Source of the DNA: Pseudomonas hydrolytica
GTDB lineage: Bacteria; Pseudomonadota; Gammaproteobacteria; Pseudomonadales; Pseudomonadaceae
Direction of reading: 5' to 3'
Assembly (NCBI RefSeq): GCF_021495345.1
Contig: NZ_CP099397.1
Span: 248,001-312,000 of the forward strand
DNA: 64,000 nt
Positions within the stretch are counted from its first letter, which is position 1. Each line of letters begins with the position of its first letter. The position numbers and the translations under genes are program-made. Below are positions 1 through 64,000 of this stretch, in pieces. Below the pieces are notes generated by a model. The model made no database searches. It worked only from the letters and a program-made list of their open reading frames with translations, and was not told where the DNA came from.

Positions 1-96
1 ACGTGGCTAGCAGGGTTGATGGGGAGCAGTATCCGCGCCAGACTCCTGCGGAAAAAAGCCGAGAACATGGCAAAGACTTTTGACTGAAGATCAACG

Positions 97-1005
97 ATGA
101 AGATCAGCCTGGAAGAAATGCTCGCGTTCGTTCGCGTGGTCGACAGCGGCTCCATCAGCGCGGCGGCCGAGCAACTGGAGCAGACCGCCTCTGGCGTCAG
201 CCGCGCCCTCGGTCGTCTCGAGGAGAAGCTCGCGGTGACGCTGCTGCGCCGCACCACCCGACGTCTGGAACTGACCGAGGAGGGCGAGGTGTTTCTCGTC
301 CAGGCGCGGCGCATTCTCGACAGCGTCGAGGAGGCCGAGGAACAGATGGCCGTGCGCCGCCAGGCGCCGGCCGGACGCCTGCGCATCAATACCGCCTCGC
401 CCTTCATGCTGCATGTGATAGTCCCGCTGATCGGCGATTTTCGCGCTCTTTATCCGCAGATCGAGCTGGAGCTGAACAGCGATGACCGCATCATCGATCT
501 GCTGGAACGGCGTACCGACCTGGCCATCCGGATCGGCCATCTGCCCGACTCCAGCCTGCATGCACGCCCGCTATGCCATAGCCGCCGTCGCGTGCTGGCC
601 AGCCCGGAGTACCTGGCCAGGCATGGCCAGCCGATGCGCACCGAGGAGCTGGCCGGGCACAGCCTGATCGGCTTCACCGAACCGGACAGCCTCAATGAAT
701 GGCCGCTGCGCCATGCCCTCGGCGAGCGCTGGCGCATTACACCCAGCCTGCACGTTTCCAGTGGCGACACCGTGCGTGAGCTGGCTCTGGCGGGTCAGGG
801 CCTGGTCTGTCTGTCGGACTTCATGACCGACGCCGACCGCGCCAGCGGCCGTCTGGTGGAGGTGCTGGCCGAGCAGCGCGTGGAGGTGCGCCAGCCCATC
901 AACGCGGTGTACTACCGCAATACGGCGCTGGCCTCGCGCATCACCTGTTTTCTCGATTTTCTCAGCGAACGACTAGGCTCGCCCGGGCTGACGCCCCACG
1001 ACTGA
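97..1005 (+). CDS. LysR-family transcriptional regulator
   Basis: This 302-residue protein has the standard LysR layout. A winged helix-turn-helix occupies about residues 5-60 (AFVRVVDSGSISAAAEQL followed by an SRALGRLEEKL recognition helix), and a periplasmic-binding-like effector domain covers about residues 90-295. It resembles the common Pseudomonas LysR subgroup in which the regulator lies beside the transporter or dehydrogenase it controls. The upstream divergent partner is outside the window, so no target can be assigned. The ATG lies behind only a weak purine-rich ribosome site. It converges on the peptidase gene downstream, with a shared terminator between them. Confidence 0.9.
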   Translation: MKISLEEMLAFVRVVDSGSISAAAEQLEQTASGVSRALGRLEEKLAVTLLRRTTRRLELTEEGEVFLVQARRILDSVEEAEEQMAVRRQAPAGRLRINTASPFMLHVIVPLIGDFRALYPQIELELNSDDRIIDLLERRTDLAIRIGHLPDSSLHARPLCHSRRRVLASPEYLARHGQPMRTEELAGHSLIGFTEPDSLNEWPLRHALGERWRITPSLHVSSGDTVRELALAGQGLVCLSDFMTDADRASGRLVEVLAEQRVEVRQPINAVYYRNTALASRITCFLDFLSERLGSPGLTPHD

Positions 1006-1014
1006 CGACAACCG

Positions 1015-1037
1015 ACGGTAGCCCGGACTGCATCCGG
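1015..1037. repeat. REP-like GTAGCCCGGA repeat
   Basis: A degenerate copy of the interspersed repeat GTAGCCCGGATGCAATCCGG (here GTAGCCCGGACTGCATCCGG), just downstream of the LysR stop. Related copies lie near 5696, 7787 and 54412. Confidence 0.6.
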
Positions 1038-1055
1038 TCACACGACAGCACAACG

Positions 1056-1086
1056 AAAAAGGGCGACTCATCGAGTCGCCCTTTTT
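1056..1086. terminator. Bidirectional rho-independent terminator
   Basis: An eight-base-pair stem (GGGCGACT / AGTCGCCC) with a five-base loop is flanked by a run of A on the left and a run of T on the right. It can therefore stop transcription from both converging genes. Confidence 0.9.
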
Positions 1087-1100
1087 GTATCAGCGCCAGG

Positions 1101-2003
1101 TCACTGCGCGGCCTGCATGCTCCATTCGGTCAGCTTCTGCTGCTTGTAGCTGAGCGCGGCGGCCGGCACCGGCGTCACCTTGCCGGTCTCCATCCAGCGC
1201 TTGAGGCGGTTGGCGTCGGCCATATGGGTGTACTTGCCGAACGCACCGAGCACGACGAAGGCCACCGAACGCTGGTTCATCGAGGTGAGCATCACCAGGC
1301 AGCGCCCCGCGGCGTTGGTAAAGCCGGTCTTGCTCATGCCGATGTCCCAGTCGGGCTTGCGCACCAGTGCGTTGGTGTTGCGAAAGCCCAGGGTATAGGT
1401 CGGCTTGCGGAAGGTGACGGTCGCCTCGGAGTCGGTGCTGAACTGGCCGATCAGCGGGTACTGCTGGGTGGCCTTGATCATCAGCGCCAGGTCGCGGGCG
1501 GTGGCGACGTTGCGCTCGGACATGCCGGTGGGCTCGACGAAATGGCTGTTGTGCATGCCCAGCGCCTTGGCCTTGGCGTTCATCGCCGCGACGAACGCCG
1601 CGTGGCCACCGGGATAGTGGTGGGCCAGGCTGGCGGCGGCGCGGTTCTCCGAGGACATCAGGGCCAGATGCAGCATGTCGCGCCGGCTGATCTCGCTGCC
1701 GATGCGTACGCGCGAGTAGACGCCCTGCATCTCCTTGGTGTCGCGGATGGTGATGGGCAGCACCTCATCCAGCGGCAGCTTGGCATCGAGCACCACCATG
1801 GCGGTCATCAGCTTGGTCACCGAAGCCACCGGCAGACGCAGGTCGGGGTTGCTGGAATAGAGTTCCTTTCCGGTCTTCAGGTCGATCAGCAATGCGCTGC
1901 CCGCGGCAAGTTCCTGTTGCGGCTGGGCCGGCGCGGCCTGAAGGTTCGAGACAACAAGGCCGGCGCTCAGCAGCAGGCCCAAAATCGAATATCGGAGTTT
2001 CAC
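1101..2003 (-). CDS. pbpG: D-alanyl-D-alanine endopeptidase (PbpG/PBP7 type)
   Basis: A 300-residue penicillin-binding protein of the S11 peptidase family, which cleaves D-Ala-mDAP cross-links in periplasmic peptidoglycan. An N-terminal signal peptide (about residues 1-23, ending near LQA-AP) is followed by the three penicillin-binding motifs: SVTK at 61-64 with the catalytic serine, SEN at 119-121, and KTG at 226-228. Length and motif spacing fit PbpG rather than the longer DacA/DacC carboxypeptidases, because no C-terminal membrane anchor is visible. It ends at the shared terminator with the LysR gene. Confidence 0.93.
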
Positions 2004-2118
2004 GGTTCACTTCACCAGTTGGCTGGAGGACTGCAGGGTGGAACTCTCAGCAGTATAGGGAAGTTACAGGCGCGGCGCCCTAGGATGCGGCCTGCGCATG
2101 GCATGCGCCGACCTGCGG

Positions 2119-3072
2119 CTAGATCGCGACACCCGCCCAGCCACCTCGCGGCGGCTGCCGCTGCAGGCTGGCCAGCTCGTCCTGCAGCCAGTCGACGAAG
2201 CAGCGCACCAGCCGCGCACGCCGCTTGCGCTCGGGCATCACCACGTAATAGCCATAGGCCGAGCGGATCGAGGTATCCAGCATGCGCACCAGCAGCCCCT
2301 GGGCCAACAGCTCGTCCACCAGGTAGCGCCAGCCGATGGCCACGCCCTGGCCGGCGATGGCGGCCTGGATCAGCAAGGTGTAGTTGTCGAAGCGCAGGGC
2401 GCCGGCAGAAGGGGGCTCGACAATGCCCAGGGCGCGGAATACGCCATCCCAGGCAAACCAGTTGGCGCGCGCCTCCGGGCGCAGATGCAGCAGTGGCAGG
2501 CGCGCCAACAATGCCGCCGAGTCCACCGGCTCGCGGCCGTGCAGCAGGTGCGGACTGCACACCGGAAACACTTCCTCGCCGAACAGCAGCAGGCTCTCGC
2601 CGTGCTTGCAGCGGCCGTCGCCGAAACTGATGGCCACGTCGATCTCGCCCGGCAGGTTGCCGCCCAAGTCGCGCTCGGTGGTCACCAGGCTCACGTCCAC
2701 CTCCGGGTGCAGCTGATGGAAGCGCTGCAGACGCGGCATCAGCCAGTAGGCGGCGAAGGCGAAATCGGTGGCCACCTGCAGCACCTCATGCTGCTGCCGC
2801 GCGACCACCGCCTGCAGGCCGCTGTCCAGGCTGTGCAGGCCCTCCTGCACGTAACGCAGCAACAGTTCGCCCGCTTCCGTCAGCACCAATCCGCGATGCA
2901 CGCGGTCGAACAGGCGTACCGCCAGCTGCTGTTCCAGGCGCTTGATCTGCTGGCTGATGGCCGGCTGGCTGCTGCCCTGCTCGTTGGCCGCCGCGGTGAA
3001 GCTCAGCAGGCGGGCGGCCGATTCGAACACCCGCAGGCTGTCCAGGGAAATCTCATCGAGCACTTTACGCAT
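2119..3072 (-). CDS. LysR-family regulator of choline-sulfate use
   Basis: A 317-residue LysR-type regulator. The helix-turn-helix lies at about residues 8-66 (ESAARLLSFTAAANEQGSS, then SQQIKRLEQQL). It is transcribed divergently from the choline-sulfatase gene, and only about 114 bp separate the two starts. In this family that arrangement normally means the regulator controls the divergent genes, and P. aeruginosa has the same pairing beside betC. The effector is therefore probably choline or choline sulfate, inferred from context. A GcvA-like subgroup is likely from the LPLLHLRPEARANWFAWD region. Confidence 0.88.
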   Translation of the reverse strand: MRKVLDEISLDSLRVFESAARLLSFTAAANEQGSSQPAISQQIKRLEQQLAVRLFDRVHRGLVLTEAGELLLRYVQEGLHSLDSGLQAVVARQQHEVLQVATDFAFAAYWLMPRLQRFHQLHPEVDVSLVTTERDLGGNLPGEIDVAISFGDGRCKHGESLLLFGEEVFPVCSPHLLHGREPVDSAALLARLPLLHLRPEARANWFAWDGVFRALGIVEPPSAGALRFDNYTLLIQAAIAGQGVAIGWRYLVDELLAQGLLVRMLDTSIRSAYGYYVVMPERKRRARLVRCFVDWLQDELASLQRQPPRGGWAGVAI

Positions 3073-3186
3073 AAGCCATGCTTATCCAAACCATGTTTAG
3101 TCCGCGGGTTTACCGCGTCTTACGCTGAAACCATCATGAGGCAAGGCAATCTCGCATAAACATAAGATATGGGACACCGGCACAGC

Positions 3187-4695
3187 ATGAAACGCCCGAA
3201 CATCCTCTTCATCATGGCCGACCAGATGGCCGCACCGATCCTGCCGCTGCACGATGCCGCCTCGCCGGTGCAGATGCCCAACCTGATGAAACTGGCCGAA
3301 CGGGCCGTGGTGTTCGACTCGGCCTACTGCAACAGCCCGCTGTGCGCGCCGTCGCGCTTCACCCTGGTCAGCGGCCGGCTGCCGTCGCAGATCGGCGCCT
3401 ATGACAACGCCGCCGACTTTCCCGCCGACGTGCCCACCTACGCCCACTACCTGCGCCGCCTCGGCTACCGCACGGCGCTGTCGGGCAAGATGCACTTCTG
3501 CGGCCCGGACCAGCTGCACGGCTACGAGGAACGCCTGACCAGCGACATTTACCCGGCCGACTACGGCTGGGCGGTGAACTGGGACGAACCGGACGTGCGT
3601 GCCAGCTGGTACCACAACATGTCCTCGGTGCTGCAGGCCGGCCCCTGCGTACGCAGCAATCAGCTGGATTTCGACGAGGAGGTGGTGTTCAAGGCCCGCC
3701 AGTACCTCTACGACCACGTGCGCCTGACGCCGGAGCAGCCGTTCTGCCTGACCGTGTCGATGACCCACCCCCATGACCCCTATACCATCCCGGCCGAGTA
3801 CTGGGAGCGCTACGAAGGCGTGGACATTCCCATGCCGCGCCAGCACATCGAGCAGGCCGAGCAGGACCCACATTCGCAGCGCCTGCTCAAGGTCATCGAC
3901 CTGTGGGACAAGCCGCTGCCAGAGGACAAGATCCGCGACGCCCGCCGCGCCTACTTCGGCGCCTGCAGCTATATCGACGACAACATCGGCAAGCTGCTGA
4001 AGACCCTGGAGGAATGCGGCCTGGCAGACGACACCCTGATCGTCTTCTCCGGCGACCACGGCGACATGCTTGGCGAGCGCGGCCTCTGGTACAAGATGCA
4101 CTGGTTCGAGATGGCCGCCCGTGTGCCGCTGCTGGTGCATGCGCCGCAGCGCTTCGCCGCGCACCGGGTCAGCCAGTCGGTTTCCACCCTCGACCTGCTG
4201 CCCACACTGGTGGAACTGGCCGGCGGCCGGGTCGAGGAGGGCCTGGCGCTGGAGGGCCGCTCGCTGCTGGCGCACCTTGAAGGTCGCCAGGGCCACGATG
4301 AAGTCATCGGCGAATACATGGCCGAAGGCACCACCAGCCCGCTGATGATGATCCGCCGCGGGCCGTGGAAATTCGTCTACTCGGAGCAGGATCCGCTGCT
4401 GCTGTTCCATCTCCAGCAGGACCCGCAGGAGCGCGAGAATCTGGCCGGCTCGGCGGACCACCAGGGCGTGCTGGCCGAGTTCCTCGCCCAGGCAAGGGCG
4501 CGCTGGGACATCCCGGCGATCCACGCCGCCACCCTGGCCAGCCAGCGCCGTCGGCGCCTGGTGGCAGAGGCTCTGAGCCAGGGCAAGTTGACCAGCTGGG
4601 ACCATCAGCCCTGGGTCGACGCCAGCCAGCAGTACATGCGCAACCATATCGATCTCGACGACCTGGAACGTCGCGCCCGCTATCCACAGGTTTGA
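3187..4695 (+). CDS. betC: Choline-sulfatase
   Basis: A 502-residue type I sulfatase that hydrolyses choline-O-sulfate to choline and sulfate. Metal ligands near the N-terminus (ADQ, residues 11-13) and the sulfatase signature C53-A-P-S-R57 are present; Cys53 would be converted to formylglycine. The central SGDHGDMLGERGLWYKMHWFE region and the C-terminal choline-sulfatase tail (LTSWDHQPWVDASQQYMRN) are typical of BetC. I prefer the ATG at 3187 because family members start MKRPNILF. An in-frame ATG at 3169 would add six residues. The gene is followed by the binding-protein and SulP permease genes in the same direction. Confidence 0.95.
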   Translation: MKRPNILFIMADQMAAPILPLHDAASPVQMPNLMKLAERAVVFDSAYCNSPLCAPSRFTLVSGRLPSQIGAYDNAADFPADVPTYAHYLRRLGYRTALSGKMHFCGPDQLHGYEERLTSDIYPADYGWAVNWDEPDVRASWYHNMSSVLQAGPCVRSNQLDFDEEVVFKARQYLYDHVRLTPEQPFCLTVSMTHPHDPYTIPAEYWERYEGVDIPMPRQHIEQAEQDPHSQRLLKVIDLWDKPLPEDKIRDARRAYFGACSYIDDNIGKLLKTLEECGLADDTLIVFSGDHGDMLGERGLWYKMHWFEMAARVPLLVHAPQRFAAHRVSQSVSTLDLLPTLVELAGGRVEEGLALEGRSLLAHLEGRQGHDEVIGEYMAEGTTSPLMMIRRGPWKFVYSEQDPLLLFHLQQDPQERENLAGSADHQGVLAEFLAQARARWDIPAIHAATLASQRRRRLVAEALSQGKLTSWDHQPWVDASQQYMRNHIDLDDLERRARYPQV

Positions 4696-4738
4696 AACGC
4701 ACTGCCTCCCACTACTATCAGAACAAAGGAGATACGCC

Positions 4739-5659
4739 ATGAACCGAATCAACGCACTGTTGCTGGCCGGGGCGCTGTCCGCCAGCGCCAACGTCTGGGC
4801 TGAGGACGCGGCCTGCGCCACGGTCAAGCTGGGCGATCCGGGCTGGAGCGACATCGCTGTGACCAACGGCATCGCCAGCTTCCTGCTCGAAGGCCTCGGC
4901 TACCAGACGCAGAGCCAGACCCTGGCGGTGCCGATCATCTACGCCGGGCTGCAGAAGGGTCAGCTCGACGTGTTCCTCGGCAATTGGATGCCGGCGCAGC
5001 AGAGCAACTACGACAAGTTCGTCGCCAGCGGCGAGGTGGACCAACTGGCGCAGAACCTCGACGGCACCGAGTACACCCTGGCGGTGCCGACCTATGCCTA
5101 CGAGGCCGGGGTGAAGACCTTCGCCGACCTCGACAAGCACGCCGACAAGTTCGGCAAAAAGCTCTACGGCATCGCCTCCGGCTCGCCGGCCAACGAATCG
5201 ATCAAGCAGATGATCGCCGCCGACGAGTTCGGCCTGGGCGACTGGCAACTGGTGGAGTCCAGCGAGCAGGCGATGCTGGTGCAGGTCGGCCGCGCGGTCA
5301 AACGCGAGCAGTTCGTGGTGTTCCTCGGCTGGACCCCGCACCCGATGAACGTGCAGTACGACATGAAATACCTGCGCGGCGGCGAGAAGTATTTCGGCGA
5401 CAGCGGCCAGGTCAACACCCTGGCGCGCAAGGGCTATGCCCAGCAGTGCCCCAATGCCGGCAAGCTGCTCGCCAACCTCAAATTCACCCAGGAGATGGAG
5501 AACAGCATCATGGATCGGGTGCTCAGCAAGCAGGCCAGCAACGCCCAGGCGATCAAGGACTGGCTGCAGGCCAACCCGCAGGTGCTCGATGCCTGGCTGG
5601 ACGGGGTCACCACCCGCGACGGCGGCGACGGCCTGGCCGCGGTCAAGGCGCGGCTTTGA
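4739..5659 (+). CDS. choX: Choline-type ABC substrate-binding protein
   Basis: A 306-residue periplasmic binding protein of the OpuAC/glycine-betaine class. A signal peptide is present (about residues 1-22, ending ANVWA-E). The body carries the choline/betaine-binding features of the ChoX group (GDPGWSDIAVTNG; LDVFLGNWMPAQ; LGWTPHPMNVQYD). A strong AAAGGAG ribosome site precedes the ATG. No permease or ATPase gene follows, so the protein would have to work with a transporter encoded elsewhere, as the equivalent orphan binding proteins beside betC in other pseudomonads must. Ligand could be choline or choline-O-sulfate; the sequence does not decide this. Confidence 0.88.
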   Translation: MNRINALLLAGALSASANVWAEDAACATVKLGDPGWSDIAVTNGIASFLLEGLGYQTQSQTLAVPIIYAGLQKGQLDVFLGNWMPAQQSNYDKFVASGEVDQLAQNLDGTEYTLAVPTYAYEAGVKTFADLDKHADKFGKKLYGIASGSPANESIKQMIAADEFGLGDWQLVESSEQAMLVQVGRAVKREQFVVFLGWTPHPMNVQYDMKYLRGGEKYFGDSGQVNTLARKGYAQQCPNAGKLLANLKFTQEMENSIMDRVLSKQASNAQAIKDWLQANPQVLDAWLDGVTTRDGGDGLAAVKARL

Positions 5660-5695
5660 AATAGCCGGGGCAATTGCGTAGGGTGGGACGCAGCG

Positions 5696-5723
5696 CGTAG
5701 CCCGGATGCGATTCGGCGCTACG
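5696..5723. repeat. REP-like GTAGCCCGGA repeat
   Basis: CGTAGC/GCTACG arms enclose a CCGGATGCGATTCGG core, between the binding-protein gene and the permease gene. It belongs to the same dispersed family as the copies near 1015, 7787 and 54412. Confidence 0.6.
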
Positions 5724-5774
5724 CTAGGCTCCCGCTAACTGCCCGAATCGAATCCAACCTGCCTGGCCCCAACG

Positions 5775-7346
5775 ATGCCGCTACCCGACCTGCAGACCCT
5801 GTTGCCCTTCCTGCGCTGGCTGCCCGGCACCAGTCGCAAGACCCTCGGCAACGATCTGCTGGTCGGCCTCACTGGCGCGGTGCTGGCCCTGCCGCAGTCG
5901 CTGGCCTACGCGCTGATCGCCGGCCTGCCGGCCGAGTACGGCCTGTACGCGGCCATAGTGCCGGTGATCGTCGCCTGCCTGTGGGGCTCATCCTGGCACC
6001 TGATCTGCGGGCCGACGGCGGCCATCTCCATCGTCCTGTTCACCAGCGTCAGCCCGCTGGCCAAGGCCGGCAGCGAGCAGTTCATCGCCCTGGTGCTGCT
6101 GCTGACCTTCCTCGCCGGGCTGTTCCAGTGGCTGCTCGGCCTGCTGCGCTTCGGCGCCCTGGTCAACTTCGTCTCGCAATCGGTGGTGCTCGGCTTCACC
6201 CTGGGCGCGGCGCTGGTCATCGCCATCGGCCAGATTCCCAATCTGCTGCGGGTGGAGATCGTCAGCCAGGCCACCGCCCTGGCCAGCCTGCTGCAGATCG
6301 GTCAGCACCTGAACGACGTGCACTGGCCAAGCCTGGCCCTGGCCGCCTTCACCCTGCTGCTCTGCCTGGCGGTACGGCGCCTGTGGCCGAAGGCGCCGGC
6401 GTTGCTGGTCGGCCTGGTCGCCGGCAGCGCGCTGGTGTGGCTGCTGCCGGAACGCCTGGTCGGCGGCATCGCCCTGGTCAGCGCCTTCGAAGGCGGCCTG
6501 CCGCCCTTCACGCCGCTGCAGTTCGACCTCAACAGCCTGCTGCAGCTGCTTCCGGCGGCGGTGGCCTGCGGCATGCTCGGGCTGGTCACCAGCCTGTCCA
6601 TCGCCCGCGCTCTGGCGGTCAAATCGCACCAGTTCCTCGATGCCAATCAGGAAGTGCGCGCCCAGGGGCTGTCGAACATGCTCGGGCCCTGGTTCGCCGG
6701 TTCGCTGTCGGCCGGCTCCTTCACCCGCTCGGCGCTCAACCTGCAGGCCGGCGCGCGTACGCCGCTGGCCGGGGTGTTCTCGGCGTTGCTGGTGGCGCTG
6801 TTCGCCCTGTTCGGCGCCGCGCTGCTGGCGCATATTCCGCTGCCGGTGATGGCCGCCGGCATCCTGCTGATCTGCTGGGGCCTGGTCGATCTGGCGGCGA
6901 TCCGCGCCCTGCGCCGCGTCAGCCGCGCCGAGTTCGCGGTGATGCTGCTGACGCTGCTGGCCACCCTTCTGCTGGAGTTGCAGACGGCGATCTACGCCGG
7001 GGTGCTGGCCTCGCTGTTCTTCTACCTCAAGCGCACCTCACAACCGCGCGTGCGCCTGTGGCAGGACGGCGACGACGAGGTGCTGCGCATCGAGGGCTCG
7101 ATCTTCTTCGGCGCCTGCCACTACATCCAGCAGCTGCTGCAGCGCAGCCGCGGCCAGCGCCTGGTGATCGACGCGCGGCATATCAACTTCATCGACTACG
7201 CCGGGGTGGAAATGCTGCACCAGGAGGCACGCCGCCTGCTGGCCGGACAGCGCAGCCTGGTGTTGCGCCAGGCCCGGCCGCAGGTGGTGGAGGAGATTCT
7301 CAAGCTCGAAGGCGCCGAGCGCTGCCCGGTGCAGTTCGAGGATTGA
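5775..7346 (+). CDS. SulP-family anion permease with STAS domain
   Basis: A 523-residue inner-membrane transporter. The SulP signature (LAYALIAGLPAEYGLYAAIVP) lies in the first membrane helices. A series of hydrophobic segments runs to about residue 420, and a cytoplasmic STAS domain (about 425-520, including the VIDARHINFIDYAGVEML helix-loop) closes the protein. SulP proteins carry sulfate, bicarbonate or related anions by proton or sodium symport. Its place behind betC suggests that it moves sulfate or choline-O-sulfate. The upstream gap is about 115 bp and holds a REP-like repeat. Confidence 0.92.
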   Translation: MPLPDLQTLLPFLRWLPGTSRKTLGNDLLVGLTGAVLALPQSLAYALIAGLPAEYGLYAAIVPVIVACLWGSSWHLICGPTAAISIVLFTSVSPLAKAGSEQFIALVLLLTFLAGLFQWLLGLLRFGALVNFVSQSVVLGFTLGAALVIAIGQIPNLLRVEIVSQATALASLLQIGQHLNDVHWPSLALAAFTLLLCLAVRRLWPKAPALLVGLVAGSALVWLLPERLVGGIALVSAFEGGLPPFTPLQFDLNSLLQLLPAAVACGMLGLVTSLSIARALAVKSHQFLDANQEVRAQGLSNMLGPWFAGSLSAGSFTRSALNLQAGARTPLAGVFSALLVALFALFGAALLAHIPLPVMAAGILLICWGLVDLAAIRALRRVSRAEFAVMLLTLLATLLLELQTAIYAGVLASLFFYLKRTSQPRVRLWQDGDDEVLRIEGSIFFGACHYIQQLLQRSRGQRLVIDARHINFIDYAGVEMLHQEARRLLAGQRSLVLRQARPQVVEEILKLEGAERCPVQFED

Positions 7347-7372
7347 GCGAGAGGGGCGCGGTGCGCTCGGTG

Positions 7373-7726
7373 CTACACCAACCGCTGCCGCGTGGTGGCG
7401 ATCAGGCGGTGCACCTGACGCTCCACCGCCGGCTCGATCGGCTGCTCCGGCCCACGCCCATGCGGGCAGGGCAGGTTCGGCGTGGTGCCGAACAGCCGGC
7501 AGATCAGCGGGCGCTGGTCATACACCTCGCAGCCGTTCGCTCCCAGATGTACGCAGTTGTACTCGGCCAGCGCCGCGTCGTGCTCGGCATCGCTTTTGAC
7601 TGGCAGACGCGCCAGCTCCTCGGACGAAGCGGTGACCGGCCCACAGCAGTCGTGGCAGCCGGGCACGCAGTCGAAACGTGGGATCTGCCGGCGCAGGTGG
7701 TCGATCTTGCGGTCGGTGCAGCTCAT
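7373..7726 (-). CDS. YkgJ-family cysteine cluster protein
   Basis: A 117-residue protein rich in cysteines arranged as in the YkgJ/Fe-S cluster family (Cys20, 24, 27, 28, 58, 66 and 76), with the typical CxxxCxxCC start and a later YDQRPLICRLFG motif. The pattern predicts a zinc or iron-sulfur site. The molecular role of the family is not established. The start chosen is the ATG giving MSCTDRK, since the longer frame upstream adds 20 residues without family character. It is convergent with the SulP gene. Confidence 0.85.
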   Translation of the reverse strand: MSCTDRKIDHLRRQIPRFDCVPGCHDCCGPVTASSEELARLPVKSDAEHDAALAEYNCVHLGANGCEVYDQRPLICRLFGTTPNLPCPHGRGPEQPIEPAVERQVHRLIATTRQRLV

Positions 7727-7786
7727 GTTCGGACGCCTTGGGTAACGATGCCGACAGTCTACTGCGCGACGGTGATGCACGGGCAA

Positions 7787-7807
7787 CGTAGCCCGGATGC
7801 AATCCGG
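7787..7807. repeat. REP-like GTAGCCCGGA repeat
   Basis: CGTAGCCCGGATGCAATCCG lies between the divergent YkgJ and oxidoreductase genes. It is the best match in the window to the consensus of this repeat family. Confidence 0.6.
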
Positions 7808-7962
7808 AAGCTGTTGGGCGAGCGCGGAGCCTGACGCAGGTGTCTACCTCTCGCGACGCACCCTGCTGAGAGCGCTTTTTTCCCCTCCACCCCTTGGCGG
7901 CGAACGGATTCCGCGCTTATGCTGCGTTGAATTTTCCACACACAAAAATCAGGATTTCGCAC

Positions 7963-9276
7963 ATGAACGCCCGCGTTCACCAGCCCGTCCATGGACCGCA
8001 GCACGCCGCCTCCTATTACGCCGCCAGCGTCAATCGCCAGTTGGCCTACCCGCCGCTGGGCGGCGAGTTGCAGGTGGATGTGTGCGTGGTCGGTGGCGGC
8101 TTCAGCGGCCTGAACACCGCCATCGAGCTGGCGCAGAAGGGCCTGTCGGTGGCGCTGCTGGAGGCGCGCAAGATCGGCTGGGGCGCCAGCGGGCGTAACG
8201 GCGGACAGCTGATCCGCGGCGTCGGCCATGGCGTCGAGCAGTTCGAGTCGTTGGTCGGCAAGGACGGCGTGCGTCAGTTCAAGCTGATGGGCCTGGAAGC
8301 GGTGGAAATCGTGCGCAGCCGCGTGGCGCAGTTCCAGATCGACTGCGACCTGACCTGGGGCTATTGCGACCTGGCCAACAAGCCGTCTCATATGCAAGGT
8401 TTCGCCGAGGACAAGGCGGAGCTGGAAAGCCTCGGCTACCGCCACGAGCTTCGCCTGGTGCCGAAGGAGCGCATCCATGAGGTGGTCGGCTCGGACAACT
8501 ATCACGGCGCCATGATCGACATGGGCTCGGGCCATCTGCACCCGCTCAACCTCGCCCTGGGCGAAGCGGCTGCCGCCCAGTCACTGGGGGTGCGGCTGTT
8601 CGAGGACTCGCCGGTGACCCGCATCGACTACGGCCCCGAGGTTCGCGTGCACACCGCCCACGGCCGGGTACGGGCCAGGCATCTGGTGCTGGCCTGCAAC
8701 GCCTACATCAACGGCCTCAACCCGCACCTGAGCGGCAAGGTGCTGCCCGCCGGCAGCTACGTGATTGCCACCGAGCCGCTGTCCGAGGAGCAGGCCCGGC
8801 AGTTGATCCCGCAGAACATGGCGCTGTGCGACCAGCGCGTGACGGTGGACTACTACCGCCTCTCGGCCGACCGTCGTCTGCTGTTCGGCGGCGCCTGTCA
8901 TTACTCCGGGCGCGACCCGGCGGACATCGCCGCCTACATGCAGCCGAAGATGCTCAAGGTCTTCCCGCAACTGCAGGGCGTGCGCATCGACTACCAGTGG
9001 GGCGGCATGATCGGCATCGGCGCCAACCGCCTGCCGCAGATCGGCCGCCTCGAGGATCAGCCCAACGTGTTCCACGCCCAGGCCTACTCGGGGCATGGCC
9101 TCAACGCCACGCACCTGGCCGGCAAGCTGCTCGCCGAAGCCATCGCCGGGCAGGAAAGCCGTGGCTTCGATCTGTTCGCTCAGGTGCCGCACATGACCTT
9201 CCCTGGCGGCCGCTACCTGCGCTCGCCGCTGCTGGCGCTCGGCATGCTCTGGCACCGACTCAAGGAAGTGCTGTAG
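7963..9276 (+). CDS. FAD-dependent oxidoreductase, PuuB/PauB-like
   Basis: A 437-residue DAO-family flavoprotein. The dinucleotide-binding motif VVGGGFSGLNTAIEL (GGGFSG, 44-49) marks the FAD fold, and YSGHGLNATHLAGKLLAEAI near the C-terminus is typical of gamma-glutamylputrescine oxidase relatives. These enzymes oxidise gamma-glutamylated polyamines, releasing an aminoaldehyde that a PuuC/KauB dehydrogenase then oxidises; such a dehydrogenase lies at 13580-15073. The ATG giving MNARVHQP was preferred to an ATG 69 bp upstream, because the extra residues look non-coding. Exact substrate is not readable from sequence. Confidence 0.88.
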   Translation: MNARVHQPVHGPQHAASYYAASVNRQLAYPPLGGELQVDVCVVGGGFSGLNTAIELAQKGLSVALLEARKIGWGASGRNGGQLIRGVGHGVEQFESLVGKDGVRQFKLMGLEAVEIVRSRVAQFQIDCDLTWGYCDLANKPSHMQGFAEDKAELESLGYRHELRLVPKERIHEVVGSDNYHGAMIDMGSGHLHPLNLALGEAAAAQSLGVRLFEDSPVTRIDYGPEVRVHTAHGRVRARHLVLACNAYINGLNPHLSGKVLPAGSYVIATEPLSEEQARQLIPQNMALCDQRVTVDYYRLSADRRLLFGGACHYSGRDPADIAAYMQPKMLKVFPQLQGVRIDYQWGGMIGIGANRLPQIGRLEDQPNVFHAQAYSGHGLNATHLAGKLLAEAIAGQESRGFDLFAQVPHMTFPGGRYLRSPLLALGMLWHRLKEVL

Positions 9277-9287
9277 CGGTTACGCGC

Positions 9288-9506
9288 TCATAGCTGCCAG
9301 AACGGCAGACGTGCCTCGCGCTCGGCCTGGGCGCGGGTCAGGCCGACATCGGCCAGAGCCTGATCGCTCAGACGCAGCAGCGCCCGACGGGTGCGCAGGC
9401 GCCGCCAGAAGCTCGGCCAGTCGCGACCGAAGCTGCGGGGCTGGCAGGGCCGCACAGTCCGGGCACTGCCGCCCGCCACACCGGCCATTTCATCGAAGGT
9501 ACGCAT
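9288..9506 (-). CDS. DUF1127 domain small protein
   Basis: A 72-residue basic protein ending with the DUF1127 motif (WRRLRTRRALLRLSDQALADVGLTRAQAE). These small Arg-rich proteins are common in pseudomonads and other proteobacteria. Some members elsewhere influence phosphate and carbon metabolism and RNA turnover, but no function can be assigned here. It converges on the oxidoreductase gene and diverges from the MocR gene. Confidence 0.85.
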   Translation of the reverse strand: MRTFDEMAGVAGGSARTVRPCQPRSFGRDWPSFWRRLRTRRALLRLSDQALADVGLTRAQAEREARLPFWQL

Positions 9507-9667
9507 GGCGCCGTCCTCCTGGTTCGCTCATGGGAGACCAGAATGCGCCTGCAAGAAAAACCATGACAGATTCAAATAACCTCTATTAAATCCGTACAGA
9601 TACGACGTATCTGCATCTGAATTGTCGCTTTCGCTGCAATCTGTACTGGTTCACACCGAGGTGCCCC

Positions 9668-11089
9668 ATGACGCTCTACCTGAACCTCGCCGAGGAACTG
9701 GCCGCCCGCATCGAGCAGGGGCTGTTCCGTCCCGGTGAACGTCTGCCTTCGGTGCGAACCCTGAGCCAGGAGCACGGGGTCAGTCTCAGCACCGTACAGC
9801 AGGCCTACCGCCAGCTGGAGGATCAGGGCCTGGCCACGCCACGGCCGAAGTCCGGCTATTTCGTCAACCAGCTGCGCCAGCAGCCGGAGCTGCCGCAGAT
9901 CAGCCGCGCGCCGCAACGCCCGGTGGAGGTCTCGCAGTGGGAGCAGGTGCTGGAGCTGGTCAGCGAGCCGCCCAGCAGCGACGTGCTGCAGCTCAGCCGG
10001 GGCATTCCCGACATCGACGTGCCCACGCTCAAGCCGCTGCTGCGCAGCCTGTCGCGCCTGAGCCGACGGCAGAGCCTGCGTGAGCTGAGCTACGGCGCAG
10101 TCGAGGGGGAGATCAGCCTGCGCCAGGAAGTCGCCCGCCTGACGCTGGACTCCGGCTGCCAGCTGGCCGCCGAGGACATCGTCATCACCACCGGCTGTCA
10201 TGAGGCGCTGTCGGCGGCGCTGCGCGCCATCTGCCAGCCCGGCGACATCGTCGCGGTGGACTCGCCGAGCTTCCACGGGGTGATGCAGGCGCTCAAGGGC
10301 TTCGGCATGAAGGCCCTGGAACTGCCCACCGACCCGCTTACCGGAATCAGCCTGGAAGCGCTGGAGATGGCCCTGGAGCAGTGGCCGATCAAGGCCATCC
10401 AGCTCACCCCCAGCTGCAACAACCCGCTCGGTTACGTGATGCCGGAAGCCAACAAGCGCGCCCTGCTGGCGCTGGCGCAGCGCTTCGACGTGGCGATCAT
10501 CGAGGACGACATCTACGGCGACCTCGCCTATCACTACCCGCGCCCGCGCAGCATCAAGTCGTTCGACGAGGACGGCCGCGTGCTGCTGTGCAGCTCCTTC
10601 TCCAAGACCCTGGCGCCCGGCCTGCGCATCGGCTGGATCGCCCCCGGCCGCTACCTGCAGCAGGTGCTGCACATGAAGTACATGGGCACGGGGATGAGCG
10701 CCCAGCTGCCGCAGCTGGCGATCGCCGAATTCATTCGCGACGGCCTGTACCAGCCGCACCTGCGCCAGATGCGCAAGCAGTACGCCCGCGGCCGCGAACA
10801 GATGACCGGTTGGGTCAGCCGCTACTTTCCGCCGGGTACTCGGGTCAGCCAGCCGCAGGGCGGCTTCATGCTCTGGGTGGAGATGCCGCAGGGCTTCGAC
10901 AGCCTGCGCCTCAATCGCCGCCTGGCCGCATCCAAGCTGCAGGTGGCGCCCGGCAGCATCTTTTCCGCAGCGGGCAAGTACCGCAACTGCATCCGCCTGA
11001 ACTTCGCCTGCAGCCATCAGCCGAGCATGGAGGCGGCGATTCGTCAGGTCGGCGAAACCGTTACCCAGCTGCTGGCCGAAGACGCCTGA
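9668..11089 (+). CDS. MocR/GabR-type PLP-dependent regulator
   Basis: A 473-residue fusion of a GntR winged helix (about 1-70, LPSVRTLSQEHGVSLSTVQQ) and an aspartate-aminotransferase fold. The PLP-binding region is intact, with the cofactor aspartate in AIIEDDIYGDL and the lysine K313 in SSFSKTLAPGLRIGW. MocR proteins bind DNA and use PLP plus a ligand such as GABA as an effector. The surrounding polyamine/GABA genes make an amino-acid-derived effector plausible. The target is not visible, although the gap to the divergent DUF1127 gene could hold an operator. Confidence 0.92.
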   Translation: MTLYLNLAEELAARIEQGLFRPGERLPSVRTLSQEHGVSLSTVQQAYRQLEDQGLATPRPKSGYFVNQLRQQPELPQISRAPQRPVEVSQWEQVLELVSEPPSSDVLQLSRGIPDIDVPTLKPLLRSLSRLSRRQSLRELSYGAVEGEISLRQEVARLTLDSGCQLAAEDIVITTGCHEALSAALRAICQPGDIVAVDSPSFHGVMQALKGFGMKALELPTDPLTGISLEALEMALEQWPIKAIQLTPSCNNPLGYVMPEANKRALLALAQRFDVAIIEDDIYGDLAYHYPRPRSIKSFDEDGRVLLCSSFSKTLAPGLRIGWIAPGRYLQQVLHMKYMGTGMSAQLPQLAIAEFIRDGLYQPHLRQMRKQYARGREQMTGWVSRYFPPGTRVSQPQGGFMLWVEMPQGFDSLRLNRRLAASKLQVAPGSIFSAAGKYRNCIRLNFACSHQPSMEAAIRQVGETVTQLLAEDA

Positions 11090-12043
11090 TCAGGGCAGGC
11101 GCTCCACCAGTTCCACCCGCCGGTTGAGCGCACGCCCGGCCTCGTCGCGGTTGCTCGCCACCGGCGCCGCCATGCCCACGCCCACCGCGCTCAGCCGCTG
11201 ACGGGCGATACCGTGTTGGCTGACCAGGGCTTCGACGATCGACTGCGCCCGGCGCTGCGACAGGTCGCGGTTGTAATCCAGCGCACCCTGGGCGTCGGTA
11301 TGCCCCACCACCAGCACCTGCAACTGCGCGCTGGCCTGCAGCAGCTTGGCGATCTCGGCCAGCTGCGGCTGCGAGTCGGCGCGCATGTCCGCCTTGTCGG
11401 TATCGAAATACAGGCCATACAACGCCACCCGCCCCTGAGCGTCCAGGCCACGCTGCAACTCGCCCGCCTCGACCAGCACCATGCGCTGCTCCATCGCCTT
11501 GCGCTCGAGCACGTCCAGCTGGATCAGGCTGCGGCCCTTGTTCGGCCCGCCGCCGGACTGATTGAGCACCACGTAGAGAGCGGCATACAGATCCCCCTCG
11601 GGGCGTGGCAGGCGGGCATACAGATAGCGCTGATCCTGGTGGTACTCGCGAAAGTGCATGTCCAGGGTGATGGCGTGGTTGAAGTTGCGCCCGCCGCAGT
11701 CCTCGCGTTCGCAACTGTAGAGCGTCTCGAAACCGGCCTCGCTCAGCGCCTGCTGGTAGTTGCGAAACACCTCCAGCGGCGTGCGCTCGGCCGGCGCGCG
11801 ATAGCTCAGGCGGGTCAGCTTGCCTTCCAGCGTCTCGGTGGCGTCGAGGTTCTTCTGCAGGCCGCCATAGACGGTCGCCGGCGCTCTGAAGAAGCGCCAG
11901 TCGGTATAGGCCTGGGTCTGGTAGGCGTAGATTTCCGCCCCTTCGTAACGGGGGATGGCCGGGTGATCGGCGCTACCGGCCACGTCCGCCGCGGCCCCGG
12001 CCGCCCACAGCATTCCCAGGCACAGCCCAGCGATGATGCGCAT
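11090..12043 (-). CDS. DUF4892/OmpA-domain periplasmic protein
   Basis: A 317-residue protein with a signal peptide (about 1-20, ending AAGAAADVAG), a DUF4892-like middle region with several conserved aromatic residues and a cysteine pair (YSCEREDCGG), and a C-terminal OmpA-type peptidoglycan-binding domain (about 205-315, with VVGHTDAQGALDYNRDLSQRRAQ). It is probably anchored to the cell wall in the periplasm or outer membrane. Specific role unknown. It is tail-to-tail with the MocR gene, with no gap. Confidence 0.85.
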   Translation of the reverse strand: MRIIAGLCLGMLWAAGAAADVAGSADHPAIPRYEGAEIYAYQTQAYTDWRFFRAPATVYGGLQKNLDATETLEGKLTRLSYRAPAERTPLEVFRNYQQALSEAGFETLYSCEREDCGGRNFNHAITLDMHFREYHQDQRYLYARLPRPEGDLYAALYVVLNQSGGGPNKGRSLIQLDVLERKAMEQRMVLVEAGELQRGLDAQGRVALYGLYFDTDKADMRADSQPQLAEIAKLLQASAQLQVLVVGHTDAQGALDYNRDLSQRRAQSIVEALVSQHGIARQRLSAVGVGMAAPVASNRDEAGRALNRRVELVERLP

Positions 12044-12130
12044 GCTCGTTCTCCTTTGCGCGCCCGGCCATCGTCGACCGCTGACGTTCAGAAAAACTAG
12101 CCGGCAACGCCAGAGCGCGCCAGGCGTGCT

Positions 12131-13279
12131 TCAGCGCTCGGCCTGCGCCAGATCGGAGCCGAGCGAGCCGCGAAACGCCAGCACGATGAAACCGGCCGCA
12201 CCGAGCGCCATCATCAGCGGCAGGGCGTGGCCGCTGACCCACTGGCTGACCGCGCCGGTAGCCAGCGGCCCGATCAGGCAACCGATGCCCCAGAGCTGGG
12301 CGACATGGGCATTGGCGCGCACCAGCTCATCGTCGCGATAGCGCTCGCCAATCAGGATCAGCGACAGGGTGAACAGACCGCCGGCGCTGGCGCCGAAGGC
12401 CACCAGCACGGGCCAGATCACCGGCGTGTGCAGCAGCACCGGGATCGCCAGGCTCGACGACAGCAGCACCACGCCGCAGGCGCGGAACAGGGTCTGCCGC
12501 GACATGCGGTCGGCCAGCCAGCCAATCGGCAGCTGCAGCGCCGCATCGCCGACCACCACCACGCTGACCATCAGTAGCGCCACCTCCTGGGTAAAGCCCT
12601 GGCGCAGGCCGTAGATCGGCAGCAGGGTGAGCATCATCGCCTCGAAGGCGGCGAACAGCACCACCGCCCAGGCGATCGCCGGCAGCTTGCGGCAGAATGC
12701 CGGCAGGCCACGGCCCGAGGCGCTGTGCGCATCGACGCGGGGCGCACCGCTGCGCCCGAGCAGCACCAGCGAGCCGCCAATCAGCAGGCCGACGCCCGTC
12801 CAGAAGCCGCTGTCGGTGGCGGTGCCGATGGCCGTCAGCAGCAGCGGGCCACTGAGCTGACTGAGCGCATAACCGGTGCCATACAGGGCCACCAGACGCC
12901 CCCGCCACTTCTCCACGGCCAGCTGGTTGATCCAGCTCTCGCCGAGGATGAACACCACGGTCAGGGCCACGCCGAGGAACAAACGCAGGACCACCCACAC
13001 CGCGTAGTTCTGCACCAGCGCCAGCAACGCCACCGACAGCGCACCCAGCAGCAGGCACAGCTGCATCAGCCTGGTGGTGCCGACGCGTGCGGCCAGGCGC
13101 CCGGCCAGCGAGGCGCCGAGCAGCACCCCGACCGCCGGCGTGGCCGCCATCACGCCGATGGCGAAGGAGTCGTAGCCCCAGCTCTCCAGGCGCAGCGACA
13201 CCAGCGGCATGGTCACGCCCAGCGCCAGACCGATGCTGATCACCGCGGCGCAGACTGCGAAATAGGTTCCCCAACGCAT
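12131..13279 (-). CDS. MFS transporter, YcaD-like
   Basis: A 382-residue inner-membrane protein with about twelve hydrophobic segments and the MFS loop 2-3 motif (GRLAARVGTTRLM). The FILGESWINQL segment resembles the YcaD/UMF group of MFS carriers. Substrate unknown. The same strand carries the OmpA-domain gene downstream (about 90 bp gap) and the KauB-like dehydrogenase upstream. Confidence 0.88.
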   Translation of the reverse strand: MRWGTYFAVCAAVISIGLALGVTMPLVSLRLESWGYDSFAIGVMAATPAVGVLLGASLAGRLAARVGTTRLMQLCLLLGALSVALLALVQNYAVWVVLRLFLGVALTVVFILGESWINQLAVEKWRGRLVALYGTGYALSQLSGPLLLTAIGTATDSGFWTGVGLLIGGSLVLLGRSGAPRVDAHSASGRGLPAFCRKLPAIAWAVVLFAAFEAMMLTLLPIYGLRQGFTQEVALLMVSVVVVGDAALQLPIGWLADRMSRQTLFRACGVVLLSSSLAIPVLLHTPVIWPVLVAFGASAGGLFTLSLILIGERYRDDELVRANAHVAQLWGIGCLIGPLATGAVSQWVSGHALPLMMALGAAGFIVLAFRGSLGSDLAQAER

Positions 13280-13579
13280 TGCCAGACTCCTTTATGTCGT
13301 GGCCCTGAAACAAATGACCATGCCCCTGCTCGGCAAGGACACTGGGTGGCGTGCGCTGCCTGCGCCAGCACCAGGTGACAAACGCTGGTGCGCGCGGCGC
13401 ACCCTACGCTCCCGGACCATCGCGCACTCGTCGATGACAGCTGGCCTACACGGCATTGATCCATCGCCAAACAAAACGGCCGGACTTCCCCAAGGAAACC
13501 CGGCCGCAGGTGTGACTCATGACGAGTCGGCCCCGAAGGGCGGACCTTCAGGCGGCCAACGGCCGCCCGTGACGCAGCG
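13280..13579. other. 300-bp intergenic stretch with repeats
   Basis: No convincing gene is present. The left part holds a GGTGCGCGCGGCGCACCCTACG element related to the dispersed GTAGGGTGCG repeats. The right part, just after the dehydrogenase stop, holds a GGCGGCC-AAC-GGCCGCC hairpin that could end the dehydrogenase transcript, although no clear T run follows. Confidence 0.5.
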
Positions 13580-15073
13580 TTACAGCTTGATCCAGGTGGA
13601 CTTCAGCTCGGTGTACTTGTCGAACGCGTGCAGCGACTTGTCGCGGCCGTTGCCGGACTGCTTGAAGCCGCCGAACGGCGCGGTCATGTCACCGCCGTCG
13701 TACTGGTTGATCCACACGCTGCCGGCACGCAGGGCCTTGCCCACCAGGTGAGCGCGCGACAGATTGCTGGTCCACACCGCCGCGGCCAGGCCGTAGATGG
13801 TGTCGTTGGCAATGGCGATGGCCTCGTCCTGATTGTCGAAACCGATCACCGACAGCACCGGGCCGAAGATTTCCTCCTTGGCGATGCGCATGGCGTTGTT
13901 CACGCCGTCGAAGATGGTCGGCTCGACGTAGGTGCCGCCGGTCTCTTCCATCACTCGCTTGCCGCCGGCCACCAGCTTGGCGCCGTCGTCGTGGCCGGCC
14001 TGGATGTAGCTCAGCACGTTGTTCATCTGCGTGGTGTCGACCAGCGCACCGACATTGGTCGCCGGGTCCAGCGGGTTGCCCGGTTTCCAGGCCTTGAGCG
14101 CCTCGACCACCATGGGCACGAAGGTGTCCTTGATGGAATTCTCCACCAGCAGGCGCGAGCCGGCGGTGCAGACCTCGCCCTGGTTGAAGGCGATGGCGCT
14201 GGCGGCCGCCTCGGCAGCGGCCTTGAGGTCCGGCGCGTCGGCGAAGACGATGTTCGGGCTCTTGCCGCCGGCTTCCAGCCAGACGCGCTTCATGTTCGAT
14301 TCGCCGGCATAGACCATCAGCTGCTTGGCGATCTTGGTCGAACCGGTGAACACCAGGGTGTCGACGTCCATGTGCAGGGCCAGGGCCTTGCCGACGGTGT
14401 GACCGAAACCCGGCAGCACGTTGAACACGCCGGCCGGAATGCCGGCCTCGATGGCCAACTGGGCGATGCGGATACCGGTCAGCGGCGACTTCTCGGAGGG
14501 CTTGAGGATGATGGAGTTGCCGGTGGCCAGCGCCGGGCCGAGCTTCCAGCAGGTCATCAGCAGCGGGAAGTTCCACGGCACGATGGCGGCGACCACGCCA
14601 ACCGGCTCGCGGGTGACCAGGCCCAGCTCGTCATGAGCAGTGGCGGCGACTTCGTCGTAGATCTTGTCGATGGCCTCGCCGCTCCAGCGAATGGCGTTGG
14701 CGGCGCTGCTCACGTCGATGCTCAGCGAATCGCTGATCGGCTTGCCCATGTCCAGGGTTTCCAGCAGGGCCAGCTCCTCGCCGTGCTGCTCGATCAGCTC
14801 GGCGAAGCGGATCATCACCTTCTTGCGCTTGACCGGGGACAGGCGCGACCACACGCCGGACTCGAAGGTGGCGCGCGCATCCTTGACCGCCAGTTCGGCG
14901 TCGGCCTGGTCGCAGCTGGCCACCAGGCCGAGCAGACGACCGTCGACCGGGCTGATGCATTCGAAGGTCGCACCGGACTCTGCCGCGCGATATTCGCCGT
15001 GGACGAAGGCGCGGGTTTCGATGGTCAGGGTCTTGGCACGCTGTTCCCAGTCGGCACGGGTCAGGCTAGTCAT
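13580..15073 (-). CDS. kauB: Aldehyde dehydrogenase, KauB/PuuC type
   Basis: A 497-residue NAD(P)-dependent aldehyde dehydrogenase. The catalytic cysteine is C302 (FNQGEVCTAGSR) and the general base is E267 (WLEAGGKSPN). The VPWNFP and FTGST cofactor-binding motifs are intact. Sequence from MTSLTRADWEQ to the end follows the P. aeruginosa 4-guanidinobutyraldehyde/polyamine aldehyde dehydrogenase (KauB, also PauC) closely as I recall it. It would oxidise aminoaldehydes made by the PuuB-like oxidase nearby and yield GABA-type acids for GabT. A longer frame starts 63 bp upstream but lacks support. Confidence 0.9.
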   Translation of the reverse strand: MTSLTRADWEQRAKTLTIETRAFVHGEYRAAESGATFECISPVDGRLLGLVASCDQADAELAVKDARATFESGVWSRLSPVKRKKVMIRFAELIEQHGEELALLETLDMGKPISDSLSIDVSSAANAIRWSGEAIDKIYDEVAATAHDELGLVTREPVGVVAAIVPWNFPLLMTCWKLGPALATGNSIILKPSEKSPLTGIRIAQLAIEAGIPAGVFNVLPGFGHTVGKALALHMDVDTLVFTGSTKIAKQLMVYAGESNMKRVWLEAGGKSPNIVFADAPDLKAAAEAAASAIAFNQGEVCTAGSRLLVENSIKDTFVPMVVEALKAWKPGNPLDPATNVGALVDTTQMNNVLSYIQAGHDDGAKLVAGGKRVMEETGGTYVEPTIFDGVNNAMRIAKEEIFGPVLSVIGFDNQDEAIAIANDTIYGLAAAVWTSNLSRAHLVGKALRAGSVWINQYDGGDMTAPFGGFKQSGNGRDKSLHAFDKYTELKSTWIKL

Positions 15074-15325
15074 TGCGGCATCCTCTCGGGTGAACGTGGC
15101 GCCTCGTCGAGGTGCGCACTGTAAATAATTCTGCAAGGCCGCCGGAGCGGTCGAATCCTGTGCGCCACACTAAACCAGAGGGCTGTGGCTTTTCAATATT
15201 TTTGACAGAGCCTGGCAAAACCCCTTGTATCGTTCGTTTTTTTAAACATAGACTGCGAACAGATTTTTCCTGCTGCGGCCTTCGGACCGCACTGTCGTCG
15301 CCACCGAACACCACGGAACCCTCAG

Positions 15326-15685
15326 ATGAACATCGAGCAGATCGTCGACTTCGCCCAGGCCGCCACGGCCGCCGACCACTATCGCCCCGCCCCGGAGAAA
15401 GTGCTCAAGGGCGACCCCGAGCAGAGCGTGCGCAACCACTACGGCAGCCCCTGTGGCCAGTTCAGCAGCGGCATCTGGGAAGGCGCGGTGGGCCAGTGGA
15501 CGGTGAACTACACCGAGCATGAATACTGCGAGATTCTCCAGGGTGTTTCCGTATTGCGCGATGCCGATGGCAACGCCAAGACCGTACGTGCCGGCGACCG
15601 CTTCGTCATCCCTGCCGGCTTCTCCGGTACCTGGGAGGTGCTGGAAGCCTGCCGCAAGGTCTATGTGATCTTCGAGCCCAAGTAA
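15326..15685 (+). CDS. Cupin-domain protein
   Basis: A 119-residue single-domain cupin of the DUF861 type: VNYTEHEYCEILQGVSVLRD, followed by GDRFVIPAGFSGTWEV. It diverges from the dehydrogenase with a 250-bp gap that must hold both promoters. Similar cupins are regularly found beside polyamine and amino-acid catabolic genes in Pseudomonas, so a linked role is likely but unproven. The hydrophobic cupin barrel could bind a metal. Confidence 0.85.
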   Translation: MNIEQIVDFAQAATAADHYRPAPEKVLKGDPEQSVRNHYGSPCGQFSSGIWEGAVGQWTVNYTEHEYCEILQGVSVLRDADGNAKTVRAGDRFVIPAGFSGTWEVLEACRKVYVIFEPK

Positions 15686-15716
15686 ACGCCCCGGTTCCTG
15701 TTGCTTGTCACCCTTT

Positions 15717-15740
15717 GGCCCGCCTCGCGCGGGCCTTTTT
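15717..15740. terminator. Rho-independent terminator
   Basis: A GGCCCGC/GCGGGCC stem with a five-base loop is followed by TTTTT on the plus strand. It lies between the cupin gene and the convergent MFS gene. Confidence 0.85.
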
Positions 15741-15759
15741 CTGCGTGCGCGCTGACCAT

Positions 15760-16896
15760 TCACGCACCTGGAGCACGGGCGCCGGCCGAACGCGCCAGGC
15801 CGCCGGCAAGCGCCAGCAGGGTGAAGACGATCACCGCATGATCCAGGGTCAGCCAGCTCAGCAGCAGACCGAAGGCCGGCGCGCCGAGCATCTGGCCGAT
15901 GGCGATGCTGAGAAAGCTGATGGTCAGCCCGGTGGCCGGGCGCTCGGGTAGCGCGCACACGCCCCAGACCAGATAGACGCCGGTGAGCATGATGTACGCC
16001 GCGCCGAACAGCACGCCGCCAACCAGTGTCAGGGCCGGCTGGGTCCCCATGCCGACCAGAAGGATGGCCAAGGCCATCGCAGCCAGCGACAGGCGGTGCA
16101 CCCAATCGATACCCAGCCTGCCGATCAGGCTGCCGGCGCCAGCGCCGGCGATGCCGGCAACGCCGATGACCACCCAGAGCAGGCCGGCCCCGGCACTGCC
16201 CCAGTCCAGGCGCTGCGCCAGGATCTGGCTGCCGAACGACCACAGCGCCGTACTGGCCGCGCCCATCAACAAGGACGCGACGATCAGTTGCCTGAGCATG
16301 GCATTGAGCGCGGGCCGACCGGGCGAAGGCTGCGCTCGCGGCCCGGCCGTACTCGGCACGCAGAAACTGGCCAGCACCGCCAGGACCAGCGCCGAGGCGG
16401 CGAACACGCCATAGGCCAGCCGCCACTCGGCACCGATCAGCAGCGCCACCGGCCCGGAGAGGATCACCCCGGCGCTGGTTCCGGAATTGATCAGGGTATT
16501 GGCCGCATCCTGCCGCTGCGGCTGCACGATGGCCGCCACGGCGGCGGCCATGGGGGGCGACACCAGCCCGGTGCTGATTCCGGCCAGCAGCACCGCTGCG
16601 GCCAGCCAGAGCGCCGAGGGTGCCAGGGCGATGCCGAGCATGCCCAGCGCGGCGATCAGCCCGGCAGCCATGGCCACGGCTCGCGCGCCGACCCGCTCGG
16701 TCAGCTGCGCGGCGACGACGATGGCGATGCAGTAACCCAGGAACGAGCCGCCGGCGATCAGGCCCCCCACGGCCGCCGGCAGGTCGAGCTCGGCATCGAT
16801 CTGTGGCAGAAACAGCCCGAAGGCGAAGCGGGCGAAGCCGTAGCACACGCCGATCAGGCCGAACCCGGTAATGCCTAGGCGCAGCGCGGGGCTCAA
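15760..16896 (-). CDS. MFS transporter, YbfB/YjiJ-like
   Basis: A 378-residue membrane protein with about twelve hydrophobic segments and the YbfB/YjiJ-group opening (GFGLIGVCYGFARFAFGLFLPQI). Substrate unknown; drug or metabolite efflux is typical for MFS genes linked to TetR regulators. The start is a TTG that overlaps the stop of the TetR gene by four bases (TTGA), so the two are translationally coupled. No in-frame ATG fits better. Confidence 0.88.
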   Translation of the reverse strand: MSPALRLGITGFGLIGVCYGFARFAFGLFLPQIDAELDLPAAVGGLIAGGSFLGYCIAIVVAAQLTERVGARAVAMAAGLIAALGMLGIALAPSALWLAAAVLLAGISTGLVSPPMAAAVAAIVQPQRQDAANTLINSGTSAGVILSGPVALLIGAEWRLAYGVFAASALVLAVLASFCVPSTAGPRAQPSPGRPALNAMLRQLIVASLLMGAASTALWSFGSQILAQRLDWGSAGAGLLWVVIGVAGIAGAGAGSLIGRLGIDWVHRLSLAAMALAILLVGMGTQPALTLVGGVLFGAAYIMLTGVYLVWGVCALPERPATGLTISFLSIAIGQMLGAPAFGLLLSWLTLDHAVIVFTLLALAGGLARSAGARAPGA

Positions 16897-17420
16897 GGTC
16901 GCACCTGCCGCAGCAGCAAGGTCGCAGCCCTGCGCGCCACCGCCACCGCCTCTACGCCACGGTAGCTGGCAGCGGCCGTGGCTCCCTCGAAGAGGATGAC
17001 GATCTGCTCGACCAGCTCATCCTCGACGCCGGTGCCGAGTTGGCGCGTCAGCACCTGGTGAACCGCGTCGCTGAAACGCGCCTTGTAGGCGGCGACGGCT
17101 TCGCTGATCTCGCGTATCTGACCGCCGGTTTCGCCCTGCACGCGCAGAAACAGGCAGCCGCGTGCCCCTTCCTCGCGCAGCCAGCTCGCCAGTGCATCGA
17201 ACAGCGCCTCGACGCTGTCTACCTCGAGACGCTGCAGGAAACGCTGCCCACGCGTCATCAGCACGGCCGCGATAAGCTCATTCTTGCTGCCGGCATGCTT
17301 GTACAGCGTGCGGCTCGACATGCCGGCAGCCTGCGCCAGCCGATCCATGCCGGTGGCGTTGAAACCGTATCGGCCGAACAGCTCTTCGGCCGTTGATATC
17401 AGCTTTGAATCGATATTCAT
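16893..17420 (-). CDS. TetR-family transcriptional repressor
   Basis: A 175-residue regulator with an N-terminal TetR helix-turn-helix (LISTAEELFGRYGFNATGMD, then AAGMSSRTLYKHAGSKNELI, about residues 5-55) and a variable ligand-binding C-terminus. It forms a two-gene operon with the MFS exporter. A perfect inverted repeat lies immediately upstream of the chosen ATG, so autoregulation is very likely. A longer frame adds 13 residues but reads through the operator. Confidence 0.9.
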   Translation of the reverse strand: MNIDSKLISTAEELFGRYGFNATGMDRLAQAAGMSSRTLYKHAGSKNELIAAVLMTRGQRFLQRLEVDSVEALFDALASWLREEGARGCLFLRVQGETGGQIREISEAVAAYKARFSDAVHQVLTRQLGTGVEDELVEQIVILFEGATAAASYRGVEAVAVARRAATLLLRQVRP

Positions 17421-17427
17421 GGAGGCA

Positions 17428-17449
17428 AGGTAAAACCATCGTTTTACCT
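17428..17449. promoter_or_regulatory. Probable TetR operator
   Basis: A perfect inverted repeat with nine-base arms (AGGTAAAAC / GTTTTACCT) and a four-base spacer starts 8 bp before the TetR start codon. Size, symmetry and position fit an autoregulatory operator. Confidence 0.75.
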
Positions 17450-17512
17450 CGTCAACCATAATATCTATTCAGGCCAACGGAATGCCAAGGCAACTTCCAT
17501 GTCGGCCAGTCC

Positions 17513-19198
17513 TCAGCTTTGCGCCCACACGCGCGGCTCGTTGACATGCGGATTGGAGGCGACCCTGGGCGAGTTCTGGTTCATGGCATTGCTCAGGCCA
17601 TCCTTGGCGAAGTCCCTGGCCTGATCTTTGGCGTAGTCTTTCAAGCCATCCTTGGTGCCCTGAATCGCGGCATCCTTGAACTCTCGTTTCGCGGTTTCCT
17701 TGACCGTGTCCTTGGCCACCTCCTTCACGGTGTGCTGGGCGGCCTGCTTGGCCGCCTCCTTCGCTACGGTAGTCGCGGCGACCCGTCCTGCAGTCGCGGC
17801 CAGGGTGGCGGCGCCAGCGCCCGGAATCAGCATCATCACGCCGGAGGCGACATAGCTGAAGATTTCCAGAAACTTGAAGATACCGCCGCCCTTTTCCTTT
17901 TTCTGATCGGGTTGGGTTTCCTGCCCCATGTGCATATCGTTCTGCGCCGCAAGCGCCGCGCCGGTGGCGGGCTTGGCGAGCTGCGGTGGGCCCGCGACCT
18001 CGTTACTGCCTTTCTGCAGGAAGGCATTCAGGTCGCCCTTGCTGATGTTGCGGTCATTGGCCTTGTTGAAGAAATTGCCGCCGGCACCATGCTTGGCGTT
18101 GTCGAGCATGGAGAACAGCATCGAATTGGGCTGGCTCAGCAGGTTGGCGGCATCGCGAACCTCCTGGCTGTTTTGCGGGTCGTTGGCGATCTTGGCCAGT
18201 TTGTCCGGCTTGATGCCGCCGCCCTTGAAGAAGATGTCCTGGTTGTTCTTGAGCGTCTCCAGCGCCTTGCTCTCCTGGGGTGAGAGCTTGATGTTCTCGG
18301 TCGCCAGGTCGCACAGGCGATCGCGGGAGATCTTCGCCGAGGGATCATCCTTGCCGCTGAATTGCTGCCATTTGTCCGGGTTCTGGACAAAGAACTTCGC
18401 TGCGGCCGCGACCTGCGGCGGGCACTTGCCCATCGACTGGGAACCATCGGCGATCTTGCCGAGGGTCTCCAGATTGAGTTTCTTGGGCAGGCTTTCCGAG
18501 TACAGATACAGCTCGCGCATTGCATCGTTCTCGGTCATCTCCCGCGCGGCAGAACCGGGCGCAGCGTCGGAAGGCACGTAGTTGTGGGTGTAGGTTTCCG
18601 CCTTGGCGTCGGCGTACTGCCTGATCAACGGGTGCTGCTGCAGTTTCTGCACGTCCTTGGCGCTGATCTTGCCGTCCGTGCTTCCGGTCTTCGCCTGATC
18701 CAGAGCTTCGTAGTACGCGGGGTTCTTCAGCACCGCATCCAGCGCCTTTTTCGCATCCGTCGGTGTGTTGGGGTCGTCGCGCAGCTTTTCCAGGCCTTCG
18801 CGATCACGCGGCTTCTTTAGCAGGTTCTCGTTGCGCCCAAGGACCGAGACCACTTCCTCGAAGGGCATCTCATCGCTGCTCTCCTTTGCCGCCTCCGCCG
18901 CCATATTGCGCTGGGTGGCCGGTTGCGAGGCCGACTGGACTTCAGTGGCGCTCGGCGCAAACAGCCTCAGCACCGCCTCTCTCAATGCCGCCAGCCCCTG
19001 ACCGCGCAGGGTATCGCCGGCGGCAGCGGAGTGACTCGGCGTGGTCTGACTCTGACCTTGCGGCGCCCAAGAAACGCCACCGCCACCACAGGCAGATTGC
19101 CGCGGGTTCGCCGGTGCCTGGGGCTTTGCACACTCACGGGATGGCTCACGGCCGTCGAGCGCGGGAGGAATCGAATTCGAGAAACCTGAAACACGCAT
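17513..19198 (-). CDS. HrpK/NolX-type type III translocon/effector
   Basis: A 561-residue protein resembling the HrpK1 (P. syringae), HrpF (Xanthomonas) and NolX (Rhizobium) family of type III secretion translocon proteins. The first 130 residues are polar and Ser/Pro/Gln-rich with no signal peptide, as in type III substrates. The middle holds repeated acidic helix-loop motifs (TGSTDGKISAKDVQKL; FFNKANDRNISKGDLNAFL). A hydrophobic stretch lies at about 443-470 (FLEIFSYVASGVMMLIPGAG), followed by a repetitive amphipathic Lys/Asp-rich tail. The ATG at 19198 has a GAAGGA ribosome site. A hrp-box promoter stands 35 bp upstream. No other secretion genes are in the window. Confidence 0.8.
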   Translation of the reverse strand: MRVSGFSNSIPPALDGREPSRECAKPQAPANPRQSACGGGGVSWAPQGQSQTTPSHSAAAGDTLRGQGLAALREAVLRLFAPSATEVQSASQPATQRNMAAEAAKESSDEMPFEEVVSVLGRNENLLKKPRDREGLEKLRDDPNTPTDAKKALDAVLKNPAYYEALDQAKTGSTDGKISAKDVQKLQQHPLIRQYADAKAETYTHNYVPSDAAPGSAAREMTENDAMRELYLYSESLPKKLNLETLGKIADGSQSMGKCPPQVAAAAKFFVQNPDKWQQFSGKDDPSAKISRDRLCDLATENIKLSPQESKALETLKNNQDIFFKGGGIKPDKLAKIANDPQNSQEVRDAANLLSQPNSMLFSMLDNAKHGAGGNFFNKANDRNISKGDLNAFLQKGSNEVAGPPQLAKPATGAALAAQNDMHMGQETQPDQKKEKGGGIFKFLEIFSYVASGVMMLIPGAGAATLAATAGRVAATTVAKEAAKQAAQHTVKEVAKDTVKETAKREFKDAAIQGTKDGLKDYAKDQARDFAKDGLSNAMNQNSPRVASNPHVNEPRVWAQS

Positions 19199-19232
19199 CG
19201 TCGTAATCCTTCGCTGGGTAGCCTGTTGCCGC

Positions 19233-19260
19233 TGAGTGGCGATCAGCCGCCTGCGGTTCC
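19233..19260 (-). promoter_or_regulatory. hrp box (HrpL-type promoter)
   Basis: Reading the minus strand, GGAACC is followed after exactly 15 bases by CCACTCA. This matches the HrpL consensus GGAACC-N15/16-CCACNNA at every fixed position. It ends 35 bp before the start codon of the HrpK-like gene, on the same strand. Confidence 0.8.
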
Positions 19261-19386
19261 ACGACAGGTGAGATCGGTCGCACATCACCGCTGAAAGTGC
19301 TTACGCGACCCAAACGAAAGACGAGTGCCAGTAGACCTAGGCAGAGATGACGAGGAAAGGACAGCCAGCGCGGCTGCAGAACGAGA

Positions 19387-19414
19387 CACGGCCAGCTACG
19401 CGTAGCTGGCCGTG
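19387..19414. terminator. 28-bp perfect palindrome, probable gabT terminator
   Basis: Each half reads CACGGCCAGCTACG, with no loop bases. It lies about 48 bp past the gabT stop. On the minus strand it is followed by GTCTCGTTCTG, only weakly T-rich. It could also insulate the HrpK-like gene from gabT read-through. Confidence 0.6.
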
Positions 19415-19461
19415 CAGGAGAACAGTGCGGACACGCCAGGGCGGCGTGCCCGCTATCGGGC

Positions 19462-20742
19462 TCAGGCCAGTTCGTCGAAGCACTCGGCGACGATGGCGAT
19501 GCCTTTTTCCAGCTGCGCGTCCGGGATGGTAACGGGCATCAGGAAGCGGATGACGTTGTAGTAGGTGCCGCACGACAGCAGGATCAGGCCCTTCTCGCGC
19601 GCACGGGCGACGATCTTGCCCACCAGCTCGGCCGCCGGCTTGCTGTGGTCGCCGCCTTCGAACAGCTCGATGGCGACCATCGAACCCAGGCCACGTACGT
19701 CACCAATCACCTTGTGCTTCTCGGCGATGGTCTTGAGGCCGGCCTTGAGCTTCTCGCCCACGGCCTGGCTGCGCTCCAGCAGTTTCTCCTCGTCGAACAC
19801 CTTGAGCACGGCCAGGGCCGCGGCGCAGGCGATCGGGCTGCCGGCGTAGGTGCCGCCCAGGCCACCGGGGGCGATCTTGTCCATGATCTCGGCCTTGCCG
19901 CACACGCCGGAGATCGGGAAGCCGCCGCCGACGGACTTGGCGAAGGTGGTCAGGTCCGGTACCACGCCCAGTTGTTCGGTGGCGAAGAAGGTGCCGGTAC
20001 GGCCCGCGCCGGTCTGCACTTCGTCAGCGATCAGGAGGATGCCGTGCTGGTCGCACAGGGCGCGCAGGCGCTGCATGAAGGCCGGGGAGTTGACGTAGAA
20101 ACCGCCCTCGCCCTGCACCGGCTCGATGATGATCGCGGCGATGTCCTGCGGCTGCGCGTCGTTCTTGAAGATGCGCTCGATGCTGGCGATGGACTCGTCC
20201 TCGCTCACGCCATGCAGCGGGCACGGTGCCTGGGCGCGGTACACGCCAGCGGGCATCAGGCCCATGCCGGCGGAGTACGGTACCACCTTGCCGGTCAGCG
20301 ACAGGGTCATCATGGTGCGGCCGTGGTAGGCGCCGGTGAAGGCGATCACGCCGGCGCGGCCGGTGGCGGCGCGGGCGATCTTCACGGCGTTCTCGACGGC
20401 CTCGGAGCCGGAGGTGACCAGCAGGGTCTTCTTGGCGAAGTTGCCCGGCACGCGCTTGGCGATTTCTTCGCACAGCTCGATGTAGGGCTCGTAGGCCAGC
20501 ACCTGGAAGCAGGTGTGCGACAGCTTGGTCAGCTGCTCCTGAACAGCGGCGACCACCTTCGGATGCAGGTGGCCGGTGTTCAGCACGGCGATACCGCCGG
20601 CGAAGTCGATGTACTCGCGGCCTTCGACGTCCCACACGGTGGCGTTCTCGGCGCGCTCGGCGACGATCGGGTGGATCTGGCCGACACCGCGCGGTACGGC
20701 GGCGGCACGGCGTTGCAGCAGGGATTCGTTGGTCTTGCTCAT
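19462..20742 (-). CDS. gabT: 4-aminobutyrate aminotransferase
   Basis: A 426-residue class III PLP aminotransferase that converts GABA and 2-oxoglutarate to succinate semialdehyde and glutamate. The signature region LLIADEVQTGAGRTG and the cofactor lysine segment FAKSVGGGFPISGV are intact, and the sequence from MSKTNESLLQRR onward matches the Pseudomonas GabT type. The ATG at 20742 was chosen over an upstream in-frame start because family members begin there. It lies 139 bp downstream of gabD on the same strand, giving the complete GABA shunt. Confidence 0.95.
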   Translation of the reverse strand: MSKTNESLLQRRAAAVPRGVGQIHPIVAERAENATVWDVEGREYIDFAGGIAVLNTGHLHPKVVAAVQEQLTKLSHTCFQVLAYEPYIELCEEIAKRVPGNFAKKTLLVTSGSEAVENAVKIARAATGRAGVIAFTGAYHGRTMMTLSLTGKVVPYSAGMGLMPAGVYRAQAPCPLHGVSEDESIASIERIFKNDAQPQDIAAIIIEPVQGEGGFYVNSPAFMQRLRALCDQHGILLIADEVQTGAGRTGTFFATEQLGVVPDLTTFAKSVGGGFPISGVCGKAEIMDKIAPGGLGGTYAGSPIACAAALAVLKVFDEEKLLERSQAVGEKLKAGLKTIAEKHKVIGDVRGLGSMVAIELFEGGDHSKPAAELVGKIVARAREKGLILLSCGTYYNVIRFLMPVTIPDAQLEKGIAIVAECFDELA

Positions 20743-20881
20743 GGTGTCCTCATGGCCGTCCCCGGCGGGTGATCGATTCAGCATGCGATGATCGACTGAA
20801 CCGGGCCGCAAGGGACTCAATAGGGTTACGACTTACAACCGGGGCGCCGCACGCTCTTTCGCACCTTGCCCCGTCTTGGCA

Positions 20882-22333
20882 TCAGATGCCGCCCAGGCAC
20901 ATGTACTTGATCTCGAGATAGTCTTCGATCCCGTACTTGGAGCCTTCGCGGCCCAGGCCGGAAGCCTTCACGCCGCCGAACGGCGCGACTTCGTTGGAGA
21001 TCAGGCCGGTGTTGATGCCCACCATGCCGTACTCCAGCGCCTCGGCCACGCGGAACACGCGGCCCAGGTCGCGGGCATAGAAGTAGGAGGCCAGGCCGAA
21101 CTCGGTATCGTTGGCCATGGCGATCACCTCGGCCTCGTCCTTGAAGCGGAACAGCGGCGCCAGCGGGCCGAAGGTTTCTTCCTTGGCCACGGCAGCGGTT
21201 TTCGGCACGTCCACCAGAATGGTCGGTTCGAAGAAGGTGCCACCCAGGGCATGCGGCTTGCCGCCCAGGGCCAGCTTGGCGCCCTTGTTCACCGCATCGG
21301 CGATGTGCTCCTGCACCTTGGCCACGGCCTTCTCGTCGATCAGCGGGCCGGTGGTGGTGCCATCTTCCAGACCGTTGCCGATCTTCAGCTTGGATACAGC
21401 GGCGATCAGCTTCTCGGCGAAGGCGTCGTAGACGCCGTCCTGCACGTAGATACGGTTGGCGCAGACGCAGGTCTGGCCGTTGTTGCGGTACTTGGAGATC
21501 AGCGCGCCTTCGACGGCGGCATCCAGATCGGCGTCATCGAAGACGATGAACGGCGCGTTGCCGCCCAGCTCCAGCGACACCTTCTTGATGTCCTGGGCGC
21601 ATTCGGCCATCAGCTGGCGACCGATCTCGGTCGAGCCGGTGAAGGACAGCTTGCGCACGATGGGGTTGCTGGTCAGCTCGCCACCCACTTCGCCGGCGCT
21701 GCCGGTGACCACGCTCAGCACACCTTTCGGGATGCCGGCGCGCTCGGCCAGCTCGACCAGGGCCAGGGCGGAGAACGGCGTCTGCGAAGCCGGCTTGATC
21801 ACCATGGTGCAACCGGCGGCCAGTGCCGGGCCGGCCTTGCGGGTGATCATCGCGGCGGGGAAGTTCCACGGGGTGATGGCGGCGGTGACGCCGATCGGCT
21901 GCTTGATCACGATCAGGCGCTTGTCCGGCTGGTGACCGGGGATCACGTCGCCGTAGACGCGCTTGGCTTCCTCGGCGAACCACTCGATGAAGGAGGCGGC
22001 ATAGGCGATCTCGCCCTTGGCTTCGGCCAGCGGCTTGCCCTGCTCCAGGGTCATCAGGCGACCGAGGTCATCCTGGTTCTCCATCAGCAACTCGAACCAG
22101 CGGCGCAGCTTGTTGGCGCGCTCCTTGGCAGTCAGTGCACGCCAGGCCGGCAGCGCCTTCTCGGCGGCCTCGATGGCACGGCGCGTCTCGGCACGGCCCA
22201 TCTTCGGCACATGACCGATGATCTCACCGGTGGCCGGGTTGTTCACGGCGATGGTCTGACCGCTGTCGGAGTCCAGCCACTGGCCATCGATATAGGCCTG
22301 TTGGCGCAGCAGCTGGGGGTCTTTCAGTTGCAT
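20882..22333 (-). CDS. gabD: Succinate-semialdehyde dehydrogenase (NADP+)
   Basis: A 483-residue aldehyde dehydrogenase that oxidises succinate semialdehyde to succinate. The catalytic cysteine sits in NNGQTCVCANRIYVQ, the general base in SLELGGNAPFIVFDDAD, and ITPWNFP and FTGSTEIGR form the cofactor site. The CVC arrangement matches the second cysteine of GabD enzymes. The start MQLKDPQLLRQQAYIDG is standard for GabD; a frame eight residues longer exists. It forms a unit with gabT. Confidence 0.95.
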   Translation of the reverse strand: MQLKDPQLLRQQAYIDGQWLDSDSGQTIAVNNPATGEIIGHVPKMGRAETRRAIEAAEKALPAWRALTAKERANKLRRWFELLMENQDDLGRLMTLEQGKPLAEAKGEIAYAASFIEWFAEEAKRVYGDVIPGHQPDKRLIVIKQPIGVTAAITPWNFPAAMITRKAGPALAAGCTMVIKPASQTPFSALALVELAERAGIPKGVLSVVTGSAGEVGGELTSNPIVRKLSFTGSTEIGRQLMAECAQDIKKVSLELGGNAPFIVFDDADLDAAVEGALISKYRNNGQTCVCANRIYVQDGVYDAFAEKLIAAVSKLKIGNGLEDGTTTGPLIDEKAVAKVQEHIADAVNKGAKLALGGKPHALGGTFFEPTILVDVPKTAAVAKEETFGPLAPLFRFKDEAEVIAMANDTEFGLASYFYARDLGRVFRVAEALEYGMVGINTGLISNEVAPFGGVKASGLGREGSKYGIEDYLEIKYMCLGGI

Positions 22334-22679
22334 GGCAGTCTCCTTCAGTTCCGACACCCGGGCGTCGGCGTAAAGTCGTTGGAGTCACGGGCAGAACCCG
22401 CAAGGCTGGACAGCGAGCCGTGCGAGGGCCTGGTAATGGTTTCAGAGCCGTTGAACGTGCGGGGGTTCAGAATGACCGAACGCGCCGTTTGAAATCTCAA
22501 ACGAATCCTAGGGTCGAAGGGGGCAAAGGGCAATAGCCTGTTCGAAAAAACAGACGAAAAATTCAGCGCCATGATGCACCGCTACAGGGGCCGTAGGGTT
22601 TTGCACGAGCGTTCAATATCGCGAACGCCCCTGAGCGTGGACGCCCAAGGCCGAGATGCGTATGATTGCGCCCCGCAAC
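22334..22679. other. gabD upstream region and tRNA leader
   Basis: About 346 bp with no supported gene. It must hold the gabD promoter, which I could not pin down, and at its right end the tRNA promoter described separately. Confidence 0.5.
22638..22666 (+). promoter_or_regulatory. Sigma-70 promoter of the disrupted tRNA-Arg
   Basis: TGGACG (-35 like) and TATGAT (-10) are separated by 17 bp. Transcription would start about 7 bp before the tRNA 5' end. After island insertion this promoter points at the 5' half gene and, 103 bp on, the intact replacement tRNA. Confidence 0.65.
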
Positions 22680-22722
22680 GCATCCGTAGCTCAGCTGGAT
22701 AGAGTACTGCCCTCCGAAGGCA
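22680..22722 (+). pseudogene. 5' half of disrupted tRNA-Arg(CCG)
   Basis: The sequence runs from the acceptor strand GCATCCG through the D arm (GCTCAGCTGGATAGAGT) and the anticodon loop CTCCGAA, then leaves tRNA sequence after GGCA. No T arm or 3' acceptor strand follows. The matching 3' half is at 44792-44838, whose CGGATGC pairs with this GCATCCG. Confidence 0.92.
22710..22722. other. Left attachment core of island
   Basis: CCCTCCGAAGGCA, identical to 44792-44804. It covers the anticodon loop and 3' side of the anticodon stem. Confidence 0.85.
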
Positions 22723-22782
22723 ATACTCATCGAGTTGAGAAGGGTGTCAGCTAATGGTCAAATAGACCGCCGCAACATATAC

Positions 22783-22859
22783 GCACCAGTAGCTCAGCTG
22801 GATAGAGTACCGCCCTCCGAAGGCGGGGGTCGTGGGTTCGAATCCCGCCTGGTGCGCCA
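22783..22859 (+). tRNA. tRNA-Arg(CCG), island-borne
   Basis: A complete 77-nt cloverleaf with encoded CCA. The acceptor GCACCAG pairs with CTGGTGC; the D arm is identical to that of the broken gene; the anticodon stem CCGCC/GGCGG encloses loop CTCCGAA (anticodon CCG, reading CGG); the T arm is GTGGG-TTCGAAT-CCCGC. Compared with the broken host gene, changes in the acceptor and anticodon stems are compensatory, so the fold is preserved. It lies 60 bp inside the island. Confidence 0.95.
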
Positions 22860-23358
22860 TATCTGATTGATTTATCAGGAATTCTATAAGAGTCGATAAA
22901 TCAACCTGCTCTCATCCTAGTTGCGCTTTGAATTCAAACAGCCCTGCTTGAAGCGAAAAATGAGCACTGCCTGAACAGCTCGATTTAGGTTGATTTTCCG
23001 GCTGTGCCAATTCTGTGCCTAAACCGTGCCTCCAAGTCTGGCCCGCCCGTTCGGCGCATCAGAATTTTGAGTACTAGTCATAAGCTGGAGTCTAGGCTGC
23101 AACTCGTTACTGAGCTGAGAGCAACCACTTATTGCATGGCTACATTCGCTCGACTGGTAGAAGGCGAGTTGCCTTGTTCGCTGCTCCAGCAGCTCTGAGA
23201 GAAGTACGATAGCAAACGACCGACGTTCATATATGGCCAGGCAAGCCACCTCAAATGATACGGCCGCAGCCGGATCGAACCAAGCCTGTTTTGATAGGCA
23301 AGCTTTCGGCTCTGCTTTAGTGTCCACACCGTCCCGTGGAAAATTGAGCCTACATAAA
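22860..23358. other. Island left region without recognised gene
   Basis: An inverted repeat just after the tRNA (TTGATTTATC and its near complement GATAAATCAA, 22866-22903) could end the tRNA transcript. The remainder, AT-richer than the chromosome, holds no frame I can support, apart from a possible N-terminal extension of the next gene from an ATG at 23233. Confidence 0.5.
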
Positions 23359-24888
23359 ATGTCATTCCTGCGAAACGCATCTAAAGCATGCATGCGTGTG
23401 GTGTTTCGCTTACTGGTCGATAGGTCGCTGCAGCCCAGGCCTACGAAAGGAAACCTGCACATTCTTATCCCTCGCTGGGATGCCAAGCTGGGCGACTCTA
23501 TCGTTTCATCCTTCTTCTTTCGAGAGGCTCGCAAACTCAATGCCCGCGTGACCGTTCTGACGGTCGTAGAGCTTGCCCAGATGCACGCGCTGGACTTTGG
23601 TGTGGATCAGGTCGTGATCACGAACGCCAACCCCGGATTACTCGAACTTCGTCGCCTGGCGCAGCAGATTGGAAAGGTCGATGTCGTGGTGCATCTTGTA
23701 GGGAGAATCCAGCCTGCGGAGATCCTGTTTCTGCGATTGCTGCGCCCGGCCCGCGTGTACTCTCTCGATGACCGTTTACGCTGCGTCAATCGCAAGTTCG
23801 GTGAAACAACTGCCGGTCTCGACATGGCCGAGCGCTACCGACGCGTGCTTTTGGACTTGGGTGCATGCATGGTCGATAGGAAGTACATCATTCCCCTTCC
23901 TGACACGATGCCGAACGCCACCTCCGCCCCGAGAATCCTATTCAACCCCTACGCCAGCCGCCCAGATAAAAGCTTGGCCTTCGACCGATCCGTGAGTTTA
24001 CTACACGCCGTCGCCGACGCTTATCCAGCCTGGTCTGTCGGCATCCTATGCAGCCCCGCGACCCGAGAGGATGCGCTGTGTATGGAAGTCGCGGCGGCTA
24101 GACGAAACGTGCGCGTCGTCCATGGGCTGGCATCCCCCAAGGATGCCGCCGGGTACATCCGCTGCGCACAGGTCGTGGTCAGTGTCGACACGGCAATCGT
24201 TCACTTGGCGGTCGGCCTAGAAACCAAGCTGGTGGCAATCTACCCAGCCATGGCTGAACAAGCCAACCCGTGGCTGCCCCCACCTTCTCCTTTGACTCGG
24301 GTCGTCTATAGCCAGCAACACACTGGTCAGATTCGGCGCACCGGCAAGAAGGACATGAATGCGTTCTCAATAGAGACTCTGTTGTACAACCTTCACGAGT
24401 TGTTGGCCACTACACCCGAAACTGAGCAACTCCATTCGCTCAGAGCGCGGATAGTGCCCGGTCTGGGCGTCGCGCAGGGAACCCTCGCTCGCCAGTTGCC
24501 ACTGATCAGCAAGGACTTCCCCGAAGTCGCAGACTGTCACCCAGGGACCATAAACTTGGAGCTTGAATGTCCTCTCGAAGTGACGCAGCCCGACCATCGC
24601 ACTGCTCCGCTCGCCTGGACTCCTAGCGGACGGACGACAGAAGTATTCGACCTGGTACGCATTGAGCTCGAGTTCGGTCCATTACCAACGCGCGTGCCCG
24701 CATGGTTGTACGTTGCCCACGCCTCCCCTCACCGCGGCACACCGACTGTTCATGAGGTGATAGCCCAGCAGTTAAACCTGAGCGAGGTCCGTGAATGTCA
24801 GATTCATCTGCGCGCAAGCGCTGTAACGCTGACACTCCCAGATCAACTAACGGCACCCATCAGCCGCTCGCTCTCTCCTAGCCAATAG
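23359..24888 (+). CDS. Glycosyltransferase family 9 with extra C-terminal domain
   Basis: A protein of 509 residues (551 from an ATG at 23233). The first 350 residues are a heptosyltransferase-like GT9 fold: NLHILIPRWDAKLGDSIVSS at the start and, in the C-lobe, HGLASPKDAAGYIRCAQVVVSVDTAIVHLAVGLE, the usual sugar-nucleotide site. The last ~140 residues are unrelated to GT9. They hold GLGVAQGTLARQLP, then KDFPEVADCHPGTINLELEC, which resembles the cradle-loop barrel of archaeal CTP-dependent riboflavin kinase. The gene converges on, and overlaps by 46 bp, the glycosyltransferase gene of the opposite-strand operon. Sugar acceptor unknown. Confidence 0.75.
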   Translation: MSFLRNASKACMRVVFRLLVDRSLQPRPTKGNLHILIPRWDAKLGDSIVSSFFFREARKLNARVTVLTVVELAQMHALDFGVDQVVITNANPGLLELRRLAQQIGKVDVVVHLVGRIQPAEILFLRLLRPARVYSLDDRLRCVNRKFGETTAGLDMAERYRRVLLDLGACMVDRKYIIPLPDTMPNATSAPRILFNPYASRPDKSLAFDRSVSLLHAVADAYPAWSVGILCSPATREDALCMEVAAARRNVRVVHGLASPKDAAGYIRCAQVVVSVDTAIVHLAVGLETKLVAIYPAMAEQANPWLPPPSPLTRVVYSQQHTGQIRRTGKKDMNAFSIETLLYNLHELLATTPETEQLHSLRARIVPGLGVAQGTLARQLPLISKDFPEVADCHPGTINLELECPLEVTQPDHRTAPLAWTPSGRTTEVFDLVRIELEFGPLPTRVPAWLYVAHASPHRGTPTVHEVIAQQLNLSEVRECQIHLRASAVTLTLPDQLTAPISRSLSPSQ

Positions 24889-25643
24889 CCACGATCAGCC
24901 TCTATGTGCAGGAACAATTTGGCCAGCAAGGTACCGCCAGAGAGAAACTCTTCAACAGACTCCATACGCTTGGCCGTGCGCCGAAAATAGGTGTTGTAGA
25001 GCTTGAGCATGGCTGCATCTCTCACAAGAAAATTTACAACGCTGACATCCCGGCGACGCATCACCTCACAGCTTGCGAAGTTGTACCGTGGATGATAGCC
25101 GGGGTCGACGACATCTCCGGCAATAGGCACCAACTCGTCAGCAAATTGCGCCACGATGTCCTTGATACGCCCAGGATTACCCCACTCATGGGCACCTCCT
25201 TCCAGTCCAGTAGCCAATGCGCGGGCAAGCAGGGGGTTTCCCGGTTGGGACGCGAAAATACATTCACTATGCCAATGCAGCTTATGACTGAGGCCTGCCG
25301 GAAACAGCGAGTTGGTTGGGTCGCGCAAGAACAGTGTGTCCGCATCCACCCACGCGCCTCCATATCGATGGACGAAGGCCATGCGGATGAAGTCGCTCTT
25401 GGCAACTATGGCCTCGACCCCCTCCGCCAGAGTAAATGGCAACGGTTCAAAGGCCCATGGCTTAGCAAGGATTCGAGGGTCGATCAAGTCCGGGACTGTC
25501 CGTGGTGTAAGCAATTGAAAGCGCTCACCCAGGGCTCTACGCATCGAGACCAATGCCAGCGCGACATAGGCTGGCATGACCTGCCCAGGGGCATTTTCCC
25601 AATAGCTCACATATCGAACGGGACCATGAAGGCAGCTGTTCAC
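24843..25643 (-). CDS. Glycosyltransferase, capsular-polysaccharide/GT32-like
   Basis: About 266 residues from a GTG that overlaps the upstream stop by four bases (GTGA); an ATG at 25724 would add 27 residues inside the previous gene. VRYVSYWENAPG at the start and SDFIRMAFVHRYGGAWVDADTLFL (DxD motif) define a GT-A, DxD sugar transferase like Och1 and capsular-synthesis proteins. No membrane segment is evident. It is the last gene of the radical SAM operon, so it probably adds a sugar to the product of that pathway. Confidence 0.75.
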   Translation of the reverse strand: MNSCLHGPVRYVSYWENAPGQVMPAYVALALVSMRRALGERFQLLTPRTVPDLIDPRILAKPWAFEPLPFTLAEGVEAIVAKSDFIRMAFVHRYGGAWVDADTLFLRDPTNSLFPAGLSHKLHWHSECIFASQPGNPLLARALATGLEGGAHEWGNPGRIKDIVAQFADELVPIAGDVVDPGYHPRYNFASCEVMRRRDVSVVNFLVRDAAMLKLYNTYFRRTAKRMESVEEFLSGGTLLAKLFLHIEADRGYWLGESERLMGAVS

Positions 25644-26764
25644 GGATGAGTCGCCCTGCCATTGGTACTTAACAACCCGGCATTTGTCAGGTACTCCCTC
25701 AGCAACACCAAGGAAGGAGCACATTGCGGCTGACCTAGAAACTCGTTACCCAAGGCAGACTTGTAGAGGCGCAGCCAGGTCAGCGCAGGCACCTTCGGCA
25801 GGAAGGTGGCGAGCGACTCTCGGTTTCCCTCCCCGAACAACAAGCGCAGGGTGCGCAGGATTGGTTGGTAGTCGCGCGCAGACAACAGCTCCGCAACGGT
25901 ATCGTCCAGCCGTTGCTCGATCACCACACTATTCAGCCGATCCTCAACCGAGGCGTCGCCCAGCGCCACCCGAGGGTCGATCGCCACGGGATAGATTGCG
26001 CGGAACGACTTTGCACCGTTACGCATGGATTCATATAGCAGTTTGTCGGCAGTAGATCCGGTAACCAACACATCGTCGCCGAAGATCACATGCACACCGC
26101 TCCAACGATAGAAATTTTCAGCCGGAATGACATGGTCCTGGACCAGATTGACGCGCTCCCGCTCCTCGGTGCTGAGGCTGGCGTAGTCCTCGCAGGGCGG
26201 CGCAATCCTGGGCAGCTTGACGTTGATGATGGTCGGCAACGCCATATGCGCCAATTTGACGTTGACCTCCTCTACCACGATCTCATAGAGCACGTTCGCC
26301 GTGGACGGCACGTTGCGCCAACCAGTGGTCATCATCACCACGTTGTCACCACAGACCTTGGCGTTCTGGAACAGGTATGACCATTGCGAGTCTGGCCTAT
26401 CCAGCTCGCCACTGAGGTAGTCGATCAGTTGTCTTGCGAGATACCGGATGTCATGCACACCGCCGTATTTTGCACGGCTGTAGATCCCAGCCAGCGCTGT
26501 GGCATCGCTGCCCGAGGCCATGTCGCGGAACAACCCCGACTCGGCAGGTGTAAGGCAGTGCAGGGCAGTACCGCCAAAAATCGAAACATACTCGGTCATG
26601 CTGATCAGGTCACGTGCAAACAGGTCGGCTGCGAAAGCGCGGAAACCAGTTTTCACATCATCAGCACAGGGCTGAGCGGAAGCCTGACGAAACATCGCCA
26701 ACTGGACATCAGCCGGGCTATTAAGTACCTCGGACCATAGCGGAGAATTTCCGGAGGAAATCAT
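25640..26764 (-). CDS. Type I phosphoribosyltransferase-like protein
   Basis: A 374-residue protein whose only clear motif is a PRPP-binding loop, VHVIFGDDVLVTGSTADKL (residues 224-242 of the chosen start), preceded by a hydrophobic strand and followed by GAKSFRAIYPVAIDP, as in type I PRTases. The first 200 residues match no family I recognise. PRTases attach or remove phosphoribose at a base-like group. The ATG at 26764 has a GAAGGG site; a TTG two codons upstream overlaps the PHP stop. It is third in a tightly packed four-gene operon. Confidence 0.65.
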   Translation of the reverse strand: MISSGNSPLWSEVLNSPADVQLAMFRQASAQPCADDVKTGFRAFAADLFARDLISMTEYVSIFGGTALHCLTPAESGLFRDMASGSDATALAGIYSRAKYGGVHDIRYLARQLIDYLSGELDRPDSQWSYLFQNAKVCGDNVVMMTTGWRNVPSTANVLYEIVVEEVNVKLAHMALPTIINVKLPRIAPPCEDYASLSTEERERVNLVQDHVIPAENFYRWSGVHVIFGDDVLVTGSTADKLLYESMRNGAKSFRAIYPVAIDPRVALGDASVEDRLNSVVIEQRLDDTVAELLSARDYQPILRTLRLLFGEGNRESLATFLPKVPALTWLRLYKSALGNEFLGQPQCAPSLVLLREYLTNAGLLSTNGRATHP

Positions 26765-26766
26765 GT

Positions 26767-27633
26767 TCAAGGCCCTTCAAGTCCTGCTGTCAAAGTTGCC
26801 AGTGTGCCCGGTAACGTCAGGCTGTCGAGAGCGACATCGATTCGACGGCGCTTCTCGTAGTAACTAATGCTCTTCAGCCCCATGGGCCTCAGGGTCTCAA
26901 GCAGTTCAGCAATGCCCGCACCAGCGTCACTCGGGTCATGGGCATCAGACCCAACCGTGAAGGGCACTTCGTGTGCGATGAGCTGCGCCACCAATTCCCG
27001 AGACGGATAAGACCAACGGCCCTGAACCTCCCTCCCCGTTGCCGGGTCCAGGCTCGACTTTCGAAGACCTGAGGCATTGAGCTCGAATGCAATACCGCTT
27101 CGGGCGAGCGGCTCCAGCAAAGGTTCGAAACGGCGCAGGAAGATGTCTTCCGGCACACCGCGCAGCAAGGTGTCGGCGTGCCCTACGGCATCGAACAGTC
27201 CACTGTCTAGCAGACCTTCGAGATTGGCGAAGTAGCGATCTAGGAACACCTGCTCGGCAAGGCGTGGCAGCTCCCAGACCTTCACCATCGTTTCATCTGG
27301 AACCTCCACGTAATGAATCGAGCCGATTACGAAGTCCATCGGGTACCGAGCAAGCAGCTCGCGATTGAAGGCGTCGGTGCCTGGCATGTAGTCGAGCTCC
27401 AGGCCACACAGGATGGTGATCTGCCCCTGAAAAATCTCCCGCGCCCGCTCGATGTCAGCGAAATAGCGATCAAGTTCGGACGCGAGCAGACGATTGCCCA
27501 TATCCACGGGGAACGGCGCGTGGTCGGTGATGGTTAGGACGGTCACGCCGGCGGCGATCGAGGCGCGAACTAACTCGTCGACAGTGCCGATCGCATGCTT
27601 TGAATAAAAGGTGTGGCTGTGTGAGTCGATCAT
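26767..27633 (-). CDS. PHP-domain phosphoesterase (HisJ-like)
   Basis: A 288-residue polymerase-and-histidinol-phosphatase (PHP) fold protein. The metal-binding motifs are present: H5-x-H7 (MIDSHSHTFYSKHA), TDHA near residue 38, the glutamate in CGLELDY, GSIHYVE, GHADTL, and the C-terminal GSDAHDPSDAG. This resembles histidinol-phosphate phosphatase HisJ, but a second histidine pathway enzyme is not expected here. Removal of a phosphate from the product of the neighbouring PRTase is more likely. The start overlaps the radical SAM stop by four bases (ATGA). Confidence 0.85.
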   Translation of the reverse strand: MIDSHSHTFYSKHAIGTVDELVRASIAAGVTVLTITDHAPFPVDMGNRLLASELDRYFADIERAREIFQGQITILCGLELDYMPGTDAFNRELLARYPMDFVIGSIHYVEVPDETMVKVWELPRLAEQVFLDRYFANLEGLLDSGLFDAVGHADTLLRGVPEDIFLRRFEPLLEPLARSGIAFELNASGLRKSSLDPATGREVQGRWSYPSRELVAQLIAHEVPFTVGSDAHDPSDAGAGIAELLETLRPMGLKSISYYEKRRRIDVALDSLTLPGTLATLTAGLEGP

Positions 27634-28658
27634 GCAGCGCCCCACTGTTCAAGCAACCCGGCATGACCTGCCAGCTCCTTCACCAGCCAGTAGGGGTTGT
27701 TCGCCTTGGCGATGATCGAACGAAGCAGCTCGGTGTTATCAAGGCGCGTCAGCAACTCGGTCAAGGGTTGCGTATAAAGTGCTCGGGTTAAGGGTGTTTC
27801 CCGCACGTGGTCGACCAGCCGTTGCCAGTCGACACGGTCAAAGTGAATGTTGCCTAGGCACTGATTCTCGATGCCATAAAGGTATATGTCACCACTAGGC
27901 TTCACCGTGACATCCAAGCCGTTGGCCTGCGGCGGTTTGTTCAGGCTGCCGAAGGTGAAGGGCTTGTTGACCTTGGACTCGATCGCCTCGATGTAGCCCA
28001 ACATATCCAGATAGCCGGGGGCGGTTCCCGGAGCAGGGTGTACGAGGTTCTTGTAGTCGATGCCGAAGCACTCGCCGCCTGCGACCAGTACGTCTTCCAG
28101 CACACTGCGTGGCTCAATGGTTGCTTCAATGCCCCAGTGGAGCAGTTCGGACCTTAAGTACGCGCGAGTGAAGTCGCGATCGGTGTCGATCGAGCGGAAC
28201 GAGAAACTGAGCCCGGGCGGTCGCCGACGCCGCAAATAGTCCAGACTAAAACCATGAGCCCGCCATTTGAGCTTCTCGATATGATGACTGTCGGCACTGA
28301 GGCGGATGTTGCAGGTGTCACCATTGCCCATGACAATTTGGTTCGTCGTATCGTAGAAATCCGCCATCTTGTCATGTGGATAGAACCCGCTGGTGATGAA
28401 TTCGAAGCACTTGCCGCCTTCGGATAACCCGAGAATCTCATGGAACACTTTGGCGTTGTTGAGTGGCTCGCCTTCACCACTGATGGAGATGCGCTTGACC
28501 TCCGAAGCATTGATCAGCCTGGCAAGGTTCTCCCGAGCCAGCGTTGATAGCTCCATGCTGATACCCACCTTGTGCTTGTCGGCATACATACAGAAGGCAC
28601 AGCCGATTCCGCATATCTGGGTGATGTCGATGTAAAGAAGATGACCTTCGAGATCCAT
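27630..28658 (-). CDS. Radical SAM enzyme
   Basis: A 342-residue protein with the CxxxCxxC iron-sulfur motif at Cys16, Cys20 and Cys23 (ICGIGCAFCMYADK), a GEGEP SAM-binding turn (ISISGEGEPLNNAKVF), and a likely partial TIM barrel. No second cysteine-rich SPASM cluster is apparent. Reaction not predictable. It is the first gene of the operon, preceded by a 248-bp gap that would hold the promoter. A longer frame starts at 28796, but the ATG giving MDLEGHLLYIDITQ fits the usual short lead into the first strand. Confidence 0.85.
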   Translation of the reverse strand: MDLEGHLLYIDITQICGIGCAFCMYADKHKVGISMELSTLARENLARLINASEVKRISISGEGEPLNNAKVFHEILGLSEGGKCFEFITSGFYPHDKMADFYDTTNQIVMGNGDTCNIRLSADSHHIEKLKWRAHGFSLDYLRRRRPPGLSFSFRSIDTDRDFTRAYLRSELLHWGIEATIEPRSVLEDVLVAGGECFGIDYKNLVHPAPGTAPGYLDMLGYIEAIESKVNKPFTFGSLNKPPQANGLDVTVKPSGDIYLYGIENQCLGNIHFDRVDWQRLVDHVRETPLTRALYTQPLTELLTRLDNTELLRSIIAKANNPYWLVKELAGHAGLLEQWGAA

Positions 28659-28906
28659 GTCTGATGACTCTGTAAGCCCAGCGCCAGCAGCGCGAGGAGC
28701 TGTCCTAAAGGAAGCGTAACGCTGGCCACGTAAGGCCGCGCTCCGTATGCAAAAAGGGGATTCAGGCCAACCCCAGGACGGGACATTGACCTCCAATTAC
28801 TGGATCTGCACCCAGTGCGGACGAACGAGGCGGTTCAGTATCCGGTGCTCTTACCACAGACTACTCCGAGTATTCCGTAAATTGCGCCGTATCTATCGCG
28901 AGCCAA

Positions 28907-29860
28907 TTAGCCCACTCGGCAGAACGCCAATCCTTGATACCCGGCCGGACTATTCAGAATTGGCAGATCCAATTGTTCATCGCGCATAAACTCCAGCTGC
29001 ATAACGTTGCCGCGGATGATCTCGTGTGCACCGACGGCTTGCTCAGCGATGCTAAGCAAGCGAGCATGGTTCGTTTCGCCTTGCTGGCCCGCCATTAGCC
29101 GCAGCGCCGGATTTTTCAGGCTTTGCTGCAGCCGCTGACCGAACCTGGCATGACGTTCCTTGAACTCATTGGCGAGATGCACCGCCAGATCCATTTCCCC
29201 CAAGCGAGCCAGCACCTGCAACCGCCCCTGGGCAGACATCACCCAACCCCGGTAAGCGGCCGCGAACTCGCCGGGCTGCAGATACTCAAACGAACGCTCA
29301 CTCACATGCTGCAATAGTCCACCAAAGTAACTTTGGCTCTCTGCGAGCTGGCTGTTAGCAATACCGAGCTGCTGCTGCTGCATCGCGGCATTACGATACA
29401 GTCCAGCCTCACTTACCTGCTGCAAGGAGGCATGTAAAGGAGCCAGCCGGCTGATCATCTGCCTGACATCTAGCCACTCGACACCCTGCCGAATATCGTC
29501 GAGCTTGCTATCCATGTGTCTCAGCTGGTTCTCGATACCCTGCAGTTTGTACAGCGTGAGCGCAAAGCCCGCGACACTGACCGCCAGGTTGGCCACCTGT
29601 AGCCCCATGATCATCTGCTGTTGCACACCGAGCATTTGCAGTTGCTCAGCCTGCTGACGCAGCAATTGGGTGTGCTCGGCTCCCTGTTTGAGCAACTGTT
29701 CGGCAGTATCGCGTTCCAGCAGCACACCTTCCTGCAGCCACATCACGATCTGTTTGTCACCCACTCTGCGGATAACGCCACCGATACGTTCATAAACACC
29801 GTTTCTCAGCCCCTCGGCAATCGCCTCCGGCACATCGAAGATTATATTTAGCTCAGCCAT
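28907..29860 (-). CDS. Coiled-coil membrane protein, unknown function
   Basis: A 317-residue protein. From the chosen ATG, which has a GGAG site six bases upstream, the order is a small N-terminal segment (QIVMWLQEGVLLE), a Gln/Leu-rich coiled coil (about residues 50-85), a hydrophobic helix (LQVANLAVSVAGFALTLYKL, about 87-106), a second coiled region and a helical C-terminus. I do not recognise the family. It overlaps the YaaW-like gene by eight bases, so the two are probably translated together and the products may act together at the membrane. An ATG 12 bp earlier is possible. Confidence 0.7.
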   Translation of the reverse strand: MAELNIIFDVPEAIAEGLRNGVYERIGGVIRRVGDKQIVMWLQEGVLLERDTAEQLLKQGAEHTQLLRQQAEQLQMLGVQQQMIMGLQVANLAVSVAGFALTLYKLQGIENQLRHMDSKLDDIRQGVEWLDVRQMISRLAPLHASLQQVSEAGLYRNAAMQQQQLGIANSQLAESQSYFGGLLQHVSERSFEYLQPGEFAAAYRGWVMSAQGRLQVLARLGEMDLAVHLANEFKERHARFGQRLQQSLKNPALRLMAGQQGETNHARLLSIAEQAVGAHEIIRGNVMQLEFMRDEQLDLPILNSPAGYQGLAFCRVG

Positions 29861-30623
29861 CGAAAGCTCCATTCATGAAATCAGTCGCTGCCTCGGCACG
29901 AGTCTTGAGACGCAGCATGGCGATTTGCAACACGCAAGGGATGGTGACCCTGTAAGCTGGGCCGGCAAGATCCATGGCGGTCCAAATACCGGCTATCACC
30001 CAGCCGACCGGCCCGGCTAGCGCGGCGACAGCCCGACCGCCAGCGAAGGTTCCCCCTGCAACCACCGCACTGCGCAGCCCGTGCCCAAGCAGCTGCTGAG
30101 CCATCGAGTTCACGATCACCGTCGAAGTGCGATAGAGGATAAGGCGCGCTACGGCCGGCACTACCAGCCCACTCAGTGCTGAACCATTCAGCAGAGCCGT
30201 CATCTTGGTCTTGTCTAGCCCCGCTTCGCGCAGAATCACTTCCAGCTCGCGCCGATCCTCGCCCGACGACTTCTCCAACGCCTGACGGAGGATCGACTGC
30301 ACCATCGCCTCCTCCAGTTCAATGAGCTCCATCGAGCCAGCCCCCTTGACCTTGAGCTTGCTGGCAACATCCCGGACCACCTCTGTGTAGGAAGGCCCGC
30401 TCTTACGCCACAGGTTGACGAAGCTGTTCCCGCCGAACAGCCGCAGCTCATCAAGGATTGAACTGGCATAGCGGCGGTGTTCCGGGTGGTTACGCTTGAA
30501 GTCCACTTGCTTCGACAGCGACTCGGTATTGGCCTTGAGGATGTATTCCACCAAAGGCTCCAGATCATCATTGCTGGCACGCTCCAGAAGCTGGCGGGTA
30601 TTGCTGATATCGATGACGGTCAC
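29853..30623 (-). CDS. YaaW-family protein, copy 2
   Basis: A 256-residue protein matching E. coli YaaW in layout: an N-terminal DUF3944-like helical part (ASNDDLEPLVEYIL), the ELRLFGGNSFVNLWR motif, the LDVSK-like VVRDVASKLKVK helix, and the C-terminal hairpin GPAYRVTIPCVLQIAMLR. Two glycine-rich hydrophobic stretches (about 165-225) suggest membrane association. No biochemical role is known for YaaW. The start is a GTG with GGGAG upstream. It is a paralogue of the gene at 30932-31759. Confidence 0.8.
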   Translation of the reverse strand: MTVIDISNTRQLLERASNDDLEPLVEYILKANTESLSKQVDFKRNHPEHRRYASSILDELRLFGGNSFVNLWRKSGPSYTEVVRDVASKLKVKGAGSMELIELEEAMVQSILRQALEKSSGEDRRELEVILREAGLDKTKMTALLNGSALSGLVVPAVARLILYRTSTVIVNSMAQQLLGHGLRSAVVAGGTFAGGRAVAALAGPVGWVIAGIWTAMDLAGPAYRVTIPCVLQIAMLRLKTRAEAATDFMNGAFDG

Positions 30624-30763
30624 TACAGAGACTCCCTTTTTCTACCGGTAGGCATCCTGACTAATCAGTCCTGCTCTATGGGTCAGCGCGGCCAGTCGGC
30701 TCGCATGCTCATTACCGTACATAGCTAATCCCTAATCGTTTACTCAACTCACCTGGAGCACAT

Positions 30764-30907
30764 TCACGCATCAGTGTTTGAGCTGCTTTTCCCAGCGGAA
30801 TAGGCCGCTTTACCTGCTAACTGCAATGCGACAACCACAACTGCACCCGCAGCGAAGCAGATGGCATTGGTGAGCAAGAACTCCAACGGGGAGATAGTAG
30901 GATTCAT
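30764..30907 (-). CDS. 47-residue single-span membrane protein
   Basis: A short open frame with an excellent ribosome site (GAAGGAG six bases before ATG), encoding MNPTISPLEFLLTN, then a hydrophobic helix (AICFAAGAVVVVALQLA) and a short polar tail ending SSSNTDA. It lies between the two YaaW-like genes, on the same strand, and is too short for most gene callers. It may be a small partner or regulator of that set. Only the reading frame, the ribosome site and the membrane helix are evidence. Confidence 0.6.
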   Translation of the reverse strand: MNPTISPLEFLLTNAICFAAGAVVVVALQLAGKAAYSAGKSSSNTDA

Positions 30908-30931
30908 GAGAGACTCCTTCGGGCGTGGACA

Positions 30932-31759
30932 CTAATCGTGAATGGAATGCGCTAGGCGATTCACCAGCCGTGCGCCACAAGTGCTACAAAATTTACTACC
31001 TGCAGGAATCGACGCGTGGCATTCAGGGCACCCGTCCTTAAGCAGCATTCTCTGGCGCATGTGGCCAATCTGGATGACGCATGGCACCGTCACACGGTAG
31101 GCCGGGCTGGCCAACTCGAAGGCCGTCCAGATGCCTGTAATTGCCCAGCCGACGGGCCCTGAGAGAACCGCCAACCCCCTGCCCATGGCCGCGCCCCCGG
31201 CAAATGCAACACCCCGGCCGACCAGGCTGCTCATCGTTGCGCTGGCAACTACTGCGGCAAGCCGGTAGGCAGTCGAGCTGGCACTCAGGCTGGTGATCAG
31301 CGCTGCCAGGGCAGCCGCACCCATTCCCGGACGGTAGCTGGTCCCCATCGACTCAAAGAAGGTTTCTTTGTCTTCCTCGCTCATGTGACCAAGCGACTGC
31401 TCGACCACCTTGGCGATGATGGCCATTTCCATCTGCGCGCAATCCCCCGGGCCGACCGTTGAGACACCCACGTGAGAGGCAACATCGCTCAGCAGTTCTA
31501 CATAAGACACGCCGCTGCCGCCCCGGAACAGGTTCATCAACGAGTTTCCGCCAAACCGTGTGAGCTCTTCGGCGACCAATGCGCGCTCGTAGTCGCCGAC
31601 TTCACCATCCTTCGCCCCGGTCAGTTGGCGGCAAATCGCTGAGGACAGCGAGATCCGCCCCTTACCGTTGTCAGTAATGACGTCGATCAGCAGCTTGATA
31701 TCGTCTGAGCTTGCACTAAAGAGCACGTCTGCTAAGTCAGCGTCTTGAATGACCGACAT
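30932..31759 (-). CDS. YaaW-family protein, copy 1, with zinc ribbon
   Basis: A 275-residue paralogue of the gene at 29853. It has the same motifs (ELTRFGGNSLMNLFRGGSG; SPAYRVTVPCVIQIGHMRQR) and the same glycine-rich hydrophobic middle. Unlike the second copy it ends with a zinc-ribbon-like CPEC...CSTCG motif (DGCPECHASIPAGSKFCSTCGARL). The two differ greatly in sequence, so this is an old duplication or paired acquisition, not a recent tandem copy. Function unknown. Confidence 0.8.
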   Translation of the reverse strand: MSVIQDADLADVLFSASSDDIKLLIDVITDNGKGRISLSSAICRQLTGAKDGEVGDYERALVAEELTRFGGNSLMNLFRGGSGVSYVELLSDVASHVGVSTVGPGDCAQMEMAIIAKVVEQSLGHMSEEDKETFFESMGTSYRPGMGAAALAALITSLSASSTAYRLAAVVASATMSSLVGRGVAFAGGAAMGRGLAVLSGPVGWAITGIWTAFELASPAYRVTVPCVIQIGHMRQRMLLKDGCPECHASIPAGSKFCSTCGARLVNRLAHSIHD

Positions 31760-31789
31760 ACTCCAATTCCTCTTGAATGTTTGGATGGG

Positions 31790-32410
31790 CTAGTCGCTGA
31801 TGCTAGGGTCATATGGCGTTCCTCGACTCACCAGCGCACCAGCGACGGAAGCCAATGCGACGCGAGGTAGGGCTGCACTGACGGTGCGGAGCATCAAAGC
31901 ATTTAGCTTGAGACAGGCACGCCGCCGCCATTCATCTCTCGCAGCAACGCGCTTCACTTCTTGGGTCGACCCAACACCCATAGGCCTGGTATCGGGGTGC
32001 ACCTTGCACTCGCGGAGTACCTTTTCCACAGGGCTTCCAAAGTCCAGCTGACCATCACGCTCTAGCTTCGCCGCCGCCTCCAAGTAGTCGCGAATGCTGC
32101 CTATGGCATGAGCCAGCTCAGCCCAATCCTGCGGCCGCATGAGTAGGAAGGCAGGGGGGACACCCAGGACATAAGCGATCCGCCCAAGAGTTTCGAGGTC
32201 TGGATTAGCTGCCGCCTCACCACACGGGGACTTCAACGCGCGGAGAGTGCTACGAGCGACACCTGTTTCACGTTGTATCTGGGTTGCGGTCATTGGCCCA
32301 GCAGTGCCGTTTTCACGCTGCTTGCCAGCAACAGCTAGGACAGCGCGAAGGTTGTCGCTGAAATGATGGCCCAACGCTTTGGGCGAGCCATCTGGCTGGT
32401 TTTTCTCCAT
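31790..32410 (-). CDS. XRE-like helix-turn-helix regulator
   Basis: A 206-residue protein with a Cro/CI-type helix-turn-helix at about residues 40-95 (MTATQIQRETGVARSTLRALKS, then NPDLETLGRIAYVLGVPPAFLL). The C-terminal half is helical and of unknown function. It is the first gene of the YaaW set, 30 bp upstream of copy 1, and is the likely regulator of that operon. The 168-bp gap upstream would hold the promoter. Confidence 0.82.
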   Translation of the reverse strand: MEKNQPDGSPKALGHHFSDNLRAVLAVAGKQRENGTAGPMTATQIQRETGVARSTLRALKSPCGEAAANPDLETLGRIAYVLGVPPAFLLMRPQDWAELAHAIGSIRDYLEAAAKLERDGQLDFGSPVEKVLRECKVHPDTRPMGVGSTQEVKRVAARDEWRRRACLKLNALMLRTVSAALPRVALASVAGALVSRGTPYDPSISD

Positions 32411-32578
32411 AGAAATCTCCCGTGTAGCGATGACGGAAGACTAAATGCGGCAAAGAGCCATCACAACACATGAAGGAGCGCGCACGCTCCAGTTGCAGAA
32501 AAAATGAAGTGACAGCGCTCCGAAAATATTGCTTCAACTCCATCCATGACTGGTTCAATTCCCGCACCGTGAGTTCAA

Positions 32579-34381
32579 TCAGCCTTTAATCGGCAACGCC
32601 CAGCCTCTACGACCCTGCGTCCGGAAATCGTACTTTCCTCCCAAAAGCTGCTCATATTGGCGCCGCCCCTTGGGGCCACGCAGGTAGCGAACCGTCCCAC
32701 ACGAGTCACATTCTGCCCTGAATCCAGCCGGACTCTGGAAAATCAAACGCCCCTGTTTTTTGCATACGGGGCAGCACTGCAAATAAGCAAGTTCCTGGTT
32801 GCGCTCGAGCAACTCAGAACCAAGCCGAACTGCATTGGCGGACTTCAATGCCGCATGAAGATCCGAAAGGAGGCCATCCCCTAGCATGTCTCGAACTTGC
32901 ATCGTTTTGGTTTGTAGGTCGACTTGCAATGCCGACGCACCCTTGGTCAGGCTGATTGCTACTGTCGGAATTTTCTCTAGCAGCCGACCATAGCTCTCCA
33001 GCAAAATGCGTTGCAGAGTTTGGTCTACTAACAAGCCAAATCGTTCTTCGCAGTACATATCTGAAGGTGAAAGTGGCACCCACTGCCCCAGAAAGGCATC
33101 TCCCTGAAGATCGTGACCTATAGCAGGCCAGGCGATATACCGATTGGAAGGTACCTCCACCTCTGGTTCGTGATCAGTTGTCAGCCAGGGTACAACCGTC
33201 AGCAGTACTTCTTCGCCAGAAGCGCGTGGAATTAGTAACTCCCATTCCAATCTCTTCTGACGGAGCTGCAGAGTTTTACCGGCCCAAATACCTTGATCCC
33301 TGCCACCAAGGTAGGGATGCAGTGCTCTGCGCAGGACAAGCCCTGCGTAACGTGAGTAAGCTTGAGCAAGATTTTGGTTCCGCTTAAAGCGCTCCTCTGC
33401 GTCTACAGTAGCACCGGCGTGGGTCTTGCCAAGGAGCTCCCATAGAGTGGCCACATGCCTGTAATGTGGGTCGTGGCTGAGGATGTTGGTACGGTGTAAC
33501 GCACTCGCAACCCGAGCATTGCGATCAACGAGTGTGTAGAGGCCGCTTTGCCGCAACCCACAAATGGTTTTATGCAGAATTTCTAGTTTGTGTAGGTTTT
33601 CATTTAATACCTTGAAAGCCTTCCCTGTAGAACTCTGGTCAAAGGTCATACCCCAGATATCGCACACAGCACGGGCAAGCCGGTGATCAATATCTGCTGA
33701 CTTGTAAAACTCCATCGCTTGCTCAAGCGTCGCCTTCAAACTGCCAAGTGTTGAAAGGCGGGCCCGCACATACCTATCTGCTTCGTCGAGTAGCCTTGCA
33801 TAGAGACGGTTTTCGTAAATACCGTAATCATCCTTACTGAATCGAGCCATCACCTTTCGTGGGATAACACCACTCAGCGTCTGTCGCTGCCAGCACTCCG
33901 AATGGGACGCAAGATGGACCAGCGCTCCTCTGGACAACCTACGTGCACGAGCAATATCGGTGACCTCATCCTCATAGTGCATGTCCAGCCGCGGGCGTTG
34001 AGAAATTCGATGAAGATGGCCTTCACGTAGTACCTCCAGCAGCCTCTCCTCAAACGGTTGGAGATGCCCTTGATCATCGACAATCGCAGCCGGCATAAGC
34101 GGGGATATCAATGCGCCAGCCTGCTGGAGATCGGCATCTATGGTGGCTATGGCTTTGAACAGAAGGTCGTTGCTCGCAGCATCGACTTGGTTGGGCAGGA
34201 TGAACGAGCGAACCTGATCATTGAGCTGGCAGCGCTGTCCGTCATCGCCCACCAAAATGCCCGAGAAATTGGGCGTATGACCATTCAGGGTCAACCCGGT
34301 GGTATCTGCCCAATACCGACCAGGTACCACCTTTTCCGGAAGCTCACTCAGCTCCTGACCTGTCAGCCTGTCCAGCCACAT
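32579..34381 (-). CDS. McrC-like DUF2357 protein
   Basis: A 600-residue partner of the AAA+ gene upstream, whose stop overlaps its ATG by one base (TGATG). It carries the DUF2357-type motif FSKDDYGIYENRLYARLLDE (181-200), known in McrC relatives, and ends with a zinc-ribbon-like pair (CCPVC at 536-540, CDSC at 558-561). I could not find a convincing PD-(D/E)xK nuclease motif, so whether it cuts nucleic acid is uncertain. Together with the coiled-coil AAA+ protein it resembles type IV restriction systems. Confidence 0.75.
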   Translation of the reverse strand: MWLDRLTGQELSELPEKVVPGRYWADTTGLTLNGHTPNFSGILVGDDGQRCQLNDQVRSFILPNQVDAASNDLLFKAIATIDADLQQAGALISPLMPAAIVDDQGHLQPFEERLLEVLREGHLHRISQRPRLDMHYEDEVTDIARARRLSRGALVHLASHSECWQRQTLSGVIPRKVMARFSKDDYGIYENRLYARLLDEADRYVRARLSTLGSLKATLEQAMEFYKSADIDHRLARAVCDIWGMTFDQSSTGKAFKVLNENLHKLEILHKTICGLRQSGLYTLVDRNARVASALHRTNILSHDPHYRHVATLWELLGKTHAGATVDAEERFKRNQNLAQAYSRYAGLVLRRALHPYLGGRDQGIWAGKTLQLRQKRLEWELLIPRASGEEVLLTVVPWLTTDHEPEVEVPSNRYIAWPAIGHDLQGDAFLGQWVPLSPSDMYCEERFGLLVDQTLQRILLESYGRLLEKIPTVAISLTKGASALQVDLQTKTMQVRDMLGDGLLSDLHAALKSANAVRLGSELLERNQELAYLQCCPVCKKQGRLIFQSPAGFRAECDSCGTVRYLRGPKGRRQYEQLLGGKYDFRTQGRRGWALPIKG

Positions 34382-36078
34382 CAGCTAACGCCTTCCAGTC
34401 GACGAATGTCATTTTCTAGCAGTTCAACACAGCTTTGCGGTACACCTTCAAGACCTGCTTCATCCCAGAAAGTAAGCAGCCCTTCCTGGAGGTTTTTTAG
34501 TGCATCAAGGCTCACGTCGTATCGGCCGGTAACCTTACCCTTACGCATCACACGCGTGGACAATAGGTGATCAAGAGCTTCTGCCTCAGATCCTCCCGCA
34601 GCTTTAATCACAGGAATAAAGCGCATCGCTTGCTTCTCGAAACGATTACCCCAACCTAAGCCAAAATCCTTTTCCAATCGCGTGGTCAGGCCGTCATTAC
34701 TGAGCCACCCCAACAACTCAGCGACTTCCTGCCGATGTTTATTGCATGCCTCGTCGAAGGCTTTGTTCAGAGAGGCATACGAGAAACTTGCGGGGTCGTA
34801 TTGTTTGATACTGAAGCGGTGGTCCTGCTTCGGCAGGGTCATCACATGCGCGCGGTCATAGGTTTTATCAGCCAACTCATTGGTTGTTTCGTCATGGTTG
34901 GCGGTACCGATAAACCAGACGTTGCTAGGCACAAGAATCTTGCGCCCATCACGCAGCATGACAGGCGCATTGGGCATGGCCGTCTCTGCAAGGCTGATCA
35001 GACGCTCATCCCGATTGTTTTTCTCAAGAGCCGAGAGAAACTCTGCAAAGTACTGCTCGGGGCGAGAAAGGTTCATCTCGTCGAGAAGAATCACATTACA
35101 GGTATCTCTCCAGCGCGGTGTTTGCGCCTTATAAAGGGCTTGCAGACAATCCTTCTCGTAGAAACGTCGCTCAAAGGCGTTGTAGTGGCCGAGCAAATCA
35201 TCCCGATCACGCCAGCCCGCCTGGACGGCAATATCGGTACAGAAGCCACCCATGGCCTTGGCAAAAGCCTTCGCCAGACTGGTCTTACCCGTACCACTGA
35301 TGCCCTGGAAGACATGCAGCTGACTCATAGCCAATCCGCCTAGCAGCAGGCGAATATCTTCAAGGGGATAAAACAGCTCAACCTGCTCTTCCGCCGTAGC
35401 AATACGATGCTGGAGCTCTTCAGCAAACTGTTTGAGTCCAGGCACGGACTCGTGCTCCATGCTTGCTCGATATTCCTTTCCAGAATCCATCAGCGACATG
35501 GCTGGGAAAGGCGTCTGAGTCTTCTGGGCACTGGTTAACTGCTCTATGCGGCTTTCCAGATCATCAATGTGCACAGTCAGCGTGTTTTTATGCTGCTCAA
35601 GCACACGCTTTTCCCGAGCCACAGCCTCAAGCTCAGTTGAAGCAACACGCTTGCTACTCAACTCGCGCCGCGACTCATCCAACTCGGGTCTTATCACAGC
35701 AAGATCACGCTCGAGATCCGCCTTGCTGCTGCGCAGATAGTCGATTTCACGCTGAAGCTCGGAAGTATCCGACTGCTCCAAACTGCGTTTCAGCATTGCG
35801 TTCTCACGCTTTAACTCATCGAGTTGTCCCAAGATATCCGCAGCGGATTGATCTCCGAGTGCCTGCGCCAGTTCCTGCAGGTCAGCGAGTTTCTCTTTGA
35901 GTTCATCGGCCTTATTCCAGGCCGACTCGCGCTGGCTTTCAAGTTTTGCTATTGCACGCTCGTGGCTTGCGCGCTCAGCTTCCATTTCAGCTGCAACACG
36001 TTGTTCAAGGTTGGCTTGCGTAGCTTTGATATCAGCCCACTCGCGATCCATACGACTGCGCGCACGATCAAGCTCCAT
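34381..36078 (-). CDS. McrB-like AAA+ NTPase with long coiled coil
   Basis: A 565-residue protein. Residues 1-185 are an almost continuous charged coiled coil. An McrB-type AAA+ domain follows, with Walker A GISGTGKT (259-266), Walker B VILLDE (329-334) followed by MNLSRPEQYFAEFLSALE, and GTANHDETTN with a downstream DRA arginine (391-410). E. coli McrB has its own DNA-recognition domain at the N-terminus; here the coiled coil takes that place, as in the CoCoNuT subclass of McrBC-like systems. The frame is open upstream of the ATG without another start, so the true N-terminus is uncertain. Confidence 0.8.
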   Translation of the reverse strand: MELDRARSRMDREWADIKATQANLEQRVAAEMEAERASHERAIAKLESQRESAWNKADELKEKLADLQELAQALGDQSAADILGQLDELKRENAMLKRSLEQSDTSELQREIDYLRSSKADLERDLAVIRPELDESRRELSSKRVASTELEAVAREKRVLEQHKNTLTVHIDDLESRIEQLTSAQKTQTPFPAMSLMDSGKEYRASMEHESVPGLKQFAEELQHRIATAEEQVELFYPLEDIRLLLGGLAMSQLHVFQGISGTGKTSLAKAFAKAMGGFCTDIAVQAGWRDRDDLLGHYNAFERRFYEKDCLQALYKAQTPRWRDTCNVILLDEMNLSRPEQYFAEFLSALEKNNRDERLISLAETAMPNAPVMLRDGRKILVPSNVWFIGTANHDETTNELADKTYDRAHVMTLPKQDHRFSIKQYDPASFSYASLNKAFDEACNKHRQEVAELLGWLSNDGLTTRLEKDFGLGWGNRFEKQAMRFIPVIKAAGGSEAEALDHLLSTRVMRKGKVTGRYDVSLDALKNLQEGLLTFWDEAGLEGVPQSCVELLENDIRRLEGVS

Positions 36079-36119
36079 CTTGCTCTGCTTGATTTCATGT
36101 TCACGATCATCGAGCTGCT

Positions 36120-37448
36120 TTAGCTGTAGCGGCGCTGCAGGAACGTGTGAAACTCATGAATTGCCTTGGCCAGGGTGCGCCGTTTGCCATCTGTGGCCTG
36201 AGCATCAAGTGAGGATTCATACACGATTTCCAGCGCGCCAATTTCGAGCTCGAAAATACTTGTGCCATCTAGCTGCGACGTAAGTGCTGCGCCTAGTACT
36301 CGGGTATATCGATCTATGGTGCGGCGCCCGGCACTGTGGCCGTATGCAGAGGCGCCGCCCAGCATGTAGGCAATCCAACTCTGGATTAGGCCGGGAAGCT
36401 CTCCGGAACCCTCTGCCTGCAACGGCATCTCGATGGGCAGGTTATCCCGGACACGATCGCGCAGTTCCAGCAACCATGCGGGTGGGTCAGGGCTATCCTC
36501 AGGTCCATCCGAAACAGATTCATCGTCATAAGTCCCCGCCGGATCCTCGAGATCCTCTTGGCCGCAGATATTGCCCCACGATGAGGGGCGCAGGGATTGA
36601 GAGACAAACTCTTGTCGGCAAGCAAAATTCACCAGCACCTGCGGAAGCCGCAGTTGCATTTGCATCCTAAACAGATCAAACAGCTCACTAAGATTTTGTG
36701 GCTGATCCTGTTCAGGTATATCGACCTTCCTCAGAAATGCATCCACACAGCGCATGTGCCAATTCCTACGATGCATCTTGTAACTGCTTTTTTGAACATC
36801 ATCCGCGCAGCGAATTAACAGGGCCAGCGTGGCGGGGTCAGGGAACCACTGCCGAAATTCCGCGCCGGTCTTGCCACGGATTGATAGGCGCAGACGTATC
36901 TCGGGAATTCCCGCCACCCACTCAATGCTTTCCAACGATGAGCCGAGCATCGCATTCAGCTGAGCCACATCGAGCAATCCGCCGCTGTAGGCTGCGCTCA
37001 GCAGTAGTAGACCGATACGCTCTTCTCTACTCAGCGCGTCGAGATCCATTTTCAGGCCCTGTTGCAGAGCTTGAACCAGTTGGCCGCTGCGTTGAATTCT
37101 CTCGGCTGTGTAGACGTCCGGATTGATCGGGTTCGCTGCCCGCTTGATGGCAATAGCAATTCGCGCTAACGGGAACCCTGGAATCTGATCTCTGATTCGT
37201 TGGGTGATGCTACGCAATACGTTACGCAGCGTGTGATTCGTGCCGAGCCACGCCTCAAATTCACGTACGTGCGCCTTCGAAATCCCGGATATGCCACTTT
37301 CACTCAGTAGCCATCTTCCGAACGCTGTGCCTGACTCCGCAGCCTTCGATTTCAGAAGTGCCCGCATCTCAGGCATCCATTCCGGCTCATGAAGCCGAGC
37401 CGACCATATGACACTGCTCTGCTGATCGTTTAGGCGGGGCAGGTTCAT
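36120..37448 (-). CDS. Recombinase-module protein, 442 residues
   Basis: The ATG overlaps the 815-residue gene's stop (ATGA), which decides the start over a frame 21 residues longer. The C-terminal 75 residues (GRRTIDRYTRVLGAALTSQL...TLAKAIHEFHTFL) look like the SAM-like DNA-binding domain that precedes the catalytic domain in tyrosine recombinases. A central segment (REERIGLLLLSAAYSGGLLDVAQLNAML) resembles recombinase box I with the arginine lost. It is probably a non-catalytic partner of the large recombinase. No close family is recognised. Confidence 0.6.
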   Translation of the reverse strand: MNLPRLNDQQSSVIWSARLHEPEWMPEMRALLKSKAAESGTAFGRWLLSESGISGISKAHVREFEAWLGTNHTLRNVLRSITQRIRDQIPGFPLARIAIAIKRAANPINPDVYTAERIQRSGQLVQALQQGLKMDLDALSREERIGLLLLSAAYSGGLLDVAQLNAMLGSSLESIEWVAGIPEIRLRLSIRGKTGAEFRQWFPDPATLALLIRCADDVQKSSYKMHRRNWHMRCVDAFLRKVDIPEQDQPQNLSELFDLFRMQMQLRLPQVLVNFACRQEFVSQSLRPSSWGNICGQEDLEDPAGTYDDESVSDGPEDSPDPPAWLLELRDRVRDNLPIEMPLQAEGSGELPGLIQSWIAYMLGGASAYGHSAGRRTIDRYTRVLGAALTSQLDGTSIFELEIGALEIVYESSLDAQATDGKRRTLAKAIHEFHTFLQRRYS

Positions 37449-39892
37449 TCGGTCACCCACTGGCTGCTCAGGGCTGACCAGCCAAGTTCCCGCAGTAGCG
37501 GGGTAATCCATTCATCGAGAACATTGGCATATGCCGCAGGGCAGAACGACGAATAGGCGTCTTGCGGCTCTTCGCCCCTTAGCCAGTGCCCCATGAGCGC
37601 AGTCAGAGCCTCGGGAGGGCAGCCCCGCTCAGTGAGCTCCGTACGTAGGAACTTCCGGTAACTATTGACTCGATGGCAGGTATAACCGGCTACCTGCACC
37701 ATCTGTTGAACAATTGTGTCCGGGGCAATTTCAGCACGACGTATTCCAGTCGGACTAATCCACAGGAAAAAACCTCGTGACCATCTATCGCGATCATCAT
37801 CCCGTGACAGATAGCCGATCAATTGCCTACTGATAGATGCGCAGTGCTCGAGGTAATTTGTTATTTGCCGCCTCAACATCGGAGGCATGCAAATCAGCCG
37901 ACTCATATGACGATCATCGGCATCCTTGTCTGACAGCGCGCCCATACCCAACACAGAATCAAACTCGTCGATGAGCATCAGAGGGTTGCGGATCGCCCTA
38001 CAGGCTGTAATCAGCGAAAACATCTGCACTGACCATAGGGTGTAACAGTTGTGCCAAGCGAGCATATCGCTGAGACGTCCCTTCGCTTTCTTCCGCAAAA
38101 CCGCGGCCATTGCACTTACATTGTACGCAATGGTTTCGGGCAGCAGGCAGTGAGTTGCTCCCAGCCCGCCCTCTTGATCAGGATTGAGGCCGGCAGGTTC
38201 ATACGCCAGACCAGCACATGCATAAACCTGCGTCAGCACTCGCACCAGTGAGGTCGTATAAATGTTGCGGAGGTGGTTGGCATCGAGCTGCAGATAATAG
38301 CGCGGGGTTTGCGCCGAGGGGATTTCAACGCCTGACAGCATGGATGCCGCTGCTACGTCCTGAGTGTCAGTGACTATTTGGTGAAACAAATAACTGCGCA
38401 GTTTGGTTCGCGTATAGCGTCGGTCGTCTTCACCCAATTCCAGCAGGAGTGCTTTGATCTCGGCGTCCAGCTGCTCAGTTTGATAGGTGAATACCTGGTT
38501 GGCAGAGTGAGGAAATGCCTTGAGCAGCTGCTTTACCAACTGGGCACTACCAGCGAGATCGGGCAATAGAATTCGCAGCAACGATAGTCGGACACCAGAA
38601 GAGGCCTGCCAACGATCGTCGCCAGCCAGGTCTGGGCGCCTGACGACCATACTGAACAGCGCCGAATCCCCTAGGATCAATGCCAGACCATCGGCGTCAT
38701 CTGTTTCATCATCAACGACGGATAACTGGACGACCTGCGTCATCGACTGCCCCAGCCACAGGCTGATATGCAGAGCAACAATCGCCTCCATTCGTAGCTG
38801 GATCCGAGCTGGGTCTTTTGTGCAGGACAGTTCTTGCAGACACGAGTGGAATAGGTCGCTGGCGCCAAACAACAAATTCCGCAACTCCACCAAGGTGAGC
38901 TGGTTGTACGAAAATGGCAGGAACTGTCTGCTTCGTACTATATGCGCCTCAACATTTTGTTGGCCTAGGAGATCAGCAACATACGGACGCTCGCAACCAT
39001 CATCATCGAGCACCCAAATCTCAGTTGATGGGCTGATCTCACCGGGTGCCAGATCACTATCAACGGTGTCTGTATGCCCCACTAGGATGTCGTAGTGACC
39101 AGGTAGCTGGTCAGGATCATCGGGATCACCCAGCACAAATCCGCGGGGATCCTCTGTTATTAAGTTGATCAGTTCTGGTCGACTCTGCTCCTTACGCTGG
39201 CCTCTATGTCCGCCTCCGCCGCCACCCACACGTGGCGACTCGCCGTTGCAGTAACGGACAAATCGGGCGATTGCAGCAAAACTCTCGGCATTCTCTGATC
39301 CCGACTTTCCAGGCAAAAATCCTCTACAGCTCACCACAAACTTCTCGGAGGTGTCCCAGACCTTTAACTCAGGTGGGATGAAGAAGTTTCGCTGTTCGCA
39401 TAAGTTGCCGAGCGCTTTGTAAACCTCGTAGCGCTGACTGATCAGGCGATCGGTGCCTGTTTTATGAGATGCAATGAGCAACTGCGCGAGCAGTCGCTCG
39501 TAGTCCTGAGCATTTTCGTAGTCTCTGAATATGTGCAGAAAAGAGGCATAGGGAAATCCAAAAATTTTTACACCGCGCTGGTGGACAGGATTCCTTGCCG
39601 ACCTGTTGTTCCCCAGCCAAAACTGCTCGCCCAAAAGCACTCGGATGTTGGGTTGGCGGGATAAGGAGATAAGCCACTCGCAGGCCTCATGTAAAACGAT
39701 GTCATCAGAGTTTTCTAGACCAATCGGCACACCAACACTGCATGTGCGGAGCACTCGTACGAGCTGATCAATCGCACGTGGCAGGTCAATTAGTTCGGGG
39801 TGAGAACCTAGCAAATTGAGAATTTCACTGACGATCCAGGGAGACTGTCCCTGTTCAGAGGCGAGCCTCAACAGGATTTCGCGCTTGCTCAT
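37445..39892 (-). CDS. Large tyrosine recombinase-like protein
   Basis: An 815-residue protein. The final 190 residues carry a degenerate tyrosine-recombinase catalytic domain: ITACRAIRNPLML (box I arginine), VNSYRKFLRTEL (Arg746; the usual preceding His is Asn), LTALMGHW (His769) and EEPQDAYSSF (probable nucleophile Tyr780). The N-terminal 600 residues are of unknown fold and include a glycine tract (VGGGGGGHRG). The start overlaps the preceding stop by ATGA. It is most likely the island's integrase. Confidence 0.72.
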   Translation of the reverse strand: MSKREILLRLASEQGQSPWIVSEILNLLGSHPELIDLPRAIDQLVRVLRTCSVGVPIGLENSDDIVLHEACEWLISLSRQPNIRVLLGEQFWLGNNRSARNPVHQRGVKIFGFPYASFLHIFRDYENAQDYERLLAQLLIASHKTGTDRLISQRYEVYKALGNLCEQRNFFIPPELKVWDTSEKFVVSCRGFLPGKSGSENAESFAAIARFVRYCNGESPRVGGGGGGHRGQRKEQSRPELINLITEDPRGFVLGDPDDPDQLPGHYDILVGHTDTVDSDLAPGEISPSTEIWVLDDDGCERPYVADLLGQQNVEAHIVRSRQFLPFSYNQLTLVELRNLLFGASDLFHSCLQELSCTKDPARIQLRMEAIVALHISLWLGQSMTQVVQLSVVDDETDDADGLALILGDSALFSMVVRRPDLAGDDRWQASSGVRLSLLRILLPDLAGSAQLVKQLLKAFPHSANQVFTYQTEQLDAEIKALLLELGEDDRRYTRTKLRSYLFHQIVTDTQDVAAASMLSGVEIPSAQTPRYYLQLDANHLRNIYTTSLVRVLTQVYACAGLAYEPAGLNPDQEGGLGATHCLLPETIAYNVSAMAAVLRKKAKGRLSDMLAWHNCYTLWSVQMFSLITACRAIRNPLMLIDEFDSVLGMGALSDKDADDRHMSRLICMPPMLRRQITNYLEHCASISRQLIGYLSRDDDRDRWSRGFFLWISPTGIRRAEIAPDTIVQQMVQVAGYTCHRVNSYRKFLRTELTERGCPPEALTALMGHWLRGEEPQDAYSSFCPAAYANVLDEWITPLLRELGWSALSSQWVTE

Positions 39893-40356
39893 TTCTCACC
39901 CTCACAGCCCCTGAGCGGTTTTACCCCGACCAGCCGAGCTAGGTGGGCGTGACTTCGATATTCGTGAGGCCACTGCTCCTTTGCAGATCCGATGTTGGCG
40001 TATAAATCTCGTACCTGTTGCCGCGTAATCTGAGCCAGGGCAGGTGCAACCAAGCGCTCAATCAGCACGAGTTGGTAGGCAAACTGCTTGATTCGCCCCT
40101 TCGGCCACTCAATACAGCGCACTGGTGTTTCGGGATCCGTGTGCGCCTTGAGCCATCGATATAGCGTCGTTTGGCCGATACACAGTGCATCTGGGCCACA
40201 GATCACCAATGGGTAAACCTCATTGATCCGAGTGGCCAACGCCTTGGGTATCAGAGCTGGATCAGGAAGGCCTATCGGGGCCAGATCCAGCTCGCACTCG
40301 ACACGAGAAAAATCGGGATGAATTCCGTGGATGTCGCCTAATTTGATCGTCAGCAT
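39889..40356 (-). CDS. Small recombinase-module protein with HTH
   Basis: A protein of 155 residues from an ATG with an AGAGG site (181 from a GTG at 40434). A helix-turn-helix-like segment, CIGQTTLYRWLKAHTDPETP, sits in the middle, and the C-terminal half is helical and basic. It is first in the three-gene module and overlaps the large recombinase by four bases, so it could be its DNA-binding accessory or excision factor. No family recognised. Confidence 0.6.
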   Translation of the reverse strand: MLTIKLGDIHGIHPDFSRVECELDLAPIGLPDPALIPKALATRINEVYPLVICGPDALCIGQTTLYRWLKAHTDPETPVRCIEWPKGRIKQFAYQLVLIERLVAPALAQITRQQVRDLYANIGSAKEQWPHEYRSHAHLARLVGVKPLRGCEGEK

Positions 40357-40498
40357 GACGCCTCTCGCTAGTGTGGGAACTACTAGACAATGCGAGGCGT
40401 TAGTACCCTGTTTGAGGGGTGAATTGATGGACACGTGAGTTTGGGTTCGGCCGGATGGCGTGAAATACCCACTCTATGCCAATAGCCGTTTCTACTGA

Positions 40499-40516
40499 TT
40501 CCGCGCATGCGCGGAA
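40499..40516. repeat. 18-bp palindrome, copy 1
   Basis: A perfect palindrome with half-site TTCCGCGCA, located 143 bp upstream of the chosen module start (65 bp from the GTG). The same core recurs at 40819-40844. Confidence 0.7.
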
Positions 40517-40572
40517 AATTCTCATGTTCTGACCGGGAAACCACCCTGGCGCGATGGAAGCCTGAGCGACGA

Positions 40573-40715
40573 ATTCAGCCAGGACGGGTTTCTTGACCAA
40601 ACGGGGCATCAACCAGCCAACCATCACCACCTTGCTCAAGCTGGCTAAACCCTTGGGCTACACGGAAGCAGAAATCATCGACGAGGTAGAGCAACTCGTT
40701 GCACACCATCCCTGA
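40573..40715 (+). pseudogene. Fragment of XRE-type HTH protein
   Basis: An open segment after a stop reads ...GFLTKRGINQPTITTLLK, then LAKPLGYTEAEIIDEVEQLV, ending at TGA. This looks like the C-terminal part of a small XRE-family DNA-binding protein. No start codon or first half is present. It overlaps no other supported gene. Confidence 0.45.
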
Positions 40716-40818
40716 GCATCAATGCCCTTCGGCTGACCACACACCAACTGAAACGGACGGCTTGGTGGCCTATCTCCTGAGCCCTCTCTACCCCCAATCC
40801 AATCCTGCTCACCCTTGC

Positions 40819-40844
40819 GAAATTCCGCGCATGCGCGGAATTTC
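40819..40844. repeat. 26-bp perfect palindrome, copy 2
   Basis: Half-site GAAATTCCGCGCA, a longer version of copy 1 with the same CCGCGCATGCGCGG centre. It lies between the HTH fragment and the truncated IS. Confidence 0.75.
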
Positions 40845-41063
40845 CTCCGCCTTCCCGCAAGCAATTTCATTAGCGCTGTTTCCTTGGCAGGACCTGGAAC
40901 CGAAAGCTATGCCAATACGATCTGGTAATCAGGGGGGGTATTTCAAGGGGCACTCTTAATACAAGGCCGTATGCAAATCGAGCGAGGCCAGCCTCGGATT
41001 AGAAGCGAGCACAATGAGTGACTGGAAATCATACGCAGGGGAAATGAGCGATCGTGAAGTGGC

Positions 41064-41740
41064 CAGGCGTTCCCGGCCGAGGTGTTCGCGGATCTTTACC
41101 ACCGCCGCTGGGGCATCGAAACGGACTACCGCCGCCTCAAGCAGACCCTCTGCCTCGACAACTTTAGCGGCCGTAGCGTGACGGCCGTGAAGCAGGACTT
41201 TCATGCCGGGCAACTGCTGAAAAACCTAGCGCTGCTGATGCAACATCTGCTGCAACCGGTCATCGAGCAGCGCCACAAAAGCCGCAAGCTGCGCTGGAAG
41301 GTCAACTTCACCCAAGGGGTGTCACGCCTCAAGAACACCCTGGTCGACCTGCTGGTACGCCCCGGTGTGCAGGGGCTGGCCAACGTGATGGAGTTGATGG
41401 CCAACAGCCTCAGCGCTGTGCGCCCGGGCCGCAGCTTCCCGCGCCAGCGTAAGCGCCTGGCCAGTCGCGGCTGCGAGGGCTACAAACCGACGCGCTAAGA
41501 ACAAGCAGCACCCGAACTGCACCGCAAAAAAGCTGGCCAGACAGCGGCCGGCACGCGCTCGCCCGGAAAACGAGAAATCCCGCCCGCCGAGGCGAACCGG
41601 CATCCATTAAGCTGGCGTCTGGGTCGCACATGCGCTGAACTGGGGAGCAAAACCAGTGAAGGCACTGCTGCACCGCGCGTCCAAGCCCCGGGATTTCTTG
41701 CCCCGGCCAGGGCTGGGGGCTTAAGTTGATGACATTGGGG
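41064..41740 (+). mobile_element. Truncated IS4-family element
   Basis: From about 41064 to 41740 the sequence is nearly identical to the right two-fifths of the intact element at 42969-44612, including its right inverted repeat (CTTAAGTTGATGACATTGGG). The left part of the IS is missing. The frame 41070-41498 encodes the last ~140 residues of the transposase (YHRRWGIETDYRRLK onward). Confidence 0.9.
41070..41498 (+). pseudogene. IS4 transposase, C-terminal remnant
   Basis: Residues matching positions 282-423 of the intact transposase at 43097-44368, with the catalytic glutamate region but neither of the first two catalytic aspartates. It cannot be active. Confidence 0.9.
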
Positions 41741-41901
41741 TGAAAAGTGGAGTTTTTCTGGTAGCATTTTGTGCGCGGCTGAAGACTTATGGGGCTTTTT
41801 TTGGCGACAAGAATCATAAGGCTTTCAGCCGTTTTTGTTTATGCGGTCATGAGAAATCCGGGTTAGTCTTTTTTTAGATTTTTAAGGGTGGTTAAAAACC
41901 A

Positions 41902-42822
41902 ATGGGCCACGAACATAACCATAACACCGAAGCTATAGGCGATAAGCGTCTAATTGCTGCTATAGGCGTTAACGCCGCATTAACACTGGCACAAATAGTC
42001 GGTGGAATACTCTCTGGTAGCTTATCACTCATTGCTGACGCGCTACATAATTTGAGCGATGCTGCATCACTGGTTATTGCGCTGATCGCACGTAAGATCG
42101 GTCGCAGACCGCCAGATGCATTTAAAACCTTTGGCTATCGACGCAGTGAAACCATAGCGGCTTTGATCAACTTGGTCACCCTGATCATCGTCGGTCTCTA
42201 TCTTATTTACGAGGCCATAGGCCGGTTGTTTTCCCCGCAGCCCATTGAAGGTTGGACAGTGGTCGTGGTCGCGGGAATAGCCTTGGTTGTAGATATCGTC
42301 ACGGCCTTTCTCACCTACACAATGTCCAAGAACAGCATGAATATAAAGGCGGCATTCTTGCACAATGTGTCGGATGCGCTGGCCTCCGTCGGCGTTGTTA
42401 TCGCCGGGACATTGATACTTCTGTATGGGTGGTACTGGGCGGATACTGTACTGACACTGATGATTGCTGGCTACGTGCTCTGGCAAGGCTTTAGCATGCT
42501 GCCTAAAACCATCCATCTGTTAATGGAGGGCGCGCCAGAAGGCGTTTCCGTCGCTGATATAATCAATGTCATGGAACAAGTAAACGACGTCGAGGGCGTT
42601 CACCACGTGCATGTTTGGGAAATCGCTGAGCATACAATTGCACTGGAAGCACATGTTGTCATCAAGAAGGCGAGTCTGCCTGGGATCGAACGAGTGAAGA
42701 CTGATTTGAAACGTGTACTCCATGAGCAATTCAAAATCAGCCACTCGACACTCGAGATGGAGCTAGACGGCAGTGTTTGTCTCGACACCAAGCAGACCGA
42801 AAATCACTGCAGCGAAGCATAA
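41902..42822 (+). CDS. czcD: Cation diffusion facilitator (CzcD/ZitB-like)
   Basis: A 306-residue metal efflux protein of the CDF family. It begins with a His-rich metal loop (MGHEHNHN), has six hydrophobic helices, and keeps both zinc-site motifs (ADALHNLSDA and HNVSDA). A cytoplasmic C-terminal domain follows (VHHVHVWEI...). It would export Zn, Cd or Co by proton antiport. Base composition is clearly more AT-rich than flanking genes, and it sits between two copies of one IS, so it is a recent import. Confidence 0.92.
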   Translation: MGHEHNHNTEAIGDKRLIAAIGVNAALTLAQIVGGILSGSLSLIADALHNLSDAASLVIALIARKIGRRPPDAFKTFGYRRSETIAALINLVTLIIVGLYLIYEAIGRLFSPQPIEGWTVVVVAGIALVVDIVTAFLTYTMSKNSMNIKAAFLHNVSDALASVGVVIAGTLILLYGWYWADTVLTLMIAGYVLWQGFSMLPKTIHLLMEGAPEGVSVADIINVMEQVNDVEGVHHVHVWEIAEHTIALEAHVVIKKASLPGIERVKTDLKRVLHEQFKISHSTLEMELDGSVCLDTKQTENHCSEA

Positions 42823-42968
42823 GCTTACTATGCGCTACAATTAAAACAAGGTATTAACAGAGCGAATAGCCGAATATCACTTATTGGCGCTATGCCCTCG
42901 ACCTGCGACATATTTCAGGGCGGCGGCAAAAACTGAGTGCAACACCTGACCTTTCCGGTACGGTGCTG

Positions 42969-44612
42969 CCCCCAATGCCATCAACTTAAGGAATTTTCCT
43001 ATAAATATCATATAATTAGCGCTAAATTCAGCGCATAGGAGAAACCCTTTTGGCCCCTCATTCCACACCGTTTGACACCGCCCAGCAAACCCTGGCTTGA
43101 AAATTGTACAAAAAATAACCAGCCAGCTCGATTGTCCCGACTTCATCGATACCCACCGCCAGCGCCCTCACGACTTTACCCGCCGACGCCAACTGACCTT
43201 CAAGAACCTCGTCCTGTTTTTGCTCAATCAGCCACGCACCGCCCTGCAAACCGAGCTCGATCAGTTCTATCGCGTGCTCAACCAGGCCTCGGCCGAGACC
43301 CAGGTGGTCACCGCGCAGGCCTTCGGCAAGGCGCGCGGCAAGCTCAAGCCCGAGGTCTTCGAGAGCCTCAACCAAACCCTTCAGCAACAGCTCGACAGCC
43401 TCGGGCTGCGCCAGACGTGGCGCGGGTTACGGGTACTCGCCGTGGACGGCTCGACCGTCCATTTGCCGCTGGAGTCGGTCATGACGCGCTTTTTCGGCTG
43501 CCATAGCGAGTTTCCCGTTGCCCGTCTGTCCATGCTCTACGACGTCGCCGACGGCCAGACGCTACACAGCCTGATCGTGCCATCCGCAGTCGGCGAGCGC
43601 GATTGCGCCCATCTGCACCTCGCGCATCTGCCCGCTGACAGCCTGACGTTGTTTGATCGCGGCTACCCCGGACACTGGCTGTTTGCGCTGCTCGAGCAGC
43701 ACCGGCGACATTTCCTGATGCGCCTGCCGTGTGGCTACAACGAGCAGGTCAAACAGTTTCTCCGCTCGGGGCAGACAGAAGACACGCAGTTCTTCTCTGC
43801 CAGTCATCCCGAGGCGCGCCTGTTCTGTACCGAGGCCGGCGTCGATCCCGCGGGCCGGGTCGAATTGCGCCTGATCCGGGTCGAGCTAGCCAGCGGTGAA
43901 AGCGAAGTGCTGCTGACCTCCCTGCTGGATCGACAGGCCTTCCCGGCCGAGGTGTTCGCGGATCTTTACCACCGCCGCTGGGGCATCGAAACGGACTACC
44001 GCCGCCTCAAGCAGACCCTCTGCCTCGACAACTTTAGCGGCCGTAGCGTGACGGCCGTGAAGCAGGACTTTCATGCCGGGCAACTGCTGAAAAACCTAGC
44101 GCTGCTGATGCAACATCTGCTGCAACCGGTCATCGAGCAGCGCCACAAAAGCCGCAAGCTGCGCTGGAAGGTCAACTTCACCCAAGGGGTGTCACGCCTC
44201 AAGAACACCCTGGTCGACCTGCTGGTACGCCCCGGTGTGCAGGGGCTGGCCAACGTGATGGAGTTGATGGCCAACAGCCTCAGCGCTGTGCGCCCGGGCC
44301 GCAGCTTCCCGCGCCAGCGTAAGCGCCTGGCCAGTCGCGGCTGCGAGGGCTACAAACCGACGCGCTAAGAACAAGCAGCACCCGAACTGCACCGCAAAAA
44401 AGCTGGCCAGACAGCGGCCGGCACGCGCTCGCCCGGAAAACGAGAAATCCCACCTGCCGAGGCGAACCGGCATCCATTAAGCTGGCGTCTGGGTCGCACA
44501 TGCGCTGAACTGGGGAGCAAAACCGGTGAAGGCACTGCTGCAACCGCGCGTCCAAGCCCCGGGTTTTCTTGCCCCGGTCAGGGCTGGGGGCTTAAGTTGA
44601 TGACATTGGGGG
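42969..44612 (+). mobile_element. Intact IS4-family insertion sequence
   Basis: About 1.64 kb bounded by 22-bp inverted repeats with one mismatch (42969-42990, CCCCCAATGCCATCAACTTA...; 44591-44612). It encodes a single DDE transposase. I found no clear target-site duplication. Confidence 0.9.
43097..44368 (+). CDS. IS4-family DDE transposase
   Basis: A 423-residue transposase with the IS4 catalytic triad: Asp117 (LAVDGSTVH), Asp187 (TLFDRGYPGHW) and Glu298 in the Y-R-E-K-like signature YHRRWGIETDYRRLK (291-305). The start is a TTG; no better start is visible. The frame is intact end to end, so the element may be mobile. It shares its last 140 residues with the remnant at 41070. Confidence 0.92.
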   Translation: MKIVQKITSQLDCPDFIDTHRQRPHDFTRRRQLTFKNLVLFLLNQPRTALQTELDQFYRVLNQASAETQVVTAQAFGKARGKLKPEVFESLNQTLQQQLDSLGLRQTWRGLRVLAVDGSTVHLPLESVMTRFFGCHSEFPVARLSMLYDVADGQTLHSLIVPSAVGERDCAHLHLAHLPADSLTLFDRGYPGHWLFALLEQHRRHFLMRLPCGYNEQVKQFLRSGQTEDTQFFSASHPEARLFCTEAGVDPAGRVELRLIRVELASGESEVLLTSLLDRQAFPAEVFADLYHRRWGIETDYRRLKQTLCLDNFSGRSVTAVKQDFHAGQLLKNLALLMQHLLQPVIEQRHKSRKLRWKVNFTQGVSRLKNTLVDLLVRPGVQGLANVMELMANSLSAVRPGRSFPRQRKRLASRGCEGYKPTR

Positions 44613-44791
44613 CTGGCTAGGTGTCAAAAAGCGCTGGGCCCCATTTCTTTTTTTGTGCCCTAGATAACCACCCTTAGATATCGCTAAGAGCTATAAACTG
44701 CAGGCAGTTAGATAAGGCCAAAGCTTTGCGGGACGGCACTTAGAGGCATTTTTGAACGCTTGCCACCAACCAAGATTCCTGTACCGCATTA

Positions 44792-44804
44792 CCCTCCGAA
44801 GGCA
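44792..44804. other. Right attachment core of island
   Basis: CCCTCCGAAGGCA, the second copy of the 13-bp core at 22710-22722. It begins the 3' half of the broken tRNA. Confidence 0.85.
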
Positions 44805-44838
44805 GGGGTCGTGGGTTCGAATCCCGCCGGATGCGCCA
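44792..44838 (+). pseudogene. 3' half of disrupted tRNA-Arg(CCG)
   Basis: Half anticodon loop, variable loop, T arm (GTGGG-TTCGAAT-CCCGC) and acceptor strand CGGATGC with GCCA. It lacks the D arm and 5' acceptor strand, which are at 22680-22722. Confidence 0.92.
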
Positions 44839-44845
44839 TTTTAGA

Positions 44846-44869
44846 AGCCCGCCACTGTGCGGGCTTTTT
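44846..44869 (+). terminator. Rho-independent terminator of the original tRNA gene
   Basis: Stem AGCCCGC/GCGGGCT with a six-base loop, followed by TTTTC. It is placed right after the 3' tRNA half, so the native transcript once ended here. Confidence 0.85.
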
Positions 44870-44947
44870 CGTTTCCATGCGCCCGTTACAGCTTACTCTG
44901 TGCCCTCTGAGCTTTTAGCATCGGAGCCCGGCAATGGAGGGAAACGC

Positions 44948-45133
44948 ATGGACATTCTGCCGCTGATCGCTATCGCATTCGTGGTGCTTTTCATCTATTC
45001 GTGGCAACGCTCAAGGTCCAAGTCACACGCGGGTAAAAGGAGAAGAGGCGGCCTGAGCGGGCAGGACTCCAACACCGACTTCGGCAACAGCGATTTCGGC
45101 GGCGGTGGTGATGGCGGTGGAGGCGGAGACTGA
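44948..45133 (+). CDS. Small membrane protein with Gly/Asp-rich tail
   Basis: A 61-residue protein. A GGAGGG ribosome site precedes the ATG at 44948. One N-terminal membrane helix (ILPLIAIAFVVLFIYSW) is followed by a basic linker (KSHAGKRRRGG) and a tail of glycine and aspartate (DFGGGGDGGGGGD). A longer frame from 44831 reads through the tRNA tail and is not credible. Family and function unknown. Confidence 0.65.
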   Translation: MDILPLIAIAFVVLFIYSWQRSRSKSHAGKRRRGGLSGQDSNTDFGNSDFGGGGDGGGGGD

Positions 45134-45228
45134 GCCGTAAAGTACAAGGCCCAGGCGCCGAACCCAAGCCTTGTGCATTGTCGACGCTCTCGCAGTTGCC
45201 CATCAGCACCGGGGCATTCGCAGGCAAG

Positions 45229-45504
45229 CTAGAGGTCCCTGGAAGGATCACCCTCGCGTTGATCCGTGCCAGACCTGCGACGCAGCCAGCGGCGAATATC
45301 ACCGATGATCATCACGACGGCACCAATGATGGTGAGCGCAACGAAGGCAAACACGAATTGGGCGAGCAGTTCCGTTGCGCTCGCGGCAAGACGCCGATTG
45401 CCATATTCGAAACTGGCCAGCGCCAGGTCGTGAAAACCCAGCGTCAGCAGTACGGGAAGAGCTGCCTTGAATACTCGCAGGCTTTTCAAAACGACAGGGC
45501 TCAT
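45229..45504 (-). CDS. Small inner-membrane protein
   Basis: A 91-residue protein with two hydrophobic segments (about 15-31 and 46-67: LLAQFVFAFVALTIIGAVVMII) and a charged C-terminus (RRWLRRRSGTDQREGD). Its start overlaps the lipoprotein stop by four bases, so the two form an operon. No family recognised. Confidence 0.65.
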   Translation of the reverse strand: MSPVVLKSLRVFKAALPVLLTLGFHDLALASFEYGNRRLAASATELLAQFVFAFVALTIIGAVVMIIGDIRRWLRRRSGTDQREGDPSRDL

Positions 45505-45800
45505 CGTGTTGCCTCGTAGATATCACGGGGCAGCATGACGGTATCGACGACGAAATCCACGGGCATCGAATAAACCGTCAACACCGGGCAGGCTATCGAG
45601 GCCCAGCACCAGAGGGTGGCAGGAAAGTAACCGCGATTGAGTTCATCGGAGCCGAACAGCAGGCCAAAGTTGTAGGCAGTGCCGGAATAGTAATCGGGCC
45701 CGTAAGAGCCGCCTGAGGAGCGTCCGAACAGAGTGCCGCAGCCAGACAGTGCGCTCACCAGAACGGCCAGCGCGAAGATTCGATAAATACGCTTGAGCAT
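45501..45800 (-). CDS. YceK/YidQ-family lipoprotein
   Basis: A 99-residue protein. A lipobox LSGCGTLFG follows a short hydrophobic signal (about 1-20 from MLKRIYRIFAL), so Cys is lipidated. The YceK-like core WASIACPVLTVYSMPVDFVVDTVMLPRDIY is present. AAGGA lies five bases before the chosen ATG. Role unknown; outer-membrane or periplasmic location expected. Confidence 0.82.
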   Translation of the reverse strand: MLKRIYRIFALAVLVSALSGCGTLFGRSSGGSYGPDYYSGTAYNFGLLFGSDELNRGYFPATLWCWASIACPVLTVYSMPVDFVVDTVMLPRDIYEATR

Positions 45801-45902
45801 GAAATCCTTTTCCATTCGAGGCCATCATGGCCGCGAGGCAGGGTACGCATCTGTATGCCAGGCCACAACCTCGACTATCTCCTCCAAGCCTGAAGACGCG
45901 GC

Positions 45903-47327
45903 TTAGATCACGCCCAGCGTCAGCGCCTTCAAGGTCGCCGCCGCGCGCGTCGAACACTGCAGCTTGCGGAATACGCTCTCGACATGGGTGCGCACCGTGC
46001 TCGGGCTGATGCCCAGGTCGCGCGCCACTTCCTTGTTGCTCGCCCCGCTGCTGATGCGCTGCAGAATCTGCGTCTCGCGCTCGCTGAGCAGGCCGTTGCC
46101 GGGCTTGCCGGCCAGCGGTGCCTGCTCGCCATGCGCGGCGCTGATCACCGCCTGGCAGGCGCGTGGGTCGAAGCGGCCCTGCTCGGCTTCATCCAGCAAT
46201 ACGCGGGCGGCCTGCTCATCGCTGAAGGCAGCGCGCCAGGGGCGTTCGCCACGCAGCGCCAGCCAGGCCAGCGCTGCGTTCAGCAGACGATGCTCGGCCT
46301 GCAGCGCCTCGCCACTCAACGAGCGGAAATAGCCGCTGCCATCCAGTCGTTCGTAGGCATGCGCGGCCAGTTGTCCGGCTTCGTTCAGGCCGCCGATCTG
46401 GCTGCAGGCGCGATGCGTCCAGTAGGGCACCAGGCGCACCGCTTCGAGATCACCGTCGAGCAGCGGGCCGGGCGTGCTCCAGATTCGATTGGGCACGGCC
46501 GCCCGGCCCAGGCCATGGATCAGCGCGGCCTTGGCCAGCAGTTCGATGCGCGCTTCGGGCAAGCCCCAGAGCCGAGCAGCGTCGCGCACCAGGCTCGCGG
46601 CCTGGCGTGAATAGCCGGCCAGCCAGGGCAGTTTGAGGTCGATCACATCGCCCACCAGGGTCAGGGAAACCTCCGGCCCGGCGGCAGACTGCGCGCCCTC
46701 GGGTATGCGCAGCGCTTGCAGCCAATCCGCTGCATGGCGGCTGAGCAGGTCGGCAAGAGCAGCGGGATAACGACGATCACCCTGCGCGCCGATCCACTCC
46801 AGCGCCGCATCCAGGCCGTGGGCCCGCGAGAGGATTTCCAGATCGCCCGCCAATACGACCTGATACACCACCGGCGGGACATCGGGGTGGCGCAGGCCCA
46901 GCGGGCGGCCGCTGCCGTCGAAGCACTCGAAGATATGGCGCAGACCTCGCTCGACCTCCACGCCCAGCGCCAGGGTGCGGGCGATATCGCCGGCGACCTC
47001 GCAATGCACCTGGGCCAGCGGCGTGGTGCGCAGCATGGCGCGCTGGCCAGCGGCATCCAGGGTTTGCGCCAGCATGGCGCGGCGGCCGCCGACGTCGTCG
47101 CCGAGCAGACGCATGAAGCCATCGGCGTTGGCGGTACAGCCGGACCAGCGCAGCAGCGCCACCTGCCGGGCCGCATCGATTTGCGCCTGATCACCGCCAC
47201 CGGCCTGCGCCAGCCATTGCGCCAGGCGCGCGGTACGCCGCGACTGATCGATGGGCTGCCCCATGCTCAGATCGCCGACCATGGCCAGTGCCAGCATGAC
47301 GTCTTCCAGCGCGACGGCGTCATTCAC
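45903..47327 (-). CDS. HD-GYP-like/LuxR-type regulator
   Basis: A 474-residue protein. About residues 1-400 hold degenerate HD-GYP features: LIHGLGRAAVPNRIW where LLHDIGK is usual, and HAYERLDGSGYFRSLSGEAL where HD-GYP has its DGSGYP motif. A LuxR helix-turn-helix ends the protein (LSERETQILQRISSGASNKE, then SPSTVRTHVESVF). Loss of the HD-dyad aspartate predicts a sensor, not an active phosphodiesterase. It diverges from the secreted hydrolase gene. Confidence 0.82.
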   Translation of the reverse strand: MNDAVALEDVMLALAMVGDLSMGQPIDQSRRTARLAQWLAQAGGGDQAQIDAARQVALLRWSGCTANADGFMRLLGDDVGGRRAMLAQTLDAAGQRAMLRTTPLAQVHCEVAGDIARTLALGVEVERGLRHIFECFDGSGRPLGLRHPDVPPVVYQVVLAGDLEILSRAHGLDAALEWIGAQGDRRYPAALADLLSRHAADWLQALRIPEGAQSAAGPEVSLTLVGDVIDLKLPWLAGYSRQAASLVRDAARLWGLPEARIELLAKAALIHGLGRAAVPNRIWSTPGPLLDGDLEAVRLVPYWTHRACSQIGGLNEAGQLAAHAYERLDGSGYFRSLSGEALQAEHRLLNAALAWLALRGERPWRAAFSDEQAARVLLDEAEQGRFDPRACQAVISAAHGEQAPLAGKPGNGLLSERETQILQRISSGASNKEVARDLGISPSTVRTHVESVFRKLQCSTRAAATLKALTLGVI

Positions 47328-47427
47328 CTTGCAGCTCTCCTTTTTTGCAGGCCTCGGATAAACGACCGATACCGGGACACCGGCGCATTATCGACACTGA
47401 ACTCCCCCAAGCACAGGAGATTCAATC

Positions 47428-48201
47428 ATGTTCAAAGCCAAGCCGCTGCTCCTCGCCCTGGCCATCGCCAGCCCCTTCTTCGCCCTGAGCGCCCAGGCCG
47501 CCGACGCCAAGCCCTCGGTAGTGATCGTCCACGGCGCCTTCGCCGACGGCTCCGACTGGGCCAAGGTCGTGCCGCTGCTGCAGGATAAGGGCATCAAGGT
47601 TACCGTGGTGCAGAACCCGCTGACCTCGCTGGCCGATGACGTGGCCGCCACCCAGCGCGTGCTGAACAACCAGGACGGCAACGTGGTGCTGGTCGGCCAC
47701 TCCTGGGGCGGCACGGTGATCAGCCAGGCCGGTACCGACGACAAGGTGCGCAGCCTGGTCTATGTCGCGGCCTTCGCGCCGAATGCGGGCCAATCCACCG
47801 GCGAGCTCTACGGCGGCTATCCCACCGCGCCGGGCTCGAGCCAGATTGCGGCGGACAAGAACGGCTTTCTCTACCTGACGCCGCAGGGCATGGCCGCCGA
47901 CTTCGCTCAGGATCTGCCTGCCAAGCAGACGGCGATCATGACCGCCACGCAGGGTCCGATCCGCGCTGCCGCCTTCGATGACCGCACCAGCGTCGCGGCC
48001 TGGAAGCAGAAGCCGTCCTGGTACATCGTTGCGAGCGACGACCGCATGATCGTGCCGGAAATGCAGCGCGACTTCGCCAAGAAGATCGGCGCGCAAACCA
48101 CCGAGGTCGCCGCCAGCCATGTGCCGCAGCAGTCGCGCCCGGGCGATGTGGCCAAGGTGATCATCCAGGCGGTGGAGAAAACCCAGGCCGCTGCCAAATA
48201 A
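47428..48201 (+). CDS. Secreted alpha/beta hydrolase
   Basis: A 257-residue protein with a signal peptide (about 1-24, ending LSAQA-AD). The hydrolase fold has the oxyanion HGAFADGSDW, the nucleophile elbow VGHSWGG, and the late histidine in ASHVPQQS. It is closest in style to the esterase-like pyrethroid/salicylate-ester group found in periplasms. Substrate unknown. A divergent HD-LuxR gene upstream is a possible regulator. Confidence 0.88.
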   Translation: MFKAKPLLLALAIASPFFALSAQAADAKPSVVIVHGAFADGSDWAKVVPLLQDKGIKVTVVQNPLTSLADDVAATQRVLNNQDGNVVLVGHSWGGTVISQAGTDDKVRSLVYVAAFAPNAGQSTGELYGGYPTAPGSSQIAADKNGFLYLTPQGMAADFAQDLPAKQTAIMTATQGPIRAAAFDDRTSVAAWKQKPSWYIVASDDRMIVPEMQRDFAKKIGAQTTEVAASHVPQQSRPGDVAKVIIQAVEKTQAAAK

Positions 48202-48222
48202 GGATGCCGCCACCTGAATGGA

Positions 48223-48253
48223 CAATGCCGCACCCAAGGGTGCGGCATTGTTC
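48223..48253. terminator. Strong bidirectional-type terminator hairpin
   Basis: A 13-bp perfect stem (CAATGCCGCACCC and its complement) with an AA loop, followed by TTC. It lies between the convergent hydrolase and dehydrogenase genes. Confidence 0.8.
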
Positions 48254-48268
48254 GTTGCAGCGCTGCGA

Positions 48269-49852
48269 TCAGCTCAGTGCATCGCGAGTATGCACGCCGT
48301 CGACCAGACGCTGAATGCCCAGCGGGTTGGCGTTCTGCAGCGCCTCCGGCAGTACCTCGTCCGGGTAGTTCTGGTAGCACACCGGACGCAGGAAGCGCTG
48401 GATCGCCAGGGTGCCGACCGAGGTGCCGCGAGCGTCGGACGTTGCCGGATACGGGCCGCCATGGACCATGGAATCGCAGACTTCCACGCCGGTCGGGTAA
48501 CCGTTGAGCAGTACGCGGCCGGCTTTGACTTCCAGCAGCGGCAGCAGGTCGCGGAAGGCAGCGAGGTCATCAGGCTCGGCGATCAGGGTCGCGGTCAGCT
48601 GGCCGTGCATGCTCTGCAGGGCACGGGTCAGCTCGGCGCCGTCGGCGACTTCGACGACGACGGTGGTCGGGCCGAAGACTTCTTCCTGCAGCAGGTGGTC
48701 GCCCTCGAGCAGCATGCTCACGTCGGCCTTGAACAGCTGCGGCTGTGCCTGGTTGCTGGTCTGCTCGTTGCCTGCCAGACGGCTGACCTTGGCATGGCTG
48801 CTCAACTGCGCCACACCGTTGGCGTAGCTGCGCAGCGTACCGGCGTTGAGCATGGTCTGCGCCGGCTGGCTGGCGATGGCATCGCCAAGCCCTGCGACGA
48901 ATTCGCTGAACTCGGCGCTACGAATACCGATGACCAAACCAGGATTGGTACAGAACTGGCCGCAGCCCAGCACCACGGAACCGGCCAGCTCCTTGGCCAC
49001 GGTGGCGCCACGCGCCTTCAGGGCGCCCGGCAGGACGATCACCGGGTTGACGCTGGACATCTCGGCGAACACCGGGATCGGCTGCGGACGGGCAGCGGCC
49101 ATGTCGCACAGGGCACGACCGCCTTTCAGCGAACCGGTGAAACCGACGGCCTGGATGGCCGGGTGCTTGACCAGAAGCTCGCCGACACCGCCGCCAAAGA
49201 TCATGTTGAACACGCCCTTGGGCATGCCGGTTTTCTCGGCGGCGCGGATCACCGCATCGGCTACGCACTCGGCGGTGGCCATATGGCCGCTGTGCGCCTT
49301 GAACACCACCGGACAACCGGCGGCCAGGGCCGACGCGGTGTCACCACCGGCAGTGGAGAAGGCCAGCGGGAAGTTGCTGGCACCGAACACGGCAACCGGG
49401 CCGACACCGATCTGGTACTGACGGATATCCGGGCGCGGCAGTGGCTGACGATCCGGCAGGGCGCGGTCGATGCGCGCGCCGTAGAAGTCGCCACGACGCA
49501 GCACCTTGGCGAACAGGCGCATCTGACCACTTGTACGACCACGTTCGCCCTGGATGCGGGCAGCCGGCAGTGCGGTCTCGCGGGTGACCAGGGCGACGAA
49601 GTCGTCACCCAGGGCGTCGAGCTCATCGGCGATGGCATCGAGAAATTCGGCGCGACGCTCGGCCGACAGGTTGCGGTAGAGCGGGTAAGCGGCGGCGGCG
49701 GCCTGGGCGGCAGCGTCGACCTCCACCGGCGTGGCCTGGGTGAAGGCGTAGGGCAGCGCTTCACCGCTGCTGGCATCGCTGCTCTCGAGCAGGGTGGTGC
49801 CAGCGGCGCGGCGCTCACCACCGATGTAGTTGTGGCCAGTCAGACTCAGCAT
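48269..49852 (-). CDS. Ketoglutarate-semialdehyde-type aldehyde dehydrogenase
   Basis: A 527-residue NADP-type aldehyde dehydrogenase of the 2,5-dioxovalerate (alpha-ketoglutaric semialdehyde) group. Signs are the longer length, VFGASNFPLAFSTAGGDTASALAAGCPVVFKAHSGH in place of PWNFP, the catalytic cysteine in GCGQFCTNPGLV, and the SMVHGGPYPATSD C-terminal motif. It would act at the end of glucarate, arabinose or hydroxyproline degradation. No other gene of those pathways is adjacent. Confidence 0.88.
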   Translation of the reverse strand: MLSLTGHNYIGGERRAAGTTLLESSDASSGEALPYAFTQATPVEVDAAAQAAAAAYPLYRNLSAERRAEFLDAIADELDALGDDFVALVTRETALPAARIQGERGRTSGQMRLFAKVLRRGDFYGARIDRALPDRQPLPRPDIRQYQIGVGPVAVFGASNFPLAFSTAGGDTASALAAGCPVVFKAHSGHMATAECVADAVIRAAEKTGMPKGVFNMIFGGGVGELLVKHPAIQAVGFTGSLKGGRALCDMAAARPQPIPVFAEMSSVNPVIVLPGALKARGATVAKELAGSVVLGCGQFCTNPGLVIGIRSAEFSEFVAGLGDAIASQPAQTMLNAGTLRSYANGVAQLSSHAKVSRLAGNEQTSNQAQPQLFKADVSMLLEGDHLLQEEVFGPTTVVVEVADGAELTRALQSMHGQLTATLIAEPDDLAAFRDLLPLLEVKAGRVLLNGYPTGVEVCDSMVHGGPYPATSDARGTSVGTLAIQRFLRPVCYQNYPDEVLPEALQNANPLGIQRLVDGVHTRDALS

Positions 49853-49943
49853 TGCGTTCTCCTGTCAGTTGGGGCGAGGACATTGCCCCGGGACGATCAA
49901 TGAGCCCTCAGCGCGGTCGCCGAGGTTTCGCAACCGCCTGCGC

Positions 49944-49972
49944 AGTTGTAGGACGTATGATAAGTGACAACT
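49944..49972. promoter_or_regulatory. Inverted repeat upstream of dehydrogenase
   Basis: AGTTGT and ACAACT arms lie 17 bases apart, about 92 bp before the dehydrogenase start. It could be a regulator site, but arms are short and the 247-bp gap holds no other clear signal. Confidence 0.35.
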
Positions 49973-50099
49973 GACTCTTTTGTCCCGCATCCGGCATGAA
50001 AGGATTTCACGCAGCGCTCTAGCTGCTGAAGCAGAGAGGGATAGCCTGGTGCAGGCCGGCTGCGCCCGACTCGAATCGTCGCCAGGCGCAGCGCCGCTG

Positions 50100-50705
50100 T
50101 CAGACCGGGGCGCTGGCCTGCATCGAGGGGCGCTGGGCAAACGCCTGCTGGAAGGCTGCCAGGCGGGGATGCGCAGCGCGCCAGTCGAGATCGGCAAAAC
50201 GGAAATCCAGATAACCCAAGGCGCAGGCCACGCCGATCTGCGCCATGTCCATGGGCCCCTGCAACCGCTCGGTCTGGCGTTCCAGCTCCGCCAGGGCGCG
50301 CTTGACCTTGCCCAGCTGGCCATCGAGCCAGGCCGGGGATTGCTGCTCGGGTTGGCGCGCAGCTTTTTCGTAGCGCGCCAGCACGGCGGCATCCATCAGC
50401 CCGTCGGCCAACGCCACCAGGCGTAGCACCGCCCAGCGCGTGTCGTCCTGCGGCAGCAGGCGCGGGCCGTCGTGCAAGGTGTCGAGGTACTCGCAGATCA
50501 CCCGGCTGTCGTACAACGCCTCACCGTCATCGGTGAGCAGTACCGGAATCTTGCCCAGCGGATTGCGCGCGTTGACCTGCTCGTTGAGAGTGATCGGCAG
50601 CACCATGGTGTCGAGCAGCTCGATGCGTGCCAGCAGACCGGTTTCATGGGCGAGTACCCGGACCTTGCGGGCGAAGGGTGAGGCAGCGGCGTAGATCAGT
50701 TGCAT
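50100..50705 (-). CDS. Glutathione S-transferase family protein
   Basis: A 201-residue protein with a thioredoxin-like N-terminal domain (AASPFARKVRVLAHETGL, the NPLGKIPVLL cis-proline loop, and the YDSRVICEYL glutathione site) and an all-helical C-terminal domain. The ATG at 50705 has AGGA eight bases upstream; the ATG two codons earlier is too close to it. Substrate unknown. It diverges from the MarR gene. Confidence 0.9.
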   Translation of the reverse strand: MQLIYAAASPFARKVRVLAHETGLLARIELLDTMVLPITLNEQVNARNPLGKIPVLLTDDGEALYDSRVICEYLDTLHDGPRLLPQDDTRWAVLRLVALADGLMDAAVLARYEKAARQPEQQSPAWLDGQLGKVKRALAELERQTERLQGPMDMAQIGVACALGYLDFRFADLDWRAAHPRLAAFQQAFAQRPSMQASAPV

Positions 50706-50785
50706 GCGCATGTTCCTGTGGCGTGTTGTGAGAGGGCCGGCCGAAGCCTTAGGCTTGTGGGCACCTCAACCGGCGTGAATGTCCC

Positions 50786-51253
50786 ATGGTCATCGAGAAA
50801 AAGATCAACACGGCGTCCGTGACGCTGAAGTCGCTGGATCCGCTCGACCATAGCCTCGAGTTGCTGCATTTCGGTTTCCGCGGGCTGACGGTGGAGGCCG
50901 ACCGCTTTCTCGAGGCGCGTGGGCTGTCCCGTGTCCACCACCGCATTCTGTATGTGATCGCCCGTGCCGATGCAATCAGCATCGGCGAACTGGCCACCAC
51001 CCTGGGCGTCAGCAACCAGGCGCTACATCGCCCGCTGTCGCACCTGTTCGAACAGGCGCTGGTGCAGTACAGCCGCGACCCAGGCCGGCATCGCTTCAAG
51101 CTGCTGGCGCTGAGCGAGGCGGGCACGGCGCTGGAAGCCGAGGCCACCGAACTGGAGCGGCAAACCCTACGTGACGCCTTCGCCACCACCGACGCCGAGG
51201 GCCAGGAGGCCTGGCGTCGGGTGATGCGGGCACTGGCCGAGCAGCTCAACTGA
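50786..51253 (+). CDS. MarR-family transcriptional regulator
   Basis: A 155-residue winged-helix regulator with the MarR pattern: VHHRILYVIARADAISIGEL, TTLGVSNQALHRPLSHLFEQ as recognition helix, and the RDPGRHRFKLLALSEAG wing. It likely controls itself and a neighbour. The divergent GST gene is the natural candidate. A ligand is not predicted. Confidence 0.9.
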   Translation: MVIEKKINTASVTLKSLDPLDHSLELLHFGFRGLTVEADRFLEARGLSRVHHRILYVIARADAISIGELATTLGVSNQALHRPLSHLFEQALVQYSRDPGRHRFKLLALSEAGTALEAEATELERQTLRDAFATTDAEGQEAWRRVMRALAEQLN

Positions 51254-51259
51254 GCCGAC

Positions 51260-52276
51260 TCAGGTGATGCGCTCGCGCACCACGATGCACTTGGTCAGCG
51301 GCTGAATCAGCGCCTGCGGCGCGTCCTCCCAGCCCACCACCTGCGGCTCGACCAGCAGCGGATCGCAGCAGCCGCTGTGCACCAGGTCGAGCACCTTGGG
51401 GATATGCTGCTGCACGCTGCAGGCACCCACCGAGAAGGTGACGTCGCGCAGATACATGTCGAACAGCGGAATCTTCGGATCATCGAAGATGATGCCGATG
51501 CACGAGCAATGTCCGCCGGGTGCCAGCGCCAGCAATCCACGCCGCAACGCCTGATGATCGCGGGTGGCGGAGATCACCAGGTCATAGCTGCGGTCGAGAT
51601 CGCGCCCCATCAGATCGACACCGGCGCCACTGCGCGCGGCGAGCTGCTGGCGCAGTGGATGCTCATCGAGATAGTCCACGCTGGCCGCCCCGGCGGCCCG
51701 CGCCATCTGCACGGCGAGCACGCCAAGGCTTTCCGTGCCGCCGACCACCAGCACACGGGCATCCTGCCGTGTAGCCAGCGGCCGGCTGGCGGCCACCCAG
51801 GCATCGGTGAGATTGTCGCTGGCGCTGGAAACCGCCAGCGGGTCGAGCCCGGCAGGCAAGGGCACCAGCATGGCGTCGGCGAAGGGCACCAGTACCTGCT
51901 CGGAAAACAGCCCACCCCAGTGCCCGCCCGCCGGCACGCCGTAGCAGGCCATGCGCGGCACCGCGGTGCAGGCGCTGGAGCGCCCGACCAGGCACTGGGC
52001 GCAGCTGCCGCAGGCGATCTTCCAGGGCACCGACACCAGATCGCCACGACGCAGGTTGCGCACGGCCGACCCAACCTCCAGCACCTCGGCCACACATTCA
52101 TGACCCAGCGCGAACGGCGGCTTGAACGGCGTGGTGCCGGCGATCAGGCGTCGATCCAGATCGCAGGAGGCCGAAGCGATGGGCCGAACCAATGCGCTGC
52201 CTGGCGTGGTGAGCCGTGGATCGGGCGCCTCGACCCAGGCCAGCTGGCCGGGGCCCTGAACCATGAGCGCCTTCAT
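51260..52276 (-). CDS. Zinc-type alcohol dehydrogenase
   Basis: A 338-residue MDR-family dehydrogenase. The ATG overlaps the thioesterase stop by four bases, which decides the start over a much longer frame. Zinc ligands are visible: the catalytic-zinc region ALGHECVAEV with SASCDLDRR before it, and the structural four-cysteine set CGSCAQCLVGRSSAC. The GGTESLGVLAVQMA Rossmann motif binds NAD(P). Substrate not predictable; Thr-dehydrogenase/formaldehyde-like relatives exist. Confidence 0.85.
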   Translation of the reverse strand: MKALMVQGPGQLAWVEAPDPRLTTPGSALVRPIASASCDLDRRLIAGTTPFKPPFALGHECVAEVLEVGSAVRNLRRGDLVSVPWKIACGSCAQCLVGRSSACTAVPRMACYGVPAGGHWGGLFSEQVLVPFADAMLVPLPAGLDPLAVSSASDNLTDAWVAASRPLATRQDARVLVVGGTESLGVLAVQMARAAGAASVDYLDEHPLRQQLAARSGAGVDLMGRDLDRSYDLVISATRDHQALRRGLLALAPGGHCSCIGIIFDDPKIPLFDMYLRDVTFSVGACSVQQHIPKVLDLVHSGCCDPLLVEPQVVGWEDAPQALIQPLTKCIVVRERIT

Positions 52277-52725
52277 GATCTGGCCGCTCCGATGACGAAG
52301 GTGGTGGTGGCCTTGGCGCACAGCTTGCCCTGCGCGTCGAGGATGTGCGCATCGCAGATCGCCAGGCTGCGCGTGCGCTCGACCACCCAACCGCGCACCT
52401 GATAGACCTCGTCAGGGCGCAGGGGACGCACGTACTTGACGTTGAGATCCACCGTCGAATGCGGCACGTCCGCCTCCAGAATGGAGAACAGCGCCAGCGC
52501 GGCGGCGCCGTCCAAGCAGGTAGCGGCGAAGCCGCCATGCACGGCGCCGGCCGGGTTGAGATGACACCGATCCGGACGGCCCTCCAGGGTGATGCTGCCT
52601 GCCTCCACCTGCACCGCGCGGATACCCATGGTCTCGCCAATGGACGGCGCCGGCAGCTCGCCGCGGATCAATGCTTGCAGGGCCTTCAAGCCGGAAGTCG
52701 CGGGCAGCGAAGCGAAATCGTTCAT
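52273..52725 (-). CDS. PaaI-type thioesterase
   Basis: A 150-residue hotdog-fold acyl-CoA thioesterase of the PaaI family. The central AVHGGFAATCLDGAAALALFS segment holds the helix and catalytic aspartate characteristic of the family, and STVDLNVKYVRPLR is the following strand pair. It is coupled to the alcohol dehydrogenase by a 4-bp overlap, which suggests a shared pathway on CoA-linked or aromatic compounds. Confidence 0.88.
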   Translation of the reverse strand: MNDFASLPATSGLKALQALIRGELPAPSIGETMGIRAVQVEAGSITLEGRPDRCHLNPAGAVHGGFAATCLDGAAALALFSILEADVPHSTVDLNVKYVRPLRPDEVYQVRGWVVERTRSLAICDAHILDAQGKLCAKATTTFVIGAARS

Positions 52726-52951
52726 GGCGGTACTCCTCGAGCAGGGGGGAGCCTGACGCAGGCATTGCCTGTGCCGATGCGGGACTGCTTCTACGGTAGT
52801 GCCTGCCCGCCACTCATATCAACACTATTTAAATGACAAACGACCGGCCATTTCAGACAACGCGCCCTCTGCCAGCAATGTTGCACGGACTGCTCACCGC
52901 TCGGTCCTGTGGATGCGGCACAATGGCTCATCGCGTCTCGGGAACTGCACG

Positions 52952-53863
52952 ATGCTGATCGATGAAGAACTGACCCTGAAAAAGCTGGAGGTCTTTCTCG
53001 CCTTCATGCGCAGCGGCAATCTGGCGCGTGCCGCCAGCGAACTGCAGACCAGCAACGTCAGCGTGCACCGCGCCATCCATTCGCTGGAAAGCGCGCTGCG
53101 CTGCCCGCTGTTCAAGCACGAGGGGCGCAATCTGATTCCGCTGGAAAGTGCCTACATGCTGGAGGAAAAGGCGCAAAAGCTGATCCAGGACGCCCAGGAG
53201 ATGGTGCGCCTGACCCGCGAGGCGGCCGGCTTCGGCGCCGAGCGTTTCAAGCTCGGCTCGCTCTACTCGCTGACGGTAAAGACCGTGCCGCAGCTGATCA
53301 TGGGCCTGAAGCTGCGCCGCAGCGAGCTGAACATCGACCTGGTGCTCGGCTCCAATGTCGACCTGTTGTACAAGCTGAAGAACATGGAGCTGGACGCCAT
53401 CCTCATCGCCCTCGACGACAGCGTCAGCGACCCGGATTGCGAGCAGCTGGCGCTGTTCTCCGACGACATCTTCCTCGCCGCGCCCAACGACTCGCCGTTT
53501 GCCGATCACACCGAAGTCGACCTGGCAGACCTGCGCGACCAAACCTTCATCACTCTGACTCAGGGCTACGCCACCTTCCGCGACGGCGCGCGGGTGTTCC
53601 AGCAGGCCGGCTTCGAACCCAAGGTGGCGATGCAGGTGAAGGACATCTTCACCCTGCTCAGCATGGTCAGCTCCGGTGTCGGCTACGCCCTGCTGCCGGG
53701 GCGCGCGGCGGCGGTGTACGAGAATCGGGTGAAGCTGATCCCGCTGCAGGCCAAGTACCACCTGCAGCAGCATATCGGCGTGGTCTTTCTCAAGGCCAAG
53801 GAACGCGACCCGAACCTCTTGGCACTGCTGGCCGAGTGCCGGATGTACAGCCGGCAGGCGTAG
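52952..53863 (+). CDS. LysR-family regulator, MdcR-like
   Basis: A 303-residue LysR protein with the helix-turn-helix at about 9-66 (KKLEVFLAFMRSGNLARAAS, then TSNVSVHRAIHSLESALR). This N-terminus, in particular the LTLKKLEVF opening and NVSVHRA, is that of the malonate-utilisation regulator MdcR. No malonate genes are in the window. It diverges from the thioesterase/dehydrogenase pair and may control it. The long ORF from 52799 runs through the promoter region and was shortened to the ATG at 52952. Confidence 0.82.
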   Translation: MLIDEELTLKKLEVFLAFMRSGNLARAASELQTSNVSVHRAIHSLESALRCPLFKHEGRNLIPLESAYMLEEKAQKLIQDAQEMVRLTREAAGFGAERFKLGSLYSLTVKTVPQLIMGLKLRRSELNIDLVLGSNVDLLYKLKNMELDAILIALDDSVSDPDCEQLALFSDDIFLAAPNDSPFADHTEVDLADLRDQTFITLTQGYATFRDGARVFQQAGFEPKVAMQVKDIFTLLSMVSSGVGYALLPGRAAAVYENRVKLIPLQAKYHLQQHIGVVFLKAKERDPNLLALLAECRMYSRQA

Positions 53864-54079
53864 GCGGATCGTAGATGCTCATCGTGATGAACCCTGCACA
53901 GCCCAGCGGTTGCCAAGGTTGTGGTACGCAGGGAGGCCAAGCCGCTCGCGTACCGCAGCCCGCGCGACCCAGATCGCTTCAGCCAGTGCGGCCAAAAAAT
54001 GAGCGGATCATCAATGGGGGCATGGCCCGCGACAAAGCCCGTCGATCGACGCGCAGGTTTTAGGTGCGTCAGGTGACGC

Positions 54080-54394
54080 TCAACGCACCTTGTCCAGCTT
54101 GCGCAGAAACACGCTCATTTCCTTCTCGGCCTGCTTGTCGCCCTTGCTCTGGGCGGCAGCGATGCCCTGCTGCCAGGCCTGGCGCGCTGCCTCGATGTCG
54201 CCTTCGGCCTGCAGCGCCTTGCCCAGCAGTTTCCAGGCCGCGGAATAGCCGGGGTCGAACGCCACGCAGCGTTGCAGGTGCTCGGCAGCCTGGGCGGCGT
54301 TGCCGGCATCCAGATGGGCCTTGCCCAGGCCGAAGCGCAGCAGGGCGTTGTCCATGCCCTTGGCCAGCATCTTTTCCAGTGCCTCTGTGCTCAT
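54080..54394 (-). CDS. Small tetratricopeptide-repeat protein
   Basis: A 104-residue protein with about two and a half TPR units (LEKMLAKGMDNALLRFGLGK, then NAAQAAEHLQRCVAFDPGYSAAWKLLGKAL, then GDIEAARQAWQQGIAAA). No signal peptide. TPR folds bind other proteins; the partner is unknown. It lies between the MdcR-like gene and trkA, with a REP-like repeat upstream. Confidence 0.85.
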   Translation of the reverse strand: MSTEALEKMLAKGMDNALLRFGLGKAHLDAGNAAQAAEHLQRCVAFDPGYSAAWKLLGKALQAEGDIEAARQAWQQGIAAAQSKGDKQAEKEMSVFLRKLDKVR

Positions 54395-54411
54395 GAAGCT
54401 TCTCCGCCGGT

Positions 54412-54476
54412 GTAGTCCGGATGCAATCCGGGGATGAATTGCGCCAGGCCTCTCCCGGATCGCATCCGCGCTACGG
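54412..54476. repeat. REP-like inverted repeat unit
   Basis: GTAGTCCGGATGCAATCCGG faces CCCGGATCGCATCCGCGCTACG across a short spacer. It is the fullest unit of the dispersed GTAGCCCGGA family seen in the window. Confidence 0.65.
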
Positions 54477-54482
54477 TCTTGT

Positions 54483-55856
54483 TCAGAAGAACGTCAGGCC
54501 GGCCTGGAACAGGCGCTCGACGTCGCGGATGTACTTCTTGTCGACCAGGAACAGGATCACGTGGTCGCCGGACTCGATCACCGTGTCGTCGTGGGCGATC
54601 AGCACTTCCTCGTCGCGGATGATGGCGCCGATGGTGGTGCTCGGCGGCAGGGCGATTTCCTCGATCATGCGGCCGATGACCTTGCTCGATTTGGCATCGC
54701 CGTGGGCGATCACTTCCAGGGCCTCGGCGGCGCCGCGGCGCAGGCTGTGCACGCTTTCGATATCGCCGCGGCGCACGTGGGTCAGCAGGGTGCCGATGGT
54801 GGCCAGCTGCGGGCTGATGGCGATGTCGATCTCGCCGCCCTGCACCAGATCGACGTAGGCCGGGTTGTTGATGATGGTCATCACCTTGCGCGCGCCCAGG
54901 CGCTTGGCCAGCAAGGACGACATGATGTTGGCTTCGTCGTCGTTGGTCAGGGCAAGGAAGATGTCGGCGTCGTTGATGTTCTCTTCCACCAGCAGGTCGC
55001 GATCCGAGGCGCTGCCCTGCAGCACGATGGCGCTGTCGAGGTTCTCCGACAGGTAGCGGCAGCGCGCCGGGTTCATCTCGATGATCTTCACCTGATAGCG
55101 GCTTTCGATGGCTTCGGCCAGGCGCTCGCCGATATTGCCGCCGCCGGCGATCACCACGCGCTTGTAGCTGTCCTCGAGACGGCGCATCTCGCTCATCACT
55201 GCACGGATGTGGGCCTTGGCAGCGATGAAGAACACCTCGTCATCGGCTTCGATCACCGTGTCGCCCTGCGGCATGATCGGCCGGTTGCGGCGGAAGATCG
55301 CGGCCACCCGGGTGTCGACGTTGGGCATGTGCTGGCGCAGCTGGCGCAGTTGCTGGCCCACCAGCGGACCGCCGTAGTAGGCCTTGACCGCGACCAGCTG
55401 TGCCTTGCCGTCGGCGAAGTCGATCACCTGCAGGGCGCCGGGGTATTCGATCAGGCGCTTGATGTAGTTGGTCACCACCTGCTCGGGGCTGATCAGCACG
55501 TCCACCGGTATCGCTTCGTTGTCGAACAGCGCCTCGCGGGTCAGGTAGGCCGACTCGCGCACCCGGGCGATCTTGGTCGGGGTGTGGAACAGGGTGTAGG
55601 CCACCTGGCAGGCGATCATGTTGACTTCGTCGCTGTTGGTCACTGCCACCAGCATGTCGGCGTCGTCGGCGCCGGCCTGGCGCAGCACGGTGGGAAAGGA
55701 ACCCTTGCCCTGCACGGTGCGGATGTCGAGGCGGTCGCCGAGGTCGCGCAGGCGGTCGCCGTCGGTGTCGACCACGGTAATGTCGTTGGCCTCGCTGGCC
55801 AGGTGCTCCGCCAGGGTGCCGCCGACCTGGCCGGCACCGAGAATGATGATCTTCAC
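54483..55856 (-). CDS. trkA: Trk potassium uptake protein TrkA
   Basis: A 457-residue peripheral membrane protein that binds NAD(H) and gates the TrkH/TrkG potassium channel. It has two copies of an RCK-N plus RCK-C layout. The first Rossmann motif is [20 protein letters not shown] (glycines 7-12); the second is [18 protein letters not shown] near residue 235. Length equals the E. coli protein. It is transcribed with rsmB, fmt and def upstream, 11 bp after rsmB. Confidence 0.97.
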
Positions 55857-55867
55857 TGATCGCTCCG

Positions 55868-57181
55868 TTAGCTGTGGCTGGGCACAGCGCTCTTTATCAG
55901 CTTGGCATAGTAGAAGCCGTCATGGCCGTCCAGCTGTGGCAGCAGCTGGCGACCGTGCGCCGCTTGCAGACCGAAGTCTCCACCGATGGCGACCTCCTGC
56001 GCGTCGGGCGTACGGGCGAGGAAGGCGGCGATGGTGTCGCTGTTTTCCGTCGGCAGTACCGAGCAGGTGGCGTAGAGCAGGATGCCGCCGGGCGCCAGGG
56101 TCGGCCACAGGGCATCGAGCAGTTCGCCTTGAAGTTGCGCCAGGGCGGGGATGTCTTCGGGTTTGCGCGTCAGCTTGATATCCGGATGACGGCGGATCAC
56201 CCCGGTAGCCGAGCAGGGTGCATCGAGGAGGATGCGCTGGAATGGCGTGCCGTCCCACCAGACCTTGGTCGCACGGCCGTCGGCGGCGATCAGGCGCGCC
56301 TCCAGGCCGAGGCGCTGGAGATTCTCGCGTACACGGGCCAGGCGCTTTTCCTCCAGATCCACCGCGATCACTTCGGCCAGCGCCGGTTCGGCTTCCAGCA
56401 GGTGGCAGGTCTTGCCGCCGGGCGCGGCGCAGGCGTCCAGCACCCGTTGACCCGGGGCCAGCTCGAGCAGGTCGGCGGCCAGTTGCGCGGCCTCGTCCTG
56501 CACGCTGACGCGGCCTTCCCGGAAGCCGGGCAGTGCGGTCACGTCGCAGGGCTGCAGCAGGCGCACGCCGTCGCGGCTGAAGGTGCAGGGCTCGGCAGCA
56601 AAGCCGGCGCCGCGCAGCTCCTCGAGGTAGGCGTCGCGGCTGCCATGGCGGCGATTGACCCGCAGGATCAGCGGCGGATGGGCGTTGTTGGCGGCGCAGA
56701 TGGCCTGCCAGTGTTCGGGCCAGTGCGCCTTGAGCGCCTTCTGTAGCCAGCGTGGGTGGGCGGTGTGCAGCACCGGGTCGCGATCCAGGGAAGCCGTCAG
56801 GGCTTCGTGCTCGCGTTGGGCACGGCGCAACACGGCGTTGAGCAGGCCCTTGGCCCAGGGCTTTTTCAGCGCGCCGGCGCAGCCGACTGTCTCGCCGATG
56901 GCGGCGTGCTCGGGGATGCGGCTGTGCAGCAACTGGTAGAGACCGATCAGCAGCAGCGCCTCGACATCCTTGTCGGCGGCCTTGAAGGGCTTTTCCAGCA
57001 GCTTGTCCGCCAGCAGTTGCAGACGCGGTTGCCAGCGTGCGGCGCCGAAGGCCAGGTCCTGCGCCAGGGCACGGTCGTGGTGTTCGACCTTGTCCAGTTG
57101 CGGCGGCAGGCTGCTGCCCAGCGAGGCCTTGCCGGACAGCACGGCGGTCAGGGCACGCGCCGCAGCCAGACGTGGATTCAT
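55868..57181 (-). CDS. rsmB: 16S rRNA m5C967 methyltransferase
   Basis: A 437-residue enzyme. An N-terminal NusB-like RNA-binding domain (about 1-140) precedes the SAM-dependent methyltransferase. The motifs are [14 protein letters not shown] for SAM binding, [17 protein letters not shown] and [14 protein letters not shown], which hold the two cysteines used in 5-methylcytosine formation. It overlaps fmt by four bases. Confidence 0.96.
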
Positions 57182-58122
57182 TGACCGAGTACCAGGCCGG
57201 GCGCGAACTGCTCGCGGCGGCTGTTGTACAGATCGCTGAAGGCCAGCGGCTTGCCGCCTGGCAGCTGCAGGCGAGTCAGGCGCAGCGCGCCTTCACCGCA
57301 GGCCACGGTCAGGCCGTTCTTGTCCGCGGCGAGGATGGTGCCCGGCGCGCCGCTGCCCTCACCGAGTTCGGCGGCATGCACTTTCAGGGCATCGCCAGCC
57401 AGTGTCGTGTGGCAGATCGGCCAGGGATGAAAGGCGCGGATCAGACGCTCCAGCTCGACGGCCGGGCGGCTGAAGTCGAGGCGCGCCTCGTCCTTGTTCA
57501 GCTTGTGCGCGTAGTTGGCCTGGGCGTCGTCCTGCACTTCGCCGATCAGGGTGCCGGCGGCCAGGCCATCGACGGCCTGCAGCACCGCCTGCGGGCCGAG
57601 GTGAGCCAGGCGATCATGCAGGCTGCCGCCGGTGTCTTCTGCCGAGATCGGCGTGCTGACCTTGAGCAGCATCGGTCCGGTGTCCAGGCCCGCTTCCATC
57701 TGCATCACGGTGACGCCGGACTCGAGGTCGCCGGCCTGCACCGCGCGCTGGATCGGCGCCGCGCCGCGCCAGCGCGGCAGCAAGGAGGCGTGGCTGTTGA
57801 TGCAGCCCAGGCGCGGCGTGTCGAGCACCACCTGCGGCAGGATCAGGCCGTAGGCGACCACCACCATCAGGTCTGGCTTGAGCGCCGCCAGCTCGGCCTG
57901 AGCCTCTTCATTGCGCAGACTGGCCGGCTGATGGACCGGAATGCCGTGTTCCACGGCGAGCTGCTTGACCGGGCTTGGCATCAGCTTCTGGCCACGGCCG
58001 GCCGGACGATCCGGCTGGGTGTAGACGGCGATGACCTCGTGCTGGCTGGCCAGCAGGGCCTTGAGGTGTTCGGCGGCGAATTCCGGGGTGCCGGCAAAGA
58101 CGATACGCAATGAGTCAGGCAT
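57178..58122 (-). CDS. fmt: Methionyl-tRNA formyltransferase
   Basis: A 314-residue enzyme that formylates initiator Met-tRNA using 10-formyl-tetrahydrofolate. The formyltransferase signature region [20 protein letters not shown] and the catalytic Asn-His-Asp set are intact, and an OB-like C-terminal domain follows. The gene lies 52 bp after def, with a terminator-like hairpin in that gap. Confidence 0.97.
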
Positions 58123-58136
58123 GAGGGCTCGCTAAA

Positions 58137-58162
58137 GAAAAAGGCTTGCCGTGGCAAGCCTT
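58137..58162 (-). terminator. Terminator or attenuator between def and fmt
   Basis: A 10-bp stem (AAGGCTTGCC and its complement) with a two-base loop. On the minus strand it is followed by TTTCTTT. It sits between def and fmt, where an operon would normally read through. Confidence 0.65.
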
Positions 58163-58174
58163 CTGGATGGGGCG

Positions 58175-58681
58175 TCAAGCGCGTTGGCGATGCTGTTTTT
58201 CCAGCTTCTTCTTGATCCGGTCGCGCTTGAGGTTGGACAGGTAGTCGACGAACAGCTTGCCGTTGAGGTGGTCGCATTCGTGCTGGATGCACACGGCGAG
58301 CAGGCCTTCGGCGATCAGTTCGAAGGGCTGGCCATCGCGGTCCAGCGCCTTGATCTTGACCTTCTGTGGGCGATCGACGTTCTCGTAGAAGCCGGGCACC
58401 GACAGGCAGCCTTCCTGATACTGGTCCATCTCGTCGGTCAGCGATTCGAACTCGGGGTTGATGAACACCCGCGGTTCGGACTTGTCCTCGGACAAATCCA
58501 TGACCACCACGCGCTTGTGCACGTTGACCTGCGTCGCGGCCAGGCCGATACCGGGCGCGTCATACATGGTCTCGAACATGTCGTCGACCAGCTGACGGAT
58601 GGAGTCGTCCACGACGTCCACCGGTTTGGCGATGGTACGCAGGCGTGGATCAGGAAATTCGAGGATATTCAGGATCGCCAT
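58175..58681 (-). CDS. def: Peptide deformylase
   Basis: A 168-residue metalloenzyme that removes the formyl group from nascent proteins. All three motifs are present: GIGLAATQ (motif 1), EGCLSVP with the cysteine metal ligand, and [12 protein letters not shown] (HExxH). It is first in the def-fmt-rsmB-trkA cluster and divergent from the LysM gene. Confidence 0.98.
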
Positions 58682-58834
58682 ATGCGTTTGTGATGCACTT
58701 GTGGAATAAAGTCAAAATCCGCTGCTAAGATGATGAACAGCATTGAAAAACGGCTTCACGCCGCGTAATCAGCGGGTTTGGCACGCGGCGCTAGGGCGCT
58801 TCACGTGAAGACACATAATAAAGGGATTCACCGT

Positions 58835-59872
58835 ATGAGGAAATCACTACTCGCCCTGCTCTTTGCAGCTGGCGGACTGGCCCTGACCAGCTTGGCTCAG
58901 GCCGAAGTGCAACTCAAGGACGGTCACCCGGACCGCTACACCGTGGTCAAGGGCGATACCCTCTGGGACATTTCCGGCAAGTTCCTGCGTCAGCCGTGGA
59001 AGTGGCCGGAGATCTGGCACGCCAACCCACAGGTGGCCAACCCGCATCTGATCTACCCCGGGGACACTCTCAATCTCGTCTATGTCGACGGCCAGCCACG
59101 CCTGATGCTCAACCGCGGCGAGTCGCGCGGTACCATCAAGCTGTCGCCGCAGGTGCGCAGCACGCCGATGGCCGAGGCGATCCCGACCATTCCGCTGGAG
59201 GCGATCAACAGCTTCCTGCTGAGCAACCGGATCGTCGATACCCCCGAGGAATTCAGCGGCAAGCCTTACGTCGTTGCCGGCAACGCCGAGCGTGTGGTCA
59301 GTGGCGCCGGTGACCGCGTCTACGCTCGCGGCCAGTTCGACGAACAGCATCCGATCTACGGCATCTTCCGTCAGGGCAAGACCTACGTGGACCCGGAAAC
59401 CAAGGAATTCCTCGGCATCAACGCCGATGACATCGGCTCCGGCGAGATCGTCGCCGAGGAAGGCGATATCGGTACGTTGGTGCTGAGCCGCTCGACTCAG
59501 GAAGTGCGCTTGGGTGACCGCCTGTTCCCCACCGAAGAGCGGGCGATCAACTCCACCTTCATGCCCAGCGAGCCGACGAGTGAAATCAATGGCCTGATCC
59601 TCGATGTACCGCGAGGTGTGACGCAGATCGGTCAGTTCGACGTGGTCACCCTGAACAAGGGCGCGCGCGACGGCCTTGAAATCGGTAACGTGCTGGCGGT
59701 GTACAAGACCGGCGAAACCGTGCGCGACCGCATCACTGGCGAGAGCGTGAAGATTCCGGATGAGCGCTCCGGCCTGCTGATGGTGTTCCGCACCTACGAC
59801 AAGCTCAGCTACGGCCTGGTGCTTGGGGCGACCCGGCAGCTGGCGGTGATGGACAAGGTCCGCAACCCGTAA
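58835..59872 (+). CDS. LysM-domain periplasmic protein
   Basis: A 345-residue protein. A signal peptide (about 1-23, MRKSLLALLFAAGGLALTSLAQA) is followed at once by a LysM peptidoglycan-binding domain (YTVVKGDTLWDISGKFLRQPWKWPEIWHANP...YPGDTLNL). The C-terminal 250 residues form a conserved domain of unknown function. This gene is regularly divergent from def in Pseudomonas. The start at 58835 was preferred because the longer ORF is not preceded by a signal peptide. Confidence 0.92.
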   Translation: MRKSLLALLFAAGGLALTSLAQAEVQLKDGHPDRYTVVKGDTLWDISGKFLRQPWKWPEIWHANPQVANPHLIYPGDTLNLVYVDGQPRLMLNRGESRGTIKLSPQVRSTPMAEAIPTIPLEAINSFLLSNRIVDTPEEFSGKPYVVAGNAERVVSGAGDRVYARGQFDEQHPIYGIFRQGKTYVDPETKEFLGINADDIGSGEIVAEEGDIGTLVLSRSTQEVRLGDRLFPTEERAINSTFMPSEPTSEINGLILDVPRGVTQIGQFDVVTLNKGARDGLEIGNVLAVYKTGETVRDRITGESVKIPDERSGLLMVFRTYDKLSYGLVLGATRQLAVMDKVRNP

Positions 59873-59878
59873 TACCCG

Positions 59879-59908
59879 ACGAGCCCCGCTATTGCGGGGC
59901 TCGTGCTT
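59879..59908 (+). terminator. Terminator after LysM gene
   Basis: An 11-bp stem (ACGAGCCCCGC/GCGGGGCTCGT) with a TATT loop, 7 bp after the stop. The following T tract is weak (GCTTTCTG). Confidence 0.75.
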
Positions 59909-59958
59909 TCTGCCTGTGCCACCAGGACGGTGACACGCACGATCAAGGACGATCTGCC

Positions 59959-61065
59959 ATGCCCCTACCTTCCTCGCCTTCTCCCGCCGAGCTTGAAGCC
60001 CGCCTGCGCCTGCATTTGCTGCCGGAGCTTGGCCCGCGGCGCTTTCGCAAGCTGCTCAGTGCCTTCGGCAGCGCTTCGGCCGCGCTCAGTGCTCCGGCCA
60101 GCGCCTGGCGCTCGCTGGGCCTGCCGGCCGTGTGCGCCGAGCCGCGACGCAGTGCCGAGATCCGGCAACGCGCCGCCGCGGCTATGCACTGGCTCGACCA
60201 GACAGATCAGCACCTGCTGATGTGGGATGACCCACGCTATCCGGCCCTGCTCGCCGAGCTGGCGGATGCGCCGCCGCTGCTGTTCGTGGGCGGAGACCCG
60301 CTGCTGCTGGAGGCACCGCAACTGGCCATGGTCGGAAGCCGCCGCGCCTCTCGGCCGGGTCTGGACAATGCGCACGCCTTCGCCCGCAGCCTGGCCGCCG
60401 GCGGTTTCGTGATCACCAGCGGGTTGGCCCTGGGCATAGATGGCGCCGCGCATCAGGGCGCGCTGGATGGTGGCGGCAAGACCGTGGCGGTGCTGGGTAC
60501 CGGCCTGGAGTGCCTGTATCCGGCACGGCACAAGCGGCTGGCGGCGCAGATCATCGAGCAGGGCGGTGCTCTGGTTTCCGAACTGCCGCTGGACTGTCCG
60601 CCGCAGGCGAGCAACTTCCCGCGACGCAACCGGATCATCAGCGGCCTGTCACTGGGCGTGCTGGTGGTCGAGGCCAGTCCTTCCAGCGGTTCGCTGATCA
60701 CCGCGCGTCTGGCTGCCGAGCAGGGTCGCGAGGTGTACGCCATTCCCGGCTCGATCCACCATCCAGGGGCGCGCGGCTGTCATCAGCTGATTCGCGACGG
60801 CGCGACGCTGGTGGAAAGTATCGAACATATCCTTGAGGCCCTGCGCGGCTGGCAGACACCAAGCGGACAGCAAGCTTCGGCTGTGCAGCCTGGCGCCGAG
60901 CAGCATCCCCTGCTGAAGCTGCTGCATGCCGCGCCACACAGTAGCGAGGCCTTGGCGCATAGCAGTGGCTGGCCACTCGCGCAGGTGCTGGCGGCGCTGA
61001 CCGAACTGGAGCTGGACGGCCTGGTCTGCTGCGAGGCCGGGCGCTGGCTGGCGCGCGGTCCATAA
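59959..61065 (+). CDS. dprA: DNA-processing protein DprA
   Basis: A 368-residue protein that loads RecA on incoming single-stranded DNA in natural transformation. A Rossmann-like DprA/Smf domain (about 65-280) holds MVGSRRASRPG, SGLALGIDGAAHQGAL, VLGTGLECLYPARHKRL and the SGSLITARLAAEQGREV helix. A helical N-terminus and a C-terminal winged helix (about 310-365) complete the standard layout. Confidence 0.96.
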   Translation: MPLPSSPSPAELEARLRLHLLPELGPRRFRKLLSAFGSASAALSAPASAWRSLGLPAVCAEPRRSAEIRQRAAAAMHWLDQTDQHLLMWDDPRYPALLAELADAPPLLFVGGDPLLLEAPQLAMVGSRRASRPGLDNAHAFARSLAAGGFVITSGLALGIDGAAHQGALDGGGKTVAVLGTGLECLYPARHKRLAAQIIEQGGALVSELPLDCPPQASNFPRRNRIISGLSLGVLVVEASPSSGSLITARLAAEQGREVYAIPGSIHHPGARGCHQLIRDGATLVESIEHILEALRGWQTPSGQQASAVQPGAEQHPLLKLLHAAPHSSEALAHSSGWPLAQVLAALTELELDGLVCCEAGRWLARGP

Positions 61066-61131
61066 GGGCCATGGCAGCCACTGTCTGGCTTGGATAGACT
61101 GCCGCCCATTCGAGTGGCGGGAGACAACCCA

Positions 61132-61689
61132 ATGGCCAGCAACTGGCAGGTACAGCAAGCGGCGCGGGTGGTGTGTGAAGGCGGCGTGATCGCCTACCCC
61201 ACCGAAGCGGTCTGGGGTCTGGGCTGCGACCCCTGGAACGAAGTCGCCGTGGACCGCCTGCTGGCTCTCAAGGAGCGGCCCGTGCACAAGGGCCTGATTC
61301 TGGTGGCCGACGACATCGAGCAGTTCGACTTTCTCCTCGATGATCTGCCGGAGATCTGGCAGGAGCGCCTGGCAGCCAGTTGGCCGGGGCCGAACACCTG
61401 GCTGGTGCCGCATCAGGACCGTCTGCCCGCATGGATCACCGGCGTGCACGACAGTGTGGCCCTGCGCGTCAGTGATCATCCGCTGGTACGTGCCCTCTGC
61501 CGGCTCACCGGACCGCTGATTTCCACCTCGGCCAATCCGGCAGGCCGCCCCGCGGCGCGCTCGCGGCTGCGCGTCGAGCAGTATTTCCCACGCCAACTGG
61601 ACAAGGTGCTGGGCGGCGCCCTGGGCGGGCGCAAGAACCCCAGCCTGATTCGCGACCTGCGCACGGGCGATGTGATTCGCCCGTCCTGA
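61132..61689 (+). CDS. tsaC: L-threonylcarbamoyladenylate synthase TsaC
   Basis: A 185-residue YrdC/Sua5 protein. It makes threonylcarbamoyl-AMP for the t6A37 tRNA modification. The [20 protein letters not shown] region ([18 protein letters not shown]), [12 protein letters not shown] and SxNxSG-like [12 protein letters not shown] motifs are intact. GGGAG lies upstream of the ATG at 61132; a longer frame from 61090 is less likely. Confidence 0.95.
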
Positions 61690-61709
61690 TCCTGCGCTGC
61701 GCAGGATGA

Positions 61710-63776
<2,067 letters not shown>

Positions 63777-63795
63777 TTCCGGGCCACGCAACCTG

Positions 63796-63850
63796 CGTAG
63801 GGTGCGCTGCGCGCGCCAGAGAGTATCCGGTGCGCATGGAGCACCCTACG
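63796..63850. repeat. Inverted CGTAGGGTGC repeat unit
   Basis: CGTAGGGTGC and its exact complement GCACCCTACG face each other 35 bases apart, between hemF and aroE. Related GTAGGGTG motifs occur near 5677, 13400 and 61722. Confidence 0.65.
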
Positions 63851-63883
63851 AGAAAAGCCGGCAACTTCCTTCAAGGATCATCC

Positions 63884-64000
63884 ATGGACCGCTACTGCGT
63901 CTTCGGCAACCCCATCGGCCACAGCAAATCGCCGCTGATCCACCGTCTGTTCGCCGAGCAGACCGGCCAGGCGCTGACCTACGAAGCGCGGCTGGCGCCG
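63884..64000 (+). CDS. aroE: Shikimate dehydrogenase (partial, runs off window)
   Basis: The first 39 residues of AroE, with the shikimate-binding [10 protein letters not shown] motif at residues 8-17. AAGGAT precedes the ATG. The gene continues past the window end. Its place after hemF is the conserved order in Pseudomonas. Confidence 0.93.

Follow-up and report, generated by a model that had tools for sequence, protein, structure and literature searches.

How does a bacterium go on reading CGG codons when an island has cut through its tRNA-Arg(CCG) gene and has rebuilt that gene at neither of its ends? The question is raised by a stretch of 64,000 nucleotides from Pseudomonas hydrolytica (NCBI RefSeq assembly GCF_021495345.1, contig NZ_CP099397.1, positions 248,001 to 312,000), here called the window. 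As originally predicted, the halves of one tRNA-Arg(CCG) lie at 22680-22722 and 44792-44838, both with the 13-bp repeat CCCTCCGAAGGCA, and neither junction restores the gene, both island ends being fragments. The two attachment sites are as follows.

22680 to 22722, forward strand: attL, made up of the host tRNA-Arg(CCG) 5' half with the core CCCTCCGAAGGCA in it, assigned from the empty site in relative G177
44792 to 44838, forward strand: attR, the core and then the 3' half of the same host gene, assigned from the repeat and the sequence match

With up to one mismatch allowed, the 12-mer CCCTCCGAAGGC has just three matches in the window, at 22710, 22813 and 44792, against 0.64 matches expected by chance. 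The original prediction had called for comparison with an island-free relative, and in G177 (locus L039) the gene is intact rather than already lying in separate halves. The left flank of this empty site aligns with the window at 91% over 1.5 kb, ending at the core, the right flank aligns at 97.9% over 1.5 kb, starting at the core, and the two meet in one intact GCATCCG...CGGATGC tRNA; the host gene was therefore whole before the island was inserted. An intact tRNA-Arg(CCG) is matched in 196 of 199 sampled congeners, a count that includes the window genome through the island's own tRNA. The other three (G068, G082 and G123) have no intact gene match, and no tRNA-Arg(CCG) half was recognised there on follow-up; they were left out of the split cases, an assembly gap and divergence being indistinguishable in them. 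Relative L045 carries an intact tRNA and a second 3' fragment, and canonical elements seem to use the same gene too.

A complete tRNA-Arg(CCG) lies 60 bp inside the left end of the island, downstream of the native promoter, where the original prediction had placed it, and it is the only tRNA that ARAGORN finds in the window.

22783 to 22859, forward strand: substitute tRNA-Arg(CCG) of type A, with a GCACCAG acceptor and a CCGCC/GGCGG anticodon stem (ARAGORN), the sole tRNA-Arg(CCG) of the genome

The genome-wide count that had been proposed as a check thus stands at one, the island's own copy, among 63 tRNA genes in 5.29 Mb (Rfam; isotypes by ARAGORN), and these 63 include no tRNA-Arg(UCG) able to read CGG. 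In 24 long ORFs flanking the island, CGG is used 24.6 times per 1000 codons. Because the tRNA count leaves the island copy alone, the host probably needs the island to read CGG codons. The island had been proposed to destroy a tRNA and to make itself indispensable through a promoter-captured substitute. The broken tRNA, the sole-copy substitute and the promoter upstream of it support this in part. Any indispensability would apply to deletion alone, since the attR of the window is intact and an exact excision would give back the native gene in this strain.

The arrangement recurs. The same layout is found at 23 left ends in 22 records from Pseudomonas and Stutzerimonas, with two element-specific types of tRNA; the architecture was seen in 13 of the 16 loci of one pattern scan, and also in G064, G113, five more genomes and one IMG/VR contig. 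Sister islands encode a tyrosine integrase (PF12167/PF00589), which is full-length in G298, G309, G300, G113, G301, S. stutzeri KOS6 (gene at 38117-39274) and the IMG/VR contig. At the right ends, the acceptor strand complements the 5' half of its own locus in 16 of 16 cases, over four sequence versions. Twelve of these are informative, the host acceptor at the remaining four ends (G307 twice, G523 and G418) being that of the type-A substitute, and the count of 16 leaves out the G064 row, which has an intact substitute tRNA. The acceptor of the substitute is only ever GCACCAG or GCACCTG, regardless of host. A loss of 1 or 3 nt beside the core is seen at 10 of 16 right ends. In KOS6, a type-A element is inserted within the substitute tRNA of a type-B element, and its right end carries the type-B 3' half, after which come type-B left-end sequence and a truncated type-B integrase.

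These observations make it very probable that the window holds a decayed copy from a family of tyrosine-integrase islands that break a single-copy tRNA-Arg(CCG), bring their own complete copy with a near-antisense spacer, apparently capture the promoter and can nest. No attP or circular form was found in the viral contigs searched. None of the 240 plasmid and 142 phage records matched covers the island's left end (22640-22960) to 80%, and the matches listed fall over tRNA parts. More distant integrase relatives, at 51-57% identity, occur on an Acinetobacter plasmid, an Aeromonas record and an IMG/VR contig; neither a tRNA-Arg(CCG) half nor a complete tRNA occurs in the stretches examined around them, so these relatives do not extend the tRNA-replacement trick beyond the present clade. 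On the Acinetobacter plasmid, a 3' tRNA-like end of another kind lies about 1 kb from the integrase.

The window island itself is made up of the following parts.

22723 to 23030, forward strand: element left end, also conserved among sister islands (to G113, 80% across the stretch)
23233 to 28796: cargo with glycosyltransferase-like, PHP-domain and weak radical-SAM-like genes (Pfam)
28907 to 31759, reverse strand: anti-phage defence cargo (PADLOC), with JukB-like 28907-29872, JukA 29853-30623 and a second JukA-like gene 30932-31759
31790 to 40434, reverse strand: cargo genes without assigned function, including an AAA ATPase (34381-36078) that matches the PADLOC candidate PDC-M26A
36121 to 36122: junction lacking about 24.8 kb of the KOS6 element, including the integrase gene (alignment to KOS6)
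41082 to 44368, forward strand: transposase gene sequences around a cation-efflux gene at 41902-42822 (Pfam DDE_Tnp_1, Cation_efflux)
44609 to 44791, forward strand: element right end, conserved in sister islands (99.5% to KOS6, 96% to G308, 90% to G113 and 79% to G064)

Its recognisable defence genes (JukA, 9.1e-101; JukB, 1.8e-08; PADLOC) mark it as a defence island. Window positions 32578-36122 align to KOS6 13306-16850 and positions 36121-41071 to KOS6 41684-46635. No integrase was found by Pfam in the 18 island and two flanking ORFs, nor by tblastn of four relatives' integrases against the whole window, and a search of the whole genome for the relatives' integrase gave a 22% match at best and no integrase gene. 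Phage structural families are likewise absent from these 18 larger island ORFs scanned with Pfam. Judged from its genes, this is a non-phage island, not a temperate phage, and a decayed member of an integrative island family, whose own mobility may be assumed by analogy with its relatives. Window positions 22723-35079 are 99.96% identical to an island in P. ceruminis, and blastn gives no match of the window's left flank to the P. ceruminis host locus, so this DNA has moved recently.

In the mechanism proposed, a tyrosine integrase with an arm-binding domain (PF12167) and a PF00589 domain would insert the island within the host's single tRNA-Arg(CCG) gene, at the anticodon loop. The island would bring a complete tRNA-Arg(CCG), 60 bp from the core, rather than a piece that rebuilds the target, and insertion would place this substitute downstream of the broken gene's promoter, so that the transcript would run from the dead 5' half through the 60-nt spacer to the substitute tRNA. 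RNase P would presumably excise the substitute from this transcript, while the near-antisense spacer may hold the dead half in a hairpin, preventing it from pairing with the substitute. Since the substitute carries the attachment core itself, the next element can hit it, and islands can nest. Two features of the leader bear on the hairpin.

22723 to 22782, forward strand: island spacer of 60 nt, near-antisense to the 5' half of the host tRNA and without recognisable promoter (scan, shuffles)
22680 to 22747, forward strand: predicted leader hairpin, the broken 5' half paired with the antisense spacer of the island (folding of 22680-22782)

The predicted fold of 22680-22782 has -40.6 kcal/mol and a z of -5.2, or -6.1 against shuffles of the spacer only. 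In all 15 distinct leaders the broken 5' half is predicted to lie within a long hairpin (z -3.9 to -6.9), with 1 in 3000 spacer shuffles equally stable, and 15 distinct attR sequences show neither a hairpin effect nor such complementarity. The outer antisense arm is invariant, and covariation therefore gives no test of the hairpin. The 5' halves of the genome's other tRNA-Arg pair with the spacer similarly (TCT, -27.7; CCG, -26.8; ACG, -24.4). Even when modelled by itself, the type-A substitute does not take up a cloverleaf in the energy models. Across 14 of the 15 leaders (the outer KOS6 leader was left out, as no intact tRNA follows it), real spacers give the acceptor stem a higher predicted probability and reduce cross-pairing, with no gain for the anticodon stem and little for the T arm. 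Individual real spacers are not extreme, their acceptor-stem value being reached by 1 to 23 of 60 shuffles. In L107 and L114, where host and substitute have one acceptor sequence in common, the acceptor stem is weak (0.36 and 0.32), and the T arm with real versus shuffled spacers stands at 0.09 versus 0.55 in L107 and 0.35 versus 0.46 in L114.

It is close to an even call that the leader is an RNA device, in which a built-in antisense would trap the dead half and secure the folding and processing of the substitute, itself the next landing site in a serial replacement of tRNA-Arg(CCG). With somewhat less than an even chance, the complementarity belongs instead to the DNA of the integrase attachment site, and the substitute matters while the hairpin does not. 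Inverted core sites flank the overlap of tyrosine recombinases, and the inner TGCC-CTCCGAA-GGCA with GAGTA/TACTC resembles such sites; the strong conservation of the spacer sequence would also suit a DNA site. However, the complementarity extends for some 30 nt from the overlap and takes in nearly the whole tRNA half, exceeding a usual core site, the attR side lacks it, and 11-nt words of the spacer (up to one mismatch) are not repeated in 22860-23060 or at the right end.

The substitute is apparently read from the promoter of the broken gene.

22638 to 22666, forward strand: sigma-70-like promoter native to the broken tRNA gene, TGGACG-N17-TATGAT, predicted driver of the substitute

This is the only sigma-70-like match of a consensus scan within 22560-22960. 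A promoter of the substitute's own inside the element, with no promoter capture, is improbable, even though consensus scans miss many promoters and the tRNA of phage Fionnbharth has a strong promoter of its own (PMC10865867). Against it, the scan finds no sigma-70-like promoter in the 60-nt spacer or at the island's right end, the stretch that circularisation would bring upstream of it, and a promoter-like pair, TGGAC...TATGAT or TATCAT, stands ahead of the broken half at each of the 13 left ends listed.

It is very improbable that the island began as a tRNA-restoring one of the usual kind and that its restoring 3' fragment was altered later. Canonical elements do seem to use the gene, as in L045, but the broken half is followed by its own 3' half at 0 of 23 left ends and by a separate tRNA at 23 of 23, complete in 22 and broken by the nested element in the outer KOS6 element. 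Least tenable, and already refuted for the window lineage, is the reading that two tandem tRNA-Arg(CCG) genes pre-existed and that the island entered one and supplied nothing: the two tRNA starts, 103 bp apart in the same orientation, look array-like, but the empty site in G177 holds one gene, just one match is present in 195 of the 196 congeners that have any (G079 has one on each of two contigs), and spacer and substitute travel with the element between hosts and nest in KOS6.

Replacement of a host tRNA is, in principle, not new, being known from phages as tRNA-dependent lysogeny (Guerrero-Bustamante and Hatfull 2024, PMC10865867). The two systems share a tyrosine integrase (here in sister islands), a short core (about 10 bp) inside a tRNA gene, a gene rebuilt at neither junction and an element tRNA of the same isotype that replaces the host's. 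The published cases concern temperate phages of Actinobacteria and an essential host tRNA, and the Fionnbharth tRNA was shown to have its own promoter, whereas the window substitute is apparently promoterless, 60 nt inside attL. Defence cargo, an antisense leader, nesting in the substitute and loss of the integrase from the window copy further set the present case apart. Canonical tRNA-targeting islands (Islander, PMC4383910) likewise have a tyrosine integrase (here in the family), anticodon-centred attachment and tRNA fragments at their ends; they rebuild the gene at one end and push a single fragment away, whereas here both ends are fragments, and the window has neither a restored tRNA at one end nor an integrase within the island. 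In Sinorhizobium meliloti, phage-related sequences bring tRNA genes, and an incoming gene likewise substitutes for the host's; the authors cite tRNA-dependent lysogeny, and the available text mentions neither promoter capture nor an antisense leader (PMC11476347). The window proteins match the PADLOC JukA and JukB models of Juk defence, a cargo module uninformative on the mode of integration. A literature search, limited for subscription journals, found no description of islands with such a replacement tRNA. New here are the non-phage defence island, the apparent promoter capture, the nesting and the antisense leader.

The finding suggests that host tRNA replacement, demonstrated so far for phages, is apparently used by islands, some with defence genes, across Pseudomonas and Stutzerimonas. 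The antisense leader against a tRNA half offers an easily testable RNA mechanism, and island finders that seek a restored tRNA and one fragment could overlook such islands. A substitute tRNA explains how islands can become hard to lose once the integrase is gone, and the sole tRNA with which a bacterium reads a common codon can be of mobile origin and be replaced repeatedly.

The island in the window splits a host tRNA-Arg(CCG) gene and carries a complete substitute for it. Both halves of the split gene lie exactly where they had been placed from the sequence alone, each with the core CCCTCCGAAGGCA. The gene is rebuilt at neither junction; the sole tRNA found in the window by ARAGORN is the substitute. 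The native promoter predicted upstream of it is the only consensus match across 22560-22960. GC content is 0.50-0.61 in the island and mostly 0.61-0.72 in the flanks.

Features of the window island
22638-22666: native promoter, TGGACG-N17-TATGAT
22680-22722: host tRNA 5' half (GCATCCG acceptor) and core, left end
22723-22782: spacer, placing the substitute 60 bp inside the left end
22783-22859: complete substitute tRNA-Arg(CCG)
44792-44838: core and host tRNA 3' half, right end
Cargo: JukA, JukB and a second JukA-like gene (PADLOC)
Cargo: glycosyltransferase-like, PHP and weak radical-SAM-like genes
Cargo: AAA gene resembling candidate PDC-M26A
Cargo: transposase sequences and a cation-efflux gene

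An empty-site comparison drew on 30 congener loci. In one island-free relative (genome G177, locus L039), tRNA-Arg(CCG) is whole, with GCATCCG pairing with CGGATGC, as the original prediction anticipated. As far as the core, this locus matches the window's left flank at 91%; beyond that point it matches the right flank at 97.9%, core included, each over ~1.5 kb. This shows a genuine, precise insertion. Another congener (G015, locus L045) has an intact tRNA-Arg(CCG) and a second 3' fragment ~0.9 kb off; there the gene is apparently also a target of an ordinary tRNA-restoring element.

The proposal that the island replaces what it destroys agrees with the genome-wide count of tRNA-Arg(CCG) genes, which is one, the island's own (ARAGORN isotypes). 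All 63 tRNA genes (Rfam) lie on the single 5.29-Mb contig that makes up the genome. Its tRNA-Arg anticodons are ACG (three genes by coordinates), CCG (one), CCT (one) and TCT, and no TCG anticodon was found genome-wide by ARAGORN. ACG-type tRNA-Arg, through inosine, decodes CGU, CGC and CGA and cannot read CGG, which leaves the island tRNA as the sole reader of that codon. In 24 long ORFs taken from outside the island, CGG has a frequency of 24.6 per 1000 codons, obtained with a longest-ORF heuristic that may include spurious frames. An intact tRNA-Arg(CCG) was matched in 196 of 199 sampled congeners, the window genome being counted through its island copy. Among the congener matches listed, native genes have a CTGCC/GGCAG anticodon stem or one close to it, and CCGCC/GGCGG occurs in the window genome only.

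Canonical tRNA islands restore the gene at one end (PMC4383910). The closest precedent is tRNA-dependent lysogeny, described in PMC10865867 for mycobacteriophages and relatives, with a short core, no reconstruction and a required phage tRNA; the discussion of that paper also counts Lactobacillus prophage Lj965 as such a case. By analogy, the window island would work in the same way. However, it shows no phage family among 18 ORFs scanned, it is missing an integrase, and its tRNA lies where the host promoter would read into it, whereas in the phage examined in most detail there the tRNA has its own strong promoter (PMC10865867).

The layout recurs. A 5' half without a following 3' half was matched in three genomes among 298 congeners: G064, G113 and that of the window. 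A spacer-motif scan, with one genome per species, returned 16 loci, three of them unrelated and 13, from Pseudomonas and Stutzerimonas, with the order host 5' half, 60-nt spacer, substitute (58 nt in P. indoloxydans). In a family-wide sample, 15 of 398 genomes and 3 of 19 genera were positive. Five genomes were additional; the other matches were the window, G064, G113 and seven with contig coordinates of known loci. The total is 23 left ends in 22 records, with 15 distinct leaders (broken 5' half plus spacer). The substitute is complete at 22 of the 23, the exception being the outer of two nested elements in S. stutzeri KOS6, broken by the inner one. A viral-collection entry (IMGVR_UViG_2501799902_000006; L162, L218) shows the layout too, with a left end, substitute and type-B integrase, and may be a misclassified island. 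Record NZ_AP026896.1 (L216), 4.94 Mb with 18 annotated features and listed as an Aeromonas caviae plasmid, is probably a mislabelled chromosome.

Substitutes fall into two types independent of the host: type A (GCACCAG acceptor, CCGCC anticodon stem) and type B (GCACCTG, TTGCC). Broken-half acceptors differ by locus (GCATCCG, GCACTCG or GCACCAG; in KOS6 also GCACCTG, from a type-B substitute). Each of the 16 right ends has a 3' acceptor strand complementary to the 5' half found in its own genome, left and right ends sometimes lying on separate contigs in drafts. Twelve are informative; in G307 (twice), G523 and G418 the host half and type-A substitute are both GCACCAG. Such matching marks site-specific insertion into whichever tRNA-Arg(CCG) is present.

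The tyrosine recombinase encoded by sister islands is 386 aa long and combines Arm-DNA-bind_2 (PF12167) with Phage_integrase (PF00589). Type-A and type-B integrases are ~89% identical, and integrase type matched end type in every case listed.

Integrases of sister islands
G298, G309: full-length, <1 kb from a type-B substitute
IMG/VR contig: full-length, type B
G300, G113, G301, KOS6 inner element: full-length, type A
G306: fragment at contig end

The type-A integrase is 99% identical to a protein cluster of 363 member sequences that is named from Pseudomonas aeruginosa. Several sister islands read through show no integrase (G064 and a 7-kb S. frequens island), and a search with sister integrases found none in the window or its genome. 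Blocks meeting at 36121/36122 in the window lie 24.8 kb apart in KOS6. The KOS6 integrase falls inside this missing piece, so the window's lineage likely lost its own through a deletion. Within 41082-44608, the cation-efflux gene is flanked by transposase sequences that are near-identical by eye (~41330-41740 and ~44200-44610). The KOS6 counterpart of this segment is ~25 kb, and some of its genes resemble a Wadjet-type system.

Window positions 22723-35079 are 99.96% identical to a P. ceruminis island across the entire compared stretch. Between the window's 7.7-kb left flank and the 8-kb P. ceruminis locus with the island's left end, blastn finds no match, and the broken acceptor is GCACTCG there versus GCATCCG in the window. 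This comparison points to recent movement of island DNA.

On the KOS6 left side, a host 5' half (GCACTCG) is followed by a type-B spacer and the 5' half of the type-B tRNA (GCACCTG); behind these come a type-A spacer, a complete type-A tRNA and a ~71 kb type-A element with integrase. The type-A right end bears the type-B 3' half (CAGGTGC); after it lie left-end sequence of type B and a type-B integrase that is truncated and identical over 108 residues. Here the substitute tRNA therefore served the next element as its landing site.

Compared with full shuffles, the window leader has a folding z of -5.2. Of the 32 nt that precede the anticodon loop, 22-26 are predicted in every one of the 15 distinct leaders to pair beyond the loop, with the end of the core and the spacer. 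Against spacer-only shuffles, z is -3.9 to -6.9, the real energy being reached by 1 of 3000; z is -0.84 to +1.61 for 15 distinct control right ends (island sequence plus broken 3' half). No shuffle in 1000 equalled the spacer/5'-half duplex. This predicted hairpin is strongly supported. When full transcripts were folded for 14 usable leaders, the substitute's acceptor-stem probability was 0.92-1.00 in 12 (shuffled-spacer means 0.38-0.72). It was 0.36 and 0.32 in the other two (shuffled 0.12 and 0.17), whose hosts' broken half has the substitute's own acceptor sequence; in these two the substitute's T arm also falls below shuffled-spacer values. Per leader, 1 to 23 of 60 shuffles reached the real acceptor-stem value, and the anticodon stem gains nothing from real spacers. 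It is a reasonable inference from these models that the hairpin benefits the substitute. Other tRNA-Arg 5' halves also pair well with the spacer, which is therefore not CCG-specific.

The window's right end is intact. Directly after the core, 10 of the 16 right ends (G113, G310, G300, G302, G308, G298, G307 on contig C31, G523, G418 and G064) have a small loss, identical across species: GGCAGGGG becomes GGAGGGG in nine, and one loses 3 nt. The loss may stem from the attP sequence, from decay or from selection that favours locking. G496 and G522 have a left end and substitute, with no host 3' half at <=3 mismatches. Neither exact patterns over the 132 kb read nor a search of the whole assembly at <=2 mismatches located the right half of the KOS6 outer element. 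Excision from right ends with the loss would give a tRNA with a mismatched anticodon stem, and G496, G522 and the host of the KOS6 outer element may have lost the means of recovering their native tRNA.
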